Source: Deltaproteobacteria bacterium
Lineage (GTDB): Bacteria; Desulfobacterota; Desulfobacteria; Desulfobacterales; Desulfobacteraceae
Direction of reading: 5' to 3'
DNA length: 64,000 nucleotides
Assembly (NCBI GenBank): GCA_013151635.1
Contig: JAADHV010000067.1
Span: forward strand, 50,958 to 114,957
Shown here: piece after piece, positions 1 through 64,000 of the stretch
Numbering within the stretch: position 1 is the first letter of the stretch
Layout: every line of letters begins with the position of its first letter
Translations under genes and position numbers: made by a program
Notes under the pieces: generated by a model
What the model saw: only the letters and a program-made list of their open reading frames with translations
Told to the model about the DNA's origin: nothing
Databases searched by the model: none

Positions 1-2
1 TG

Positions 3-326
3 CCCTCGGGACTTCAATATGAAGTCTTGACAGAGGGTGACGGTCCTTTCCCAAAGGCAACAGATACAATAGAGTGTAATTACAGGGGCACACTCATAGA
101 TGGAACGGTTTTTGATTCTTCCTACCAGAGGGGGAAACCTGCAAGTTTCCAGGTAAACGGTGTGATTCAAGGCTGGATAGAAGCCCTGCAGAAGATGAGG
201 GTCGGATCTAAGTGGATTTTGTATGTCCCGCCGGAACTTGCATACGGTGACAGGGGAGCGGGATCTGTTATAAAACCGGGTGCAACCCTGATTTTTGAAG
301 TCGAAGTATTGGGTATTCTGGAGTAA
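3..326 (+). CDS. FKBP-type peptidyl-prolyl isomerase, 5'-truncated by window edge
   Basis: Frame is open to the window start ([14 protein letters not shown]...); FKBP motifs [29 protein letters not shown]. Confidence 0.9.
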
Positions 327-332
327 TAAACC

Positions 333-896
333 ATGTTTGTCCTCGGAATAAACGGCAGCCCGCGGCATAAGGGCAATTCCCGTTATCTGATGTCTCTTTT
401 TATGGAAGAAATGAAGGCAAAAGGCCATAACACAAAAGTGCTGGATGCGGTCAAGCTTAAAATCAATCCCTGTATCGGATGCGGCAATTGTGAGACTAAA
501 GGTGTTTGCATATTTGAGGATGATTTTACTAATATTTTTTTGCCGGCAATGATAAAAGCCGATTTGGCCGTGATAAGTTCCCCTGTTTATTTTTATGCTT
601 TTCCAGCCGCACTCAAGGCCTTGATCGACAGGATACAGGTGATGTGGTCCAGAAAATACAGGCTTAAGACGGATGAATTCAAGGGCCGCATACGAAAGGG
701 CGTTCTCCTGGCATCAGGTGCCACAAATGGAAAAGATCTGTTTGACGGCTTGAAGCTGACTGCCAGATATTTTTTTGATGCCGCAGATATAAAATATGAA
801 TCAGGACTCTTTTACAGGGGTGTTGATGGAAAAGGCGAGATGGAAAACCATCCCGCCGTTCATGAAGATATTAAAAAACTTTCTGCTTTGTTTTAG
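333..896 (+). CDS. NADPH-dependent FMN reductase / flavodoxin-like protein with Cys cluster
   Basis: GINGSPRHKGNSRYLM N-terminus and CIGCGNC motif, typical of the iron-sulfur flavoprotein/FMN reductase family. Confidence 0.85.
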   Translation: MFVLGINGSPRHKGNSRYLMSLFMEEMKAKGHNTKVLDAVKLKINPCIGCGNCETKGVCIFEDDFTNIFLPAMIKADLAVISSPVYFYAFPAALKALIDRIQVMWSRKYRLKTDEFKGRIRKGVLLASGATNGKDLFDGLKLTARYFFDAADIKYESGLFYRGVDGKGEMENHPAVHEDIKKLSALF

Positions 897-980
897 TTTT
901 TTTAAGGACAGCCACCCCCAATTTTTTCTTGTTGGAATTAAGTTTAAGCGCCGTGAAAAACTCCTTGTCCTTTATAGTAT

Positions 981-1022
981 AAAAAACGCCTGCAATCTCA
1001 GTTGATTAATTTATCAGGCGTT
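981..1022 (-). terminator. Hairpin AACGCCTG...CAGGCGTT overlapping the 3' end of pckG
   Basis: 8-bp perfect inverted repeat at 985-992/1015-1022 followed on the minus strand by a U-rich run. Confidence 0.6.
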
Positions 1023-2974
1023 ATAATGCTGCCATGGACATCCTTTAATGCTGAAAGTTTAGTTTTCTGTTCAGCCAGGATGTCAAACAGGATTTGAGGG
1101 ATGCCTTCTTCCCTGGCATATGCATCGTGCTGGAGCTCAATCCGTTTGATAATATTATCAAGGTACAAAGAGAATTGTTTTGTATAAAGTTCTTTTGTAT
1201 AGTCTTTATCTATAACCTGTTTGAACAATAATTTTAAATCGTCATATTTCGGAAGATTTCCTATGGGTGTTGAAATATATTCAATTTCATCGTGTGCATA
1301 TCGTTCAAGCCATGACAGCCATACTTTTACATCTTTTTTTTCTCCTAAAAGCGTGGAAGATTCTCCGCCTCTGGCCTTTTTTGTTAAAAAATAATTAAGC
1401 CCTGCCATCACGGGTCTGTACTCTTTTTTTATTTTTTTGCTTCCAAAAAAATTGAACTGGGCTTTCATATAATCTCCAAGGGCACCAGGGATAAAGGGTG
1501 CATTGGCCCAGGGAGCCCTTTTGACTCCTGTTACCCCGACTTCCGTTGCCGTGGCGGCAGAAACAATACAGGCCCCTATGACAACTCCGGCATCAGAGTT
1601 TTTGGCAACCCAGACAGGCGGCATGGTGTCTGCATCCCTTCCACTGTAAGTGAAAACTCTTGTAAGTGCGCCTTCAGGGTTTTCCGCCTGGGGCGAGTAA
1701 GTCTCAAGGCAGTCAGAACTTAATGTGCAACGGGAATTGGGATGGGACATGGGAACTGGTTTGCCGTTTTCATCGGTTTTACCTTTATGCCAGTCACCCT
1801 GGAAATTAAAGCCTTTGTCCGGATGTTCTTCATTATTACCCACCCAGTGGGGTACTTTTTTTTCATCGATCAATACATTGGACCAGATCACTTCGTGCCC
1901 GGGCTGTCTTAAAATCTGCATTAAAAGAGGATCGCCTTCAAGGTTTACGTTTTCAACGATTCCGAAAATTCCGCACTCAGGATTGACAGATCTGATACTT
2001 CCGTCCTCTGCAATCCACATCTGGGCAAGATCATCGCCGATAAATACGTTTCCTGCCATGGCAGTTGTGGTTTTTCCGCATCCGCTCGGGGCAGCGCCTG
2101 CAAACCAGGTAACACGGTCATCAGGGCCGTGGATACCCGTGATGAACATATGCTCGGACAATTCCTTTCCGGGATTCTCATAAACAGCCTTATCAACGGC
2201 AAACCTGTGGTTGCCTTTTTTAAGCAGCAGTGTATTACCGGCATAGGTGCAATTCCAGCTATATGTTGTTTTGTATTTTCGATCCATGAAAACCCTTGCA
2301 TTTGGCAGGTCTTCGGGCCGGTTAAGACCCTGGCTGTGGATATTTGTAAAGAAATGTCCAAGTGATTCCACTTCTTTATTAAAATCACTATAGGCATTCC
2401 TGTAAAGAAGTTCAGCACTATGGGAAACATAGGCGGAACTTGTGATTTCAAGGGCAGGATTTGACACGGGAGATCCCACAGGGCCCCTCATATAAAATCC
2501 AACTATCATGGTCATGCCTTTCATGATGTCAGTCATATTGGCCCTGACTTCTTCAAGTGCAGAGGGCCTGTCCATCCGGTTGGCAAGAGAGCTTACCTGA
2601 TCTTCAGGGTTTGCGATATAATAGGTCCTGTCAACTATCCTGCCCTGCTCCTGGGCCAGGTCAAAATGAATTGTATGCCCTTCCATCGCAAGGGGGCTTT
2701 CCTCGTTTTTTTCAAGTGCAAGGTTTTTAATGAATTCCCGATCTTCAGGTGAACCTGTATTGATAAAAACAAAAGAAGGATTGCAAAGTACGATTGAATC
2801 GGCAATTTTTTTTAGAACTTCAGGAAGGTTGATTTTTAAAATCCGCTCTAATTGTACGTCATCCATTGATTGTTTGAAAACAGCTTTCGCACCTTCCATG
2901 GAATTAGTTTTTCCAAGTTCATTTATGATATCTATCTTGCTACCTTTTTTAAGCATTTTAATCATAGTCTCCAA
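998..2974 (-). CDS. pckG: Phosphoenolpyruvate carboxykinase (GTP)
   Basis: 658-aa ORF; GTP-PEPCK motifs (WFAGAAPSGCGKTTTAM, GDDLAQMWI, NPECGIFGIVENVN). Confidence 0.95.
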   Translation of the reverse strand: METMIKMLKKGSKIDIINELGKTNSMEGAKAVFKQSMDDVQLERILKINLPEVLKKIADSIVLCNPSFVFINTGSPEDREFIKNLALEKNEESPLAMEGHTIHFDLAQEQGRIVDRTYYIANPEDQVSSLANRMDRPSALEEVRANMTDIMKGMTMIVGFYMRGPVGSPVSNPALEITSSAYVSHSAELLYRNAYSDFNKEVESLGHFFTNIHSQGLNRPEDLPNARVFMDRKYKTTYSWNCTYAGNTLLLKKGNHRFAVDKAVYENPGKELSEHMFITGIHGPDDRVTWFAGAAPSGCGKTTTAMAGNVFIGDDLAQMWIAEDGSIRSVNPECGIFGIVENVNLEGDPLLMQILRQPGHEVIWSNVLIDEKKVPHWVGNNEEHPDKGFNFQGDWHKGKTDENGKPVPMSHPNSRCTLSSDCLETYSPQAENPEGALTRVFTYSGRDADTMPPVWVAKNSDAGVVIGACIVSAATATEVGVTGVKRAPWANAPFIPGALGDYMKAQFNFFGSKKIKKEYRPVMAGLNYFLTKKARGGESSTLLGEKKDVKVWLSWLERYAHDEIEYISTPIGNLPKYDDLKLLFKQVIDKDYTKELYTKQFSLYLDNIIKRIELQHDAYAREEGIPQILFDILAEQKTKLSALKDVHGSIITPDKLIN

Positions 2975-3124
2975 AATAGGGTTATTAAAAGAGTTTTTTT
3001 CCTTCTACCATTTAATTTGTAAAAATCAAATGGTATCTTATTTTTTTTCAAAAAAACTTAGATTGTATTTTTGGGATAACCAGTATAAAAACAGATGGAT
3101 GGCTGAGCGATTCTCAACAGGTTA

Positions 3125-3220
3125 ACTAACTGCCACGGGCAGACCTGGTATTTCACCAGAGTTTGCCGACGACAAAACATGAAAGTCCTGATTTGGATTG
3201 CAAAGGCTTTCATATAAAAA
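3125..3220 (+). repeat. Dispersed double-hairpin repeat, copy A (5' of PHP gene)
   Basis: Near-identical reverse complement of 29656-29750; shares the GGCAGACCTGGTATTTCACCAGAGTTTGCC hairpin with 34016-34116. Confidence 0.8.
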
Positions 3221-3228
3221 GGGAAACG

Positions 3229-4137
3229 ATGAATCAGACAATTTTTGCGGATTTACATAACCATACTAGAGCATCTGATGGCGATTTCACCCCGGGGCAA
3301 CTGGTTGAAAATATAAAAAATCTCGGGATAAAGGCAGTTGCCGTCACAGACCATGATACCTTAAACGCCTTGAAGGATGCTGTTAATGCAGGAAAGAAAT
3401 ATAATATTGAGGTGATTTGCGGTGTAGAAGTTTCAATCAGGTTTAAACGCCCTTATTTTACAGGAACAATGCATCTCCTATGCTATTTTAAAGAAGAAAG
3501 GCTCCTTGATGATCAATTCGTAAAAGGATTTAATAAAGTCCTGGCACAGGGACGCGGAGAAAAACTTGTAAGGGCAAGAGTTGATGAAATCAATAAATTT
3601 TTCGGGCCTGAAACTGATAATGCCTTATTAAAAAGAGAACTTGAATTTAAAGATATCGCGGCGTTAAGCAATAATGCTACAAGACGTCACTTTGCCATTG
3701 CACTGGAGCAATCCTTCGGGATCTATGATGCTGATACCATTAATTCAATCATTGGAAATAACAGCCCGGCTTATCTTCCCTCCGGGGTCAGGTTGGAAAC
3801 CGTGGTTGAATTTATCCGGAAGAACCATATCCTTGCTGTCCTTGCCCACCCGGCAGCCGGCTCTTTTCCAGGCAAAGGACATTATAAGGAAGTCCTGCCT
3901 TCAATTAAAATCGTTGAAAGAATTTTTCCGGAGTTTATTGAGGCGGGGATTAAGGGGCTTGAGGTTTATTACCCTGGACATATCAGGGAACACAGGGAGC
4001 TTATGAAATCCTGGGCCCAAAAACATCATCTTTTAATTACAGGCGGATCGGATTGCCATGATGGAATAGAACGCCCGGCAGGGGTGGAAGGTATTTTAGA
4101 ACCCGAATATAAACTGTTTAAGGCGCAATTGGCATGA
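3229..4137 (+). CDS. PHP-domain phosphoesterase (TrpH-like)
   Basis: ADLHNHTRASDGDFTPGQLV, AVTDHDTL, GVEVS, AHPA, GGSDCHD motifs. Start moved from 3163 to the ATG at 3229 because upstream codons lie inside a repeat. Confidence 0.85.
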   Translation: MNQTIFADLHNHTRASDGDFTPGQLVENIKNLGIKAVAVTDHDTLNALKDAVNAGKKYNIEVICGVEVSIRFKRPYFTGTMHLLCYFKEERLLDDQFVKGFNKVLAQGRGEKLVRARVDEINKFFGPETDNALLKRELEFKDIAALSNNATRRHFAIALEQSFGIYDADTINSIIGNNSPAYLPSGVRLETVVEFIRKNHILAVLAHPAAGSFPGKGHYKEVLPSIKIVERIFPEFIEAGIKGLEVYYPGHIREHRELMKSWAQKHHLLITGGSDCHDGIERPAGVEGILEPEYKLFKAQLA

Positions 4138-4586
4138 GAATAAAAGAAAGAGAGATTAAAGATAGAAAAGATGTTGAGAAGATTTTGCGGGAAAGCCGGG
4201 TCTGCCGCCTGGCAATGGTGGATGGAGATAAACCCTATGTCGTCCCGTTGAATTTTGGATATAAGGACGGCTTTCTTTTTTTTCACAGTGCCAAAGAAGG
4301 ACGAAAGATCGATCTGATTAAAAAAAACCCCAATGTCTGTTTTGAGGTTGATAAGCTTATAAGACTGAAAAAGGCGAAATGCGCCTGCGACTTTGGCATT
4401 GAATATAAAAGCGTTATAGGATCAGGCACGGCAGAGTTTCTTGATGATTTAGAAGAAAAGATAGAAGGCCTGAATGCAATTATGTCCCAGTATTCAGGAA
4501 GACAATTTGAGTATACCAATAAGATGCTTGAAAAAACCATTGTGATAAAAGTTACCATTGACACGATGACGGGAAAACAATCTTGA
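4134..4586 (+). CDS. Pyridoxamine 5'-phosphate oxidase-like flavoprotein
   Basis: CRLAMVDGDKPYVVPLNFGYKDGFLFFHSAKEGRKIDLIKKNPNVCFEVD typical of the NimA/PNPOx-like family. Confidence 0.8.
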   Translation: MRIKEREIKDRKDVEKILRESRVCRLAMVDGDKPYVVPLNFGYKDGFLFFHSAKEGRKIDLIKKNPNVCFEVDKLIRLKKAKCACDFGIEYKSVIGSGTAEFLDDLEEKIEGLNAIMSQYSGRQFEYTNKMLEKTIVIKVTIDTMTGKQS

Positions 4587-6694
4587 GAAATAAAATCGTG
4601 CATAATGATGAAACCAAAGGGAAAAAAGCAAAGATCAACTGGGAGCATCTGGATACTGTCAACCATATTATTATAAATTTCAGAAATACACAAAAGATGC
4701 TTAAAGATCTTCTGGATGCCATGCTTGATATTTTTAATTGTGACAGGGCCTGGCTTGTACACCCGTGTGATCCTTGTGCGGATTTTTTTACCGTTAAAGT
4801 TGAAAGCACAAGGCCTGGATACCCGGGGCTTGGGGCATCAGATAAAAAAATTCCAATGACGTTGGAAATGTCAGAATCAATGAAATCAGTTACCGGAGCG
4901 GATAAACCTGTTTTATATGATACAAAGAGCGGGTTTGGCATTCCGGACTGGATGGCAGATGAATATCAGATTAAATCTGCCATCAGGATGGCTGTTTATC
5001 CTAAATTTGACCAGGCATGGCTGCTTGGCATGCACAGGTGTAAAAGTGACCGGCCCTGGACAAATGAAGAAAAAATGTTGTTTAACTCCATTGGCAGGAG
5101 GCTGTCTGACGGGTTAAATGCCATTCTTTTAATCCGGGAGTTGAAAAAAGCCAATAAAACCTTGATGGAAAGCGAGGACAGCCTTGCAAAAATATTTCAT
5201 TCAAGCCCCATGGGAATTGTTATTCTCAAGCCTGAGAAACTTGAAATTTTAAATGTTAACCAAAGCTTTTTAAATACCACGGGTTTTGATCAGGAACAGG
5301 TTTTGGGGAAAGATTTTTTGGGGGAAGATTTTTTTATTGTTCCGGAAACCATGATTATCCTTGCAGGTCTGAAGAAAAAAGGAGCATTCAGCCAGGTTGA
5401 CATAAAATTTTATAATAAGCAGGGCCTGGTCAGGGACGGGCGGCTTTCCTCACAAAGAGTGAATATCAGCGGAAAGCAAAGGATCCAAATTACAATTGAA
5501 GATATCACGGATTATAAAAAAGTGGAAAAGGAAAAACTTGCTGCCCAGTGCCACGCAGCAGAGCAGGAAAAATATGCTTTGATCGGCCAGGTTGCAGGGA
5601 AAATGGCCCACGATTTTAATAATATTCTCGGGGCCATTATGGGGAATGCCGAACTCAGCCTTCTGGACTGTAAAGATCCTGAAGCAGCAAAGACATTTGA
5701 ACTTATTCTTGACCAGACAAAAAAGGGCAGGAACCTGACAAAAAACCTTGTGGCCTTTGCAAGAGACCAGGAACCAAAGCAGGATTTTTTTAATATAAAT
5801 GAGAAAATTTCCCTTGTGCTGAATCTTTTAAAAAAGGATCTTAAGGGAATTCATATCATAAGTTATTTTTCTGCGTCCATGCCGGAACTGCTGGCAGATC
5901 CGGGGATGATAGAAAATGCTCTTGTAAATATTTTCCACAATTCCATACATGCCATGGGGAATGAAGAAAACCCGGTATTAAAAATTTTGACATTAAGTGA
6001 TGATGATAATATTTTAATTAAAATTGAGGATAACGGGTGCGGAATTCCAAAAGAACACCAGAGGAGTGTTTATGCGCCGGCGTTTACATTAAAAAACAGC
6101 AAAGATGTCTTAAACGCATATGATAAGTCCGTCAAAGGAACGGGGTACGGGCTTTTTAACGTAAAAAAAATCATACAGAAACATAAAGGCAGGATTTGGT
6201 TTGAAAGCAAGGTGAACAAAGGAACAAAATTTTTCATAAGCCTTCCTGTGATAAAAAAAGATTTGACCAAAAAGGAAAAAACGGAACTTGAAAAGGCAAT
6301 CCTGCACAAGGCAAAAAAAATACTTATTGTGGAAGATGAACAATCCATTTCCGATGTCCAGTCTTTGATACTGGCAGATAAGCCCTTTTTCCATATTGTT
6401 GATGTGGCCCATAACGGGGATATGGCCATGGAATTTCTTAAAACACACACCTATGATTTGATCAGCCTTGATTATCGCCTCCCGGGCGGTCTTAACGGGA
6501 TGGATCTTTATAAGACTATCCGCAAAAAAGATACCAGGATACCCATAGTTTTTATTTCCGGCAATATCGAGTTTTTAGAATCAATTATTGCATTAAAAAA
6601 GAAGGATAAAAGGCTGGATCACCTGTCCAAGCCATGCCAGAATAAAGAATATGTGGATTGTATCAACCACCTTTTTGGCAGTATTGAAATATAG
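4583..6694 (+). CDS. Hybrid sensor histidine kinase (GAF-like, PAS, HisKA/HATPase, receiver)
   Basis: HDFNNILGAIMGNAEL H-box, DNGCGIP, GTGYGLFNVKKI, C-terminal receiver ILIVEDEQS...DYRLPGGLNGMDL. Confidence 0.9.
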   Translation: MRNKIVHNDETKGKKAKINWEHLDTVNHIIINFRNTQKMLKDLLDAMLDIFNCDRAWLVHPCDPCADFFTVKVESTRPGYPGLGASDKKIPMTLEMSESMKSVTGADKPVLYDTKSGFGIPDWMADEYQIKSAIRMAVYPKFDQAWLLGMHRCKSDRPWTNEEKMLFNSIGRRLSDGLNAILLIRELKKANKTLMESEDSLAKIFHSSPMGIVILKPEKLEILNVNQSFLNTTGFDQEQVLGKDFLGEDFFIVPETMIILAGLKKKGAFSQVDIKFYNKQGLVRDGRLSSQRVNISGKQRIQITIEDITDYKKVEKEKLAAQCHAAEQEKYALIGQVAGKMAHDFNNILGAIMGNAELSLLDCKDPEAAKTFELILDQTKKGRNLTKNLVAFARDQEPKQDFFNINEKISLVLNLLKKDLKGIHIISYFSASMPELLADPGMIENALVNIFHNSIHAMGNEENPVLKILTLSDDDNILIKIEDNGCGIPKEHQRSVYAPAFTLKNSKDVLNAYDKSVKGTGYGLFNVKKIIQKHKGRIWFESKVNKGTKFFISLPVIKKDLTKKEKTELEKAILHKAKKILIVEDEQSISDVQSLILADKPFFHIVDVAHNGDMAMEFLKTHTYDLISLDYRLPGGLNGMDLYKTIRKKDTRIPIVFISGNIEFLESIIALKKKDKRLDHLSKPCQNKEYVDCINHLFGSIEI

Positions 6695-6846
6695 TGCTTT
6701 ATAATTTTCTTGAATATTGGGATAGTTTTTTTTATAGTAAATAAACAGCATCCGGCAAAGTGTTCAAAATTATTTCATGAATCAATAAAATTAAAATGCA
6801 GCGGTTTTTAAGCTTTTATCTTTTAACTTGAAAAAAAGTCCCTGCC

Positions 6847-8487
6847 ATGACCCATAAAATTTTAATTATTGAAGATAACCCGGTTGAAATGCAACTTGCC
6901 TGTAAAATGTTTGAGAAGATAAAAGAATATGAAATCTTCCAGGCAAAGGATGCATTCTTTGCAAGAGAATGTCTTAAAATGCATAAGATAGAAATTGTGT
7001 TATGCGATATCGGCCTTCCCGGGGAATCAGGGCTTGACCTGACAAAATTTATCATTGGGGCATACGAGAATATCATTGTTATAATACTTTCGGCCAGTGA
7101 TGACCTTCATACCAGTGAAAAGGCCATTGAAAACGGGGCTTTCAGCTATCTTGTCAAACCTGTAAAATCAAGCCAGCTCAGGATCAGCATTGCCAACGCC
7201 CTGAAAATCCGGGAATATCAAAAATTAATCAGGGACCAGCAGACATCGCTTGAAGAAAAAATAAAATATCTTGAGCTGACAAAATCAGAACTTGAGAAGA
7301 GCGAAGAAGAATTTCGATCTATTTTTGAAAATATCCAGGAAGGGTTTTACAGGTCAAGCCTTGATGGAAAAATCATCATGGCCAACCCGGTTGCATTGAA
7401 AATAATGGGTTACACTTCTTTTGAAGAGGTAAAAGGGTTTGAGACGACTGACTTTTATAAGCATCCTGAAGACCGGGATAAACTGCTTGAAAAAATAGAT
7501 AAGTACGGGGCGGTATTGGCTTATGAAGTGGAAATTGTTAGAAAGGACGGTGACACTGCCACAATCCTTGTTAGCAGCCATAAGAGAAAAGATCATTCAG
7601 GAAAAGTGCTTGGACTTGAAGGGACAATTGTGGATATTACAGATCGCAAACTGCTTGAGGCCGAGCTTGCCCAGGCCCAGAAACTTGAATCCATAGGACA
7701 GCTTGCAGCAGGTATTGCCCATGAGATCAATACGCCAATCCAGTATATAGGTGATAATCTTAATTTTGTTAAAGATGCATTTGAGGATTTGAATGAACTT
7801 GTTAAAAATTTTACAGGCTTTTTGGAAACCGCAAAAAAAGAAAGACCTGATAAGCTTTTAATTGAAGACATGGAATCAAACCTGGAAGATGCTGATTTTG
7901 AATTTCTTGCACAAGAAGTTCCTGTTGCAATCCTGCAATCCCTTGAAGGGGTTGAGCACGTCCGGAAAATTGTCAAATCCATGAAAGAGTTTGCCCACCC
8001 CGGCGGAGGGGAAAAAGTAATGGTCGATATCCATAAAGCCATTGAAAATACCGTGACCGTGGCAAAAAATGAGTGGAAATATGTTGCAGATCTTATTTTG
8101 GATTTTGATGATTCGTTACCAATGGTTTCCTGCAACCCGGGTGAAATAAACCAGGTGCTGCTGAACATGATCATTAATGCAAGTCATGCCATCGCTGATG
8201 TTTTAGACGATCGTCCCGAAGGAAAAGGCAAGATTATCATTGGAACAAAAAACAAAAAAAATAAAATAGAAATTTCAATAAGGGACACTGGTGCCGGGAT
8301 CCGGAAAGAAGCCCGAAATAAAATATTTGATCCTTTTTTTACAACAAAAAAGGTTGGAAAGGGGACAGGACAGGGCCTTGCCATTTCCTATTCCATTATT
8401 GTGGATAAGCATAAAGGTAAAATTTTTTTTCATACCGAGCCTGGAAAAGGAACAATATTTACGATCATCCTTCCAAAGAAAAATTAA
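6847..8487 (+). CDS. Receiver-PAS-histidine kinase
   Basis: ILIIEDNPVEMQL receiver; PAS FRSIFENIQEGFYRSS; IAHEINTPIQYIGDN H-box; DTGAGI, GTGQGLAIS. Confidence 0.9.
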   Translation: MTHKILIIEDNPVEMQLACKMFEKIKEYEIFQAKDAFFARECLKMHKIEIVLCDIGLPGESGLDLTKFIIGAYENIIVIILSASDDLHTSEKAIENGAFSYLVKPVKSSQLRISIANALKIREYQKLIRDQQTSLEEKIKYLELTKSELEKSEEEFRSIFENIQEGFYRSSLDGKIIMANPVALKIMGYTSFEEVKGFETTDFYKHPEDRDKLLEKIDKYGAVLAYEVEIVRKDGDTATILVSSHKRKDHSGKVLGLEGTIVDITDRKLLEAELAQAQKLESIGQLAAGIAHEINTPIQYIGDNLNFVKDAFEDLNELVKNFTGFLETAKKERPDKLLIEDMESNLEDADFEFLAQEVPVAILQSLEGVEHVRKIVKSMKEFAHPGGGEKVMVDIHKAIENTVTVAKNEWKYVADLILDFDDSLPMVSCNPGEINQVLLNMIINASHAIADVLDDRPEGKGKIIIGTKNKKNKIEISIRDTGAGIRKEARNKIFDPFFTTKKVGKGTGQGLAISYSIIVDKHKGKIFFHTEPGKGTIFTIILPKKN

Positions 8488-8505
8488 ATTTCAAGGGAAC
8501 AGGAA

Positions 8506-9702
8506 ATGAAAAGACGGATTTTGTTTGTTGATGACGAGCCTAATATTTTAAAGGGACTTCAAAGGAGCTTAAGGCCTTTGAGAAAGTACTGGGACATGAC
8601 ATTTGAAGAAGGTGGCAAAAATGCTCTCAAAGTCCTTGAAAAAGGAGCCTTTGATGTCATTGTATCAGATATGCGCATGCCTGATATGGACGGGCCAAGT
8701 CTTTTAAAAATTGTACACGATAAATATCCCACAATGGTGAGAATTATCCTTTCAGGCCATTCTGACAGGGAAATGATAATGAAAACCGTAAAATCAGCCC
8801 ACCAATACCTTTCAAAGCCATGTGAAAAAAAAGTATTGGTAACAGCGATAACAAGGTCGTGTTCCCTGCGCGATCTTTTAAATCAAAAGGCATTGCAAAA
8901 ATTGCTTGGAGGAATAGAAACCATGCCGAGTATTCCTTCTTTATATGGCAGGATCATGAAGGAACTCAAATCAAAGGGTGCTTCCGCGTCAAGTGTTGGT
9001 GATATTATATCAAAGGACATGGGAATGACAGCTAAAGTGCTTCAATTGGTAAATTCATCGTTTTTCGGAATGCCAAGGCATATATCCAATACCGGGGAAG
9101 CCGTCGTCCTGCTTGGTATTGATGTTGTGAAAACCCTTGTTCTCGGGATAGAAGTATTTTCCAAATTCAGTAAAAAAACATTATCTGTTATTTCAGTGGA
9201 AAAAGTCCACGACCATTGTGTAAGGACGGGAATTATCGCTCAAAATATAGCCAGGGTGGAAAAAATGGATAAGGAAAAAGCAGATAATGCCATGATAGCT
9301 TCAATCCTTCACGATATAGGAAAATTGCTTCTGGTTGAATACTATATTGATGATTATAAAGACGTCATTAAAATTATTCAGGAAAAAAGGATACCTCTTT
9401 TTGAAGCGGAAAGAGAAATTTTCGGTATCACCCATGCTGAAACAGGAGCCTATATCCTGGGGCTCTGGGGATTACCGGAAAATATTGTTGAAGGTATTGC
9501 CTTTCATCATAATCCTTCAAAAAATATTGGCCGGGAATTAGAACTCTGCGGGCTTGTGCATGTGGCGGAATTGATGGAGCACCATGAACAAAGCCAACCC
9601 GGGACCTGGAGTAAATTAAACGCCCTTGATAACGAATATGTTGAAAGACTTGGGTTGCAGGACAAAATACCATTATGGCGGGATTATATTCAAAGAAAAT
9701 AA
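8506..9702 (+). CDS. Response regulator with HDOD output domain
   Basis: ILFVDDEPNILKGLQRSLR receiver; HDOD LLGGIETMPSIPSLYGRIM...VNSSFFGM...SILHDIGKLLL. Confidence 0.9.
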   Translation: MKRRILFVDDEPNILKGLQRSLRPLRKYWDMTFEEGGKNALKVLEKGAFDVIVSDMRMPDMDGPSLLKIVHDKYPTMVRIILSGHSDREMIMKTVKSAHQYLSKPCEKKVLVTAITRSCSLRDLLNQKALQKLLGGIETMPSIPSLYGRIMKELKSKGASASSVGDIISKDMGMTAKVLQLVNSSFFGMPRHISNTGEAVVLLGIDVVKTLVLGIEVFSKFSKKTLSVISVEKVHDHCVRTGIIAQNIARVEKMDKEKADNAMIASILHDIGKLLLVEYYIDDYKDVIKIIQEKRIPLFEAEREIFGITHAETGAYILGLWGLPENIVEGIAFHHNPSKNIGRELELCGLVHVAELMEHHEQSQPGTWSKLNALDNEYVERLGLQDKIPLWRDYIQRK

Positions 9703-9780
9703 TGCTTTATCTTAAAATGGCATCAAAAATGAATATCAAAGATTCAAAGATCATATGAAAACGATTAACCGGGGTGATGC

Positions 9781-11056
9781 ATGAATATACTTGTTGCAGA
9801 AGATGACTATGTCTCAAGGTTATTGGTGAAAAAAGCAATAAAGAAAATCGGCCATGATGTCCTTGAAGCAGTAAATGGAAAACTTGCCTGGGATTTATTT
9901 TTAAAGCATGAACCTGACATGATTAATGATTATTTCCGACTGGATGATGCCTGAAATGGATGGCATAGAGCTTTGCCGGAAAATAAGGGCTTCTGGGAAA
10001 AAAACATATTCATATATCATGCTCTTAACAGCAAAAGATAAGACAAGTGACCTTGTGGAAGTGTTTGAAGCAGGAGCGGATGACTATATTATCAAACCAT
10101 TTAAACCCGATGAATTACGGTCAAGGATCAATACCGGTGAAAGAATTGTAAAGCTTGAAAGCGAACATCATGAATTACAGCAAAAGTTGATCCGGAATAA
10201 TAAAAAACTTGATCAGGCACTGGAAAATTTAAAGGCTACACAGTCCCAGATATTGCAATCGGAAAAAATGGCGTCAATCGGCCAGCTTTCGGCAGGGGTT
10301 GCCCATGAGATCAACAATCCCATAGGATTTATCGGAAGTAACCTGGACGCATTAAGTGATTACATGAAAGATCTTGATACGCTTATGGGCCATCACCGGA
10401 AACTTAGCAGGGTATTGGAAAAATCAGGCCCTGAGAATTTATCAGATGAAGTTAAAAACCAGATTAAAACCATAACAGAGTGTGAAAAAGATATTGAAAT
10501 CGACTATCTTATGGAAGATATTCCTGAATTATTAAATGATTGTAAGGACGGAACAAAAAGGGTGGGGAGGATTGTCGGGGATTTAAAAAGTTTTGCTCAT
10601 CCCGGAAATGACAAGCAAATGCTTTTTGATATCAATAAGGGTCTTGAATCCACCTTAAATGTTGTAAATAATGAAATCAAATATAAAGCCACGGTGACCA
10701 GGGATTTGGGGGAGATTCCCCTGGTAGAGGGTTTCCCTCAGAAATTGAACCAGGTGTTCATGAATATACTTGTTAATGCAGCACAGGCCATTGAAGAAAA
10801 AGGCGAAATAAAAATTCAGACAAGAAAAGAAGGCAAAGATGTAAAAATTTTTATTTCTGATACCGGGTGCGGTATAAAAAAAGAGAATCTTTCAAAAATA
10901 TTTGATCCTTTTTTTACAACCAAAGAAATCGGCAAAGGTACCGGTCTTGGAATGAATATTGCCTATAATATCATTAAAGATCATAAGGGAAAAATTGACG
11001 TAAAAAGCGTGCCGGGGAAGGGTACGACCTTTGAAATTACATTGCCGGGCAAATAG
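9781..11056 (+). pseudogene. Receiver-histidine kinase gene interrupted by a frameshift (7-bp tandem duplication)
   Basis: Frame 1 from 9781 encodes MNILVAEDDYVSRLLVKKAIKKIGHDVLEAVNGKLAWDLFLKHEPDM; continuation IISDWMMPEMDG...HATPase is in frame 2 from 9926. The junction is gac-ATGATTA-ATGATTA-tttccgac. Confidence 0.8.
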
Positions 11057-11077
11057 GGGAATAATGTTTTAAAAAAT

Positions 11078-13528
11078 TTAGTAATCTGAGATTTTCATTT
11101 CATGGAAAACGATACTGCCTGCACCATCCGGAATCCTGGAAAATTCACGGATACGGCATCTTGAAGAAGCATTGTAAAGGGTTAAAGAGGAATTGGCAGC
11201 AAAAATCCTGGTTTCGGATTCTATCTTTTTTGCCACCTTTACTTCAGGTACGGGTTCATTTCTATTAGAAAATTCAAGCAGGCGTTTCTTTTTATCCAAA
11301 AGTCCTTTATTAAGATCCTCCAGCTCCCTTATCCTAAGCCTTTTCTGGGAAGTTTCCAGGGCGATTGCATCCTGCCTTTCAAACCCTTTGTTGATCTCTT
11401 CTTCAGCTTTCTCTGCATTGTCTTTAATTTCCTTAACTGTTTTGGATATCTTCTGCAATGCAGCCATATTTCCTGAAGCTTTCAGGTTCCCGATTTTTTT
11501 TTCAATATCTTTTAATTCAAGCTGGGACCGATCCTGGATATAGGCATGCTTTGATATTAGAGCATGAAGATCCTGGTTCTCTTTCTCCAGTTCTTTTGTT
11601 TCTTTTTTTAATTCATCGATAGCATTGTTATTGATGCCCAGTTTTGAATCAATCCTGGCCACAAGCACATTGGTATGTTCATCAACGCCCACCGTAAGTG
11701 TTGAGGGCTTTGAAGTTTTATTCCCTATATTCCCGGCATTGATGCCCATTTTTGCTGAAATTTCAGAATTGATGATTAAACCGTTCTCATTAATGCAGGC
11801 ACCGCTTAAATAAATTCTGGAATCTATGATTTCCCTTTGAACAATCAGGTCGCCAAAAGCATTTATTTTGGAATTATGGATGAATTTGGCCTGGACCGAT
11901 CCTTTTACTTTTACAAGCTCAGTATCAACGATTCCTAAAGAGACATTGAGGTCTCCTTCAATATCGATTTCCGCCCCCTGGATTTCTTTTGCGGTTAAAG
12001 AAGCGCATTTTACTTTAAAACCCTGCTTTACAGAACCGTTTACAATAACATTCCCGTCAAAGTTCACGTCTCCTGTTTCAAAACCAAGGTCACCTTTTAC
12101 CTGGAATTCAGGACAGACAGATATATTTCCCATGACGTCAAGGTGTGGCTGTCCTGCTGTTGTTGCATATATTCTTGCCTTATCCTCGGACATCCTTGTA
12201 CCGGGCCCGGAAGAAAATGTCAGGTCAACAGGATCATCCACAGGGATTTCTTTTCCAAAGACGTCAATACCGGGCGCGCCATCTTCAGGGAGGATTTTTG
12301 CAGCAAGAAAAGCATCCTCTTCCACAAAGGGTATCTCTCCCCTGTCCTGGAAATTGATACTGCCGTCCTTATTCACTTTTCCTGCATGAAGGAAGTTTGT
12401 TGGAAAATGATACCGGATTTGTGCATCTTTCGGGTATTTGGCTGCCCTGCCCCGGGCAATAAGAAAGGGTTCATCATCAGGACCTGTCTTATAAAGCCAG
12501 GATTCAATTATATGTTCTTCTTTTACCCCGTTAATAATTTTATTTTTTTCAAGAAATTGTTTAACATGGGCAAGGCACAATGAGTTTGAATCAATTGTTT
12601 TAATTTTTATAAATGCTTTGGTCTTGTCTTTTGAGAGTGTCAGTTCAAAATGCTCGTCAAGCAGTATTTCCTTTGTTTTTTTACATGATTTGATATCGGG
12701 TATTTTATCTTTTTCAAGAAGGCAGTAAATATCAGGCAGGATTGTTTCCACGATATCCTGGTATTCACCTGTCAGGAGGCTCGTATCAAAAGCATTATCA
12801 TACGTAATGGGCTTAAGTGTAATATGATCCTTCCGGGCTGCTGTTTCCAGGATTTGCCGGATCTGGTCTTTTAGTTTTAAAAATTCTTTACTAAGGTTTT
12901 CCTGTGAAAAAGAAATGTCCTGTTTGGCCAGGATATCTTTTAACAGGACAGGTTTGCCTGGCGTGACAGACCCGCCGGCCGAACGTATTCTTGATTCAAG
13001 TATCCTGATTTCTTTTTTTTTCTTTTCAATCCGGTTTATATAAATGGCATCTTTTTTCTTCAAGTTGCCGGCAATTTTAAATAACTGCTTATTCTGGTGC
13101 CGGATGATTCTTTTAAGGTTTTGCTGCTTTTTTGTGATTTCATACTGGTTTAAGCAATACGCCACCCTTTTTAAAAAATCTTTGTCTTTAAAGGGAAGCA
13201 TGAGGCATGAGTGGATACTGGCCTTGTTAATGGCATTGATAAGAGTTTGCAGGTCAGATGTGTCTGAGATGAGTACGCGCCGGGTATCAGGGGCTATATC
13301 CCGCGCATTTTTAAGTATTTCATCTCCTTTCATTCTGGGCATCATATAGCTTGAAATAATAAGGGAATAGGGAGATGCGTTTGATTCTTCAAGCTCTTCA
13401 ATAGCATCGGCCGAGACTTTAACGCACTTCACCTTGTATCCTTTGGAAGTCAAAAGGGTCTTAATCCTGTTTCTTAATGCAAGAGTGGATTCAACTACAA
13501 GTATTTTATGTTTCTTTTCTTCAGCTAT
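11078..13528 (-). CDS. Degenerate receiver + DUF342 (FapA-like) protein
   Basis: Frame open to 13540; N-term (ATA start proposed) AEEKKHKILVVESTLALRNRIKTLLTSKGYKV..., DUF342 region ...GAPGIDVFGKEIP. ORF track starts at a TTG (13453) inside the receiver domain. Confidence 0.75.
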   Translation of the reverse strand: MAEEKKHKILVVESTLALRNRIKTLLTSKGYKVKCVKVSADAIEELEESNASPYSLIISSYMMPRMKGDEILKNARDIAPDTRRVLISDTSDLQTLINAINKASIHSCLMLPFKDKDFLKRVAYCLNQYEITKKQQNLKRIIRHQNKQLFKIAGNLKKKDAIYINRIEKKKKEIRILESRIRSAGGSVTPGKPVLLKDILAKQDISFSQENLSKEFLKLKDQIRQILETAARKDHITLKPITYDNAFDTSLLTGEYQDIVETILPDIYCLLEKDKIPDIKSCKKTKEILLDEHFELTLSKDKTKAFIKIKTIDSNSLCLAHVKQFLEKNKIINGVKEEHIIESWLYKTGPDDEPFLIARGRAAKYPKDAQIRYHFPTNFLHAGKVNKDGSINFQDRGEIPFVEEDAFLAAKILPEDGAPGIDVFGKEIPVDDPVDLTFSSGPGTRMSEDKARIYATTAGQPHLDVMGNISVCPEFQVKGDLGFETGDVNFDGNVIVNGSVKQGFKVKCASLTAKEIQGAEIDIEGDLNVSLGIVDTELVKVKGSVQAKFIHNSKINAFGDLIVQREIIDSRIYLSGACINENGLIINSEISAKMGINAGNIGNKTSKPSTLTVGVDEHTNVLVARIDSKLGINNNAIDELKKETKELEKENQDLHALISKHAYIQDRSQLELKDIEKKIGNLKASGNMAALQKISKTVKEIKDNAEKAEEEINKGFERQDAIALETSQKRLRIRELEDLNKGLLDKKKRLLEFSNRNEPVPEVKVAKKIESETRIFAANSSLTLYNASSRCRIREFSRIPDGAGSIVFHEMKISDY

Positions 13529-13540
13529 TTTCTTTTTCCT

Positions 13541-16435
13541 TTAAAGGTTCAGGGTTTGATGGATAAGCTGTTTCGGGTTGTCAGGGTTCTCAGAATCTAT
13601 TTCTGAAAATTTAGACGCGCCAAGATCCTGTTTTAAAATCATTGAGGCCATGGTGCCGGTTATTCTTGTCCCTGTATAAAGTTTTTTATTAACTTTGAGT
13701 TCAGGGACCGGGTCTTCTTTTTCAAGGGTGCTGATAATCTTGTCTTTTTCTTTGTTGATACTCATGATTTCTTGATTTAAATCTTCAATTTTCTTTTCAC
13801 ATTCATTGGATTTTTGCTGGACCATATCCTGTTCATGAAAAATAGCTTTGATCCTTTCATCAGCCTTTTGTATAGTGGCCTCAATGCCTTTGAGTTCTTT
13901 GGCGATCTTTATTTTTTCTTCTTTGTCTTTTTCTTCCCCGATTCTTTTTTCCAGGAAATCTATTTTTTTTGTGAGTTTTTCCTGGGCAAAGGTCTGGTTT
14001 GCAATGTCCACATGAAAATCATTATACGCCTCATCATACTCCATTTTTCTTGCAATGGTTAAGTCCAGTTCTTTTTGTCTTTTTTCTATTTTTAAATCAT
14101 ACTTTTCAGCAATCCACAGGATATGATCATTGCCCCCGGCTTTTACAGTGGAGTACTCGGATTTTTCCGTTCCAATCTGTTTGACACTCATGCCTTTTCT
14201 GGCAGCAATGGTGGAAGCTGTAATCCTGCCTGTCTCATTGTTCAGGTGGCCGCTTATGGCAATATAGGATTCCATGATTTCTCTTGTTACCATCATATCG
14301 CCATACCCGTATAGCCTGGTTTTATTGAGGAATTTAGCCTGTACGCTGCCCTGGGTCTGAATATCGGCATTCACAATGCCGTTGGAAACCTTGAGATCTC
14401 CTTTGTTTCTTATAATACCCCCGTTGATTTCATTGGCTGTGAGTTCTTCACACTCAACAAGAAAGCCTTCTTTCACCGTTCCCAGGACAATAACATTGCC
14501 GTTAAAATTAATATTCCCGGTCTTAAAGTCAACATCACCTTTTACGGTAAAGGATTCCAGGACAGATATCACCCCTTTGACATCAATGCTTGGCTGGCCT
14601 GTGATGGCAGCAGTCAGCTTTAACCCGTCTTCTGACAATTCAACGCCTTCGCCGCCTTCTAAGGGGACATCATCCACATCACCCACTAAAAGGGTTTCAC
14701 CAAAAACATCTATGCCTGATTTGGGCTGCTCCATGGGAATTTTTTCAGCCAGGACCTGTCCTTTTTTGACAAAAGGGGAATCTCCCCTTGATTTGAAATC
14801 AATGGAGCCGTCTTCTTTGATGATACCTGCAATATCGGATTCCGTATTAAAATGGTGAATAATTTTTGCAGGTTTCCCAACGCTTGGTGCAATTGCATTT
14901 GCCACAACAAATTTTTCATAGGGGTCGGTGCAGTTTTTTAAAAATTTTCGGATTTCCTTGTCATCCACTAGACCATATTTTATCCCGCGTTTTTTTATCA
15001 GTTTTTTTACAGGTTCTATGTTAGTTGTACCCTGGGCGGCCTTTGGAACCCTTATCCATGCCTGGACCCTGTCTTCGGAAATTCTAAGATCCACAAAAGC
15101 GCCGAATTCAGATGAAAACTGGGAAGACTCATCAATGGCACTTTTCCTTTTCCCGGTCCGGTCCTGGGCCGCCATGACCTCATCCCGGATTTCAGGCAGG
15201 ATAATTTCGGATTCTACCAGGATATCGCCTAAGAGTGTTGCAACACCACTGTCTTCAAAATTGTTTAATTGTTTCCTGAATGCCCGGTCGATGTCTTTTT
15301 TTGATGCAAGCTTCCTGTCCACAAGCATTTTAGCAAATTCCCTGTCCAAAAGTCTTTTTTCAATCATGGAGAGCTTGGCAAAAATACGGCTTAGATCCTG
15401 CCTTCTTAGATAGTTATTTTGTACAAGAACCTTGTCTATTGTAAGCCCTGTAGATAATTTTGCCTCTTTTTCTTCCAGTTCTTCCAAGGCCCTTTCCCGC
15501 TCACCTTTTGTGATAAACCCGTCATTAAACGCAAGTTCGTCAAAATCAGGCAATTGCCTGTAATCATCAATCACAACACCGACACTTGGCTCGGAACCGA
15601 TGCCAAAAAGTTTTGGCTCAACCGCGATTACAACATTTTCAATGATCTGGTCGATGATTTCAAATGTTTCATCTTCAAGCTCTGCAATGCCGATATCATT
15701 CTCCATAATGTCATTTGAAGAAAACAAAAGACTGCTGCGGCCGCAGATGGTTTCCATCATGGAATTAAGTTCTTTTCTTGCTATTTTAAATGCCTGAACA
15801 AGATTGTTTTTATTCATTGTAATGGTTCTTGAAAGCAGCTCATCCAGTCCTAAAAAGATTTCCTTGAATTCGGCCTGGTCTTTTGCCTCTTTTAGTTCAT
15901 GGGCAAGCAGTTCAATCTCTTCTTTTTTATTTTCAAGGGTAATGGTGAATTTTTGAAGTTCTTTTTTCTGGGTTGAAGCAAGATCAAAAAGCTTTGCATT
16001 CTGCTTTTTTGTGACATTATATAGGTGTTTTCTTTCCTGAAAATTTTTATATATTTCAAGCTCTCCCATGATCCTGAGCAAAAGATCGTCATTATCCCAT
16101 GGTTTTGAGATATACTGGTGTATTTCTCCTTTATTAACAGCATCAATGATGGCGTCAAAATTTGAATATCCGGTAACCAGCATCCTTCTTGATTCAGGAC
16201 TTAAGAGTATGGTTTTTTCTAAAAATTCGCTGCCGGACAGTCCCGGCATCCTCTGGTCTGACATAATTAAAAAAAAAGGTGTGCGTGTGGTTTCCAGCAG
16301 CTTTATCGCCTGTTCACCATTAAGGGCGGAAACAAGTTTGGTGAATCCTTTGCGCCGTAACACCCGCCTCATATTTTTTACAATGGGTTCATCATCATCA
16401 ACTACCAGAATGCCATATTCACTGTTGCCCGACAT
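13541..16435 (-). CDS. Receiver + DUF342 (FapA-like) protein
   Basis: MSGNSEYGILVVDDDEPIVKNMRRVLRRKG; ...KSGIDVFGETLLVGDVDD...; start at 16435 preceded by GGAGATTAAG. Confidence 0.85.
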   Translation of the reverse strand: MSGNSEYGILVVDDDEPIVKNMRRVLRRKGFTKLVSALNGEQAIKLLETTRTPFFLIMSDQRMPGLSGSEFLEKTILLSPESRRMLVTGYSNFDAIIDAVNKGEIHQYISKPWDNDDLLLRIMGELEIYKNFQERKHLYNVTKKQNAKLFDLASTQKKELQKFTITLENKKEEIELLAHELKEAKDQAEFKEIFLGLDELLSRTITMNKNNLVQAFKIARKELNSMMETICGRSSLLFSSNDIMENDIGIAELEDETFEIIDQIIENVVIAVEPKLFGIGSEPSVGVVIDDYRQLPDFDELAFNDGFITKGERERALEELEEKEAKLSTGLTIDKVLVQNNYLRRQDLSRIFAKLSMIEKRLLDREFAKMLVDRKLASKKDIDRAFRKQLNNFEDSGVATLLGDILVESEIILPEIRDEVMAAQDRTGKRKSAIDESSQFSSEFGAFVDLRISEDRVQAWIRVPKAAQGTTNIEPVKKLIKKRGIKYGLVDDKEIRKFLKNCTDPYEKFVVANAIAPSVGKPAKIIHHFNTESDIAGIIKEDGSIDFKSRGDSPFVKKGQVLAEKIPMEQPKSGIDVFGETLLVGDVDDVPLEGGEGVELSEDGLKLTAAITGQPSIDVKGVISVLESFTVKGDVDFKTGNINFNGNVIVLGTVKEGFLVECEELTANEINGGIIRNKGDLKVSNGIVNADIQTQGSVQAKFLNKTRLYGYGDMMVTREIMESYIAISGHLNNETGRITASTIAARKGMSVKQIGTEKSEYSTVKAGGNDHILWIAEKYDLKIEKRQKELDLTIARKMEYDEAYNDFHVDIANQTFAQEKLTKKIDFLEKRIGEEKDKEEKIKIAKELKGIEATIQKADERIKAIFHEQDMVQQKSNECEKKIEDLNQEIMSINKEKDKIISTLEKEDPVPELKVNKKLYTGTRITGTMASMILKQDLGASKFSEIDSENPDNPKQLIHQTLNL

Positions 16436-16436
16436 C

Positions 16437-17162
16437 TTAATCTCCAGGGATATTTTGTGGCATTTCAAAACCGTTCCGGGTGGCTATATCCTGGAATTGT
16501 TCATACAATTCTGCTATTACAGCAGCATAGAGTGAATTTAGCTTTTCTTGCTCCAGCATCTGTTTTCCTTTTAGAAGGGCTTCTATTTCATTGATATAAT
16601 TTCTGTTTTCAAACCCTTTTTCAAGACGGTCTTTCAACTCGGCGATCTGTTTGTCTTTCTGGATAATCGCTTTTTGGTGAACAGCCGCGCTTTTTTTAAA
16701 TTCCATATTAAGGTTGTACAGCTTTGTGTTCTGCTCTTTGGCAACTGCAAACAGCTTATGGTTTTCCATGATCATTTCATGCTGTTCAAGACCTGCTTTT
16801 ACGGTTTCAGCCAACACTCTGTTGTCCCAGGGTTTGGCAATATACCTGTGGATAGAACCTTTATTCACAGCATCTGTCACCGCATCAACGTCTGCATAGC
16901 CTGTAATGAGAAACCGGATGGTATCAGGAGAAATTTTTTTGGCTTCTTTTAAGAAAACAGATCCTTCCATTCCAGGCATCCGCTGGTCCGAAAGGATTAA
17001 AGAAAACGGCCTGGGAGTGGTTTTAATCCTGTCAAGTGCCTTTTGCCCGGAATCCATATACACATACTTCGCACCAATGCCCTTCATAAGACGTCCGAGT
17101 GCCTTCCCCACCTGTTCTTCATCGTCAACAATCAATATAGTATGATCAAATTTTTCCGGCAT
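16437..17162 (-). CDS. Response regulator (receiver + coiled-coil)
   Basis: HTILIVDDEEQVGKALGRLMKGIG...LILSDQRMPGMEGSVFLKE. Confidence 0.9.
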   Translation of the reverse strand: MPEKFDHTILIVDDEEQVGKALGRLMKGIGAKYVYMDSGQKALDRIKTTPRPFSLILSDQRMPGMEGSVFLKEAKKISPDTIRFLITGYADVDAVTDAVNKGSIHRYIAKPWDNRVLAETVKAGLEQHEMIMENHKLFAVAKEQNTKLYNLNMEFKKSAAVHQKAIIQKDKQIAELKDRLEKGFENRNYINEIEALLKGKQMLEQEKLNSLYAAVIAELYEQFQDIATRNGFEMPQNIPGD

Positions 17163-17506
17163 CAGGCCTCCTGTAAAATTTGTCAGGGCAATTTATATAG
17201 GGTAACGATATTTTTTTAAACATACTATTTAATACCATTTTGCAAAACTTGTTGTTTGATTTGATCTGTTTATCCCACACCTTTTAAAATAAGAGTGATT
17301 GATAAATTTAAGTTTACTTTGTTCTTTTAATTTTCTCAAGTTTTTTTTAAGGGGGATACATTCGTTTCCAGGTAAAAATAATCATTGAATTCTATCATAT
17401 TTTTTAATATAAATTAATAAACAACTTTCATAAAAAATCAATACTTCTTTTGTGCGATAAAGAGTTTCGTTAAAATTTAAATTTTATTTTTTTTTAGGAA
17501 AATTAC

Positions 17507-18253
17507 ATGAAATCAATTACTAAAATGGCCAGGGATCTGGATATTTCATCAAGTACGATTCGTGAATATTTGAGCCGGTTTGAAGAGTTTTTCCCTGATC
17601 CTGTAGAGCATGAGGGTGTGAAAGAATATCCACCGGATGCTCAGGATCTGTTAAAAAAAATTTATGGATATTATCAGACAAGCGGTATGACAAAAGAAGA
17701 GATCCGGGTGAAACTCGGCGGGCCCGGGGCAATGGAGCCTTTGCCTGCAGCTTCCCTGGCACCTGTGGATATGGCACAGTTTGAAAAACTGGGGGAAAGG
17801 TTTGAACATCTGATCACTTCCATTGAGAATCTGACATCAGCCATCACCGGGGCAGATGTGGATACGTTTAAGGGTATCAGAAAACAGGTGGGAAGCCATG
17901 AAAAACTAAATGAGATAAACGAACAGTTAACGGATATTATTGAATTGACCAAGGGGGAGGGGGAGAACAGTAAGAATATAGAAAAAAATGTATTAGATGC
18001 CGACGGCACTGTTATCTTTTCCTTTGGCAAGCTCACCCCCAGTGCAGCCGATTCCATGAATTTTGCAAAAGCCCATAAAAAACCCTGGCTTCACATTGAT
18101 CTTGAAATAGAAAAAAATCCTTCAAGGGTGCTGAGAAAATGGCTGCCCCAGTTTGAAGTAAAAGTACTCAATGTCGCAGGCAGGAGTGCAAGTAAAATAC
18201 CAGGACTGAAAAGATCGGTAAATGATATTATTGCCCTGGTATTGAACGGATAA
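17507..18253 (+). CDS. MerR-like HTH protein
   Basis: MKSITKMARDLDISSSTIREYLSRFEEFFP...EYPPDAQDLLKKIYGYYQTSGMTKEEIRVKL resembles MerR-type winged HTH. Confidence 0.6.
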   Translation: MKSITKMARDLDISSSTIREYLSRFEEFFPDPVEHEGVKEYPPDAQDLLKKIYGYYQTSGMTKEEIRVKLGGPGAMEPLPAASLAPVDMAQFEKLGERFEHLITSIENLTSAITGADVDTFKGIRKQVGSHEKLNEINEQLTDIIELTKGEGENSKNIEKNVLDADGTVIFSFGKLTPSAADSMNFAKAHKKPWLHIDLEIEKNPSRVLRKWLPQFEVKVLNVAGRSASKIPGLKRSVNDIIALVLNG

Positions 18254-18277
18254 TAAAATTGCACAAGGATAATCCGG

Positions 18278-18988
18278 GTGATCTTTAAAACAAAAAAAGG
18301 CAAAGGCGCTATCTTGAAAGCGGTATTTTCAGCAGTCTTTTTAATCGTGCTTGCGGGAGCTGTCTTTTTATATGCCTCAAAAAATAAAAAAACAGGGCAG
18401 GACAATGTTCCGCCCATTATCAGGCAGGTGGCCGGGCTCAACAAAGATATTAAAAAAACCACGATTGATTTATATAATGCCTCGGAAAAGCTTGACAGCC
18501 TCAGTATGGTCCAGTCGAGAATAACCGATATCAGATCTGCCATTGAGTTGATCGGTGAACTAAGACAGATGGTTAAAGCCAATCAAAATGCAGTTGACAC
18601 CCTTATCCTTTTTATTGAGGCTCATGAAGATTTTTTCCGCAGGAAGAATCTTTCATGGATTTTTGCCATCAAAGAGTTTTATACAAACCATAACGTGGTC
18701 CAGCACCATAAAAGCCGTGCCAATTTCCTGGCAGCCTTTGAAGCTCTCTTACAGTATACATACAAGAATTTTCAAAATATCATGGTGCTGAAAAGCCCAC
18801 AGTACATAAAAGGCTATGATGTCTATTATATGAGGTACAGAAGGGCTGCAGACAGTCATAACCGGTTTAATAAAAAACGTATAGCTTTTCAGACGGCTTT
18901 TGTGGAAGAACACCCGGAGGTTAAATCTTTGCTTCCGGGTGCGCACCACCTTGGATCTTTTAAATTCTGGGACAAGTTTTCATTTTAG
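18278..18988 (+). CDS. Hypothetical membrane-anchored protein
   Basis: GTG start; one N-terminal TM segment (AILKAVFSAVFLIVLAGAVFLYA); no family recognised. Confidence 0.55.
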   Translation: MIFKTKKGKGAILKAVFSAVFLIVLAGAVFLYASKNKKTGQDNVPPIIRQVAGLNKDIKKTTIDLYNASEKLDSLSMVQSRITDIRSAIELIGELRQMVKANQNAVDTLILFIEAHEDFFRRKNLSWIFAIKEFYTNHNVVQHHKSRANFLAAFEALLQYTYKNFQNIMVLKSPQYIKGYDVYYMRYRRAADSHNRFNKKRIAFQTAFVEEHPEVKSLLPGAHHLGSFKFWDKFSF

Positions 18989-21631
18989 GGCATCAAACAA
19001 AGATATTGCCATATCATGAACATCTGTTTTATCAAAACAAAATTGCATATCAACAAATTTACCCCTGAATTTTATGATTTCATCTTTAACATTTGATCCT
19101 TTCTGGATAAGATCGGCCATTAATGCCGCAAGCTCTTGAAAATCATTTTCCTTCATTCCAAACCTTGTCATCTCGGCGACTCCCATCCTGAGGGCCCCTG
19201 ATGCTGTAAAACTTTCTTCAACAGGAGTCGCCTGGTAGTTGACAATGATATTGTTTTTTTCAAGTTTTTCTGCTGTTTTTGCCCCTTTTCCATACCCTAC
19301 GTTTAAAATGACCTGATGGGTGTCGGTAAATAAGATGTCAGGATCGCCTGCAACATCCAGGCCTCCTTCCTTTAATGCAAGGGCAAAGGCCTTGGCATTT
19401 GATATCACGGCTTTCTGGTATTCTTTTTTAAAATGATTCATTTCATAGGCTGAAAACAAAAGTCCTGTCATGGTACCTAAATGGTGGTTGCTGACACTTC
19501 CGGGGAAAGTCCTTCTTTGAACGGCTTCCCAGAGCCCGTATCCTATGTCCCCTTCATCGAAATCAGATGCAATAACACCGCGTTGTGTGCCAAAATAAGT
19601 TTTATGGGTGGAACCTGTTACAATATGTGCACCTTCTTTTAGGGGTTCCTGGAAGTCAGGGCCATAAAGCCCCAGCACATGGGCCATGTCATACATCACG
19701 ATACAGGACGGGGCAAATTCATCCACAAGTGCGCGGATTTCTGCCACTGGTTCCTTGTGGATAATCATGCTTTTGCCTAAAATAACAAGTTCGGGCCGGT
19801 GTTCTTTTATGAGTGCCTTGCAGGCCTGGATATCAATTTTATAGGGGTTGTCTTTCATTACGGGAAAATTTATGACAGCCGGTTTTTCGGTTTTGGGGTC
19901 TCTTGCCACAAAATCACGAAGCGCTCCCATGGGCTGGGCGCTTAAGTGCCCACCCTTGATAATATGGTTGTTTATTATTTTTTTTAGCCTTTGCTGCTCA
20001 TTTTTCCTGTCAGCACGGTTTAGAAAATCCACTAATGCGCTGAAAAATGCACTATTTGCCATTTGTCCTGAGATAACTCTTGATTCAATATTCCGGCATC
20101 CAAAAAAGATCTTGAACTCTTTGTTTAAAAGATTTTCAATCTCCCGGATAAATCCGGTTCCCTGGTAATAAAAAACATCTTCTTTAAAAAAGGCCTTAAT
20201 TTCTTTGTGTTCCGCGTAACGGTTTGCAGGATCGCTTACGGACAGAAGCCTTGAAAGGTAAGACTGGCTCATCTCCGATGGTATGAGGTTGATACACTCT
20301 TTTTGTCGCCATGTATGATTGATGATTGCCTTTGATACAAGCTGCCGTGCAAGTTCAGTATAATTGCCGTCATTTCCGGCAGGCCGAAAAGGTTTTAAAC
20401 GGTCATGGGGGATGGATCTTACAAAAGGCGGTGCTTCAGAATTCATATGATAGGGGACAACCACTGCTTTACACAGTTTTTTCCTGATTTCTATTTCAAG
20501 GGTTTCCCCTTCAAGTATAGTGCTGTCAATTAACGCCAGGGCAACAGCTCTTTTTTTCGGGTTTTTTTTAAATTCAGAGTTAAGCCCGCTTCCTTCAGGT
20601 TCAAGGTATGGTATCATGGTCCCGGATGTAATATAACCGGCATGCCTGGTTCCTGAAAATACTTTATATCCCGCTCTTGCTATGCCTTTTCCTGTGACTG
20701 CAAGTGGCACAACCATCCTTGAAAGCAGGGCGATATCATCAAACTTCTGGTTCATGATATTTTTAAAGGTGGAATATTGCCGGTAAAGAGCATCTTTCCC
20801 GATAAAATCGCCTTTAAGAGAAGAGAAACTTACTGCAAACTTGGATAATTTTGATGCAAAAAGGGGGATTTCATTGCCATCGTGATCCGTGCCAAGTTCA
20901 TGGCCGTAAAGGGGAAGGCCTGCCTCAAGCCTCAGGGTGTCCCTTGCACCAAGGCCTGTAGGAAAAGCCCCTTTTTCCATTAAAAGATCCCATATTAAAA
21001 CAGCATGTTCATTTTCAATAAAGAGTTCAAATCCTAGGGGTTCGCCTGTGTAGCCTGTTCTTGCAAGAAGAACTTCAACTCCGTTGATTTCCACAATACC
21101 AAGGCAGTTCCTGGCAGGTTCCGGAAGGGAGCCCTTTGTCACAAGTTTTTTTATAATGGATCTGGAAAGGGGCCCCTGCAGCGAGATCATGGCAATTTCA
21201 AGGGTTTTGTCAACCATTTCAATATCCTGGAACAAGTTTAGATGTTTTCTAAAATGGGCCACATCTTTTTCCCTGTTGGAGGCATTTACCACCAGAAGGT
21301 ACTCGTCTTGTTTAAAACGGTATAAATATGCATCATCAATGGCACCCCCGTTTTCATTCTGGATAAGAGCATACTGGCTTTCACCAACGCCTAACGCCAT
21401 GGAATTATTGGTCAGGACATGCTGTAAAAAAGCAATGGTGTCCTTTCCTTTGAAATAGAGCCTGCCCATGTGTGAAACATCAAAGATGCCGGCTTTTTTG
21501 CGGGTTGCCATATGTTCGTTTATAATGCCTGAAGGATATTGAATTGGCATTTCCCACCCGCCGAATTCCACAATTTTGGCATCAAGGTCCCGGTGTTTAT
21601 TAAAAAATACGGTTTTTTTCAGTTCGGTCAT
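18980..21631 (-). CDS. GcvT (aminomethyltransferase)-SHMT-like fusion protein
   Basis: Residues 1-~400 GcvT-like (FGGWEMPIQYPSGIINEHMATRKKAGIFDVSHMGR; RTGYTGEPLGFELF); C-terminal half serine hydroxymethyltransferase-like (INLIPSEMS; GSTHKTYFGTQRGVI). Confidence 0.85.
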   Translation of the reverse strand: MTELKKTVFFNKHRDLDAKIVEFGGWEMPIQYPSGIINEHMATRKKAGIFDVSHMGRLYFKGKDTIAFLQHVLTNNSMALGVGESQYALIQNENGGAIDDAYLYRFKQDEYLLVVNASNREKDVAHFRKHLNLFQDIEMVDKTLEIAMISLQGPLSRSIIKKLVTKGSLPEPARNCLGIVEINGVEVLLARTGYTGEPLGFELFIENEHAVLIWDLLMEKGAFPTGLGARDTLRLEAGLPLYGHELGTDHDGNEIPLFASKLSKFAVSFSSLKGDFIGKDALYRQYSTFKNIMNQKFDDIALLSRMVVPLAVTGKGIARAGYKVFSGTRHAGYITSGTMIPYLEPEGSGLNSEFKKNPKKRAVALALIDSTILEGETLEIEIRKKLCKAVVVPYHMNSEAPPFVRSIPHDRLKPFRPAGNDGNYTELARQLVSKAIINHTWRQKECINLIPSEMSQSYLSRLLSVSDPANRYAEHKEIKAFFKEDVFYYQGTGFIREIENLLNKEFKIFFGCRNIESRVISGQMANSAFFSALVDFLNRADRKNEQQRLKKIINNHIIKGGHLSAQPMGALRDFVARDPKTEKPAVINFPVMKDNPYKIDIQACKALIKEHRPELVILGKSMIIHKEPVAEIRALVDEFAPSCIVMYDMAHVLGLYGPDFQEPLKEGAHIVTGSTHKTYFGTQRGVIASDFDEGDIGYGLWEAVQRRTFPGSVSNHHLGTMTGLLFSAYEMNHFKKEYQKAVISNAKAFALALKEGGLDVAGDPDILFTDTHQVILNVGYGKGAKTAEKLEKNNIIVNYQATPVEESFTASGALRMGVAEMTRFGMKENDFQELAALMADLIQKGSNVKDEIIKFRGKFVDMQFCFDKTDVHDMAISLFDALK

Positions 21632-21944
21632 GAGAAGTTCTCCATTTAAATAATGGTTTTAAGCAAAAAAATATTAATATTTTTTGTAAAAATAAAAAAA
21701 ATCGTAGTAAAAACAAAAGAATCTGTCAATAATTATTGGATTTGTTCTGATAAAAACGGTCCCAAAACCGATACCGGCCAGGGAAAGCTTATAGGATTGT
21801 TCAAGCCCCGTGCAAATGCAGGTGCGAAAGGATAAACAAGCCTTTTTGCAATATTGGATAAGAGCTTGGCCAAGGTCGTGATGGTGATGAATCCGGCAAA
21901 TTATTTTTTTTTGTTTGTCATGGAATGATTCAGGAGTCCGGCTG

Positions 21945-22643
21945 CTAAAAATTTGCAAGAAGCCTGAATTTATCAAAGATCAGAAGAAGCCCTACCACAA
22001 TTAAAAGGGTTCCTGAGATTTTATTTGCCACCCCGATAAATTTTGTCGCCTTTTTCATGAATTCCAGGATGGAATTTATAAAAAATGATATTATAAGAAA
22101 TGGAACGGCAAGGCCTGCCGAGTAAACAGCTAAAAGGGCAACCCCTTCAAGCACGGTTTCCTGGTCCCCTGCAACTATCAGAATTGATCCCAGCATGGGA
22201 CCGATACAGGGGCTCCATCCGGCACCGAATGCCATGCCGATGACAAAGACACCAGTCAAGTGCAGCGGCTTTTCATTAATATGGATCTTTTTTTGAAAAT
22301 TTAATCCTTTAATGTTGATAATACCTAAAAGGTGAAGCCCGAAAATAAGGATAATACTGCCACCAATATATCTGACTATCCATGAGTATTGGGAAGCAAG
22401 TCCGCCTAAAAAAGATGCTGAAGCCCCGAAAAGAATAAAGATAAAGGAAAATCCGGCAACGTAAAAAAGAGTGGAAAGTATGACTTTTTTTCGCGTTTCT
22501 TTTTTGTTTTCAGTCAGTTCATCAAGTGACAAGCCCGTAATAAAGGAAAAATAGGCTGGTATCAGCGGAAGGATACAGGGGGAAAAAAAAGAGAGCAGTC
22601 CTGCTAAAAGAGCTGCCGGATAAGTTATGGTCTCAGCAAACAC
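21945..22643 (-). CDS. CcdA-type cytochrome c biogenesis/thiol-disulfide transmembrane protein
   Basis: AALLAGLLSFFSPCILPLIPAYFSFITGLS and GAGWSPCIGPMLGSIL motifs. Confidence 0.9.
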   Translation of the reverse strand: MFAETITYPAALLAGLLSFFSPCILPLIPAYFSFITGLSLDELTENKKETRKKVILSTLFYVAGFSFIFILFGASASFLGGLASQYSWIVRYIGGSIILIFGLHLLGIINIKGLNFQKKIHINEKPLHLTGVFVIGMAFGAGWSPCIGPMLGSILIVAGDQETVLEGVALLAVYSAGLAVPFLIISFFINSILEFMKKATKFIGVANKISGTLLIVVGLLLIFDKFRLLANF

Positions 22644-22794
22644 GATATAATCCTTATATTTGAATACTTGATTTTTTTAATACGGCCTTAATCTAATCTA
22701 TTCTTTTGCGTCTTTCAAGAGAGCCTTGTGTTTATTTATTGCATAAGGCAGGCCCTTGCTGGTATTGCATGCAGGTGAAATCCAAAAGGATACC

Positions 22795-22836
22795 CTGGTT
22801 CATTTTTATCCATTTGCCTGGCTCATAATTAGCCAC
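22795..22836. promoter_or_regulatory. Tandem 19-bp dyads (putative activator sites), unit 1
   Basis: CTGGTTCATTTTTATCCAT (22795-22813) and CTGGCTCATAATTAGCCAC (22818-22836), 23-bp spacing; same motif recurs at five other units. Confidence 0.75.
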
Positions 22837-22899
22837 AAAGAGATTAGCCGTTTGCTTTTATATAAAATATATTCAATTATTACAGCATATTAACACCAG

Positions 22900-22915
22900 T
22901 GGCACGGTTGTTGAA
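22900..22915 (+). promoter_or_regulatory. Putative sigma-54 promoter, unit 1
   Basis: TGGCACGGTTGTTGAA: GG-N10-GA, close to consensus TGGCACG-N4-TTGCW. Confidence 0.75.
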
Positions 22916-22971
22916 ATAAATATTGCTAAAGTTTAAAATATTTTTAAAACTAAAACATAAAGGAGTTACTC

Positions 22972-23388
22972 ATGAAAAAAATAAGTATAAAAAAAGCAGC
23001 TTTTATAATTTCAGTTGTTGTTATCACGGGATTCAGCGGATATGCCCTGGCAAATATGGGATTTGGTTCCCACATGGGTGGAAATTACGGCAATAGTTAC
23101 CATATGAACGGGTCAAACGGGTACAATGGGTACCATATGGGTATGGGCAGCGGCTATGGCGGAATGGGCTATGGCCGGCATATGGCTAATGGAAACCACA
23201 TGTACGGCTCAGGACAGATGGGCTATGGCGGAATGGGCTATGGCATGAATAACGGTGGCCATATGTATAACAATGGATATGGGCAGAATCAAAACCAGGC
23301 GTACAATGGTATGAACCAGCAGAATAATAATTTTATGCAGAATTATTCAAATGGAAATTCAGATATAAAAAAGAATTTCAAACAATAA
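22972..23388 (+). CDS. Exported Gly/Met/His/Tyr/Asn-rich low-complexity protein
   Basis: Signal peptide (IKKAAFIISVVVITGFSGYALA), then repeats such as GYGGMGYG, HMYG, NGGHMY; RBS aaaggag. Confidence 0.8.
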   Translation: MKKISIKKAAFIISVVVITGFSGYALANMGFGSHMGGNYGNSYHMNGSNGYNGYHMGMGSGYGGMGYGRHMANGNHMYGSGQMGYGGMGYGMNNGGHMYNNGYGQNQNQAYNGMNQQNNNFMQNYSNGNSDIKKNFKQ

Positions 23389-23424
23389 GCTTTAACGTAA
23401 CACCCGCGTATTTTGCAGTCCCCT

Positions 23425-23459
23425 CTATAAAAGGCCGGAGAAATTCCGGTCTTTTATAG
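23425..23459. terminator. Bidirectional terminator hairpin
   Basis: ctataaaaggccgg-agaaatt-ccggtcttttatag between convergent genes. Confidence 0.8.
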
Positions 23460-24158
23460 TTGGGGGTCAATGTTTTCCGGCGAAATATCAACTATTTTTG
23501 TATCGCCGGCATAGTCCTTCAGCGCAAACCGGTCGAGAAATGAAATTTTTTTCACAATCTGCCGGATCGTTTTTGTGTTGTTGATGATGGTCTGGAGTTC
23601 TTTGTATGTATCTGATTCAGGCCCGAAATCATCCTGAAGAAACTGGGCATTACCCAGCACCACTTGAAGAGGGGAATTCAATTCATGTGCTATGGCCCCT
23701 GCCATTGCCAGAATCGCTTCTTGTTTTTCCTGTTCTTTTTTTTTCTCGCGACTGCTCAAAACGCCCATTAGCAGAGCGACTATATTAAAAAGGATGATTT
23801 CAAGGCCCCTGTCCAGGTCTTCGGGTGAAAATTTTTGCCAATGGATGATGACAACAGGAAGATAGAGAACGCTGATCCCCACCGAAGTGACAAGCCCGCC
23901 TTGTACACCATACCAGAATGCCGCAAGAAGTATGGGGAGAAAATACAGCTCCCGTAAAACAATATGGTAGTGGCGCTGGTTTTGCTTTGTTGCAAAGTGA
24001 AGGAAAGTCGTTATTGCGATCAGCAAAATTATCAGGTAAATCTTAAGATACCCAGAGGAAAAATATTTCTTTGGCAGCTTTACGCCCTTTTCATAAACAC
24101 CCTTAAATATTTTACAAGAGGTTTTTTCCTGTTGTATGTCATTGTCCCGACAATTCAA
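23454..24158 (-). CDS. Membrane sensor protein with HisKA dimerisation domain but no HATPase domain
   Basis: TM-rich N-terminus (FLPILLAAFWYGVQGGLVTSVGISVLYLPVVIIHW); AMAGAIAHELNSPLQVVLGNAQFL H-box; ORF ends before an ATPase domain. Confidence 0.7.
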   Translation of the reverse strand: MNCRDNDIQQEKTSCKIFKGVYEKGVKLPKKYFSSGYLKIYLIILLIAITTFLHFATKQNQRHYHIVLRELYFLPILLAAFWYGVQGGLVTSVGISVLYLPVVIIHWQKFSPEDLDRGLEIILFNIVALLMGVLSSREKKKEQEKQEAILAMAGAIAHELNSPLQVVLGNAQFLQDDFGPESDTYKELQTIINNTKTIRQIVKKISFLDRFALKDYAGDTKIVDISPENIDPQL

Positions 24159-24254
24159 AGAGCTTTTTCAATGCTGTTTATCAGTTCACCGTTCCAATGT
24201 TATCCAATACCCTCCCATACTCTTTTTATTAGGATTGTATTTGCTATGATTAGG

Positions 24255-24273
24255 GTGGATAAAATCTATCCAC
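24255..24273. promoter_or_regulatory. 19-bp dyad (putative activator site), unit 2
   Basis: GTGGATA-AAATC-TATCCAC, perfect 7-bp arms. Confidence 0.75.
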
Positions 24274-24357
24274 ATGCATATGCCCGGACCAAGGGATAGT
24301 CATCGGTAGAGTTGAAATGTGTTATAAAAACGGAAAGTTATAAAATATTTTTATATA

Positions 24358-24373
24358 TGGCATATGTTTTGCT
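24358..24373 (+). promoter_or_regulatory. Putative sigma-54 promoter, unit 2
   Basis: TGGCATATGTTTTGCT: GG-N10-GC. Confidence 0.75.
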
Positions 24374-24414
24374 TATTTAATAAACAACAATAACTTTAAA
24401 AAGGAGGGCAAACA

Positions 24415-24675
24415 ATGAATAATCTACACACAAGTCAAAAAGGGAATCATAAAGATCCTGTTTGTGGAATGGATGTTTCCTCTAAAAATGATGCCATCAC
24501 TGCTGACTGGAATAATCAAACCTATTATTTTTGTGCAGAGCATTGCCGTAAGGAATTTGAAAAATCGCCTGAAACCTATCGCAAAAAGAGTTCCTTTTTT
24601 CTGAAAAGAGTCTGGGACAATTATCTTAGACGTCTGAACAAGGCTACCAATGGAAAACCCCAATGCTGTGATTAA
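24415..24675 (+). CDS. YHS-domain protein with C-terminal GKPQCC motif
   Basis: KDPVCGMDVSSKNDAITADWNNQTYYFCAEHCRKEFEKSPETY; C-term FFLKRVWDNYLRRLNKATNGKPQCCD. Confidence 0.85.
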   Translation: MNNLHTSQKGNHKDPVCGMDVSSKNDAITADWNNQTYYFCAEHCRKEFEKSPETYRKKSSFFLKRVWDNYLRRLNKATNGKPQCCD

Positions 24676-24680
24676 AGGAT

Positions 24681-24716
24681 AAAACAGCTCCGGCACCTTG
24701 GTACCGGAGCTGTTTT
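24681..24716 (+). terminator. Strong hairpin between YHS and SHOCT genes (terminator/attenuator)
   Basis: aaaacagctccgg...ccggagctgtttta, 13-bp perfect stem. Confidence 0.7.
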
Positions 24717-24733
24717 ATTAAAAGGAGGTTTAC

Positions 24734-25069
24734 ATGATTAAAAAAAATATTATAAAAAAAAGTGTTATCGTCTTTAGCCTTTCTCTTTGGACTTATAGCC
24801 TGGCTTTTGCAGATTGGCCGGAACAAGGAATAATTAATGGAGATTATCATATGATGGGAGCAGGTATGGGATGGATGATGTTCCTTTTCTGGGGCCTTGT
24901 GTTAGGGATTCTTATTCTTGTTATCCGCTGGGTTGTTAACCTGCCCAAAGAAGAGGAGCGTCCCCTGGGAACTCAAAAAACTGCGATAGAAATTCTTAAA
25001 GACCGGTTTGCAAAAGGAGAGATTGATATTACTGAATTTGAATCAAAAAAACAAGTTATTACTGATTAA
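24734..25069 (+). CDS. SHOCT-domain membrane protein (paralog 1)
   Basis: Signal/TM region with [60 protein letters not shown]. Confidence 0.8.
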
Positions 25070-25080
25070 AGGGGGTTTTT

Positions 25081-27318
25081 ATGTCTTCTGAAACCATTTC
25101 ACTGCCTGTTACCGGCATGAGTTGTTCAAATTGTGCGGCAAATATTGATAAGATGCTCCAAAATCTCAAGGGTGTTGAACATTCAAACGTCAATTTCGCT
25201 TCGGAAAGATTGTCAGTGGAATTTACCCCTTCTGAAGTTTCCCTGGATGAAATCGTTTTAGCTGTAAAGAAAATCGGGTATAGCCTTGTCCTTACAGACG
25301 ACGGCATGGATGAAGTAGATGCAGAAGAAATTGCCAGAGATGCTGAAATCAGGGACCAGACGAAAAAATTTACTGTGGGTGTTATTTTTGCTCTTCCATT
25401 GTTTGTTTTAAGCATGTCACGGGATTTTAACCTGATCGGCCAGTGGAGCCATGCTTCCTGGGTAAACTGGGGTTTTTTCCTGCTGGCGACACCGGTCCAG
25501 TTTTATACCGGATGGGACTATTATGTAGGTGCCATAAAAAGCCTTAGACATAAAAGCGCCAACATGGATTTGCTGATTGCCCTGGGATCATCGGTTGCTT
25601 ATTTTTATTCTCTTTCCATAATGTTGTTTGCAGGTTTAGGTGAACACGTCTATTTTGAGACTTCGGCCGTGATCATTACCCTGATAAAGCTTGGTAAGTT
25701 GCTTGAAGCAAGAACAAAAGGGAAAACCGGCGGTGCAATTAAAAAATTGATCGGCCTTGTGCCTAAAACTGCCACCATCCTTGATAATAATGTTGAGAAA
25801 CAGGTTCCTATTTCTGCGGTTAAAAAAGATGATATTGTCATCATCCGGCCAGGGGAAAGGATTCCTGTTGACGGCATTGTAATAGAAGGCAAATCTTCTG
25901 TTGACGAATCCATGCTCACAGGCGAGCCTCTTCCTGTTGACAAAAAGGTCAAGGATATGGTCACAGGGGGTACGGTCAATGGCCAGGGGCTTTTGCGGTT
26001 CAGGGCCCAAAGAGTTGGAAAAGATACTGCCCTGGCCCAGATCATAAGGCTGGTCCAGGAGGCCCAGGGAAGCAAAGCTCCCATACAGGCGCTTGCTGAC
26101 CGTGTTTCAGCATTTTTCGTGCCCGGCGTAATTATCATGGCAGTTATTACATTTTTTATCTGGTGGTCTGTTACAGGAGAATTTGTGCCCGCCATGATCC
26201 GTATGGTTGCCGTTCTTGTCATTGCCTGTCCCTGTGCCCTGGGGCTTGCAACACCTACCGCCATTATGGCCGGAACAGGAAAAGGAGCTGAAAACGGCAT
26301 ACTTTTCAAACGGAGCGAGGCACTTGAAAATGCTGCCAAACTCAAAACCATTGTATTAGATAAAACAGGTACTATTACCATGGGGAAACCTGCCGTAGTG
26401 GATATTGTTCCTTTATACCCTGATATTACAAGAGAGTTTATTCTCGCCCATGCAGCCTCTCTTGAAAAAGGTTCTGAACATCCAATCGGCAGGTCAATTG
26501 TCAAGCATGTTGAAAAGATGAAAATGAAACTTATGGACCCCATAGACTTTAAAGCCCTCAGTGGGTTCGGGGTTGAAGCTCTTATCAACGGAAGGCAGTA
26601 CAGGTTTGGGAAACCAGGGTGGTTTTTCAAGCAGGGATATGATTTTATTGATACAGATCATATTATTTCCTCTTTTCAGGATAAAGGCAGGACCGTGATG
26701 CTGCTGGCGGATGAAAAGAATATTCTCGGACTGATTTCCGTTTCCGATATACTGAAACCTGAATCAGTCAAAGCCATAAAAAGCCTGCACGATGAAAAAC
26801 TCAAAGTTGTCATGCTGACCGGAGACAATATCCAGACCGCAAATGCCATAGCCAAAGAAGTTAATGTGGATGAGGTCGTGGCCGAAGTTCAGCCTGAAGA
26901 AAAATCCGAGCAGATAAAAATTCTCCAGAAAGGTAAAGGCATGGTAGGTATGGTTGGGGACGGAATAAACGATGCCCCGGCCCTTGCCCAGGCAGATATA
27001 GGAATGGCTATTGGCACAGGCACGGATGTTGCCATAGAAACAGGGGATATTATTCTTGCAAGCGGCAGCCTGGAAGGGATTCCCAAGGCAATAAAAGTAT
27101 CCAGGAAAACTCTTAGAACGGTCCGGCAGAATCTTTTCCTGGCCTTTGTTTATAATGCTGTGCTGATTCCTGTAGCCGCAGGCATCCTGGCCCCTTTTGA
27201 AATGTTCCCGGATTTCCTGCGCCAGTTGCACCCCATCCTTGCCGCCCTGGCCATGGCTGCAAGCAGCATATCGGTCGTTACCAATAGTTTAAGGCTTTAC
27301 AGGGCAAAGATAATATAG
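25081..27318 (+). CDS. copA: Copper-type P1B ATPase
   Basis: HMA domain [69 protein letters not shown]. Confidence 0.93.
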
Positions 27319-27356
27319 AACAGCTGATTTAAGTTTACACTGAACGACCCTGCAAG

Positions 27357-27398
27357 GTGGATAATTATCAGCCAGTGACATGGCTAATTATTATCCAC
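27357..27398. promoter_or_regulatory. Tandem 19-bp dyads within a larger inverted repeat, unit 3 (may also terminate copA transcripts)
   Basis: GTGGATAATTATCAGCCAG (27357-27375) and ATGGCTAATTATTATCCAC (27380-27398), 23-bp spacing; the outer arms AAGGTGGATAAT/ATTATCCACCTT form a hairpin followed by T7. Confidence 0.7.
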
Positions 27399-27493
27399 CT
27401 TTTTTTATCAGGATACTTTTAAAACAGCTTCCCTGATTTTAAAAATACCATAACATACTGTTATTACAGTGTATCATAAGTCATGATAGCTGT

Positions 27494-27509
27494 TGGCATT
27501 TATCCTGCA
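27494..27509 (+). promoter_or_regulatory. Putative sigma-54 promoter, unit 3
   Basis: TGGCATTTATCCTGCA: GG-N10-GC. Confidence 0.7.
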
Positions 27510-27559
27510 ATATAAAATACCATAAGAACAATTAACCTTGAAATAAAGAGGTGTTAACC

Positions 27560-28078
27560 ATGAGTAACAAAAAGATGATGCATACAAGAGGTCTTGTGAC
27601 AGCCGTGGATACTATAGGGTTTGCTGATGTTGTCATGGACCGGAAACAAGGTTGCACAGGCTGCGGATCAAAAAAAACAGATAATTGCAAGACATGCCTT
27701 TCCGGATCTAAGATCCAGGCAAAAGTAATAAATAAGAAAAATGCCCGGAAAGGAGATATCGTGTCTGTCAGCCTCAGTACCTCTAAAATTCTTAAAGGTG
27801 CAGCCGTTCTATACCTGATTCCTGTGGCAGGGCTTCTTATCGGTGTCTTTACCGGCCAGGGTTTTCATGATGTGTTGTCCATCAGTGATACTCTTGTCAC
27901 TATAATCCTGGGATTTGTCGGACTGGCTATGGGGTTTTATCTTGTAAGGCTGATTTCAGAGCATATGAATTCAGATCAGGATATGATGCCTTTTATAAGC
28001 AGGATCATATATTCGGGATCAAATACGGCTAAGTCTGATATGAAAACCAAAGCACAAACCTGTGCCGGATGCAGATAA
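27560..28078 (+). CDS. RseC/MucC-like membrane protein
   Basis: RGLVTAVDTIGFADVVMDRKQGCTGCGSKKTDNCKTC, two TM segments. Confidence 0.75.
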   Translation: MSNKKMMHTRGLVTAVDTIGFADVVMDRKQGCTGCGSKKTDNCKTCLSGSKIQAKVINKKNARKGDIVSVSLSTSKILKGAAVLYLIPVAGLLIGVFTGQGFHDVLSISDTLVTIILGFVGLAMGFYLVRLISEHMNSDQDMMPFISRIIYSGSNTAKSDMKTKAQTCAGCR

Positions 28079-28089
28079 GGAGGTTTCCC

Positions 28090-28698
28090 ATGGCCCTGAC
28101 AAAATTTCAGCAACAAGAGGCTTTAGCCTGCAATAATAAAATAAGAGTAACTACAAAAGACATAATCTTAAGAAAGAATAGTCAGGCAAAATCAGCATTT
28201 TTCACCAGTCCGGCACCTTATATTAAGGGCGGGCTTGCAGCCCTTGCTATTATAGGGTTTTACCTGGGGCTCTTAACGCTGACATCGGACTGGTATTTTG
28301 CCAAAGTACAATTTGAGGAATACCGGGTTTGGATATTGCTGTTAGCAGCCGGACTCGGAATCCAGGTTTTTCTTTATTCGATTTTAAGGCAGCATATTAA
28401 AAATATGAAGATAAAAGGTGCAGGGAAAACAGTGGCTGTTTCCGGCGGAGTTTCAACAGCCGGCATGGCAGCATGCTGTGCCCATTACCTTGTCACGGTT
28501 CTTCCGGTAATTGGAGTCCCGTTTGTCACAACAGCCATTGCATCACTTGAGCAATACCAGGCATTGTTTTTTCTTGCCGGCGTGATTTCAAATGTTTTCG
28601 GGATTTTATATATGCTGCATCTTATGAGGAGAAATACGATTATTTCGGTCCCCGGGGTCTTCACTAATAACAAGTATGATATAAGAACCGCGGGATAA
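28090..28698 (+). CDS. Hypothetical multi-TM protein
   Basis: Start at ATG 28090 after AAGGAGG; several TM helices, SGGVSTAGMAACCAHYLVTVLPVIG. Confidence 0.65.
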   Translation: MALTKFQQQEALACNNKIRVTTKDIILRKNSQAKSAFFTSPAPYIKGGLAALAIIGFYLGLLTLTSDWYFAKVQFEEYRVWILLLAAGLGIQVFLYSILRQHIKNMKIKGAGKTVAVSGGVSTAGMAACCAHYLVTVLPVIGVPFVTTAIASLEQYQALFFLAGVISNVFGILYMLHLMRRNTIISVPGVFTNNKYDIRTAG

Positions 28699-28720
28699 AA
28701 AAAATTTAAGGAGATAAATT

Positions 28721-29134
28721 ATGAAAAAAAATAAATTAAAAACAGTATTTACAGCTCTTATTGCTTTTGCACTTGCAACCGGAGGTTCTGTTGCAAGTGT
28801 ACATGCATACAATCGCCAGACAAATAAAGAAAAAAGCGTCAGGGTGGATGTCCTGCCAGTCACGCTTGCTTTGGGTGAAAAAGTTGTGTTTGATATAAGG
28901 ATGAACACCCATTCTGTCGGTCTTGATAATGATATCGTTTCAGGATCTGTTCTTAAGGATGATAAAGGTATTGCATACAACGCAATAAAATGGAATGGAA
29001 CACCGGGAGGTGGTCATCACCGGAAAGGAACCCTTGAATTTCCAGCCCTCAAAGGCAATCCCAAGTCGGTAACGCTTATTATAAAGGGTGTGTCCAATGT
29101 CCCTGAAAGAGTTTATAAATGGACACTTGAATAA
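28721..29134 (+). CDS. Small exported beta-rich protein
   Basis: Signal peptide; VDVLPVTLALGEKVVFDIRMNTHSVGLDNDIV...; RBS aaggag. Confidence 0.65.
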   Translation: MKKNKLKTVFTALIAFALATGGSVASVHAYNRQTNKEKSVRVDVLPVTLALGEKVVFDIRMNTHSVGLDNDIVSGSVLKDDKGIAYNAIKWNGTPGGGHHRKGTLEFPALKGNPKSVTLIIKGVSNVPERVYKWTLE

Positions 29135-29226
29135 GTCAAGCCTCCCTTTCGTTAAGATGCAAAGCTGAAGGGTAAAATTTCGAAAACCGTGTAATCTTTA
29201 GGATTGCTCCGGTCCTGTGGTCGGTG

Positions 29227-29343
29227 CTGCGGGAGATAGTTGCTATAGATCATTTTGCTGTATTTACAGTTTGAGACGAAAAAATTAGAATTATTTCTGC
29301 AAAGGATATGACCGTACCGGAAATAGAGAGGTATCGAAAATGA
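29227..29343 (+). pseudogene. Remnant of BrnT-like toxin
   Basis: Frame reads LREIVAIDHFAVFTV*DEKIRIISAKDMTVPEIERYRK*, matching the BrnT C-terminal pattern (F(V/T)xRxEKIRIISAR...); terminal TGA overlaps the antitoxin ATG (ATGA). Confidence 0.6.
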
Positions 29344-29615
29344 AAATGAAAATGAAAAAGCAAATACCAAATTTCACAAACGAGGCTGAAGAGCGTTGTT
29401 TGTGGCAACGCCATGATTCTTCAAAGTATCTCGGCTGGTTCAATGCCGAAGATACTGTCTTACCCAGGTTAAAACCTTCAATCCGGAAGATATCAATTAG
29501 ACTTCCCGAGTCTATGATTGATGGATTGAAGGTTTTAGCAAACAAACGCGATGTACCCTATCAGTCTCTCTTGAAGATATTCCTTGCAGAACGAATTGAT
29601 TCTGAACTGCATTAA
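29340..29615 (+). CDS. BrnA-like CopG/RHH antitoxin
   Basis: LPRLKPSIRKISIRLPESMIDGLKVLANKRDVPYQSLLKIFLAERI. Confidence 0.8.
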   Translation: MKMKMKKQIPNFTNEAEERCLWQRHDSSKYLGWFNAEDTVLPRLKPSIRKISIRLPESMIDGLKVLANKRDVPYQSLLKIFLAERIDSELH

Positions 29616-29655
29616 TAATATCAATGGCAGCAGAACTTTAGGATTACTCCTGTAA

Positions 29656-29750
29656 TTTTATATAAAAGTCTTTGCAATCCAAATCAGGACTTTCCTATTT
29701 TGTTGTGGGCAAACTCTGGTGAAATACCAGGTCTGCCCGTGACAGGCAGT
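29656..29750 (-). repeat. Dispersed double-hairpin repeat, copy B
   Basis: Same element as 3125-3220 in opposite orientation. Confidence 0.8.
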
Positions 29751-29850
29751 CCATAATGACATTGCCATATCCGTCTGGCCTGGCATAATGCAAGCAGGGA
29801 TCAGGCCGGTATTGCCAAAGATCTTGAATTCGGTAAAATAATCAGCCTTG

Positions 29851-30354
29851 TTAGCCAGCCTTCTTTTGTAAGAACTTACTTGCCAGTTTGTGAGTCTGCT
29901 TGATCTGCTTATTAGTAATGTCCCATTGGTGTAATTCGTTACAAATCAGTTCCTGGTGCTTTTTACTTATATCGCGTAACGCATTCCCGACAGACTTGCG
30001 CACATATTCACTGTCATCGTTTCGAAGTCGGCTCAATAAATTGATGGCTGCTTCCGGATGATTATTAAAGTAGTGGCGGCCTGTCCAGATTCTAAGCCCT
30101 TCTGTTACTGCCCGCCGCACGTTAGGCGAGGAATCTGCCAACCATTCTTTGATGACAGGAACAGCTTTTTCATAACCAATATCAGCGCAATATCTGTCAA
30201 TTGAGTGCATCTTTTGAATTGGCTGCGAGCCTGCCGAAAATGAATGTTGCCAATGAGCGAGCCTGATATATTTCTGAAGAAAATAGTTGTCTGGCAATGC
30301 AAAGGCTCTCTTCGGCAGGCTGTTCATCTTTGTTGGAATTTCCTTAGTGATCAC
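29851..30354 (-). CDS. Short DNA-alkylation-repair (AlkD-like) HEAT-repeat protein
   Basis: WLADSSPNVRRAVTEGLRIWTGR...LLSRLRNDDSEYVRKSVGNALRDISKKH. Confidence 0.7.
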   Translation of the reverse strand: MITKEIPTKMNSLPKRAFALPDNYFLQKYIRLAHWQHSFSAGSQPIQKMHSIDRYCADIGYEKAVPVIKEWLADSSPNVRRAVTEGLRIWTGRHYFNNHPEAAINLLSRLRNDDSEYVRKSVGNALRDISKKHQELICNELHQWDITNKQIKQTHKLASKFLQKKAG

Positions 30355-30854
30355 CGGAGGGGTCTCCAGAACTTTGCGTCAACCGCTTTTCTTACCGAGA
30401 TGATGTCCATGCCGCTCCGGTATTTGGAAACCGCATAAAATGCCTGGTCCATGCATATTCCGCAATTTTCAGCGTGAGTATCCACATAGCAGGTCAAAAG
30501 GCTCTTGTGCCCGAAAGTTTCCTTGCAATTACAATAACAATACATGCTGTCCAGGAGCTCCGGGTTTTCCCTGGCGATTTCGTAGGCCCTTGCAACATTG
30601 CCTGTAAACCTTGCAGGTGAAAGTGTCGGGCGTTTTTCCCCGCCTCTCAGGATGGAAGGGTCTGAAAGGGCTATGGCCTGTTTGACTTTTGATTTTTCAG
30701 AAGCATTGCCTTTATTGGTAAAATCATAATAAAAAAAACCGCCTGCGATAAGCAAAAAAACTGCAACAATGATTAAGGGCAGTTTGCTTTTACCGGTTTT
30801 TACCGCAGGGTTTTTCCTGCCTGAAAGTTTTTTCTTTCTTTTTTTCTTGCTCAT
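30351..30854 (-). CDS. PCYCGC-like exported/TM protein
   Basis: N-terminal TM; SMYCYCNCKETFGHKSLLTCYVDTHAENCGICMDQA. Confidence 0.7.
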   Translation of the reverse strand: MSKKKRKKKLSGRKNPAVKTGKSKLPLIIVAVFLLIAGGFFYYDFTNKGNASEKSKVKQAIALSDPSILRGGEKRPTLSPARFTGNVARAYEIARENPELLDSMYCYCNCKETFGHKSLLTCYVDTHAENCGICMDQAFYAVSKYRSGMDIISVRKAVDAKFWRPLR

Positions 30855-30887
30855 TATAATCCTCCGTTATGGTTAAAATAAAATTGT

Positions 30888-32900
30888 TTAATGTATGTGT
30901 CTTGGTGACATGGGAAGGTTAAGCAGGTACACATTGACCGCCATTAAGATGCCTGCAATAAACATCATTGGCAGTAAAGCCCTGAAACCAGTCTGAGGGT
31001 CGGTGTAATTTTTCATGGCAAGTTTATATCCTGCCACAAGGGAAAAGCCGTAAAAGATAAGGAAAAGTATCATTTGTATCCAGTATACAAACAAAGGGTC
31101 AACCATTGAAACGGACGCTATCTGCCAGTTCGGCTCTCCTGCGGAAAATGGCAGGTATTTATTGATAGTTCTTTTAAGGGCGGGGATGACCAGGACTGAC
31201 TCGTTCAAAAGGTGACCGATGTTGTGGGCAAGATGCATGGATAATCCCACCGGGATAAACATAAAACCAAATGAGATAAATGTTTGTTTCAGACCATGAT
31301 GATTTTTTTTCCCGGCCAGATGGTTTGAAATTGCAGAACATAGAAAAATTATGCCCGGGATGAGAAAAATACTGATAAAAAAATAAAGAAGGGATTTTGT
31401 TACAACTTCAATGGTGTATTGATAATGGATACCAAAAAAACCGGCTGGAAACCATTTTATTGCAGATTGCATCCAGGCGGTCCAGGGTTCAAGCATATCC
31501 CCTGTAACAAATATGGCAACCCCCACAAGCACGACCGCAAAAACAGCATCATCCAGAGATTTTTTTTTTGTTGTCCAGGCATCTTTGAAAAATGGCCTGA
31601 TCCGGATGGATATATTGTTTTTCGGGCATGATTTGATGCATTCCCCACAAAAATTACAGGCCTTATTGCTGTCAATTTCCGGGACCATTTCAAACATGGG
31701 GCAGCCCCGGCCCCTTGAGTTGCCAAGGTAGCAGTCCTTTCTTTTATGGCGCTTGCAGATTTCAAGGTCTTTTGATCTTAATTCAATGGGGGAGAACAAG
31801 GAATATATGCCGATAAGTCCGCCAATGGGACATATATGCCTGCAGAAAGTCCGTTTTTGGTAAAAGAGTCCGAAAACTGCTGCAACAACAAGAATAAGGG
31901 ATAAAAGAAACCCTGTTACCAGGGGGTTCCTGACTACGCCGATCTGGATATCCAGCCAGGTCAGTAAAACAAAGAATGTGTTTGCAAACCACATGTTCTG
32001 AAGGCTTTTTGGAAGAACCATTTGAGGGTCAGATGCCCTGGATATCCATTCGGAAACCGCTCCAACAGGGCACATAAAACACCAGAGACGTCCTGCCAGT
32101 ACAAAAGTAAAAATAACCCCGGCCCACCATATTGTCCATATGACAATAACTGAAAGGTTTCTTGCCGAATCCTGAATATCAAAAAATGCCAGGAAAATGA
32201 AAATAAAAAGAAAAATGAGCAGTACAATCTGGATCACATCTTGAAAATAGCGGGCCTTAAGAATTTTTTGGATTATCGGAATATCCAGAAGGTCAATTAC
32301 AGATTTATCAGGATTTTTGATCTTAACCCTGATTAACACCATACCGGCTATAGTGGTTCCCAAAAGCAAAACCAGGATAAATATCAGTTTTAGCCCGGGA
32401 TGACCCCGGGGGGCGATTTTAAGGGGGAAGACTGTCAAAATCCCCTTGCTTGAGGCCATGGCCTTTGATCCCGGCAGTTCGACCTTAAGCTTGAAAAGGC
32501 CCGCATCCCCGAACAGGGCTTGAAATTCAAAATTGCCAAAGGCATCAGTCCTGCCCTTATTCTTTTGTCCGGGTTCAAGGTTTGTTCCAATTATGCTTGT
32601 GTAGACAGGTTGGCCCACAACCGGGGCCAAATCCTTTGCCCGTAATACTTTAACCGTGACCACGGTTTTAGTTTCTGCTTTTAAAGGCTCCTTATCAAGG
32701 AATACCTGGATTTTAAACCCTTGTGTTTCAATTGCCGTGCCTGCTCTTGCAGGAAAGTTTAAACCTGCAAGGCAAAGTATTGACAAAACAAGGGCATATT
32801 TTATCTGTCTTGAGACTTTAAGCATATCATTGTTTTTTAACATAAGGTTTATCAAGCTGCTTTTTAAGATACTGGAAAATTTCGGGTGAGGACCAGTCAA
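30888..32900 (-). CDS. NapH/CcoG-like membrane polyferredoxin with N-terminal Ig-like domain
   Basis: GRLWCFMCPVGAVSEWIS, TFCRHICPIGGLIG, CNFCGECIKSCP; several TM helices. Start uncertain (32900, 32843 or 32825). Confidence 0.8.
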   Translation of the reverse strand: MTGPHPKFSSILKSSLINLMLKNNDMLKVSRQIKYALVLSILCLAGLNFPARAGTAIETQGFKIQVFLDKEPLKAETKTVVTVKVLRAKDLAPVVGQPVYTSIIGTNLEPGQKNKGRTDAFGNFEFQALFGDAGLFKLKVELPGSKAMASSKGILTVFPLKIAPRGHPGLKLIFILVLLLGTTIAGMVLIRVKIKNPDKSVIDLLDIPIIQKILKARYFQDVIQIVLLIFLFIFIFLAFFDIQDSARNLSVIVIWTIWWAGVIFTFVLAGRLWCFMCPVGAVSEWISRASDPQMVLPKSLQNMWFANTFFVLLTWLDIQIGVVRNPLVTGFLLSLILVVAAVFGLFYQKRTFCRHICPIGGLIGIYSLFSPIELRSKDLEICKRHKRKDCYLGNSRGRGCPMFEMVPEIDSNKACNFCGECIKSCPKNNISIRIRPFFKDAWTTKKKSLDDAVFAVVLVGVAIFVTGDMLEPWTAWMQSAIKWFPAGFFGIHYQYTIEVVTKSLLYFFISIFLIPGIIFLCSAISNHLAGKKNHHGLKQTFISFGFMFIPVGLSMHLAHNIGHLLNESVLVIPALKRTINKYLPFSAGEPNWQIASVSMVDPLFVYWIQMILFLIFYGFSLVAGYKLAMKNYTDPQTGFRALLPMMFIAGILMAVNVYLLNLPMSPRHIH

Positions 32901-33399
32901 AGGAGCCGATTACCTTTTGGATTATAATCCCGTTTTTATCTATAATAAAACTTTCCGGTACCCCTGTGGCCTGGTATGCCTTTTGTACGGCCCCCCTTTT
33001 ATCCAGCAGAGCCTTGAAATGAAGATTGTATAATTTCATGAAAGGGTAGACGGCTTTTTTCCCTTTAGTGTCAATACTGACAGCCAGGATCTGGAAATCA
33101 TCCTGGTTGAATTTTTTATAAAGTTTTTCTATTGAAGGCATTTCATCTATGCAGGGCCGGCACCATGTGGCCCATATATTTAATAAAACAAGTTTGCCCC
33201 TGAAGTCGGACAGGCTGACAGTTTTCCCTTCCAGATCCGGCAATGAAAAGTCAGGTGCCATTGTGCCGACTGCTACAGACGGTGGTTTTGTAAATGTAAA
33301 ATCCATATTATTGCCGATTAAAAAAAAGAGAACCAAAATCCCGGTGACAAATAAGAAAAATAATATCCCGGACTTGTATTTTGTTGATAGTTCACCCAT
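32827..33399 (-). CDS. TlpA/ResA-like thioredoxin
   Basis: APDFSLPDLEGKTVSLSDFRGKLVLLNIWATWCRPCIDEMPSIEKLY. Confidence 0.9.
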   Translation of the reverse strand: MGELSTKYKSGILFFLFVTGILVLFFLIGNNMDFTFTKPPSVAVGTMAPDFSLPDLEGKTVSLSDFRGKLVLLNIWATWCRPCIDEMPSIEKLYKKFNQDDFQILAVSIDTKGKKAVYPFMKLYNLHFKALLDKRGAVQKAYQATGVPESFIIDKNGIIIQKVIGSFDWSSPEIFQYLKKQLDKPYVKKQ

Positions 33400-33444
33400 A
33401 GCAGCTTTGACCTTTTATTGTATATTCAGGGGTAAAGTTAAAGT

Positions 33445-33999
33445 TTATTTTTTAATATTCGCATCAATCATGAATTGAATGAGGTCTCGGCTTATTTTGC
33501 TTTTCCAGTCTTTTGCTCCTGGTGCAAAGGCCTTGATGTCCCCGTTTTGATCAATCAGGAAATGGGCCGGGGTTCCCCTTATGCCATAATCAAGGGCGAC
33601 CTGCCCTTTGATATCTAACAGCACGGGGAAATGCATACCGGCGTTGTCTGCATAATTTTTGACTAGTGTTTTATCTTCTCTTATATCAATACCGATAATT
33701 GTAAAATTTTTGTCTTTAAATCTGCTGTAAAGCTTAACCAGGGAAGGAACCTCCTTCCTGCACCAGGGTCACCAGGTTGTCCAGAAAAAGAGCAGAACAG
33801 CTTTTCCTCTAAAGTCGGTTAAGCTGACCTTCCTGCCCTCAAGGTCTTCCAGGGTGAAATCCATGGCAGCCACTTTTTTTCTTGCCTTTATGAATCCTGC
33901 ATCAAGAAAGATATCATCATCTGCTATAGCCGATACCGGTGTTATTATAAATGTGGAGAACATCAATACAGCAATCAATACGGTGGCAACTTTTTTCAT
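33445..33999 (-). CDS. TlpA/ResA-like thioredoxin, putative selenoprotein (in-frame UGA at 33769-33771)
   Basis: Read-through gives ...GKAVLLFFWTTW-U-PWCRKEVPSLVKLYSRFKDKNFTIIGIDIREDKTLVKNYADNAGMHFPVLLDIKGQVALDYGIRGTPAHFLIDQNG...; ORF track splits it into 33769-33999 and 33445-33636. Confidence 0.85.
33739..33760 (-). promoter_or_regulatory. Bacterial SECIS-like hairpin
   Basis: CAGGAAGG-AGGTT-CCTTCCCTG (8 bp, one bulged C), starting 8 nt after UGA; loop G 18 nt downstream of UGA. Confidence 0.75.
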
Positions 34000-34015
34000 T
34001 TCTTGTCCCTTTACA

Positions 34016-34116
34016 ATTTTTATATGAAAGTTTCAGCCAAATGGAAAATGGTACTTTCATGTTTTGTTGTGGGCAAACTCTGGTGAAATACCAGGTCTGC
34101 CCGTAGCAGTTAGTAA
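34016..34116 (-). repeat. Dispersed double-hairpin repeat, copy C
   Basis: tatatgaaag...actttcatgttttgttgtgggcaaactctggtgaaataccaggtctgcccgtagcagttagt, matches copies A and B. Confidence 0.8.
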
Positions 34117-34118
34117 GA

Positions 34119-34358
34119 TCATTTGAATTCAATCTGCCTGGGTTTTTCAGGATGGCGTTGCCCATGGGAACATGATTTCATTTTTTTCATCATGAAAATA
34201 TGGGCAACAGGGCAAAGCAGGAACAATACATAATAACCCCATGAGCCTTGTATTCCAATAGATGTCAGTATGAAAAATCCCATAATGGGGATAGCACAGC
34301 ACAAAGCCATAAGTAAAAGATGATTGTTCTTAATCTTGTCAACTAGTGTTTTTAGCAT
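34119..34358 (-). CDS. Small membrane protein (DUF2933-like)
   Basis: Two TM segments plus His/Cys tail VAHIFMMKKMKSCSHGQRH; RBS aaaggag. Confidence 0.65.
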   Translation of the reverse strand: MLKTLVDKIKNNHLLLMALCCAIPIMGFFILTSIGIQGSWGYYVLFLLCPVAHIFMMKKMKSCSHGQRHPEKPRQIEFK

Positions 34359-34399
34359 TTTTTTCTCCTTTGATCTTTTAACAGTTTATGGATGTTAAA

Positions 34400-34415
34400 G
34401 CAAAGTTAATGCCAG
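34400..34415 (-). promoter_or_regulatory. Putative sigma-54 promoter, unit 6 (minus strand)
   Basis: Reverse complement of gcaaagttaatgccag is CTGGCATTAACTTTGC: GG-N10-GC. Confidence 0.75.
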
Positions 34416-34511
34416 GTGGCCTGGTGATTTGCATCATCCTCTGATATAATGGGTTTAATACACGTGTATTATTTGAATGTGTATCCCTAATTTTTTATTT
34501 AAAAAAGCATA

Positions 34512-34553
34512 CTGCCTAATTTTTAGCCAGTTTGGTGGATAAAAATCAGGCAG
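34512..34553. promoter_or_regulatory. Tandem 19-bp dyads, unit 6, inside a long inverted repeat
   Basis: CTGCCTAATTTTTAGCCAG (34512-34530) and GTGGATAAAAATCAGGCAG (34535-34553), 23-bp spacing; flanked by GCATACTGCC/GGCAGTATGC arms. Confidence 0.65.
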
Positions 34554-34554
34554 T

Positions 34555-35325
34555 ATGCCTAAGTTTTCTTCCTGGTTGCATTTATTTAAAATGTACGATA
34601 AAGGCAATATTATCAAAAAAACGTGTAAAAATACCATGTTTGAATTTTTTAAAAATTTTAATAAAGAAAAACCCTTAATCCTTCCATTTGAAAGACAGGT
34701 AAAATTATGGCAAAAAGCCAGCCGGAAAATGGGATGGGGGATAAAAAAGATTGAATTCGATAAGATTATTGGCCCTGCCGGATTAAGCGCCAAGGATGAA
34801 ACTGACGGATTTATAGGTTCAATACTCTGCTACGGTTTTGGCGATGACGGGTCAACTCATTCAGATGCGGTGCTTTCAGGGAAACTTGCATGGGATTATG
34901 TAATACAAAAATGGGACGTTAAGGTATGGCAGTGCCAGTATATTGATTTTGACAAGCCTGACAACATAAGATTATGGCCAAAAGCTCCTAAGCGCCCAAA
35001 AGGTTTTTATACAGTAAAATTCAAACCCGGCAATCATAAGACTGACAAAACATCTGCCAGGTTCAGGAAAATGCCCGGCAATAGTACAGGACCAGGGCCT
35101 GAAGGGATCCAGCTTTTGACAATCACCCACCCTCATTTTGCAGACCTTATGAATCAAAGACAAATGCCGTTCATGACATTTTCCGATTATGATGTGGCAC
35201 CCCATGGTTTTTATGATTTTTATGATGCAGTGCAGATGTTTTGCAGCCAGGATACTTTGGGGCTGGGTATCGGTAATATAGACAGGAATTACCCTTTGTT
35301 CGCAATCAGTGAGATCCGTTTTTAA
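34555..35325 (+). CDS. Hypothetical protein
   Basis: 256-aa ORF; probable start at ATG 34636 (MFEFFKNFNKEK); no family recognised. Confidence 0.55.
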   Translation: MPKFSSWLHLFKMYDKGNIIKKTCKNTMFEFFKNFNKEKPLILPFERQVKLWQKASRKMGWGIKKIEFDKIIGPAGLSAKDETDGFIGSILCYGFGDDGSTHSDAVLSGKLAWDYVIQKWDVKVWQCQYIDFDKPDNIRLWPKAPKRPKGFYTVKFKPGNHKTDKTSARFRKMPGNSTGPGPEGIQLLTITHPHFADLMNQRQMPFMTFSDYDVAPHGFYDFYDAVQMFCSQDTLGLGIGNIDRNYPLFAISEIRF

Positions 35326-35336
35326 TATGGCCTGAC

Positions 35337-36113
35337 CTATTGCAGAAGGTCTATGAGCAGGACCGTTATATCGTCATTGCCATGGGATTTTATTGTTTTT
35401 CTGATTAAATTTTCAGCTTTTCTTTTTATGCTGGTTTTTGAATTTAAAATCAGTTCCATATCCTTTTGGGCAAGGATTTTATGAAGTCCGTCTGTGGATA
35501 ACATAACCAGGTCATTTTTTTTAAGGCGAACCGATCCTGTTTCAGGTTCGCACTCTCCGTGACCAATGCATTGATCAAGAATATGTCGTGAATAATGGGT
35601 GGCAAGCTGTTCTTTTGTTATTTCTCCCTCTTCTAACAGGAACCTTGCAAAGGTTTGATCTTTGGTTACCTGTTTCAGCCTGCCTTTTCGAAAAATATAT
35701 AGCCTGGAGTCTCCTACATGGGCCCAGAATGCTTTATGGCCTTTTATGAACACTGCGGTCATTGTTGTTCCCATGCCTTCAAATGCAGGGTTCCTGATGG
35801 ACTCTTTTAAAATAGTTTTATCTGATTTTTCAAATATTTTTTTTAGAAAAATCAACTCTTTGCCCTGCCTGGTGCCTGTGGTTCCGGAAAAACCTGAAAC
35901 AGCCATCTGGGCCGCAATATCACCGGCAGCCTCTCCACCCATGCCATCGGCCGCAACTGCGATAAGATGGCCTTTCTTTAATGCTTTTACAAAGAACCTG
36001 TCCTGGTTTTCCTTTCTTGTCACACCTTTTTGTGACATTGCAAAAGAATTTGTTTGACTGTTGTTTAAAACAAGTGTCTGATGATTAAAATTTTTTTTTG
36101 GCCCTGATATCAT
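35337..36113 (-). CDS. PP2C-type serine/threonine phosphatase
   Basis: NQDRFFVKALKKGHLIAVAADGMGGEAAGD; WAHVGDSRLYIFR; STDGLHKIL; GNDDITVLLIDL. Confidence 0.9.
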   Translation of the reverse strand: MISGPKKNFNHQTLVLNNSQTNSFAMSQKGVTRKENQDRFFVKALKKGHLIAVAADGMGGEAAGDIAAQMAVSGFSGTTGTRQGKELIFLKKIFEKSDKTILKESIRNPAFEGMGTTMTAVFIKGHKAFWAHVGDSRLYIFRKGRLKQVTKDQTFARFLLEEGEITKEQLATHYSRHILDQCIGHGECEPETGSVRLKKNDLVMLSTDGLHKILAQKDMELILNSKTSIKRKAENLIRKTIKSHGNDDITVLLIDLLQ

Positions 36114-36131
36114 AGAATTTATAACCTGAAC

Positions 36132-37979
36132 TTATTTTATGGAAATTTTTGTTCTGAATCCTACATCGGGAAACCCTTCCCATTGCTGGCGCATGGCAGG
36201 CTCTGAACCGGCTTTTAATATTTTTAAATCCATGACCCCGGAAAAAAGGCGGATATCTGCTGCTGGTTCCTGTTCTGGCTTGCTTTCAATACGGACCCAT
36301 TCCTTAATCTTCAGGCCCATTTGGTCCAGTACCTGGACCTCTTCGGGTCTGGTTTGTTTTTCTTTGGCCCCATGCATCATAGAAAAAGAGGGGTCCTGGT
36401 TTTTTTGTTTATCAAGGGGGTGTTCTTTTATATATTTATCAAGGTGGAATCTATAGGAAAATCTCCATTCAGGGTCGGTCAACAAGGATCTGCCATAGTA
36501 TTTTGCATATGCCAGGGCTCCGTGATAAGTGACTCTTGTTACAGGATTCCCAGCCGCCTCCGGGTCTTTAAGATGAAACCTTTGATGTTTATAGATAATC
36601 TGGTCTTCTTTTTGTGTGCCGGGCCCAAGATAAAGAAGAATAATTCCATTATGTTTTACAATGCCGTTTTTTACAATAATCCGGTCTTTGATATCATTTA
36701 GGAAATCCACAAAAAGATAATTGCTGATTTTGTTTTCATCAATATAAAAAAGCAGGTGGGGGGCAGCAGGGCTTTCCCCTGTCTCAGCCTGGTTATCAAC
36801 ACTTCCTGTCAATATCATTCTGGAACCGTCCATGGCGATTATGGATTTTTTCAGATCCTGCGGGTTTGCCGGAAGAGTGATGGCTTTGTCGTTGGCAACA
36901 GGTTTTTTTTCTGTAAATTCCAGGGGTCCTGCATTTTTTTGTGAGCCAATTATGTGCCAGGCTGTCATCCCGGCAATGGATAACAAGGTTAAAATAATTC
37001 CAATCCAGATCCACTTGCTGTGTGCCTGCACAAATTCAGCAGCTTTTAATGGCAGTGTGTCCGGGTCTTCGGGCGTAACCTTGTTCAATGCCAGCGTCTT
37101 TAAAAGCTCGGCCCTTAATTCTGCAACAGACTGGAAACGGGAAGCTTTGTCTTCTGCCGTGGCTTTCTGGATGATTGCATCCATGCCTTTTAAAAACGGG
37201 ACATCAATATTTTTGTAATTTTTAAGGCTTACGGTTTTCATGGGTAATGTTTTTTGATTCAGCCTTCCATCTATCGCTTCAAACAACATTTTGCCCAATG
37301 CATAAATATCCGCAGTCTGGTCGGCTTTCCTGAAGTCGGAGAATTGTTCCGGGGCCATGTAGGTGAGGGTGCCTTTCATTTCCATGGAATTTGAGACAGC
37401 CTTCATCCTGCAGGAACGGGCCAGGCCGAAATCAGCAATTTTCGGGATTTCACCATCCATAAAAATATTTTCAGGCTTCAGATCCCTGTGGAAGATATTG
37501 TGGTTATGCATGGCCTCAACCCCTTCGAGTATAGCAAGGAAATAGGACTCAATCCAGGCAGCATAAAGTTCGGGATCATCATTGAGCCCGTCATCAGACA
37601 TTGTGAATCTCAGGGAATTGCCGGGTATATATTCCATAACAATATATTCTACTGATCCCGGCTGGTCTGACCGGGCATTTCCCCCGCCTTTATTCCCGCC
37701 GTAATCAAAAATATTTAAAATATTCGGGTGGCGGACCTGTGCCATGGTCTGCACTTCCCGCTGGAAGCGTTTAAAAGCGATCTTAAGCTCTTCAGGATCA
37801 TTTTCTAATTCCTGCAGCATGTCTTCGGATATTGTCTTTACAGCTACATCCCTTTTAAGATTGATCTGGTGTGCCCGGAAAACCTTGCCCATGGCTCCTT
37901 GCCCAATCATCTCAATGATTATCCATTTATTATCAATCACTGTTCCCGGTTTGAACAGGCTGTCATTATTTGTAGCCAT
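36132..37979 (-). CDS. Serine/threonine protein kinase with TM and C-terminal FGE-sulfatase-like region
   Basis: GQGAMGKVFRAHQINLKRDVAVK, HRDLKPENIFMDG, DFGLARS; C-term NPVTRVTYHGALAYAKYYGRSLLTDPEW. Confidence 0.88.
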   Translation of the reverse strand: MATNNDSLFKPGTVIDNKWIIIEMIGQGAMGKVFRAHQINLKRDVAVKTISEDMLQELENDPEELKIAFKRFQREVQTMAQVRHPNILNIFDYGGNKGGGNARSDQPGSVEYIVMEYIPGNSLRFTMSDDGLNDDPELYAAWIESYFLAILEGVEAMHNHNIFHRDLKPENIFMDGEIPKIADFGLARSCRMKAVSNSMEMKGTLTYMAPEQFSDFRKADQTADIYALGKMLFEAIDGRLNQKTLPMKTVSLKNYKNIDVPFLKGMDAIIQKATAEDKASRFQSVAELRAELLKTLALNKVTPEDPDTLPLKAAEFVQAHSKWIWIGIILTLLSIAGMTAWHIIGSQKNAGPLEFTEKKPVANDKAITLPANPQDLKKSIIAMDGSRMILTGSVDNQAETGESPAAPHLLFYIDENKISNYLFVDFLNDIKDRIIVKNGIVKHNGIILLYLGPGTQKEDQIIYKHQRFHLKDPEAAGNPVTRVTYHGALAYAKYYGRSLLTDPEWRFSYRFHLDKYIKEHPLDKQKNQDPSFSMMHGAKEKQTRPEEVQVLDQMGLKIKEWVRIESKPEQEPAADIRLFSGVMDLKILKAGSEPAMRQQWEGFPDVGFRTKISIK

Positions 37980-38132
37980 ATTTATTTTCTCGAATAAATT
38001 TTAATAATTATCAGAAGGTATTTTTTAAAAAACTGACTTTCCTTTGCAAGATAAAGCTGAATTACAATATTTTCAATGTTTTTTATTGATTTATTTTTGT
38101 TTTGAATAATGGCTGCCGTATTTTTTCCCATA

Positions 38133-38174
38133 CTGGTTTATTTTTATCCACCCTGCTGGTTAAAATATATCCAC
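38133..38174. promoter_or_regulatory. Tandem 19-bp dyads, unit 4
   Basis: CTGGTTTATTTTTATCCAC (38133-38151) and CTGGTTAAAATATATCCAC (38156-38174), 23-bp spacing. Confidence 0.75.
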
Positions 38175-38248
38175 TTTAAAAAGTATTTTCATTTTTTTAA
38201 AATGGTGAATTTTATAAATATTATGTATTTTCAACTAGTTGTCAGTAT

Positions 38249-38265
38249 TGGCACGCTTGTTGATA
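38249..38265 (+). promoter_or_regulatory. Putative sigma-54 promoter, unit 4
   Basis: TTGGCACGCTTGTTGAT: GG-N10-GA. Confidence 0.75.
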
Positions 38266-38315
38266 TACTTGTTCCCAGAGTTTGAGATAAATACGGTTTT
38301 AATTGAGGAGGCAGC

Positions 38316-38657
38316 ATGAGTGCAAAAAAAATATTTTTAATTATTGGATTGGCACTAGCAGGATTTGCAGGCGTGTATTTTTTAAACATAAACACTGGCT
38401 TTTTCAACTCTTTTTTTTATAATGAATGGAATCCTATGGGTCCCGGATTTTATTACGGGCATATGATGACAGGAGGAATTATGCATTTTATTTTCTGGCT
38501 GGTCTTAATCTTTTTCCTGATTTCAGCTTTGGGCGGCAAAAAATCTTCGCTTGCCCACACCACGGATTCAGCCGTTGAAATCCTGAAAAAAAAATATGTC
38601 AACGGAGACATCGGCAAAGTGGAATTTGCCGATAAAATGAAACATTTAAATGGATAA
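38316..38657 (+). CDS. SHOCT-domain membrane protein (paralog 2)
   Basis: YGHMMTGGIMHFIFWLVLIFFLISAL...SAVEILKKKYVNGDIGKVEFADKMKHL. Confidence 0.75.
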   Translation: MSAKKIFLIIGLALAGFAGVYFLNINTGFFNSFFYNEWNPMGPGFYYGHMMTGGIMHFIFWLVLIFFLISALGGKKSSLAHTTDSAVEILKKKYVNGDIGKVEFADKMKHLNG

Positions 38658-38686
38658 TATAATAATTCAGTTAGGGAGAATAGATT

Positions 38687-39064
38687 ATGATTAAAAAAAC
38701 GGTTTTTCAATTAACTACATTTACCGCCTTTGTTCTTATTGCAGCAGGGGTACTTTTTTTTAACCCTGTAGCTGCCATGGCATGCGGGTATGGGAATTCG
38801 GGCGGCAGTGATTTCGTGCCGCAAAGGCAGGTACCCAACGGGGGGAACCAGGTGACGGGGAACCAGGCTGCAGCCGCCATTGACCAGGAACAGGCCAAAA
38901 CCATAGTTAAAAACCATGTCAGCAAGCTTAACCCTGATCTTGTTGTCGGTAATATTAATGACGCAGGTGGTTTTTTTGAGGTTGAAGTAATGAATAAAGA
39001 CAATGAAGTGGTTCAAATGCTTGGGGTGGATAAATATTCCGGACGGCTGATGCTGATAAACTGA
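38687..39064 (+). CDS. Exported PepSY-like protein
   Basis: Signal peptide; DQEQAKTIVKNHVSKLNPDLVVGNINDAGGFFEVEVMNKDNEVVQMLGVDKYSGRLMLI. Confidence 0.65.
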   Translation: MIKKTVFQLTTFTAFVLIAAGVLFFNPVAAMACGYGNSGGSDFVPQRQVPNGGNQVTGNQAAAAIDQEQAKTIVKNHVSKLNPDLVVGNINDAGGFFEVEVMNKDNEVVQMLGVDKYSGRLMLIN

Positions 39065-39076
39065 TAAAAAGAGACT

Positions 39077-39547
39077 ATGACGATGGATAACCAGAAATCG
39101 GATATTATATATTTTTTTTTGATAATATTTATCATCCTGGCACTGCCCTTTGGCATATCTGCTTATGACAGGCATGTCTGGGACAAACGAACACCAAAGG
39201 ATGCGAAAATATTTGACCTGACCGGGAATACACACAAAGGCTGGGTCCTTGGCAGTATAGACGCTGTTGACGTTTTAACAGGCAGTCTGGGCCTGAAGAA
39301 ATTTAACCCCCCGGTCATTAAGGTGCAAAAAGGGGATCTCGTGGTGCTGAAACTTACAAGCAGCGATGTGGTACATGGCTTCAGCCTTAAGGATTTTGGC
39401 GTATTTATCAATGACGGGATTCAACCGGGCAGGCCCAGGACAGTGTCTTTTATTGCTAATAAAGAGGGCCGTTTTACCTTTTCGTGCAATGCAATTTGCG
39501 GCAGTTATCATGAAAATATGACCGGCACTATTATTGTCACAGCATGA
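39077..39547 (+). CDS. Membrane-anchored CuA-type cupredoxin (COX2-like)
   Basis: VHGFSLKDFGVFINDGIQPGRPRTVSFIANKEGRFTFSCNAICGSYHENMTG: CxxxCxxxHxxM CuA ligand set. Confidence 0.8.
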   Translation: MTMDNQKSDIIYFFLIIFIILALPFGISAYDRHVWDKRTPKDAKIFDLTGNTHKGWVLGSIDAVDVLTGSLGLKKFNPPVIKVQKGDLVVLKLTSSDVVHGFSLKDFGVFINDGIQPGRPRTVSFIANKEGRFTFSCNAICGSYHENMTGTIIVTA

Positions 39548-39662
39548 TAAAAGGTGAATTCAGGTATAAATTTGTCATAATGCTTGAAACTGGTTTTTCA
39601 TAATGATAAATTATATAAACTTATCTTTAAAAAAAACAAATACCAATTCCCGGAGGCAGTTT

Positions 39663-41348
39663 ATGAGAAAGACTTTCTTTTTCACCAAATCAGTATATTT
39701 TATCGTCGTGCTTGCAGCAACTCAATTGATCATGCCGATGAGGTCATGGTCGTCCCAAAAAAAGAATGTATCCGTCATCCGGGGGGTGGTGGCTTCCCAG
39801 TACGGGATGGTGAAAGATGCCAGGGTCAGGATTGCAGGGAGCAAAGATTTTACACTGACGGATATCAATGGCAGGTTTACCGTTGAAACCCCTTTGTTCA
39901 GCGGCAGGCCCATTAAAATTACAGCGGGCAAGGACGGCTGGTTCAATAATTCGGTCAATGCAATTCCGGGAAACTTTGATGCCAATATTATGCTGTACCC
40001 CATTCCTGCCAATGACAATCCGGATTACAGGTTTATATCGCCTGCTGTTTGTGCAAGATGCCACAACACTCTTGCAAAGTACTGGGATAAATCCAAGATG
40101 GCCCACACAACATCCAATATAAAAGTACTGAATATGTATAAGGGTACAGATGCCACGGGCCAGAAACTTGCCGGGCCCGGGTTTAAAATTGATAACCCAG
40201 GCCAGGACGGATCTTGTGTGTCCTGCCATGCACCTTCTGCCGCAGTATCAAGGGGTGGGGCCACAGACATCGAAAGCGCACTCTGGTCGCCTAAAACCGA
40301 ATGGGACGGGGTGAGCTGTGATTTTTGCCATAAGATCCGGAAAGTTATTAAAACACGCAATACCCCCAGCCTGTTTAAACCGCTCATGAGGCGGCAAACC
40401 CCTTACCAGGGCAACTCAATCCTTATTTTCGGCCCATATGACGATGTGGTCAACCCTGTTATGTCGGCTTCCCACAGCCCGATTTTTGACAAGGGTAATT
40501 ATTGCGCGACCTGTCACAGCCAGGTCAAAAAACTTGACGGCAAAACCACCTGGGACAGGAACAAAGTTTATTCGGATGCGGAATGGAAAGGATTTGATAT
40601 AGGCGATGATTCAGTTATCCCGGTTCAGACCACCTACCAGGAATGGAAAAGCTGGCAGACAGGCCTTGCTCCCGGTGACAGCAACAAGGGCAAAAAATGC
40701 CAGGATTGCCACATGAGCTGGAGAAAAGCAATGCTGCCCTATGACAATTATATTATCGACGGCCAGGCAAGGAACATGTGGGGGACAAAAAGAGATCCCG
40801 GAAATATCCGGCCCCATCAGTTTGACGGCGGGACAAAGATACAATTGAAAACCGCACTTTCAATGGAAATGGAAGGCAAGATCAATGACGGTATCCTTGA
40901 TATAAATGTTTTTATTACAAATACCAACGGCGGCCATTGGGTACCAACAGGAGATCCGGCAAGGAGCGTGATGCTGGTTCTTTCTGCCACAGATTCAAAA
41001 GGCAGGCCGTTAAAGAAATTAAAAGGTGAAGAACTGCCGGCCTGGACAGGAGTCGGGAAAATTGAAAACGGCGATTATGCAGGCCTTCCCGGGAAAATAT
41101 TTTCAAAGGTGTTAAAGGACGGAAAAGGCAACATCAATGTACCCTTCTGGAGGGCCACTGCCGTTGCAAGGGACACAAGGATCCGGCCTAAAACCACGGT
41201 CACCTTGAAGTATCGATTTAAGATTGAAGACCCGGACGATGAACCTATGGCAGAAGCAAAACTGATTTACCGGCCGTTCATGAAATCTTTGGCCCAGATA
41301 AAAAAATGGGAAAGCAAGGATATTTTAATCACTGAAAGCGCATGGTAG
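39663..41348 (+). CDS. Pentaheme cytochrome c-like exported protein
   Basis: Five CXXCH motifs (CARCH, CVSCH, CDFCH, CATCH, CQDCH); start at ATG 39663 after cggaggcag. Confidence 0.85.
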   Translation: MRKTFFFTKSVYFIVVLAATQLIMPMRSWSSQKKNVSVIRGVVASQYGMVKDARVRIAGSKDFTLTDINGRFTVETPLFSGRPIKITAGKDGWFNNSVNAIPGNFDANIMLYPIPANDNPDYRFISPAVCARCHNTLAKYWDKSKMAHTTSNIKVLNMYKGTDATGQKLAGPGFKIDNPGQDGSCVSCHAPSAAVSRGGATDIESALWSPKTEWDGVSCDFCHKIRKVIKTRNTPSLFKPLMRRQTPYQGNSILIFGPYDDVVNPVMSASHSPIFDKGNYCATCHSQVKKLDGKTTWDRNKVYSDAEWKGFDIGDDSVIPVQTTYQEWKSWQTGLAPGDSNKGKKCQDCHMSWRKAMLPYDNYIIDGQARNMWGTKRDPGNIRPHQFDGGTKIQLKTALSMEMEGKINDGILDINVFITNTNGGHWVPTGDPARSVMLVLSATDSKGRPLKKLKGEELPAWTGVGKIENGDYAGLPGKIFSKVLKDGKGNINVPFWRATAVARDTRIRPKTTVTLKYRFKIEDPDDEPMAEAKLIYRPFMKSLAQIKKWESKDILITESAW

Positions 41349-41366
41349 GAAAAGGAGAAGTTAAAA

Positions 41367-41990
41367 TTGAATACAAAGCGAATTTTTATCCTGGGATTGA
41401 TTTTTTTGATAACCACAAGCACCAATGCCCTTGCATCTGATTTGTTGTCCGGCAACATCCGGGCCCAGGGATTGCGAAAACAAAATAATATACTGGTATA
41501 CCTGGCCCGTGCGAAGGGCCCCTTACCCTCTTTGCAGAAAGAGTTTGTCCTGGATCAGAACAACCTTACCTTTTCTCCGCATATCCTGGTGATCCCGGAA
41601 GGCGCAACTGTGTCATTTCCAAATAATGACAAAGTGGATCACAATGTTTTTTCCCTTTCCAGGACGAAAAAATTCAATTTCGGCAGTTACAAGCCGGGAG
41701 AAAGCCATAAGGTTGTTTTTGACAAACCCGGTATTGTGGAATTAAGGTGTGACCTCCATTCAGAGATGCTTTCTTATATCCTGGTCATGAAAAGCCCCTA
41801 TTATGCTCTAACCGATAAAAAAGGAAATTTTTTCATTGATGTTACAGGGCTTGCACCTGGTAAATACATTCTTAAAACCTGGCACGAAAAGCTCAAAAAC
41901 AGCAAAGTCTCGGTTAAACTGCCCGCGGCTTTAAAAAGTAAACTTGCCATTAAACTGAAAAGAGGGGCACCAGGAGTGCTGTATAAATAA
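41367..41990 (+). CDS. Plastocyanin-like cupredoxin / carboxypeptidase-regulatory-like protein
   Basis: IPEGATVSFPNNDKVDHNVFSLSRTKKFNFGSYKPGESHKVVFDKPGIVELRCDLHSEMLSYILV; TTG start after aaaggagaag. Confidence 0.8.
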   Translation: MNTKRIFILGLIFLITTSTNALASDLLSGNIRAQGLRKQNNILVYLARAKGPLPSLQKEFVLDQNNLTFSPHILVIPEGATVSFPNNDKVDHNVFSLSRTKKFNFGSYKPGESHKVVFDKPGIVELRCDLHSEMLSYILVMKSPYYALTDKKGNFFIDVTGLAPGKYILKTWHEKLKNSKVSVKLPAALKSKLAIKLKRGAPGVLYK

Positions 41991-42734
41991 ATGATGACTA
42001 TGGAAATATCAATGATGATGGCCCTGACAGCGGGGATCGTGTCCTTTCTGTCTCCCTGTGTGCTTCCCCTGGTGCCGGGATATGTTTCTTTTATTTCAGG
42101 GGTGTCCATCAATGAAATTACGGATATAAAGCCCGGATCAGGACTGTTTGACAAAACCAGGATTAGTGTTATTTTCAATGCCCTGCTGTTTATCGCGGGT
42201 TTTTCCCTGGTGTTTGTCGCACTTGGAGCATCTGCCACATGGATCGGATCATATTTTAGTGCCAACCTGGGTATGCTGACCAAAATATCCGGCCTGGTTA
42301 TTATTTTTTTCGGGTTGATCAAATTAAACATTATCCGTATCAACTGGTTTTTTAAAGACATGAGGTTCCACATCAATACCGGGAAAAAAAGCGCTTTTTT
42401 TTCCCTTGTCCTGGGCATGGCCTTTGCTTTTGGCTGGACCCCCTGTACAGGGCCGATCCTTGGTGCTATCCTCACCTATGCCGGAACCGTTGACCAGGTG
42501 CATTCAGGTATTCTTCTTTTATTGATCTATTCAGCCGGGCTCGGCATTCCCTTTCTTCTGACTGCTGTTTTTATCCAGTATTTTTTCAAGGTTTTTAACC
42601 GGGTTAAAAAGTATTTGTGGATCATTGACAAAGGCACCGGTCTGATATTGATTCTTATGGGGATTTTGATCTTTAATGACTCTTTTACGGCGATTACCGG
42701 CTGGTTTAATGCTTTCAGCGGTTTTGCCCTATAG
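41991..42734 (+). CDS. CcdA-type transmembrane thiol-disulfide protein (second copy)
   Basis: ALTAGIVSFLSPCVLPLVPGYVSFISGVS; AFGWTPCTGPILGAIL. Confidence 0.9.
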   Translation: MMTMEISMMMALTAGIVSFLSPCVLPLVPGYVSFISGVSINEITDIKPGSGLFDKTRISVIFNALLFIAGFSLVFVALGASATWIGSYFSANLGMLTKISGLVIIFFGLIKLNIIRINWFFKDMRFHINTGKKSAFFSLVLGMAFAFGWTPCTGPILGAILTYAGTVDQVHSGILLLLIYSAGLGIPFLLTAVFIQYFFKVFNRVKKYLWIIDKGTGLILILMGILIFNDSFTAITGWFNAFSGFAL

Positions 42735-42749
42735 ACAAAGCTTTGTGCA

Positions 42750-43322
42750 ATGAAAAATATCAAGTCTCAAAATAAGCGGTTTATTGTTTTTTTCGTCAGT
42801 CTTTTTGCGGTCTTGCTTTTGCCTTTAAGTTCCGCATATCCCAAAGATGTTAAACTGGATAACCAGTTTAAATCTTTGGGGATTATCAGACTTGCCGGGA
42901 TTGCTCCCCCGGCAGGTCATGATTTTTTCGACATGGATGGCAAACTTTTAAGGCTTTCAGATTTTAAAGGGAAAATTGTTTTATTAAATTTCTGGACAAC
43001 GTGGTGTCCTGAGTGTGTGTATGAGATGCCGATATTTGAAAAGCTGCATAAAAAAATAAATAATAAAGGTTTAATAATCCTTGCTGTTGACCTTAAAGAA
43101 TCTCAAAGTAAAGTAATAAAATTTATCAAAAAACACAAAATCACCTTTAAGATTGCCATGAATAAGAAAGGTGATATGGGCAGGGCATTCGGGATACGTT
43201 CCATTCCCACCACCTTTATTCTGAACCGGGAAGGCGGGTTGATAGGGAGGGCCATGGGCGCCCGCCGCTGGGACAGCCAGAAATCCATTGACCTGTTTGA
43301 ATATCTTTTGAAAAACTTTTAA
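42750..43322 (+). CDS. TlpA/ResA-like thioredoxin
   Basis: LRLSDFKGKIVLLNFWTTWCPECVYEMPIFEKL; FGIRSIPTTFILNREG. Confidence 0.9.
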   Translation: MKNIKSQNKRFIVFFVSLFAVLLLPLSSAYPKDVKLDNQFKSLGIIRLAGIAPPAGHDFFDMDGKLLRLSDFKGKIVLLNFWTTWCPECVYEMPIFEKLHKKINNKGLIILAVDLKESQSKVIKFIKKHKITFKIAMNKKGDMGRAFGIRSIPTTFILNREGGLIGRAMGARRWDSQKSIDLFEYLLKNF

Positions 43323-43348
43323 CAAAACCCGGATTTAAGAGAAATTTA

Positions 43349-45280
43349 ATGAAATCAAAAACCATACGTGCCATTATTATCATATTTTTGTTTTTCGTAG
43401 CAATAAGCCTGCCGAGATTTCTTACAAAAATACCCTTTGGGAACAAAACCCGCGTAATTAACCTGACAGCTAAAAAATACGGTTACACTCCGGGGCGGAT
43501 TTTTGTCAACAAAGGAGATACCATCATTATCAAACCTAACTCCAAAGATGTAACCCACGGTTTTTTACTGGATGGTTATCCTGTTGAGTTCATCATCAAA
43601 CAAGGCGGTATCGCATACCAGAAATATGAATGGACAGATGATGACGGCGCCCTTCATACAGACTGGGACAAAGTAAATGAAATAGAATTTGTTGCAGACA
43701 AGCCGGGAAAATTTATTTTCCGCTGCACCAGGGTTTGCGGAAACCTTCATCCTTTTATGACAGGTGAGCTGATTGTGGCACCCAACACCCTGTACCACAA
43801 AATGGTTTTTCTTTCCATCTGGGTTATAATAAGCCTGTTTTTGTGGTTTAGAGTCAAAACTCCCCCCTTGAAAAACCAGGGCAGCCTTATTAACCTTTTT
43901 GATATCATACCCGGGTTGAAATGGCTTTTTAAACGCAGGAGCTATCAGTTTTTCCTGCTTTTGCCGGGATTTATTGTTTTTTATCTGTTCATCATTGCAA
44001 GCCTTAAAGGGACCCCTGTGGGAAACCATAATATCACAATTATTATTGTCTGGATTTTATGGTGGTTCCTTTTGAAATCCGTGTTTGTTCCCCTGGGCGG
44101 AAGATTATGGTGCATGATCTGCCCTTTGCCGGCACCTGCCGAATGGATCAGCAGAAAAGCCTTTACCGCGGTACACTTCATTAAAAACCCCATTAAAGGC
44201 AAACATCACAAATACACAGGGCTCGGCCTTGACTGGCCAAAAAAATTAAGAAACATGTGGCTCCAGAACATTATTTTTCTTATGATGATTTCTTTTGGCA
44301 TTATCCTGATCACAAGGCCTGTGGCGACCGCCATCATGTTCCTGCTCATCCTTGGGGTTACCCTGATTTCAGCCTTTATTTTCAGGAACCGGGTTTTCTG
44401 TCTTTATCTATGCCCTGTAGGGGGGTTCCTGGGAAATTATTCAATGGCCTCCATGACAGCTTTGCGGGTTATTGACAAGGATATCTGCAAAAAGCATAAG
44501 AACAAATGCTGCATCAAGGGGAGCCCTGACGGCTGGGGATGCCCCTGGAACCAGTATCCCGGCACCATGGACCGAAACAATCTTTGCGGGCTCTGCACGG
44601 AATGTGTGAAAACCTGCCCTGAAAATAATATTGGATTCTTTTTAAGGCCCTTTGGATCTGACAGGGCGGTAAAAAACTATTCTGAAATGTATAACATACT
44701 CATTATGCTGGTTGTGGCCATTGCATTCAGTATCACCATGCTGGGCCCGTGGGGATTTATCAAAGAGGCGGCAAATATTACGGAATCCCGGCATATTTCT
44801 TCTTTTTTAATTTATATCGGTTTATTATACACCATGTCCCTTGCGGTATTTCCCGGCATATTTATTTTTATTTCCAGGTTGTCAGCCAGGCTTTCCGGAT
44901 ATAAAGGAGATGTAAAACCATTGGTTTTGACTCTTTCCTATATGCTGATCCCAGTGGGTATTTTTGCCTGGATTGCCTTTAGCCTGCCCTCTGTCATGGT
45001 GAATTATTCCTATGTGCTGAATGTATTGTCAGACCCCTTGGGATATGGATGGAATCTTTTTGGAACCGCGGATTTCCATTATAATCCCTTCCACCCTGAG
45101 ATCATTCCATTGATCCAGGGCCTTTTGCTCCTCACAGGGCTTTATTTTGGCGTCAACCGGGTAAATCTGTCCTTAGCAGGGTTGATTCCTGATCCTTTAA
45201 AAAGAAAGAAAGCACTTTTACTGCCATCACTCTTTGCACTTGGCGTGGTCAATATTTTTTTAAAACTCTATCTTGGATAA
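43349..45280 (+). CDS. CuA-type cupredoxin fused to NapH/CcoG-like polyferredoxin
   Basis: N-term GKFIFRCTRVCGNLHPFMTGEL (CxxxCxxxHxxM); then GGRLWCMICPLPAPAEWIS, FCLYLCPVGGFLG, CGLCTECVKTCPENN with TM helices. Confidence 0.85.
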   Translation: MKSKTIRAIIIIFLFFVAISLPRFLTKIPFGNKTRVINLTAKKYGYTPGRIFVNKGDTIIIKPNSKDVTHGFLLDGYPVEFIIKQGGIAYQKYEWTDDDGALHTDWDKVNEIEFVADKPGKFIFRCTRVCGNLHPFMTGELIVAPNTLYHKMVFLSIWVIISLFLWFRVKTPPLKNQGSLINLFDIIPGLKWLFKRRSYQFFLLLPGFIVFYLFIIASLKGTPVGNHNITIIIVWILWWFLLKSVFVPLGGRLWCMICPLPAPAEWISRKAFTAVHFIKNPIKGKHHKYTGLGLDWPKKLRNMWLQNIIFLMMISFGIILITRPVATAIMFLLILGVTLISAFIFRNRVFCLYLCPVGGFLGNYSMASMTALRVIDKDICKKHKNKCCIKGSPDGWGCPWNQYPGTMDRNNLCGLCTECVKTCPENNIGFFLRPFGSDRAVKNYSEMYNILIMLVVAIAFSITMLGPWGFIKEAANITESRHISSFLIYIGLLYTMSLAVFPGIFIFISRLSARLSGYKGDVKPLVLTLSYMLIPVGIFAWIAFSLPSVMVNYSYVLNVLSDPLGYGWNLFGTADFHYNPFHPEIIPLIQGLLLLTGLYFGVNRVNLSLAGLIPDPLKRKKALLLPSLFALGVVNIFLKLYLG

Positions 45281-45319
45281 TTTACCAGGGATGTTCACCT
45301 CAATGTTTGAAATTTATGG

Positions 45320-45360
45320 GTGGATAATATTTATTCACCCTCTGGATCATTTTTATCCAT
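45320..45360. promoter_or_regulatory. Tandem 19-bp dyads, unit 5
   Basis: GTGGATAATATTTATTCAC (45320-45338) and CTGGATCATTTTTATCCAT (45342-45360), 22-bp spacing. Confidence 0.75.
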
Positions 45361-45433
45361 TTTAATGCTTTTTTTGCTTTTATATACGCTTGCCAATATT
45401 CAATCTTTCTTTATATCGGGGTTATGGCTTGCC

Positions 45434-45449
45434 TGGCATGAAACTTGAA
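45434..45449 (+). promoter_or_regulatory. Putative sigma-54 promoter, unit 5
   Basis: TGGCATGAAACTTGAA: GG-N10-GA. Confidence 0.7.
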
Positions 45450-45537
45450 GCGTTAAAATAGCAGGTAACAGGTAAATACCGGGTCTTGGATAATTAAGAC
45501 TTAATACTACCCCCCCAGCTGTTAAGGAGGCAAATCA

Positions 45538-45702
45538 ATGGAAAAGGCAATAGCAAAAAGAAATAAAGAGGTGATTCTTGAAATGGAAAAATTCAATGGT
45601 GTGTACATACAGAAGAAATCATTTTTTTTGAAGCAATGGTGGAACAATTATCTTGAGCGATTGAACAGGGTCACCCAGGGAAAACCCCAGTGCTGCAAGT
45701 AA
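45538..45702 (+). CDS. 54-aa protein with C-terminal GKPQCC motif (not in ORF track)
   Basis: MEKAIAKRNKEVILEMEKFNGVYIQKKSFFLKQWWNNYLERLNRVTQGKPQCCK; RBS ttaaggagg; C-term paralogous to the 24415 protein. Confidence 0.8.
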   Translation: MEKAIAKRNKEVILEMEKFNGVYIQKKSFFLKQWWNNYLERLNRVTQGKPQCCK

Positions 45703-45724
45703 AAATGTTTTTTAGGACAAGGCA

Positions 45725-46060
45725 ATGAGAATTAAAAAAAGATTACCCACGCTGTTGTTTTCTGTCTTTTTCTGGATATCTGCCCGGGGTATGGCTTTTG
45801 CCGGCTGGGGAGATAATGGATACAGGTATTTCGGTGGCCATATGATGGGGCAGGCAGGGTATATGGGATGGTTTATGATAGCATTCTGGGGGCTTTTACT
45901 CATAGCCCTGATTTTTCTCATTCGCTGGATAGCACAATTACCCCAGGGGCAAGAACCAGGGGGCAGATATAACCAAAGCCCCCTGGATATTTTAAAGGAA
46001 CGCCTGGCAAAGGGAGAAATCGAAATAGAAGAATACAATGAAAAAAAACAATTACTTTGA
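45725..46060 (+). CDS. SHOCT-domain membrane protein (paralog 3)
   Basis: GGHMMGQAGYMGWFMIAFWGLLLIALIFLIRWIAQLP...SPLDILKERLAKGEIEIEEYNEKKQLL, close to the 24734 protein. Confidence 0.8.
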   Translation: MRIKKRLPTLLFSVFFWISARGMAFAGWGDNGYRYFGGHMMGQAGYMGWFMIAFWGLLLIALIFLIRWIAQLPQGQEPGGRYNQSPLDILKERLAKGEIEIEEYNEKKQLL

Positions 46061-46101
46061 TAGAATCAAAAACAAGTGTTGTTTGTGCAGTCCTCAAAAT
46101 T

Positions 46102-46905
46102 TCAGGCCTCAATTTCTCCAGCTCTGACAGACGTTAAAAAATTCATGCAATAATTGTCATGGCCTGCCAGCATTTCCCCTGTTTTTAAGGCTGCCATGAT
46201 ATCTTTATCCAATGGGTCCATAATAGCAGAATCAAACCCATTTGCCATCATCATTAACAGAAAGCTTCGATTGATGATTTTTCTTTTTGGAAGCCCATAA
46301 GATATATTGGAAAGGCCACCGGTTGTATGAACACCTCCAAGGTCCTGCATGATTGCTTTTACAGCGTCCATCACCATTGTACCATTGTTGTTGTCAACAC
46401 TCATAGGCTGAATTAAAGGATCGACAAATATATCGTCCCGTTTCATTCCGATATTCTCAAGTTCTCCGACAATGGTTTTTGCCCGATTTATAATATCTTC
46501 TGAAGTTTTCGGCATGCCTGAATCATCCATGCAAAGAGCGATTATTTTGCAGTTTTTCCCTTTTAGAAACGGTATCATGGAATCAAACCTGTCTTTTTCA
46601 AGGCTGATGGAATTGATCATGGGTGTTTTATTGACCAATGCATATGCTGTTTCAAGAATTTGAGGATCAGGGCTGTCCAGGCAAAGAGGAAGATCTGTAG
46701 CTCCCTGCACAATTTCCAGCAACCATTTCATATCTTCTTCTTCATGGCCAATTCTCGCCCCTGCATTTACATCGATATAGGTTGCCCCGCATTGGGTCTG
46801 TTTTTTTACATCCTCCCGGATGTATTCAATATCTTTATTTTCTACTGCCTTTTTTATGTTTCCCAATGTTGTATTGATTCGTTCTCCAATAATTGTAAAC
46901 ATCAT
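46102..46905 (-). CDS. Pterin-binding methyltetrahydrofolate:corrinoid methyltransferase-like
   Basis: MMFTIIGERINTTLGNIKKAVENKD...ATYIDVNAGARIGHEEEDMKWLLEIVQ; GGLSNISYGLPKRKIINRSFL. Confidence 0.85.
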   Translation of the reverse strand: MMFTIIGERINTTLGNIKKAVENKDIEYIREDVKKQTQCGATYIDVNAGARIGHEEEDMKWLLEIVQGATDLPLCLDSPDPQILETAYALVNKTPMINSISLEKDRFDSMIPFLKGKNCKIIALCMDDSGMPKTSEDIINRAKTIVGELENIGMKRDDIFVDPLIQPMSVDNNNGTMVMDAVKAIMQDLGGVHTTGGLSNISYGLPKRKIINRSFLLMMMANGFDSAIMDPLDKDIMAALKTGEMLAGHDNYCMNFLTSVRAGEIEA

Positions 46906-46930
46906 ATTTCCTTTAATATTCAAATTAAGA

Positions 46931-48337
46931 TTATTTTTTTTTCATTTCAAGATATTTGATTAAATCGTTTTCAATAGAAGGATCCATATCAGGTTTTTTA
47001 TACTCTGAGAGTCTTTTCTCAAGTAATTGAGACGCTCTTTGATCCATTGGCCCGGGGTCCATTTTCAACCATTTGGAATGGATGGTTCGAATATTCAAGT
47101 CAGGAATAAAAAACTCACTTCTGCAACGGGTGGCTGTATGGGACTCAAGAAGATAAGTGCCGGAGGTTCCAAGTTTTTTGATTAAATCCATTGCAAACGC
47201 ATCTTCACTGAATTCAATGGGCTTTATGAGTGCTTTTATGGCACAGCAAAGATCTTCATCTGCTAAAAATTTTTCAAAACTCATGGCCAGCATTGAACCA
47301 TATGTGCCGCAGGCATGCAGACTGACATGAACTCCACTGAGGGCAGCAGTTGACAGCATCATTGAAGATTCCATGCCTGCCTGGTAATCCAGGCTGAAAG
47401 ATTCAGTCAATGCTCCCTGGCTCCTGCATGGAATATGATAATACCGGCCGAGGGCAGTTACAATCGCCGTATGCTTGGCATCCTCGGGAGAGGCATTGAT
47501 ATATCCGCCGGTTCTCATATCAGTCGGGCTGCCGCCAAGGCCATAAACAATGGGAGTGCCGGGGTTAACCAGTTGAGTCAGGCAAATGCCGGCAAGTGTA
47601 CATGCGTTTGAGATGACAAGGGAACCTGCTATTGTAATCGGGCCTGAAGAGCCCAGTGAGCAGGAGGAATGAATAAGCAGTGGCTGCCTGGCTTTGGCAT
47701 AAACCAAAAGCGCATCTATCATTTCTTCAGCATATTGCAGGGGGGATAAGGAATCCACAAGATTGAGCATTACAGGCTTTTCTGTGTTCCCCCAGATTAT
47801 TTCGGCCATTTCCAATGACTCTATGGCACATTGTCTGGATGAGGTGCTTCCCATAAGGGGTTTGTCGGTCAGCAGCATAGTGGACAGCAGCATGTCAAGA
47901 TGGGCGGTTCTGGCCGGCACATCATTAGGCTGGGCTACGATGGAACTGTTAAAATCAAGTGCTTTTGATGTCTGCACAAGTTTACAGAATTTATTGGTAT
48001 CTTCCAGAACAGCCTGCCGCATTTCACCTGATGGCTCGATAATAAAAGGAGGGCCATACCCGGGTGCCATTCGATAGCTGTCATCTCCTATAACAAAACT
48101 GTTCACTTTGTTCCTGGCATGTAATTCAAATTTTTCAGGAACAGTTTCAAGTGCTTTTTCAATATCCGGTTCCTGAAAAAACACCATCTCACCTTCTGTT
48201 TTAAATCCGTGGTGCTTAAAAAGTTCAAGCGCTTCTCTGTTTGGAAACCTGATACCGGTTTCACCCAGTAATTCCAGGGAGGAGGTATGGATTTTATCGA
48301 GCACGCCCCTGTCAAAATTGGAAACCACGCGGTTCAT
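46931..48337 (-). CDS. MttB-superfamily (trimethylamine methyltransferase-like) protein, non-pyrrolysine
   Basis: LELLGETGIRFPNREALELFKHHGFKTEG...GSTSSRQCAIESLEMAEIIWG; uninterrupted 468-aa ORF. Confidence 0.85.
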   Translation of the reverse strand: MNRVVSNFDRGVLDKIHTSSLELLGETGIRFPNREALELFKHHGFKTEGEMVFFQEPDIEKALETVPEKFELHARNKVNSFVIGDDSYRMAPGYGPPFIIEPSGEMRQAVLEDTNKFCKLVQTSKALDFNSSIVAQPNDVPARTAHLDMLLSTMLLTDKPLMGSTSSRQCAIESLEMAEIIWGNTEKPVMLNLVDSLSPLQYAEEMIDALLVYAKARQPLLIHSSCSLGSSGPITIAGSLVISNACTLAGICLTQLVNPGTPIVYGLGGSPTDMRTGGYINASPEDAKHTAIVTALGRYYHIPCRSQGALTESFSLDYQAGMESSMMLSTAALSGVHVSLHACGTYGSMLAMSFEKFLADEDLCCAIKALIKPIEFSEDAFAMDLIKKLGTSGTYLLESHTATRCRSEFFIPDLNIRTIHSKWLKMDPGPMDQRASQLLEKRLSEYKKPDMDPSIENDLIKYLEMKKK

Positions 48338-48424
48338 ATTGATATATTCTCCTTTTGAAATTTTCTTTTATTTATCAACTAGATTTAAACGTTATGGACT
48401 TAAAAATAAATATCAGTTTGAATT

Positions 48425-49651
48425 TCAAGCCAATACCTTTTTCATGCGATCCATTGCCGTTTGAACATTTTCAAGGCTGTTGAATGCGCTGAGCCTGATA
48501 TAACCTTCGCCACATTGCCCGAATCCTAGCCCCGGAGTACAGACAATTTGTGCTTTGGTAAGAAGCCTGTCGAAAAAATCCCATGAATCGCTGCCCTTTC
48601 CATGGACCCATATATAGGGAGAATTTTTTCCGCCAACATAGCTGAACTGTAAATCATCCATAGCATCGCAAATGATGCGGGCATTTAAAAGATATTCATT
48701 TATCCTTTTTTTTACCTGTTCTTTACCTGCATCTGAATAAACTGCCTCTGCAGCCTTTTGAACCGGGTATGACACACCATTGAATTTTGTTGATTGACGT
48801 CTTTTCCAGAAGGGGTGGAGCAATATTTCTGACTTTGATTCCGTATAGGCCACACATTCTTTGGGAACCACGGTGTATGCGCACCTTGTCCCTGTAAACC
48901 CCGCAGTTTTGGAATAACTTCTGAACTCCACTGCCACTTGTCTTGCCCCATCAATTTCAAAGATGGAATGCGGAAGTGTTTCATCGGTTATAAATGCTTC
49001 ATACGCAGCATCAAAAAGGATCAACGCCTTTTGTTCTTTTGCAAACGCAACCCATTCCTGGAGCCTGGATTTAGTGATAACAGCTCCTGTGGGATTGTTT
49101 GGAAAACAAAGATAAATCAGATCAACCGGTTGTGAAGGCAATTGGGGGATAAAGCCGTTTTCCATTGTCCCGTCAAGATAGACAATATTCTCGTAGCGGC
49201 CATTTTTTGCATTGCCGGCCCTGCCAGCCATGATATTGGTATCAAGATATACCGGATATACAGGATCGGGAAGGGCAATGGTAATGTCATTGGCAAACAA
49301 TTCCTGGAAATTGCCTGTATCACACTTAGCTCCATCACTGATAAAAATTTCATCAGCATCAATTGGCGCTCCTCTTTTGTGAAAGTCTTCGCCAGCTATT
49401 TTTTCTCTGAGGAAAGCATACCCGTTTTCAGGTCCATATCCCTTGAATGTACTGTCACAGCTTAACTCATCAACTCCTTTATGAAAAGCGTTAATACATG
49501 CCGGCGGGAGGGATTTAGTCACATCACCGATTCCCAGGCGGATAATATCTGCCCCCGGGTTTTCAGATTGATATTGCGCGACTCTATTTGCAATCTCTGA
49601 AAAAAGATAAGACGGTTTTAACCGGGTATAGTTTTCGTTTATTCGTATCAT
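48425..49651 (-). CDS. dapL: LL-diaminopimelate aminotransferase
   Basis: [21 protein letters not shown]...[18 protein letters not shown]...[31 protein letters not shown]. Confidence 0.88.
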
Positions 49652-49681
49652 GCTGTTACATCCGTACTCAAAAAATTTATA

Positions 49682-50314
49682 TTAAGCTGCAACCGCAACC
49701 AGTTTCCGGATCAGCGCTACGGCACCAGGCGCATTATCACTGAAGCCGTCAGCTCCGATCTGCCGGGCATAAGCATCTGTTACCGGTGCACCACCAATAA
49801 TGGTTTTGACTTTTAGACCAGCTTCTTTAATAGCTTCGACTGTTCTGGCCATTGCCGGCATAGTGGTTGTTAAAAGTGCGGATAGACAAACCACGTCAGC
49901 ATTATGGATCTGCGCTTCTGTTACAAATTTATCCGTGTCCACATCAACACCAAGGTCAATAATATTAAATCCTGCACCTTCTACCATCATGGCCACAAGG
50001 TTTTTACCGATATCGTGCAGGTCGCCTTTTACCGTACCAATGATAACCGTTCCCTTTTGTGCCGCAGTATCACTTGACAGGTAGGGTTTTAACACTTCCA
50101 GTCCTGCCTGCATTGCCTTTGCAGCCATCAGCATTTCAGGGACAAAAACTTCACCGCTGGAAAATCTTGCACCAACCACATCCATGGCCTCGATAAGGCC
50201 TTTGTTCAAAATATCATCAACCTGGGTTCCTTTGTTGATTTCAGCAATTACATTTTCAACTACATCCTCTTTTTTTAAGGATACAACTGCATTTAAAATA
50301 TCTGTTATAGCCAT
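49682..50314 (-). CDS. Cobalamin-binding corrinoid protein for methyl transfer
   Basis: GTVKGDLHDIGKNLVAMMVEGAGFNIIDLGVDVDTDKFV (DxHxxG B12 motif). Confidence 0.92.
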   Translation of the reverse strand: MAITDILNAVVSLKKEDVVENVIAEINKGTQVDDILNKGLIEAMDVVGARFSSGEVFVPEMLMAAKAMQAGLEVLKPYLSSDTAAQKGTVIIGTVKGDLHDIGKNLVAMMVEGAGFNIIDLGVDVDTDKFVTEAQIHNADVVCLSALLTTTMPAMARTVEAIKEAGLKVKTIIGGAPVTDAYARQIGADGFSDNAPGAVALIRKLVAVAA

Positions 50315-50387
50315 TTTTGAAAAATCCTTTTATTCATATTTTATACTGTTTTAAATCAAATTATTTATTAATCGTATGCTTTGGTTT

Positions 50388-51434
50388 CTAACTCCACTGG
50401 AAGTTGGCGACTTCTTTGTCCATTGCCAGGTAGTTTTCTTTTGGTGTGAACGGGGAGGACGTGCCTGCTGTGGAGAAAATATACCCGCTCATTTTTTTTG
50501 CCTTTTCAAGATGCTCCAGAGTTTCTTTTGTTACCTCTTCCGGCTTGCCGATCAATAACGGGCCGTTTGGATTAATATTGTCAAAAATACAGATGCGGTC
50601 ATTGACCTTTTTCTTTAATTCTCTAATATCCAGGACTTTTTCCTGGGTAAGGTTTCCCGGCATGATACCATGAATATCCATTTCCAAAAGCATATCCACA
50701 ATACCTGTTTTTACGATATCCCCGCACATATGCGGAAGTACCTTTGATCCGAGACGGGCTAATTCATTGCATACCTTGGTTGTTGGCTCATGCACAAAAA
50801 TTTTGTAGTGGTCCGGGGACAACAGAACAGGACATTCCATGTCAGCCCCGTAGAAAATGTATTCAACGCCTGCCTCAATCAGGGCCTTGCCTATGGCAAT
50901 ATCCAGGGGAACAATGGCTTCCTGGAGGGCATGTACAAGCTCCGGGTTTTCATACATATCCATCATGATTTCATTTGTTCCTCTTAAACGGGTTGCAATG
51001 GTAAAAGGAGAGATATATTCACATGCAATAGGCACCTCATCCTTTAATTCTTTTTTAAGAAGGGAAATCCCTTCAAGGAAGCTGTCCATACGTTTGGTAA
51101 ACACATCTTTTCCGGCAACACGATCTACATCCTCCATTGAAAAAACACAGGTCTTCTCTATAATGGGAAAGACATCCTCGGGATAGTTTACCCGGCAATC
51201 AAGGGCTTCAGGAATAATCCCACCGATCAGGCCCATTCCAAGCATTACCCAGTCAAACTTAAACTCTTCCAGACCTTTCATATGCGCCTTGAGCATCTCA
51301 GGGCCTTCAAGAAGGGAAGCCCTGAAGGTTGAACCGTAATACTTGCAGACCGGTGCTTCATTAAATGGAGCATTGGGCACCTTGTCCACCGGTTTTAAAT
51401 TAATTGCGGCTTCCATTCTTTCTTTCGCATTCAT
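50388..51434 (-). CDS. Uroporphyrinogen decarboxylase-family (MtaA/MtbA-like) methyltransferase
   Basis: MNAKERMEAAINLKPVDKVPNAPF...CKYYGSTFRASLLEGPEMLKAHMKGLEEFKFD; PHMCGDI. Confidence 0.82.
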   Translation of the reverse strand: MNAKERMEAAINLKPVDKVPNAPFNEAPVCKYYGSTFRASLLEGPEMLKAHMKGLEEFKFDWVMLGMGLIGGIIPEALDCRVNYPEDVFPIIEKTCVFSMEDVDRVAGKDVFTKRMDSFLEGISLLKKELKDEVPIACEYISPFTIATRLRGTNEIMMDMYENPELVHALQEAIVPLDIAIGKALIEAGVEYIFYGADMECPVLLSPDHYKIFVHEPTTKVCNELARLGSKVLPHMCGDIVKTGIVDMLLEMDIHGIMPGNLTQEKVLDIRELKKKVNDRICIFDNINPNGPLLIGKPEEVTKETLEHLEKAKKMSGYIFSTAGTSSPFTPKENYLAMDKEVANFQWS

Positions 51435-51506
51435 CTATCACAACTCCTTAAGATATAGGTTTTGATTTTTTTTGGATTTAATGTTTGTTAATTATTTTGA
51501 TTTCAA

Positions 51507-52370
51507 TCAGACAAGGACACCTGCATAACAAATCTCCACAGGCCCTGTCATGACAGCCAGGTCTTGATCCTTGAGTTCAATTTCCACAGATCCCGCCGGC
51601 ATTATTACCGTCATTTTTCTGGTGGTGGTCAATCCCCTTCTATGCGCGGCCGCAACAGCAACACAGGCCCCTGTACCACAGGATGTTGTCATGTTTCCGG
51701 GGCGCTCCCAGACTGAAAGCTTAAGGGATTTTGGATTTAAGAGCTGTGCCACACCAATATTTGCCTCTTCCGGGAAAAGCGGATGGGTCTGGAGTGCCTT
51801 TCCGTATTTTGGCAGATCAACGCTATCAACATCGTCCACAAAAAAGACAGCATGGGGGTTGCCGATGTTCATCCCCACAGGATCCTTTAACGGTCCTGCT
51901 TCAATATTTAGGTGCAGTGTGTCAATGTCCCTGGATAAAGGTATGTCCTGCCATCCGGTCCTTATCCTCCCCATTTCCACACTCACCTTTTTATCTCCTG
52001 CAAGGGTACACTTTAGAATACCCCCCAGGGTTTCGATTTGTATTTCTTCTTTATTGCATTCTTTTAAAAGCAGCCATCCGATGCATCGGGTGGCATTGCC
52101 ACAGGCCTCGACTTCCCGCCCGTCAGGGTTGATGATCCTGACAAAGGCGTATGTATTATGGCTTCTGGCCGGTTCAACAATCAATAATTCATCTGCGCCG
52201 ACACCTTCGTGGCGATTACATATATGAATTATTTCTTCTTTTAAGGGGAAAAAGGATTGTTCCCGGCCATCAACCATAACAAAATCATTGCACAGTCCAT
52301 GCATCTTTACAAAAGGTCTGCCAGGTTGAATAAGGGCATTTTTATCATTTGAAAACCAGGGAATCTGCAT
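51507..52370 (-). CDS. dapF: Diaminopimelate epimerase
   Basis: KMHGLCNDFVMVDGRE; GADELLIVEP; ACGNATRCIGWLL; CGTGACVAVAAAHRRG. Confidence 0.9.
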   Translation of the reverse strand: MQIPWFSNDKNALIQPGRPFVKMHGLCNDFVMVDGREQSFFPLKEEIIHICNRHEGVGADELLIVEPARSHNTYAFVRIINPDGREVEACGNATRCIGWLLLKECNKEEIQIETLGGILKCTLAGDKKVSVEMGRIRTGWQDIPLSRDIDTLHLNIEAGPLKDPVGMNIGNPHAVFFVDDVDSVDLPKYGKALQTHPLFPEEANIGVAQLLNPKSLKLSVWERPGNMTTSCGTGACVAVAAAHRRGLTTTRKMTVIMPAGSVEIELKDQDLAVMTGPVEICYAGVLV

Positions 52371-52402
52371 ATAAAATATCTCCAGAAATTTATTTTTTAT
52401 TT

Positions 52403-53395
52403 CTAATTTGCCTGATGAAGATGACAGGCACACAGGTGACCGCCACCCAGGTCTGTCAGGGAAGGTTCATAGGTTTTGCACTTTTTCATGGTTTGAGGGC
52501 AGCGGGTCCTGAACCTGCACCCCGAGGGGGGATTAATAGGGCTTGGAATTTCGCCTTTAAGGAAAACCGTCTCCTTCCGCTTATTTGCTGAAACCTGGGG
52601 GACTGCTGAAATCAATGCTTTTGTGTAAGGATGGGCCATCTCATTAAATATATCTCTTGTCTTTCCCATCTCAACAATCTTTCCAAGGTACATGACGGCC
52701 ATGTCATCGGACATGTATTTTACCTGGTTTAAGTTATGGGAGACCCATAAATAGGTGATATCCATCTCATCCTGCAGATCCTGCATTAAATTCAGGATGG
52801 TGGCTGCAGTGGAAATATCGAGACCGGAGGTGGGTTCGTCTGCCATGATAAAGACCGGGTTCAAAGCAATTGCCCTTGCTACGCCGATCCGGCGCGCCTG
52901 GCCGCCGGAAAATTCATTAGGAAATTTTATGGCTGCATCAGGGTCCAGATTAACCGCCTGTAACAATTTTCCAACTTCTTCGAACAGCGCCTGCTTATCC
53001 ATGCGGCCTTTCTCTCTCATCAGTAAAGGTTCCGCAATAGTCTGGCCGACGGTCATTCGCGGGTTCATGCAGCCATACTGGTCTTGAAAAATCAGTTGTG
53101 CTTTCTGGCGAAATTCCATCAGGGTTTTTGAATCCATTTTTAAAACATCCTGATCACAAAACAATATTTCACCGGATTTAGCCTTTACAAGCCTGAAGAT
53201 GGTTTGCCCCAGTGTGGATTTTCCACACCCGCTTTCCCCGACCAGTCCGAAAGTTCTTCCTTTTTTAATCGTCAGGCTGACATCATCCACGGCATGAACA
53301 GTTTTCAGGCCTTCTCCGAAAATTCTAGATAACAATCCCTTGTTTTGATAAAAATAGGTTTTCAGATTTCGAATATTTATTAAATCCATTGCCAT
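52403..53395 (-). CDS. Dipeptide/oligopeptide-type ABC transporter ATP-binding protein (DppF-like)
   Basis: GLVGESGCGKSTLGQTIFRLV; FSGGQARRIGVARAIALNPVFIMADEPTSGLD; start placed at ATG 53395. Confidence 0.9.
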   Translation of the reverse strand: MAMDLINIRNLKTYFYQNKGLLSRIFGEGLKTVHAVDDVSLTIKKGRTFGLVGESGCGKSTLGQTIFRLVKAKSGEILFCDQDVLKMDSKTLMEFRQKAQLIFQDQYGCMNPRMTVGQTIAEPLLMREKGRMDKQALFEEVGKLLQAVNLDPDAAIKFPNEFSGGQARRIGVARAIALNPVFIMADEPTSGLDISTAATILNLMQDLQDEMDITYLWVSHNLNQVKYMSDDMAVMYLGKIVEMGKTRDIFNEMAHPYTKALISAVPQVSANKRKETVFLKGEIPSPINPPSGCRFRTRCPQTMKKCKTYEPSLTDLGGGHLCACHLHQAN

Positions 53396-54402
53396 TTTTG
53401 TCTTCCTCTTTTTCTGTCTAAAAAGCACGCTGAAAAGTGACCGCTTGTGACCTGTTCCAGTGGAGGGACTTCTTTTTTGCAGATATCCTCTGCAAAAGGA
53501 CAGCGGGGATGAAAAGAACACCCTTTGGGTAACTGGTCCAGCGGCGGGACAAATCCGGGAATCGACAGCAGACGTTTGCCCCGGGTCTGTTGACTGGGTA
53601 ATGATTCCAATAATGCAGCAGAGTAGGGATGATAGGGAGAGTCAAATAAATCGGCTGTGGCGCCCATTTCAAAAATCCGCCCGGCATACATGATCATGAT
53701 TCGATCTGCCAGCTCGGCAAGCACACCAAGATTGTGGCTGATGTAAAGCACTGATGTGCCATATTCTGCTGCAAGGTCGGCAATCAAACGATTGATCTGG
53801 GCCTCGATGGTGACATCAAGGGCAGTGGTTGCTTCATCAGCCAGGAGAAGCGATGTCCCTGATGACAGGGCCATTCCAATCATTACACGTTGCTTCATCC
53901 CCCCTGAAAATTCAAAGGGATAATTGGATAACCGGGCCTGGGGGTCTGCAATTCCTGTGCTTTTGAGGCGTTCTATGGCCTGCTCTCTAAAATAGCGGGA
54001 TGACCTTGGTTCTCTATTTTTATATTTTTCCTGGACCCTGAGGATATCTGTCATCTGTTTTTCAATAGTGAATACAGGGTTCAGAGCATTTTGAGGGTTC
54101 TGAAAAATCATACTGATCTTCTGGCCCCTTATTTTCTGATTCATTTCATTTTCGGAAATTTTTAGAAGGTCCCGGCCTTTAAAAAGGATTTCACCCCGCC
54201 GGATATTGGCGATCTTTGGCAGAAGTTTGATAATTGCGAGGCCCAGTGTGGATTTTCCACACCCGCTTTCCCCGGCCACACCCATTATCTCTCCTTTTTC
54301 AAGCTGAAAGCTGATCCGGTCAAGGGCTCTCATCTGCCGTGCCCCAAGATGATAATCCAGTGTTAATTTGCTGACTTCGAGCAGAGGGTCTTCTTTTTTC
54401 AT
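53380..54402 (-). CDS. Dipeptide/oligopeptide-type ABC transporter ATP-binding protein (DppD-like)
   Basis: GVAGESGCGKSTLGLAII; FSGGMKQRVMIGMALSSGTSLLLADEATTALD. Confidence 0.9.
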   Translation of the reverse strand: MKKEDPLLEVSKLTLDYHLGARQMRALDRISFQLEKGEIMGVAGESGCGKSTLGLAIIKLLPKIANIRRGEILFKGRDLLKISENEMNQKIRGQKISMIFQNPQNALNPVFTIEKQMTDILRVQEKYKNREPRSSRYFREQAIERLKSTGIADPQARLSNYPFEFSGGMKQRVMIGMALSSGTSLLLADEATTALDVTIEAQINRLIADLAAEYGTSVLYISHNLGVLAELADRIMIMYAGRIFEMGATADLFDSPYHPYSAALLESLPSQQTRGKRLLSIPGFVPPLDQLPKGCSFHPRCPFAEDICKKEVPPLEQVTSGHFSACFLDRKRGRQKWQWI

Positions 54403-55301
54403 CGATTTCGCTCCTTTGGATCCAGTGCCACTCTCAATCCTTCACTGAAAAGAGAAAAGGCAATCATTGCAAATGCGATGGCCAGAGCAGGCCAAAGGAT
54501 CATCCAGGGGGATACCTGGATATATTTATATCCGTTTCGTAACATGATGCCCCATGAAGCTGTCGGCGGCCTCACCCCGAGCCCGAGAAAAGAAAGCCCG
54601 GACTCCCAGATAACCATGGTAGCCATATCCATACCCAGGCATACAATTACAGGGGCCATAATGTTGGGTGTAATGTGCTTTGATATAATGGTCAGGGGTT
54701 TTTGTCCCATGGCTTCGGCGGCTTTTACATAATCCGCTTCTTTAACGGAGAGGGTCTGGGCCCGTGCGATCCGGCCGTAAAAAGGAAAGGCTGTAAATGC
54801 CAGTGCCACCACAACGTTCACCAGAGACGGACCCAGGACTGCAACAATGGCAAGCGCCAGAATAATCTGTGGGAAAGACCGGACAATATCGAATAGCCAG
54901 ATGATAAAATAATCAAATTTTTTGCCTTCGTTATACCCTGCGATAACCCCCAGAAAAACACCGACAACCGAAGACAGTGTTACTGAACCAAATGCCACAA
55001 GTACGGCTATCCGGCATCCGTATATGATACGGGAAAAAATATCTCTTCCAAGATAATCAGTACCAAAAAGGTGGGCAAAACCGGGACCTGCAAATCTTTG
55101 TAGAATATTCTGCGCATCAGGGTCATGGGGAGAGATCCATTGTGCACAAAGAGCGCATAAGAGCATGATGGAAATAAAAACAGCCCCGAGCAGCCCGCCT
55201 TTCACCTTAACGATGGATCGGAAAGCCATGGAAACAGTCTCAGTCCATCGCGGGGTAAGGCTCATTTGATTGCTTATGATTTTAGATGGCGTTGTGTTCA
55301 T
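54399..55301 (-). CDS. ABC transporter permease (DppC-like)
   Basis: FGTDYLGRDIFSRIIYGCRIAVLVAF; EAMGQKPLTIISKHITPNIMAPVIV. Confidence 0.9.
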   Translation of the reverse strand: MNTTPSKIISNQMSLTPRWTETVSMAFRSIVKVKGGLLGAVFISIMLLCALCAQWISPHDPDAQNILQRFAGPGFAHLFGTDYLGRDIFSRIIYGCRIAVLVAFGSVTLSSVVGVFLGVIAGYNEGKKFDYFIIWLFDIVRSFPQIILALAIVAVLGPSLVNVVVALAFTAFPFYGRIARAQTLSVKEADYVKAAEAMGQKPLTIISKHITPNIMAPVIVCLGMDMATMVIWESGLSFLGLGVRPPTASWGIMLRNGYKYIQVSPWMILWPALAIAFAMIAFSLFSEGLRVALDPKERNR

Positions 55302-55342
55302 TATTTTTAAGGCCTCTGGTATGTCTGTTTTTTTTGTTCTCT

Positions 55343-55400
55343 TTTTTATATAAAAGTTTCAGCCAAATGGAAAAAATGCTACTTTCCATGCCGGTTAGTC
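55343..55400 (-). repeat. Partial copy D of the dispersed repeat (first hairpin only)
   Basis: tttttatataaaagtttcagccaaatggaaaa is nearly identical to copy C; GGGCAAACTC hairpin absent. Confidence 0.6.
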
Positions 55401-56336
55401 GTATTGGATTTGCGGATTTACAAATCCGTACGATATATCAGCCAGAAGATTTGCAAGTACAAATAAAACCGTTGCGACTAAAATACCTCCCTGCACAACT
55501 GGAAAATCCCGGGCATAAACCGCATCCACAATTAATTTTCCAAGTCCGGGCCTGCTGAATATGATTTCTACAAAAACAGCACCCCCCAATAATTTACCCA
55601 CACCCAGTCCGATGACAGTGATGGTTGGAATAATGGCATTTTTTAATGCATATACATAGGCAATAGATCGTTGGGGAATTGCAAAGGCCTTTGCCGTCCT
55701 GATATAATCCGCCTCCAGAACATCTACCATTGACTCACGGGTTAATCGTGACAGATACCCCACCCATCCGATACCCAATGCCGTGGCAGGCAAAATCAGG
55801 TGCAGGGCAATATCCCCGATACCGCCTTCGGTTCCTGCGCCGATTGCCGGCAGGATTGGAAATTTCACACAAAATAAAAGCATCAGCAAAAGCGCTGCCA
55901 CAAAGTCAGGGACAGCTACACCCAATAGAGACACGATGGTAACAATCCTTGAAATGGGGCTGTTCTGCCGGATCGCGCCGAATGCACCTAAAAAAACCCC
56001 AATGACAGCGGAAATTCCAAGGCTGCATACTGCGAGCAGGGCTGTATGCGGCAAGGCCGAAGATATCAGGGAGCTGACTTTGTATCCGGACCATACAGAT
56101 GTTCCAAGATCCCCTTTCGCTATTCCCAAAAGGTAATAACCCAACCGGACCGGCATGTTTTCATCTAAATGGAGCCTTGAATTCAATTCTTCTACAAGTT
56201 CAGGCGTTGCCCTGGGCCCCAGCATTGCCGATGCAGGGTCACCGGGCAGCATATAGGTCAGGCTGAAAAGAATAATTAATACACCGATCAATGTTGGAAT
56301 CACCCAGAGAACTCTTTTTAAAATATATTTCAGCAT
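55395..56336 (-). CDS. ABC transporter permease (DppB-like)
   Basis: MLKYILKRVLWVIPTLIGVLIILFSLTYMLPGDPA; EADYIRTAKAFAIPQRSIAYVYALKNAIIPTITVIG. Confidence 0.9.
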   Translation of the reverse strand: MLKYILKRVLWVIPTLIGVLIILFSLTYMLPGDPASAMLGPRATPELVEELNSRLHLDENMPVRLGYYLLGIAKGDLGTSVWSGYKVSSLISSALPHTALLAVCSLGISAVIGVFLGAFGAIRQNSPISRIVTIVSLLGVAVPDFVAALLLMLLFCVKFPILPAIGAGTEGGIGDIALHLILPATALGIGWVGYLSRLTRESMVDVLEADYIRTAKAFAIPQRSIAYVYALKNAIIPTITVIGLGVGKLLGGAVFVEIIFSRPGLGKLIVDAVYARDFPVVQGGILVATVLFVLANLLADISYGFVNPQIQYD

Positions 56337-56440
56337 TGTTAGTCACCCGTAACTTATTGATTCTTTCTCTTCTGTGCAATGTGCTGAATATTATCCGGGC
56401 AAGAGGAGATGAAATACCTTGCCCGGATAATAAATTTTTA

Positions 56441-57949
56441 CTATTTAAAACTCATTTTCCATGGTGCCAAACGTCCATTGGGGTAAATCGCTCCTAAATC
56501 CACATTGTTCTGTGCAATCCAGAATTTTGTACCATGGGTAAGCCATATTGCCCAGCAATCTTTATCTGTGAGTTTTTGTGCGTCCACGTAAATCTGGTTT
56601 CGTTTCTGGGGGTCTGCTTCACTGGCACCCTCCTTGATCAAACTGGTAAACTCTGCATTACGCCACTGGCTGGGGTTCCAACTTTTTCCTGCAAACCATT
56701 GCATAATATAGTTCGGGTCAATGGTTGATGTGTAAAACTGGATATATGCGTCTGTCTGGCCTTTGTTTGCAGCTTCATTGAATGCACCGATTTCTTTGAC
56801 TTCAATGATTACATCAATACCGGCTTTAGCGGCATCTGCTTTGATGACTTCTGCCATTGTTCGTTCTGCATCATTTGCAGGAATAAACAATTTGACTGTA
56901 AACCCGTTTGGTTTTCCTGCTTTTTTCATCAGGCTTTTGGCTTTTTCGATATCCTGTTTGTAAACCGGTGCATCAGCCCAATAATCCGGAAGACCCGGTG
57001 GTAATATGGTATTGGCCCTTTTTGCCGTTCCATAAAAGGCTGCTTCCACGATATCATCTACATTAACAGCATATCGAAATGCCTGGCGAAGCTCAAGTTT
57101 GTCAAAAGGAGGTTTGTTAACTGTCATGCCAAGCCAATAGGTTTTTAAAGCAGGCCTTGAGTAAATTTTAAATTTTGGATTTTTTTCAAAACTTTTGAAA
57201 TTAATCATTGACGAACGGCCGATATTAATCTCTCCGGTTTTGAGAGCAGTTTCACAGGTTGAATCTTCCACAATGGGGAGGAAAGTCAGCTTGGTAATTT
57301 TTGGGTGCTGACCCCAATATTTTGCAAATGCATTTAACTGGACATGCTCTTTGGGTTTCCAGGATGCCAGCTCATATGGCCCGGTTCCTACAGGATTCTT
57401 GCCAAATTTTTCATGTCCCATGCTTTTAACTGCTTTTTTGGAAACGATATAACCGGTATTCATGGGAAGAACTGAAGTAAACAAAGTGACTTTTGGGGAT
57501 TTAAAAATAAGTTTTACCGTATATTTATCTACGACCTCAACATGATCAAGTAATTCCCATTGGCCCTTTTCCGGTGATTTTAAAGCCGGATCGATCATTC
57601 TTTCATATGAAAATTTGACATCTTCAGCAGTCATTTCTCCATATCCTTTATGGAATTGGACGCCCTTTCGAAGATGAAACACAATTGATTTGCCGTCTGC
57701 AGAGACATCCCATGATTCAGCCAGATCCGGTACAATTTCCCAACTGCCTTCTTTGTATTTGACAAGTCCATTGTACAGGCATGACATTATGACAAGTTCT
57801 CTTTCCGCACTAGTCATCCATCCCGGATCAAATGTGCTTACGTCTTCCCACATGGCGATCTTCAACTCGTTTTTCCCGGCTGAAAAAGCAGTTGAACTGC
57901 CAATGAGTAACATCCCAAGCAATAAAATTACGATGGTTCTGATTTTCAT
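56441..57949 (-). CDS. Peptide/opine-type ABC transporter substrate-binding protein
   Basis: Signal peptide MKIRTIVILLLGMLLIGSSTAFSA; SBP family 5 pattern LAESWDVSADGKSIVFHLRKGVQFHKG. Confidence 0.9.
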   Translation of the reverse strand: MKIRTIVILLLGMLLIGSSTAFSAGKNELKIAMWEDVSTFDPGWMTSAERELVIMSCLYNGLVKYKEGSWEIVPDLAESWDVSADGKSIVFHLRKGVQFHKGYGEMTAEDVKFSYERMIDPALKSPEKGQWELLDHVEVVDKYTVKLIFKSPKVTLFTSVLPMNTGYIVSKKAVKSMGHEKFGKNPVGTGPYELASWKPKEHVQLNAFAKYWGQHPKITKLTFLPIVEDSTCETALKTGEINIGRSSMINFKSFEKNPKFKIYSRPALKTYWLGMTVNKPPFDKLELRQAFRYAVNVDDIVEAAFYGTAKRANTILPPGLPDYWADAPVYKQDIEKAKSLMKKAGKPNGFTVKLFIPANDAERTMAEVIKADAAKAGIDVIIEVKEIGAFNEAANKGQTDAYIQFYTSTIDPNYIMQWFAGKSWNPSQWRNAEFTSLIKEGASEADPQKRNQIYVDAQKLTDKDCWAIWLTHGTKFWIAQNNVDLGAIYPNGRLAPWKMSFK

Positions 57950-57989
57950 ACTTCCTCCTATTATGACGTTAAAGAATAGCTTAAAAAAC

Positions 57990-58008
57990 GAATACAAAAT
58001 GTAATTCA
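57990..58008. promoter_or_regulatory. Candidate regulator operator 5' of substrate-binding protein gene
   Basis: gaatacaaaatgtaattca; resembles tgaattacaaaatgaatac at 59136-59154. Confidence 0.35.
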
Positions 58009-58270
58009 CTTTGTCAATATATTTTAAATAAAATTTTGACTTTTTTTTCAGCTGCGGAAAAATAATTTTATAACGGTTATTTTTTAATTTAAATTTTAAG
58101 CAGATAGATTTAATAACGATTGTTGTCATGGCTCATCTGCTGTGAATCCGGCTATATTATCCTGGCCCGGTCCGCAGCAAGTGAACCGGGTTTATGAAAC
58201 ATGAATTATTGAAGATTGAAGAATACAATACAAAGGTATGCGAGGTTCTGGTTCAATACTATTTTGTTAT

Positions 58271-58969
58271 TTAAAAAATAATTTCCTCCAAGTCTGAAAG
58301 CCTTTGTTGTATTCCCTCTAAAGCGTTCTTATGGATGGTGGATATGTGATCTTGAAGGAGCTTTATAGCTGTATCGGCATCCCGGACCTGAATTGCTTTA
58401 AATATGGCGCTATGGGCACTGGCTGCATCTTCTGAAGGGCGTGAGAAAATGAGCTCCTGGCTAAACCTGAGATACAGAAAATCAAATAGATGTCTTATAA
58501 TTAAAATAGATAATTTTTGATCGGATAATTCTGCCATGGTCATATGAAATTGAATATCTTTAACTAGTTTCAGTTTTAAAGAACCTGTTTGACATGCATC
58601 CAGATACTCATCCAGGGCAGCACCAATTTTTTTTTCTCCTTTTTTATCCAGTTTTGGGATGGTTGCCGCCAGCATTACAGGTTCAAGCATACTCCTAAGC
58701 TTATAGGCTTCGTCTATCTCTTTTGGTGTAACCGTTTCTATAAAAAACCCCTTGTTTTGTTCATGCCGTACCAATCCCATGAATTCCATATGTTTCAGAG
58801 CCTGGACAACAGGAGTCAGGCTCATATTCAAACCATCGGCCATCCTTCTGTAGGGCACTTTCTGACCTGGCTTGAGTTTATTTGAAAAGATCATTTTCCT
58901 GATATCATTATAGGCCTCTCTTGTGAGGCTATCGTGCTTTAGGAAGCTGTTTTTGTTTTTCGAGGTCAA
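58271..58969 (-). CDS. GntR-family (FCD-like) transcriptional regulator
   Basis: AYNDIRKMIFSNKLKPGQKVPYRRMADGLNMSLTPVVQALKHMEFMGLVRHEQNKGFFI. Confidence 0.9.
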   Translation of the reverse strand: MTSKNKNSFLKHDSLTREAYNDIRKMIFSNKLKPGQKVPYRRMADGLNMSLTPVVQALKHMEFMGLVRHEQNKGFFIETVTPKEIDEAYKLRSMLEPVMLAATIPKLDKKGEKKIGAALDEYLDACQTGSLKLKLVKDIQFHMTMAELSDQKLSILIIRHLFDFLYLRFSQELIFSRPSEDAASAHSAIFKAIQVRDADTAIKLLQDHISTIHKNALEGIQQRLSDLEEIIF

Positions 58970-59173
58970 TTAAGTCTCCTTAATTTTGTATTTAATTTAT
59001 AATTCAATATTGAAAATTTTATTTTATTACAAATGATATCAATTCTGGCTTGGAATGTCCAACACAATCATCTAACCGTCATGACATAAAATAAAAAAAG
59101 GATTTACAAAGCACTCATATTTTTGTATTTAATTTTGAATTACAAAATGAATACATAAATATGGAGGTCTGCA

Positions 59174-60895
59174 ATGTCTAATTCAGAAAATAAAATTATA
59201 TCAGGGGCGCAAGCTGTTGTAGAAATTTTAATCGCTTATGGAGTGAAGGTGGTGTTTGGAGTTCCGGGAGATACCAGTCTTCCTCTATACGATGCTTTTT
59301 ACAAAAAATCTTCAAAGATAAAGCATATCCTTGCCAGGGACGAACGTTCAGCAGTTTTTATGGCAGACGCATATTCCAGGCTGACCCATAAGCCTGCTGT
59401 CTGCGAATGCCCAAGCGGTGCGGGTGCACTCTATTCCATTCCCGGCATTGCCGAAGCAAATGCATCATCTATCCCTGTTATACTATTAACATCCGGTGTT
59501 GCGCTTGCCGGTGAAAATAAAGGAATAATCACTGAGTTGGATCACCATAAATTATTTGAACCGGTTACCAAATGGTCCAGTTTCCTGAAACATACAAAGA
59601 AAATTCCCGATACGCTGCGAAGGGCTTTCAGAATAGCAACAACAGGCCGTCCGGGAGCTGTCCACCTTTCTTTTCCTGTAGAAGTGATGAAAGGACGGAT
59701 GAACAAGGAAAAAATGAATATATATTGTGAAACTGATTGCATGAGTTACCCTGCCTACAGGACACGGGGGGATGCAGACAGGATAAAACAGCTGGCCACT
59801 CATCTTGATGAAGCAAAAAGGCCTGTCATTATAGCCGGTGGCGGGTCTGTTCATTCCCGGGCCGGGGAGCTCATCATTAAGATCGCAGAGCTGATGTCCA
59901 TACCTGTTGCAACCACTATTTCAGGTCAGGGCATCATGCCTGATGATCACCCGCTTGCAATAGGAGTAGTTGGTGACAATGGCTTTCACCCTCATGCTCA
60001 CGAGGCGGTTGACGGAGCCGACACACTGGTTTATCTTGGCTGTAAAATGGGTTCTGTTTCAACGATAAAGTGGACTAAACCATCACCGGATTCGAATACC
60101 AAAATTATCCAGGTAGATATTGATCCGGTCATGCTGTCTAACAACTATAAAAATGAAGTCTGTATCGCAGGCGATGTTTTTCTTGTGCTAAAAGACCTTT
60201 ATCAAGAATTGCAGGACATGGACTGCCATTCGGATAACACCCCCTGGAGCCGGCAGATTAACCGGAGCCGTAAAACCTTTTGGCAGGATTCGACAGCACA
60301 ATTACATTCCAATGCCATTCCCATAAAACCTCAGAGGGTAATCAATGCGGTGAATGAGTCCCTTTTAGAGCCCTTAATTGTTATTTCAGATGCAGGAACA
60401 CCAACTCCCTATATTACCCGGTTTTTACGGTTAAAAGGAAAAGGATCCCGTTTCATTATTCCAAGGGCGTTTGGCGGGCTTGGTTATGCCATCCCAGCAG
60501 TTGTCGGCGCTTTTTTAGCCAGGCCGGATGCTAAAATCATCGGCATGTTCGGGGACGGTTCCCTTGGGATGTCTGCAGGGGAACTTGAAACCCTGGCCAG
60601 GTTAAATGTTCAATCCATATTAATCCATTTTAATAACGGAAGTTTTGGCTGGATAAAGGCGCTTCAATCAATCCATTCACAAGGACGGTTTATGTCTGTT
60701 GATTTCACCCAGAGGAACATGGCTGATGTGGCAACAGCATTTGGCATTAAAAGTTTTCATGTCAAAACACCTGATGAGTTGGACCATGCATTAAATGAAG
60801 CGTTAGAACATCATGGTCCTGTTTTTATTGATGTTGTAACTGAACCTGAGGTCAGTGAGTTGCCCCCTGTTTATTCATGGCATCATAAAAACTAG
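59174..60895 (+). CDS. Thiamine-pyrophosphate-dependent enzyme (acetolactate synthase-like)
   Basis: ISGAQAVVEILIAYGVKVVFGVPGDTSLPLYDAF; ARDERSAVFMADAYSRLT; GMFGDGSLGMSAGELETLARLNVQSILIHFNN. Confidence 0.9.
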   Translation: MSNSENKIISGAQAVVEILIAYGVKVVFGVPGDTSLPLYDAFYKKSSKIKHILARDERSAVFMADAYSRLTHKPAVCECPSGAGALYSIPGIAEANASSIPVILLTSGVALAGENKGIITELDHHKLFEPVTKWSSFLKHTKKIPDTLRRAFRIATTGRPGAVHLSFPVEVMKGRMNKEKMNIYCETDCMSYPAYRTRGDADRIKQLATHLDEAKRPVIIAGGGSVHSRAGELIIKIAELMSIPVATTISGQGIMPDDHPLAIGVVGDNGFHPHAHEAVDGADTLVYLGCKMGSVSTIKWTKPSPDSNTKIIQVDIDPVMLSNNYKNEVCIAGDVFLVLKDLYQELQDMDCHSDNTPWSRQINRSRKTFWQDSTAQLHSNAIPIKPQRVINAVNESLLEPLIVISDAGTPTPYITRFLRLKGKGSRFIIPRAFGGLGYAIPAVVGAFLARPDAKIIGMFGDGSLGMSAGELETLARLNVQSILIHFNNGSFGWIKALQSIHSQGRFMSVDFTQRNMADVATAFGIKSFHVKTPDELDHALNEALEHHGPVFIDVVTEPEVSELPPVYSWHHKN

Positions 60896-60952
60896 GATCA
60901 TGGTTCATCGTCCCGTTAAATCAATGGATTAGCACATCAGGCAATTGACAGA

Positions 60953-62809
60953 TCAATCAAATATGCCCTGGCAGGATAAAATTGGACCGGTTGATTTTTG
61001 TTCCTGCGGGACGGCAAGCTGATCTCCATTTTTTTTTGTCCAAAGGAAGTCCATTATGCTGGCCATTGCTAATCCAGTTTCTGACTGTTTGGCTTCTTTT
61101 TTCAGCAGGGCAATGATATTGGCGGCTTTTTCTATGGAGCAATTTTGCCGGTTATGCTTTGGCAGTTCAAGCACAGCGATGCTGACAGAAATTAAAGGGA
61201 TTTTTTCTATGGTTCCTTCCCTGTTTTTTGCAACCATAAATCCTTTGGACACAATGTCTTGATCATAAAAACTTTCAGCATCCTTTTTAAACCGGTGAGC
61301 CAGTTTTTTCATTTCTATTATAATATCAGGACATTTGGCGTTTTTAACCCCCATAAAAAAATCATCCCCTCCAATGTGGCCCACAAACCTGTTTTCCGAG
61401 AACCCTGCCTTTTTGATAAGATCGGCAAACATTAAAATCAGGCGATCCCCGTTTCTGAAGCCGTATTTATCGTTAAAGGGCTTGAAATGATCAAAATCAA
61501 AATAGATCAGGTAATAGGTGGATTCCATATCTGGCAGGCTTTCGCTGAAGTATTCATGTATCATGGTATTACCGGGTAATTTGGTCAACGGGTTTTGATT
61601 CCTTGCCAGGGTGATATTTTTTTTATTAATTATTTTTAAAAGGGATTTTGCACTTAAGATGCCAACATATTTCATATCATCCACCATGATAAGTCCCTCG
61701 TTATCATTATATTGGGCATAGGTTTCAGTAAGGGTTTCAACAGATGAGTGAATATCTGTTATGGGAAGTTTTGTGATAAATTTTGAAACATCCTTGCCAA
61801 ACGAAGGATTTTCCAGGAGCTGATGCCCGAATCTTGAGAAGATATACTCTTTAAACGCACTCTCCCTGATGATACCCACAGGTTCTTCATGATGGTTAAG
61901 AACCGGGAAAAATGTGGTTTCTTCTTTCCGGAATTTTTCTATTATCGTGATTATATCCGTGTCTGAATAGACAGGCTGGATATAATTGATTTCACCTGTG
62001 ATTAAGGCTCTGTCCTTGAAGGCTCCATTGCGTTTTTCTTTTTTTGAAATGTTTCCTATCTCTTTATACCGTTCTTTCAGATTGTTTAAATCAAGTTGGG
62101 GCTTTTGCACAAAATAGCCTTGTACCATGTCACACCCGATTTCCTTGCACAAGAAAAATTCTTCCATTGTTTCAACACCCTCTGCCAGTACAAGACTGCC
62201 CATAAAATGGGCCAGGTTAACAATAGTTGAGACAAGAAGACGTTTTTTCGGGTCATTTTCCATATTCTGGATGAAAAAGCGGTCTATTTTTATATAATCA
62301 GGTTCTGCATAATACAGGAGTTGAAGACCGGAAAAACCTGTTCCGCAATCGTCCACAGCTATCTTATAACCCTGGCTGCGATAGCCGTCCAGGATTTTTG
62401 AAACATTCTGGTTGTCTCTAAATTGATGCTTTTCAGATATTTCAAAGCATATGTCGTCCATTGAATAGCCATACATTTTAAGCATCCTCGCTGTATTCCC
62501 CGGTGAATAATCCCCTGAATTAAACAAGCGATTGTCCAGGTTATAGAATAATTTAATATGACGTTTCTGCTTGAATTTTGAAAATTTTAAAAAGGCTTTC
62601 TGCCGCAGATGAAGGTCAGCATGGTGCAGCAACCCCTGTTTGTAAGCGCGGTTAAAAATATCATCAATGGAAGAGAACCCGGCACCCTTGTAGCCCCTTA
62701 TCAATGCCTCAAATCCGAATGTATTTCCGGTATGAATATTGACAATGGGCTGGAATGCATAATCCAGTTTTGAAAGCCTTGAAATCCACCATTTGTTTTT
62801 AAGTTCCAC
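60953..62809 (-). CDS. EAL-CBS-GGDEF domain protein
   Basis: FGFEALIRGYKG (EAL), GHIGGDDFFMGV (GGDEF-like), central CBS-like pair. Confidence 0.88.
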   Translation of the reverse strand: MELKNKWWISRLSKLDYAFQPIVNIHTGNTFGFEALIRGYKGAGFSSIDDIFNRAYKQGLLHHADLHLRQKAFLKFSKFKQKRHIKLFYNLDNRLFNSGDYSPGNTARMLKMYGYSMDDICFEISEKHQFRDNQNVSKILDGYRSQGYKIAVDDCGTGFSGLQLLYYAEPDYIKIDRFFIQNMENDPKKRLLVSTIVNLAHFMGSLVLAEGVETMEEFFLCKEIGCDMVQGYFVQKPQLDLNNLKERYKEIGNISKKEKRNGAFKDRALITGEINYIQPVYSDTDIITIIEKFRKEETTFFPVLNHHEEPVGIIRESAFKEYIFSRFGHQLLENPSFGKDVSKFITKLPITDIHSSVETLTETYAQYNDNEGLIMVDDMKYVGILSAKSLLKIINKKNITLARNQNPLTKLPGNTMIHEYFSESLPDMESTYYLIYFDFDHFKPFNDKYGFRNGDRLILMFADLIKKAGFSENRFVGHIGGDDFFMGVKNAKCPDIIIEMKKLAHRFKKDAESFYDQDIVSKGFMVAKNREGTIEKIPLISVSIAVLELPKHNRQNCSIEKAANIIALLKKEAKQSETGLAMASIMDFLWTKKNGDQLAVPQEQKSTGPILSCQGIFD

Positions 62810-63324
62810 TATTTTGGCTCCAGTTTTGTTTGAGGTTAATTGTGAACTGAATTTGAAATATATAATTATCTGACAATAGTGAGGATTCTATTCTATATTT
62901 ATTAAGATTTAATGAATTGTTTGAAATGCTTTTTTCTATGGTTCCCCGGTATGGTGGTGTTTGTCAAGCAAGTTGTCACCTAAATTAAATTTATTTTCTT
63001 GTAATATTATTCTATAAAGTACCCACTTAATTCGCTTCGCTCATTCTTTTTAGGTTTTTTAAGGCATGGGCAGGATAGTCAGTAAAATTTGAGTTGGGAA
63101 GCCGCTTGTGTGGCAGCTCCCCATGTAGTATTCTGCTATAGAACTATTAACAGTTTATTAAAATCCTGAAAGCCTCATGGTGTCGTGTATATATTAGTTT
63201 TAAATTTAAATATTATACAAATGTGAATAGAAGTTAAGAGATATATTGATATCACTGTATCGTTAATTTATAATCCACATATTGCAGTGAGATTAAACAA
63301 AAGGTCAGAAAAGGAATTGAAGAT

Positions 63325-63918
63325 ATGGCGGATGTCGGATATGTCAGAGTCAGTATTACCCAAAACGATACGAGGCAGTTAGAAGGTATTCCTCTGGATA
63401 AAGTTTTCAGAGAAAAAATATCCGGGAAATCTATTAAGCGGCCGGAACTTGAAAAATGTATTGATTATATACGGGAGGGAGATACGCTGCATGTCCACTC
63501 TATGGATCGCCTGGCTCGGAATCTTAAAGACCTTCAAAATATTGTGGATGATTTAACAGGTGAGGACGTCAAGGTTTTTTTCCATAAAGAAAATTTGATT
63601 TTCTCCGGTGGTGAAGATCCAATGTCAAAATTAATGCTGCAAATCATGGGGGCGGTTGCTGAATTTGAAAGGTCTATGATAAAAGAGCGGCAACGGGAAG
63701 GAATTGCTTTGGCAAAGAAAAAAGGTAAGCGATTCGGGCCAAAGCCGGTCATCGACGATGAAAAATTTAAAAGGATTGTCGAGTTTTTAAACATGGGAAT
63801 GAATAAAACTGATATCTCTGCTAAGATCGGGGTGTCCAGGCAGACTCTCTATAAAGCGCTTAAAAATCTTAAAACTGAATTTAAAATAAAAAGCAAAATG
63901 GAACAGGAGAGAGGATGA
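63325..63918 (+). CDS. Serine recombinase (resolvase/invertase family)
   Basis: VGYVRVSITQNDTRQLEG; VHSMDRLARNLKDLQNIV; AEFERSMIKERQREGIALAKKKGKRFG; HTH VSRQTLYKALK. Confidence 0.92.
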   Translation: MADVGYVRVSITQNDTRQLEGIPLDKVFREKISGKSIKRPELEKCIDYIREGDTLHVHSMDRLARNLKDLQNIVDDLTGEDVKVFFHKENLIFSGGEDPMSKLMLQIMGAVAEFERSMIKERQREGIALAKKKGKRFGPKPVIDDEKFKRIVEFLNMGMNKTDISAKIGVSRQTLYKALKNLKTEFKIKSKMEQERG

Positions 63919-64000
63919 TGATCAATAAAGAAAAAATTATAATCCTTTTGAAAGAATATAAAAACAAGCAAGCCGACAGATTTGGTGTAACTAAAATGGG
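63915..64000 (+). CDS. Start of nucleotidyltransferase-like (MNT/MntA-type) gene, truncated
   Basis: MMINKEKIIILLKEYKNKQADRFGVTKMG..., start overlapping resolvase stop (ATGA); pattern typical of small nucleotidyltransferases. Confidence 0.45.
   Translation, partial: MMINKEKIIILLKEYKNKQADRFGVTKM

Follow-up and report, generated by a model that had tools for sequence, protein, structure and literature searches.

Six transcription units and their promoters

The window, i.e., the whole 64-kb stretch of DNA that was analyzed, holds six transcription units (Table 1) which are predicted to form a regulon of about 20 genes, with a Cu+-ATPase, CuA-type cupredoxins, a pentahaem cytochrome and NapH-like proteins. 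Eleven copies of a dyad with the consensus TGGnT-N7-AnCCA precede six sigma-54 -24/-12 elements, all of which match those quoted in the first-pass annotation exactly. This consensus, which is matched strictly by eight of the 11 copies, stands as it had been proposed, while the length of the dyad has to be corrected from 19 to 17 bp. The arms are degenerate in unit 4 (TGCCT/AGGCA), and one copy of unit 6 has ATTCA as its 3′ end. The coordinates also bear out the described pairing at a spacing of 22–23 bp in five of the six units; the dyad of unit 2 is single, as it is in G031, G037, G040 and G053.

From the dyad center to the -24 GG, the distances are 74/97, 95, 106/129, 108/131, 85/108 and 84/106 bp for units 1 to 6, within 1 bp of those given originally. 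Their variation in steps of about one helical turn, another claim of the annotation, is backed by the six proximal distances (Rayleigh p = 0.013 at 10.5 bp), and over 29 promoters from several genomes, which are not independent of each other, the phasing reaches p about 2e-6.

Table 1. Transcription units, dyads and sigma-54 elements in the window.
Feature	Unit	Position	Strand	Content or sequence
Transcription unit	1	22972..23388	+	secreted Gly/Met/His-rich protein
Transcription unit	2	24415..27318	+	YHS protein, SHOCT protein, CopA-type ATPase
Transcription unit	3	27560..29134	+	RseC/MucC-family protein, membrane protein, small secreted protein
Transcription unit	4	29851..34358 (predicted extent)	-	DUF2933 protein (34119-34358), TlpA-like thioredoxin, NapH-like Fer4_5 membrane protein, PCYCGC protein, HEAT protein
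Transcription unit	5	38316..45280	+	small membrane protein, secreted protein, CuA-motif cupredoxin (39077), pentahaem cytochrome c (39603), plastocyanin-like protein (41367), CcdA/DsbD-TM, TlpA-like thioredoxin, CuA-motif cupredoxin fused to NapH-like ferredoxin protein (43349)
Transcription unit	6	45538..46060	+	54-aa Cys-tailed protein, SHOCT protein
Dyad 1a, distal	1	22796..22812	+	TGGTTCATTTTTATCCA
Dyad 1b, proximal	1	22819..22835	+	TGGCTCATAATTAGCCA
Dyad 2, single copy	2	24256..24272	+	TGGATAAAATCTATCCA
Dyad 3a, within T-tailed hairpin	3	27358..27374	+	TGGATAATTATCAGCCA
Dyad 3b	3	27381..27397	+	TGGCTAATTATTATCCA
Dyad 4a, distal	4	34536..34552	-	TGCCTGATTTTTATCCA
Dyad 4b, proximal	4	34513..34529	-	TGGCTAAAAATTAGGCA
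Dyad 5a	5	38134..38150	+	TGGTTTATTTTTATCCA
Dyad 5b	5	38157..38173	+	TGGTTAAAATATATCCA
Dyad 6a	6	45321..45337	+	TGGATAATATTTATTCA
Dyad 6b	6	45343..45359	+	TGGATCATTTTTATCCA
-24/-12 element	1	22900..22914	+	
-24/-12 element	2	24358..24372	+	
-24/-12 element	3	27494..27508	+	
-24/-12 element	4	34400..34414	-	
-24/-12 element	5	38249..38263	+	
-24/-12 element	6	45434..45448	+	

At the same promoter, orthologues of the unit 1 protein resemble ZraP (PF13801), this family scoring above its cut-off for the unit-1-type genes of G014, G030 and G031, which all have dyad promoters; the copy of the window is devoid of the helical domain. The CopA-type ATPase of unit 2 carries the P1B-1 Cu+ motifs CPC, NX6YNX4P and MX2SS, and the 54-aa protein of unit 6 resembles the tail of the YHS protein.

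Specificity and conservation of the dyads

Under a first-order Markov null and at a threshold of at least 18.5 bits, 0.05 dyads are expected by chance per 64 kb versus 12 observed, 11 of which lie in the six promoters and one (20842) within coding sequence; the same null yielded no dyad pair with a 21–24-bp spacing in 64 kb. With PWMs built by leaving out one promoter at a time, each site still ranked 12th or better among about 64,000 positions. Genome-wide, paired dyads with at most two mismatches occur at four places, all inside the window. The 15 single-copy matches found outside the window score at most 17.3 bits, fall for the most part (12 of 15) within ORFs of at least 100 aa and all lack a correctly spaced consensus -24/-12 element. 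None is convincing as an additional member of the regulon.

In Desulfobacula and Desulfobacter, orthologous promoters have kept the dyad, the sigma-54 element and their spacing, with distances of 72–75, 84–86, 94–97, 105–112 and, once, 122 bp, the dyad sequence being conserved across promoters and genomes beyond mere pairing. A search at the usual distance downstream of the unit-5 dyads in G043 revealed no -24/-12 element. Collectively, the specificity of the PWM, which does not match random intergenic DNA, and the retention of the dyads in relatives support the initial reading of a sigma-54 regulon with dyad enhancers.

A candidate activator related to ZraSR

As the annotation had noted, no enhancer-binding protein (EBP) is encoded in the window. 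Neighborhood and co-occurrence in relatives point, with good confidence, to a histidine kinase (G000:C87:13062-14822) and an NtrC-type response regulator (C87:14815-16188), located on another contig of the genome, as the probable missing activator. Using a threshold of at least 76% identity (the next best being 60%), orthologues of this regulator were found in 12 of the 86 family genomes sampled. The unit-5 protein (7/86, Fisher 1.5e-7) and the YHS protein (9/86, Fisher 4.8e-10) occur only within these 12, in genomes which are not phylogenetically independent. The regulator or the pair adjoins a dyad-bearing target in G012, G014, G028, G030, G031, G037, G039 and G043, and it is the pair that unit 6 adjoins in relatives. 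In G076, a genome 78% complete, a dyad/sigma-54 promoter precedes a ZraP-like gene and no regulator orthologue was found at this threshold. The activator had been expected to carry the site in its own promoter; this is not so, the kinase–regulator operon having no dyad upstream in any genome examined, which argues that it is not autoregulated. The nearest EBP on the contig of the regulon (C76:5523), about 45 kb outside the window, was rejected: it is 46% identical to the candidate, falls outside the ZraR clade and, in relatives, does not accompany the regulon.

The C87 regulator comprises Response_reg, Sigma54_activat and HTH_8 domains, and its loop motif is GSFTGA instead of GAFTGA, a variant counted as functional in Desulfovibrio vulgaris (PMC4641369). 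Two hydrophobic segments of the kinase lie on either side of residues about 31–204, and GMMNM and MM..M...MH-type positions are invariant in its periplasmic region. One RpoN is encoded in the genome.

The regulator is 50% identical to Escherichia coli ZraR and forms one clade with it (support 100/99), AtoC and NtrC branching outside, while the best match of the kinase is ZraS (BLASTP: 26% in the sensor part, E 2e-18; 47% in the kinase part). The NCBIfam equivalog cut-offs for ZraR and ZraS are not reached, and the C87 pair is therefore not an equivalog of ZraSR, of which a separate canonical zraPSR exists on C7. The zraP–zraS sites of E. coli (CGAGT-N7-ACTCG and CGAGT-CATTTTT-ACTCA) are reminiscent of the present dyads, as both are tandem 17-bp sites with a 5-7-5 geometry and an AT core. 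However, the arms differ (TGGnT here, CGAGT in E. coli), as do the recognition helices set beside them (SRRTLHLKLKDYG and TRKTLLAKLSR, respectively) and the spacing of the pairs (22–23 vs. 31 bp), and the present PWM gives the E. coli sites negative scores (below 0 bits). This site geometry and the ZraSR family had been missed in the annotation, whose sigma-54 regulon stands.

Sigma-54 promoters and, in relatives, ZraP-family genes at dyad promoters are features in common with ZraPSR (HydHG) of E. coli and Salmonella. In E. coli, ZraR controls two or three units, i.e., zraP, zraSR and perhaps mgtA (PMC7657598), whereas the present targets would amount to about 20 genes in six units and, unlike those of ZraPSR, are dominated by copper proteins. 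In addition, zraSR is autoregulated and divergent from zraP, whereas here the site is absent and the pair unlinked. Judged from these comparisons, the system is most likely a ZraSR-type regulon whose operator has changed and whose target set has become much larger.

Proposed mechanism, alternative readings and precedents

It is thus proposed, as a probable reading, that the six units constitute one sigma-54 regulon run by the C87 pair in response to a copper-linked periplasmic signal. This signal, most probably Cu(I) or thiol stress linked to copper, would be sensed by the Met/His-rich loop domain of the kinase, and the kinase would phosphorylate the response regulator. Dimers of the regulator would then bind the 17-bp dyads, normally present as two copies two helical turns apart, oligomerize and, by looping, reach the sigma-54 polymerase at -24/-12. 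The output would be copper export together with a periplasmic copper/haem electron-transfer programme.

The regulon and its activator might be correctly identified and the signal not be copper but general stress on the envelope or on periplasmic thiols, or Zn/Ag; we regard this as possible but the less likely option. E. coli ZraSR is zinc-responsive, and a wider role in envelope stress has been suggested for it (PMC7657598); an RseC-like protein in unit 3 and thioredoxin-like proteins in several units would fit such a signal. However, the targets are mostly copper proteins, including the P1B-1 Cu+-ATPase, CuA and plastocyanin-like domains and the YHS protein. The conserved Met/His loops of the sensor would also suit Cu(I), yet they are not discriminating, since E. 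coli ZraS has similar residues.

Assignment of the dyads to the C87 regulator would fail if they were the target of another EBP, such as the ZraR-clade regulators C18 or C7, the C87 pair merely co-traveling with the regulon. Over 40 EBPs are encoded in this genome, three of them in the ZraR clade, and C87 is unlinked to the regulon; this possibility is nonetheless unlikely, as C18-type regulators (~57–60%) occur in most family genomes while the targets occur only where the C87 clade does, and C7 adjoins its own zraP, which has no dyad upstream (best 9.9 bits). Moreover, dyad promoters in relatives are neighbored by C87-clade genes only, and no operator was found within about 1.5 kb of the about 60%-identical EBP homologues of other families in a phylum sample. 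The counterpart of the unit-5 operon in another family (G190) shows a -24/-12-like element and no TGG dyads; the operator thus appears to be restricted to the C87 clade.

The involvement of sigma-54 itself is hardly in doubt. Palindromic AT-rich operators are common in other regulator families, and the dyads could in principle bind a repressor or a MerR/ArsR-type sensor next to coincidental -24/-12 matches. However, all six elements are phased with respect to the dyads, are on the proper strand and reappear in relatives, where their sequence varies, relaxed -24/-12 matches number only 13 in 64 kb on both strands, and tandem dyads 70–130 bp upstream are typical of an EBP and unusual for a repressor. 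Finally, the dyad pairs of units 3 and 4 form strong T-tailed hairpins (z -6.0 and -8.4, respectively) and therefore double as intrinsic-terminator-like structures, but that the pairs are only terminators or repeats is rejected, since those of units 1 and 5 fold no better than shuffles, the unit 2 dyad is single and sequence, not pairing alone, is conserved.

For the proposed sigma-54 regulon of the C87 pair, the closest functional precedent is the CorSR two-component system of Myxococcus xanthus (PMC3707914). This NtrC-type system responds to copper and governs a cluster in which genes for a cupredoxin, CopA and a cytochrome-type protein accompany several putative sigma-54 promoters; a copper response is what we infer for the present pair. 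CorSR lies within its own target operon, with a multicopper oxidase, whereas the C87 pair is unlinked; the operator is not given in the text of that report. Another M. xanthus system, NmpRSTU, has an NtrC-like regulator, paired dyads (GCGCA-N5-TGCGC), sigma-54 promoters and an oxygen-utilisation regulon (PMC11841059), and differs in operator, phosphorelay and targets. D. vulgaris Hildenborough, another sulfate reducer, likewise has numerous EBPs, palindromic UAS and tGGcacg/tTGCt promoters (PMC4641369); none of its 37 EBPs has an assigned copper regulon. Literature on ZraSR/copper/Desulfo and Desulfobacula/copper contained no description of the present regulon, in line with the initial remark that none with this operator was known; a regulon of this kind is less novel than first assumed, CorSR being published.

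The physiological role of ZraSR is unsettled, since its E. coli targets hardly extend past zraP and its own genes. The target set proposed for the present paralogue is large and can be interpreted in terms of copper and electron transfer in the periplasm, and a function is thereby proposed for one of the mostly orphan EBPs of this genome. More tentatively, a duplicated ZraSR may have changed its operator specificity and been recruited for an undescribed copper-based redox pathway with a dedicated sigma-54 regulon. Its module would comprise two CuA-type cupredoxins, a plastocyanin-like protein, a pentahaem cytochrome, NapH-like ferredoxin proteins and thiol/copper assembly factors. The host is a sulfate reducer without haem-copper oxidase or NosZ, and CuA-type proteins are brought to light in such an organism without a known partner enzyme. 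The canonical zraPSR of the same genome provides a natural test of operator change and regulon gain by an EBP after duplication.

A candidate activator encoded outside the window

As stated in the first-pass annotation, no enhancer-binding protein (EBP) is encoded in the window, and the activator of its six copper and periplasmic redox gene groups (units 1-6) was sought in the genome at large (4.2 Mb, 136 contigs, 95% complete; a single RpoN copy). Named relatives in the kinase alignment are mainly Desulfobacula MAGs, Candidatus Desulfobacula maris (L141) and Desulfobacula sp. (L142) among them, and the genome thus probably belongs to Desulfobacula; a cultured relative in the same alignment is Desulfobacter vibrioformis DSM 8776 (L145).

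In related genomes, an NtrC-type response regulator, or a histidine kinase-regulator pair, adjoins the SHOCT gene of unit 6 (G031, G037 and G039), closes the unit 5 operon (G043) or adjoins YHS, ZraP-like and SHOCT genes (G012, G014, G028 and G030); in G040, it adjoins a SHOCT gene whose dyad was not found. The orthologous pair of the window's genome, on contig C87, is the candidate activator. Of the 86 family genomes, 12 have a regulator orthologue with at least 76% identity (11 full-length, plus an incomplete copy in G043), the next best proteins reaching 60%. The unit 5 protein starting at 43349 (7/86 genomes) and the YHS protein (9/86) are found exclusively within these 12 genomes (Fisher 1.5e-7 and 4.8e-10, respectively, for genomes which are not independent). 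Furthermore, the system is patchy inside the window's genus, which speaks against mere common descent, again with the non-independence of the genomes as a caveat. The exception is G076 (78% complete), which has the promoter and no close regulator orthologue. Outside the family, the phylum sample contained no EBP above 63% identity and no dyads beside the closest EBPs.

Coordinates of the features discussed (window coordinates unless a contig or locus is named)
Feature	Location	Strand	Remark
Window	G000:C76:50958-114957		in the window's genome, G000
Response regulator	G000:C87:14815-16188		orthologous to the pair beside dyad-bearing targets in relatives
Partner histidine kinase	G000:C87:13062-14822		beside the regulator
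Canonical zraP-zraSR	C7 (L191, 5269-9138)		second locus of G000
Dyad match	20842-20858		within coding sequence 18980-21631
Unit 3 tandem dyads	27354-27405		hairpin, z -6.0
Unit 4 tandem dyads	34503-34560	minus	hairpin, z -8.4
Ser/Thr kinase and PP2C genes	35337-37979	minus	within the cluster
CuA-motif proteins, unit 5	39077-39547, 43349-45280
Dyads before Met/His/Asn-rich protein gene	G037 (L066 16107-16450)		apparent extra regulon member

Operators and promoters in the window and in relatives

All the sigma-54 elements (six) and dyads of the first-pass annotation were found in the sequence, the proposed operator TGGnT-N7-AnCCA being 17 bp long and not 19 bp. Eight of the 11 dyad copies match it strictly; one arm is degenerate in each of the two copies of unit 4 (TGCCT, AGGCA), and copy a of unit 6 ends in ATTCA. 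A symmetric PWM built from the 11 dyads retrieved, at a threshold of at least 18.5 bits, these 11 and one further site in the window, while a first-order Markov null predicts 0.05 dyads in 64 kb and not one pair with a spacing of 21-24 bp. With leave-one-promoter-out PWMs, the left-out sites still ranked in the top 12 of ~64,000 positions. The further site (TGGATAATTTTGATGCA, 19.9 bits), located in a coding sequence, is probably a chance match. Allowing up to two mismatches, the paired pattern has four occurrences in the genome, every one inside the window, and none of the 15 single-copy matches elsewhere (all at most 17.3 bits, 12 within ORFs of at least 100 aa) lies at a usable distance from a consensus -24/-12 element. 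The regulon is therefore essentially confined to the window's cluster in this assembly.

The distances from the proximal dyad centre to the -24 GG (74, 95, 106, 108, 85 and 84 bp for units 1-6) are helically phased (Rayleigh p = 0.013 at 10.5 bp, 0.007 at 11 bp), and in 29 promoters from this window and from relatives the values are 72-75, 84-86, 94-97 and 105-112 bp, and once 122 bp. Together with the 22-23 bp spacing within dyad pairs, this arrangement is as expected for an EBP, which would act by looping.

The prediction that the dyads are kept in orthologous promoters was borne out. Paired matches with at most one mismatch occur in 13 of the 86 family genomes, and in the neighbourhoods inspected, dyads with sigma-54 elements precede 1) unit 1-6 orthologues in the Desulfobacula group (G031, G037, G039, G040, G048 and G053) and 2) ZraP-like, SHOCT, YHS and RseC-like genes in the Desulfobacter group (G012, G014, G028 and G030). 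The single dyad of unit 2 recurs in G031, G037, G040 and G053. Across 50 promoter-linked dyads, the A/T core and positions T1, G2, T5, A13, C16 and A17 hardly vary, and G3/C15 are kept at 78%.

In units 3 and 4, the dyad pairs fold as very stable T-tailed hairpins, and this element may serve both as enhancer and as terminator of upstream transcription.

Kinship with ZraSR and known systems

Over its length, the C87 regulator (receiver, AAA+ sigma-54 and Fis-type HTH domains) shares 50% identity with E. coli ZraR; its identity to AtoC is 46% and to NtrC 40%. It falls in a 100/99 clade, whose bootstrap is not fully settled, including ZraR without AtoC and NtrC. The kinase is 47% identical to ZraS in its kinase part and 26% in its sensor part (E 2e-18), and its predicted periplasmic region contains an invariant GMMNM and Met/His positions to which residues of ZraS are comparable. 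Unit-1-type proteins at dyad promoters of G014, G030 and G031 are, like ZraP, PF13801 members; the window's 22972 protein has their Gly/Met/His-rich part without the helical domain.

Between zraP and zraS of E. coli lie CGAGTAAAAATGACTCG and CGAGTCATTTTTACTCA, 31 bp apart, which, judged from their sequence, are presumably the ZraR sites. They share with the window dyads the 5-7-5 geometry and even a CATTTTT core, whereas the arms differ. The window's genome also encodes, on contig C7, a canonical zraP-zraSR locus in which zraP is divergent and which has a sigma-54 element of its own; its intergenic region has no TGGnT dyad. Accordingly, the most suitable view of the C87 system is that of a ZraSR paralogue whose operator specificity has changed and whose regulon has grown.

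A Desulfobacterales CG23 locus (L150) seems to show an intermediate arrangement: a ZraSR-like pair (kinase 40%, regulator 54%) lies next to a SHOCT gene and a divergent ZraP-like gene, and the TGGnT dyad is missing. In G037, dyads spaced 31 bp apart, as in E. coli zraP-zraS, precede a gene for a secreted Met/His/Asn-rich protein resembling the 22972 protein.

CorSR of M. xanthus is an established case of a sigma-54 two-component system governing a copper cluster (PMC3707914), E. coli ZraSR targets zraP, zraSR and perhaps mgtA (PMC7657598), and the D. vulgaris sigma-54 regulome lists 37 EBPs, with no copper regulon assigned among them (PMC4641369). Considering these precedents, we rate the mechanism class as already known, and the regulator-operator pairing, the regulon scale and the copper electron-transfer module as new; no published account of this operator or regulon was found in the open-access literature.

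Target genes and probable signal

The unit 2 P1B-type ATPase carries CPC, NX6YNX4P and MX2SS motifs, the established signature of Cu+ export. In unit 5, the CuA motif CX3CX3HX2M occurs in two of the encoded proteins, and the unit also specifies a plastocyanin-like protein, a pentahaem cytochrome, proteins resembling CcdA and TlpA, and NapH-like ferredoxin domains. The products of unit 4 include a DUF2933 protein, a PCYCGC protein, a further NapH-like protein and one resembling TlpA. The 95% complete genome yielded no haem-copper oxidase (COX1) and, of NosZ, only the two CuA-like domains and no catalytic domain. The signal is most likely copper or copper-linked thiol stress.

The cluster also encodes a Ser/Thr kinase with an FGE-like domain and a PP2C phosphatase; in G030 and G037, their orthologues likewise lie within the regulon or next to it.
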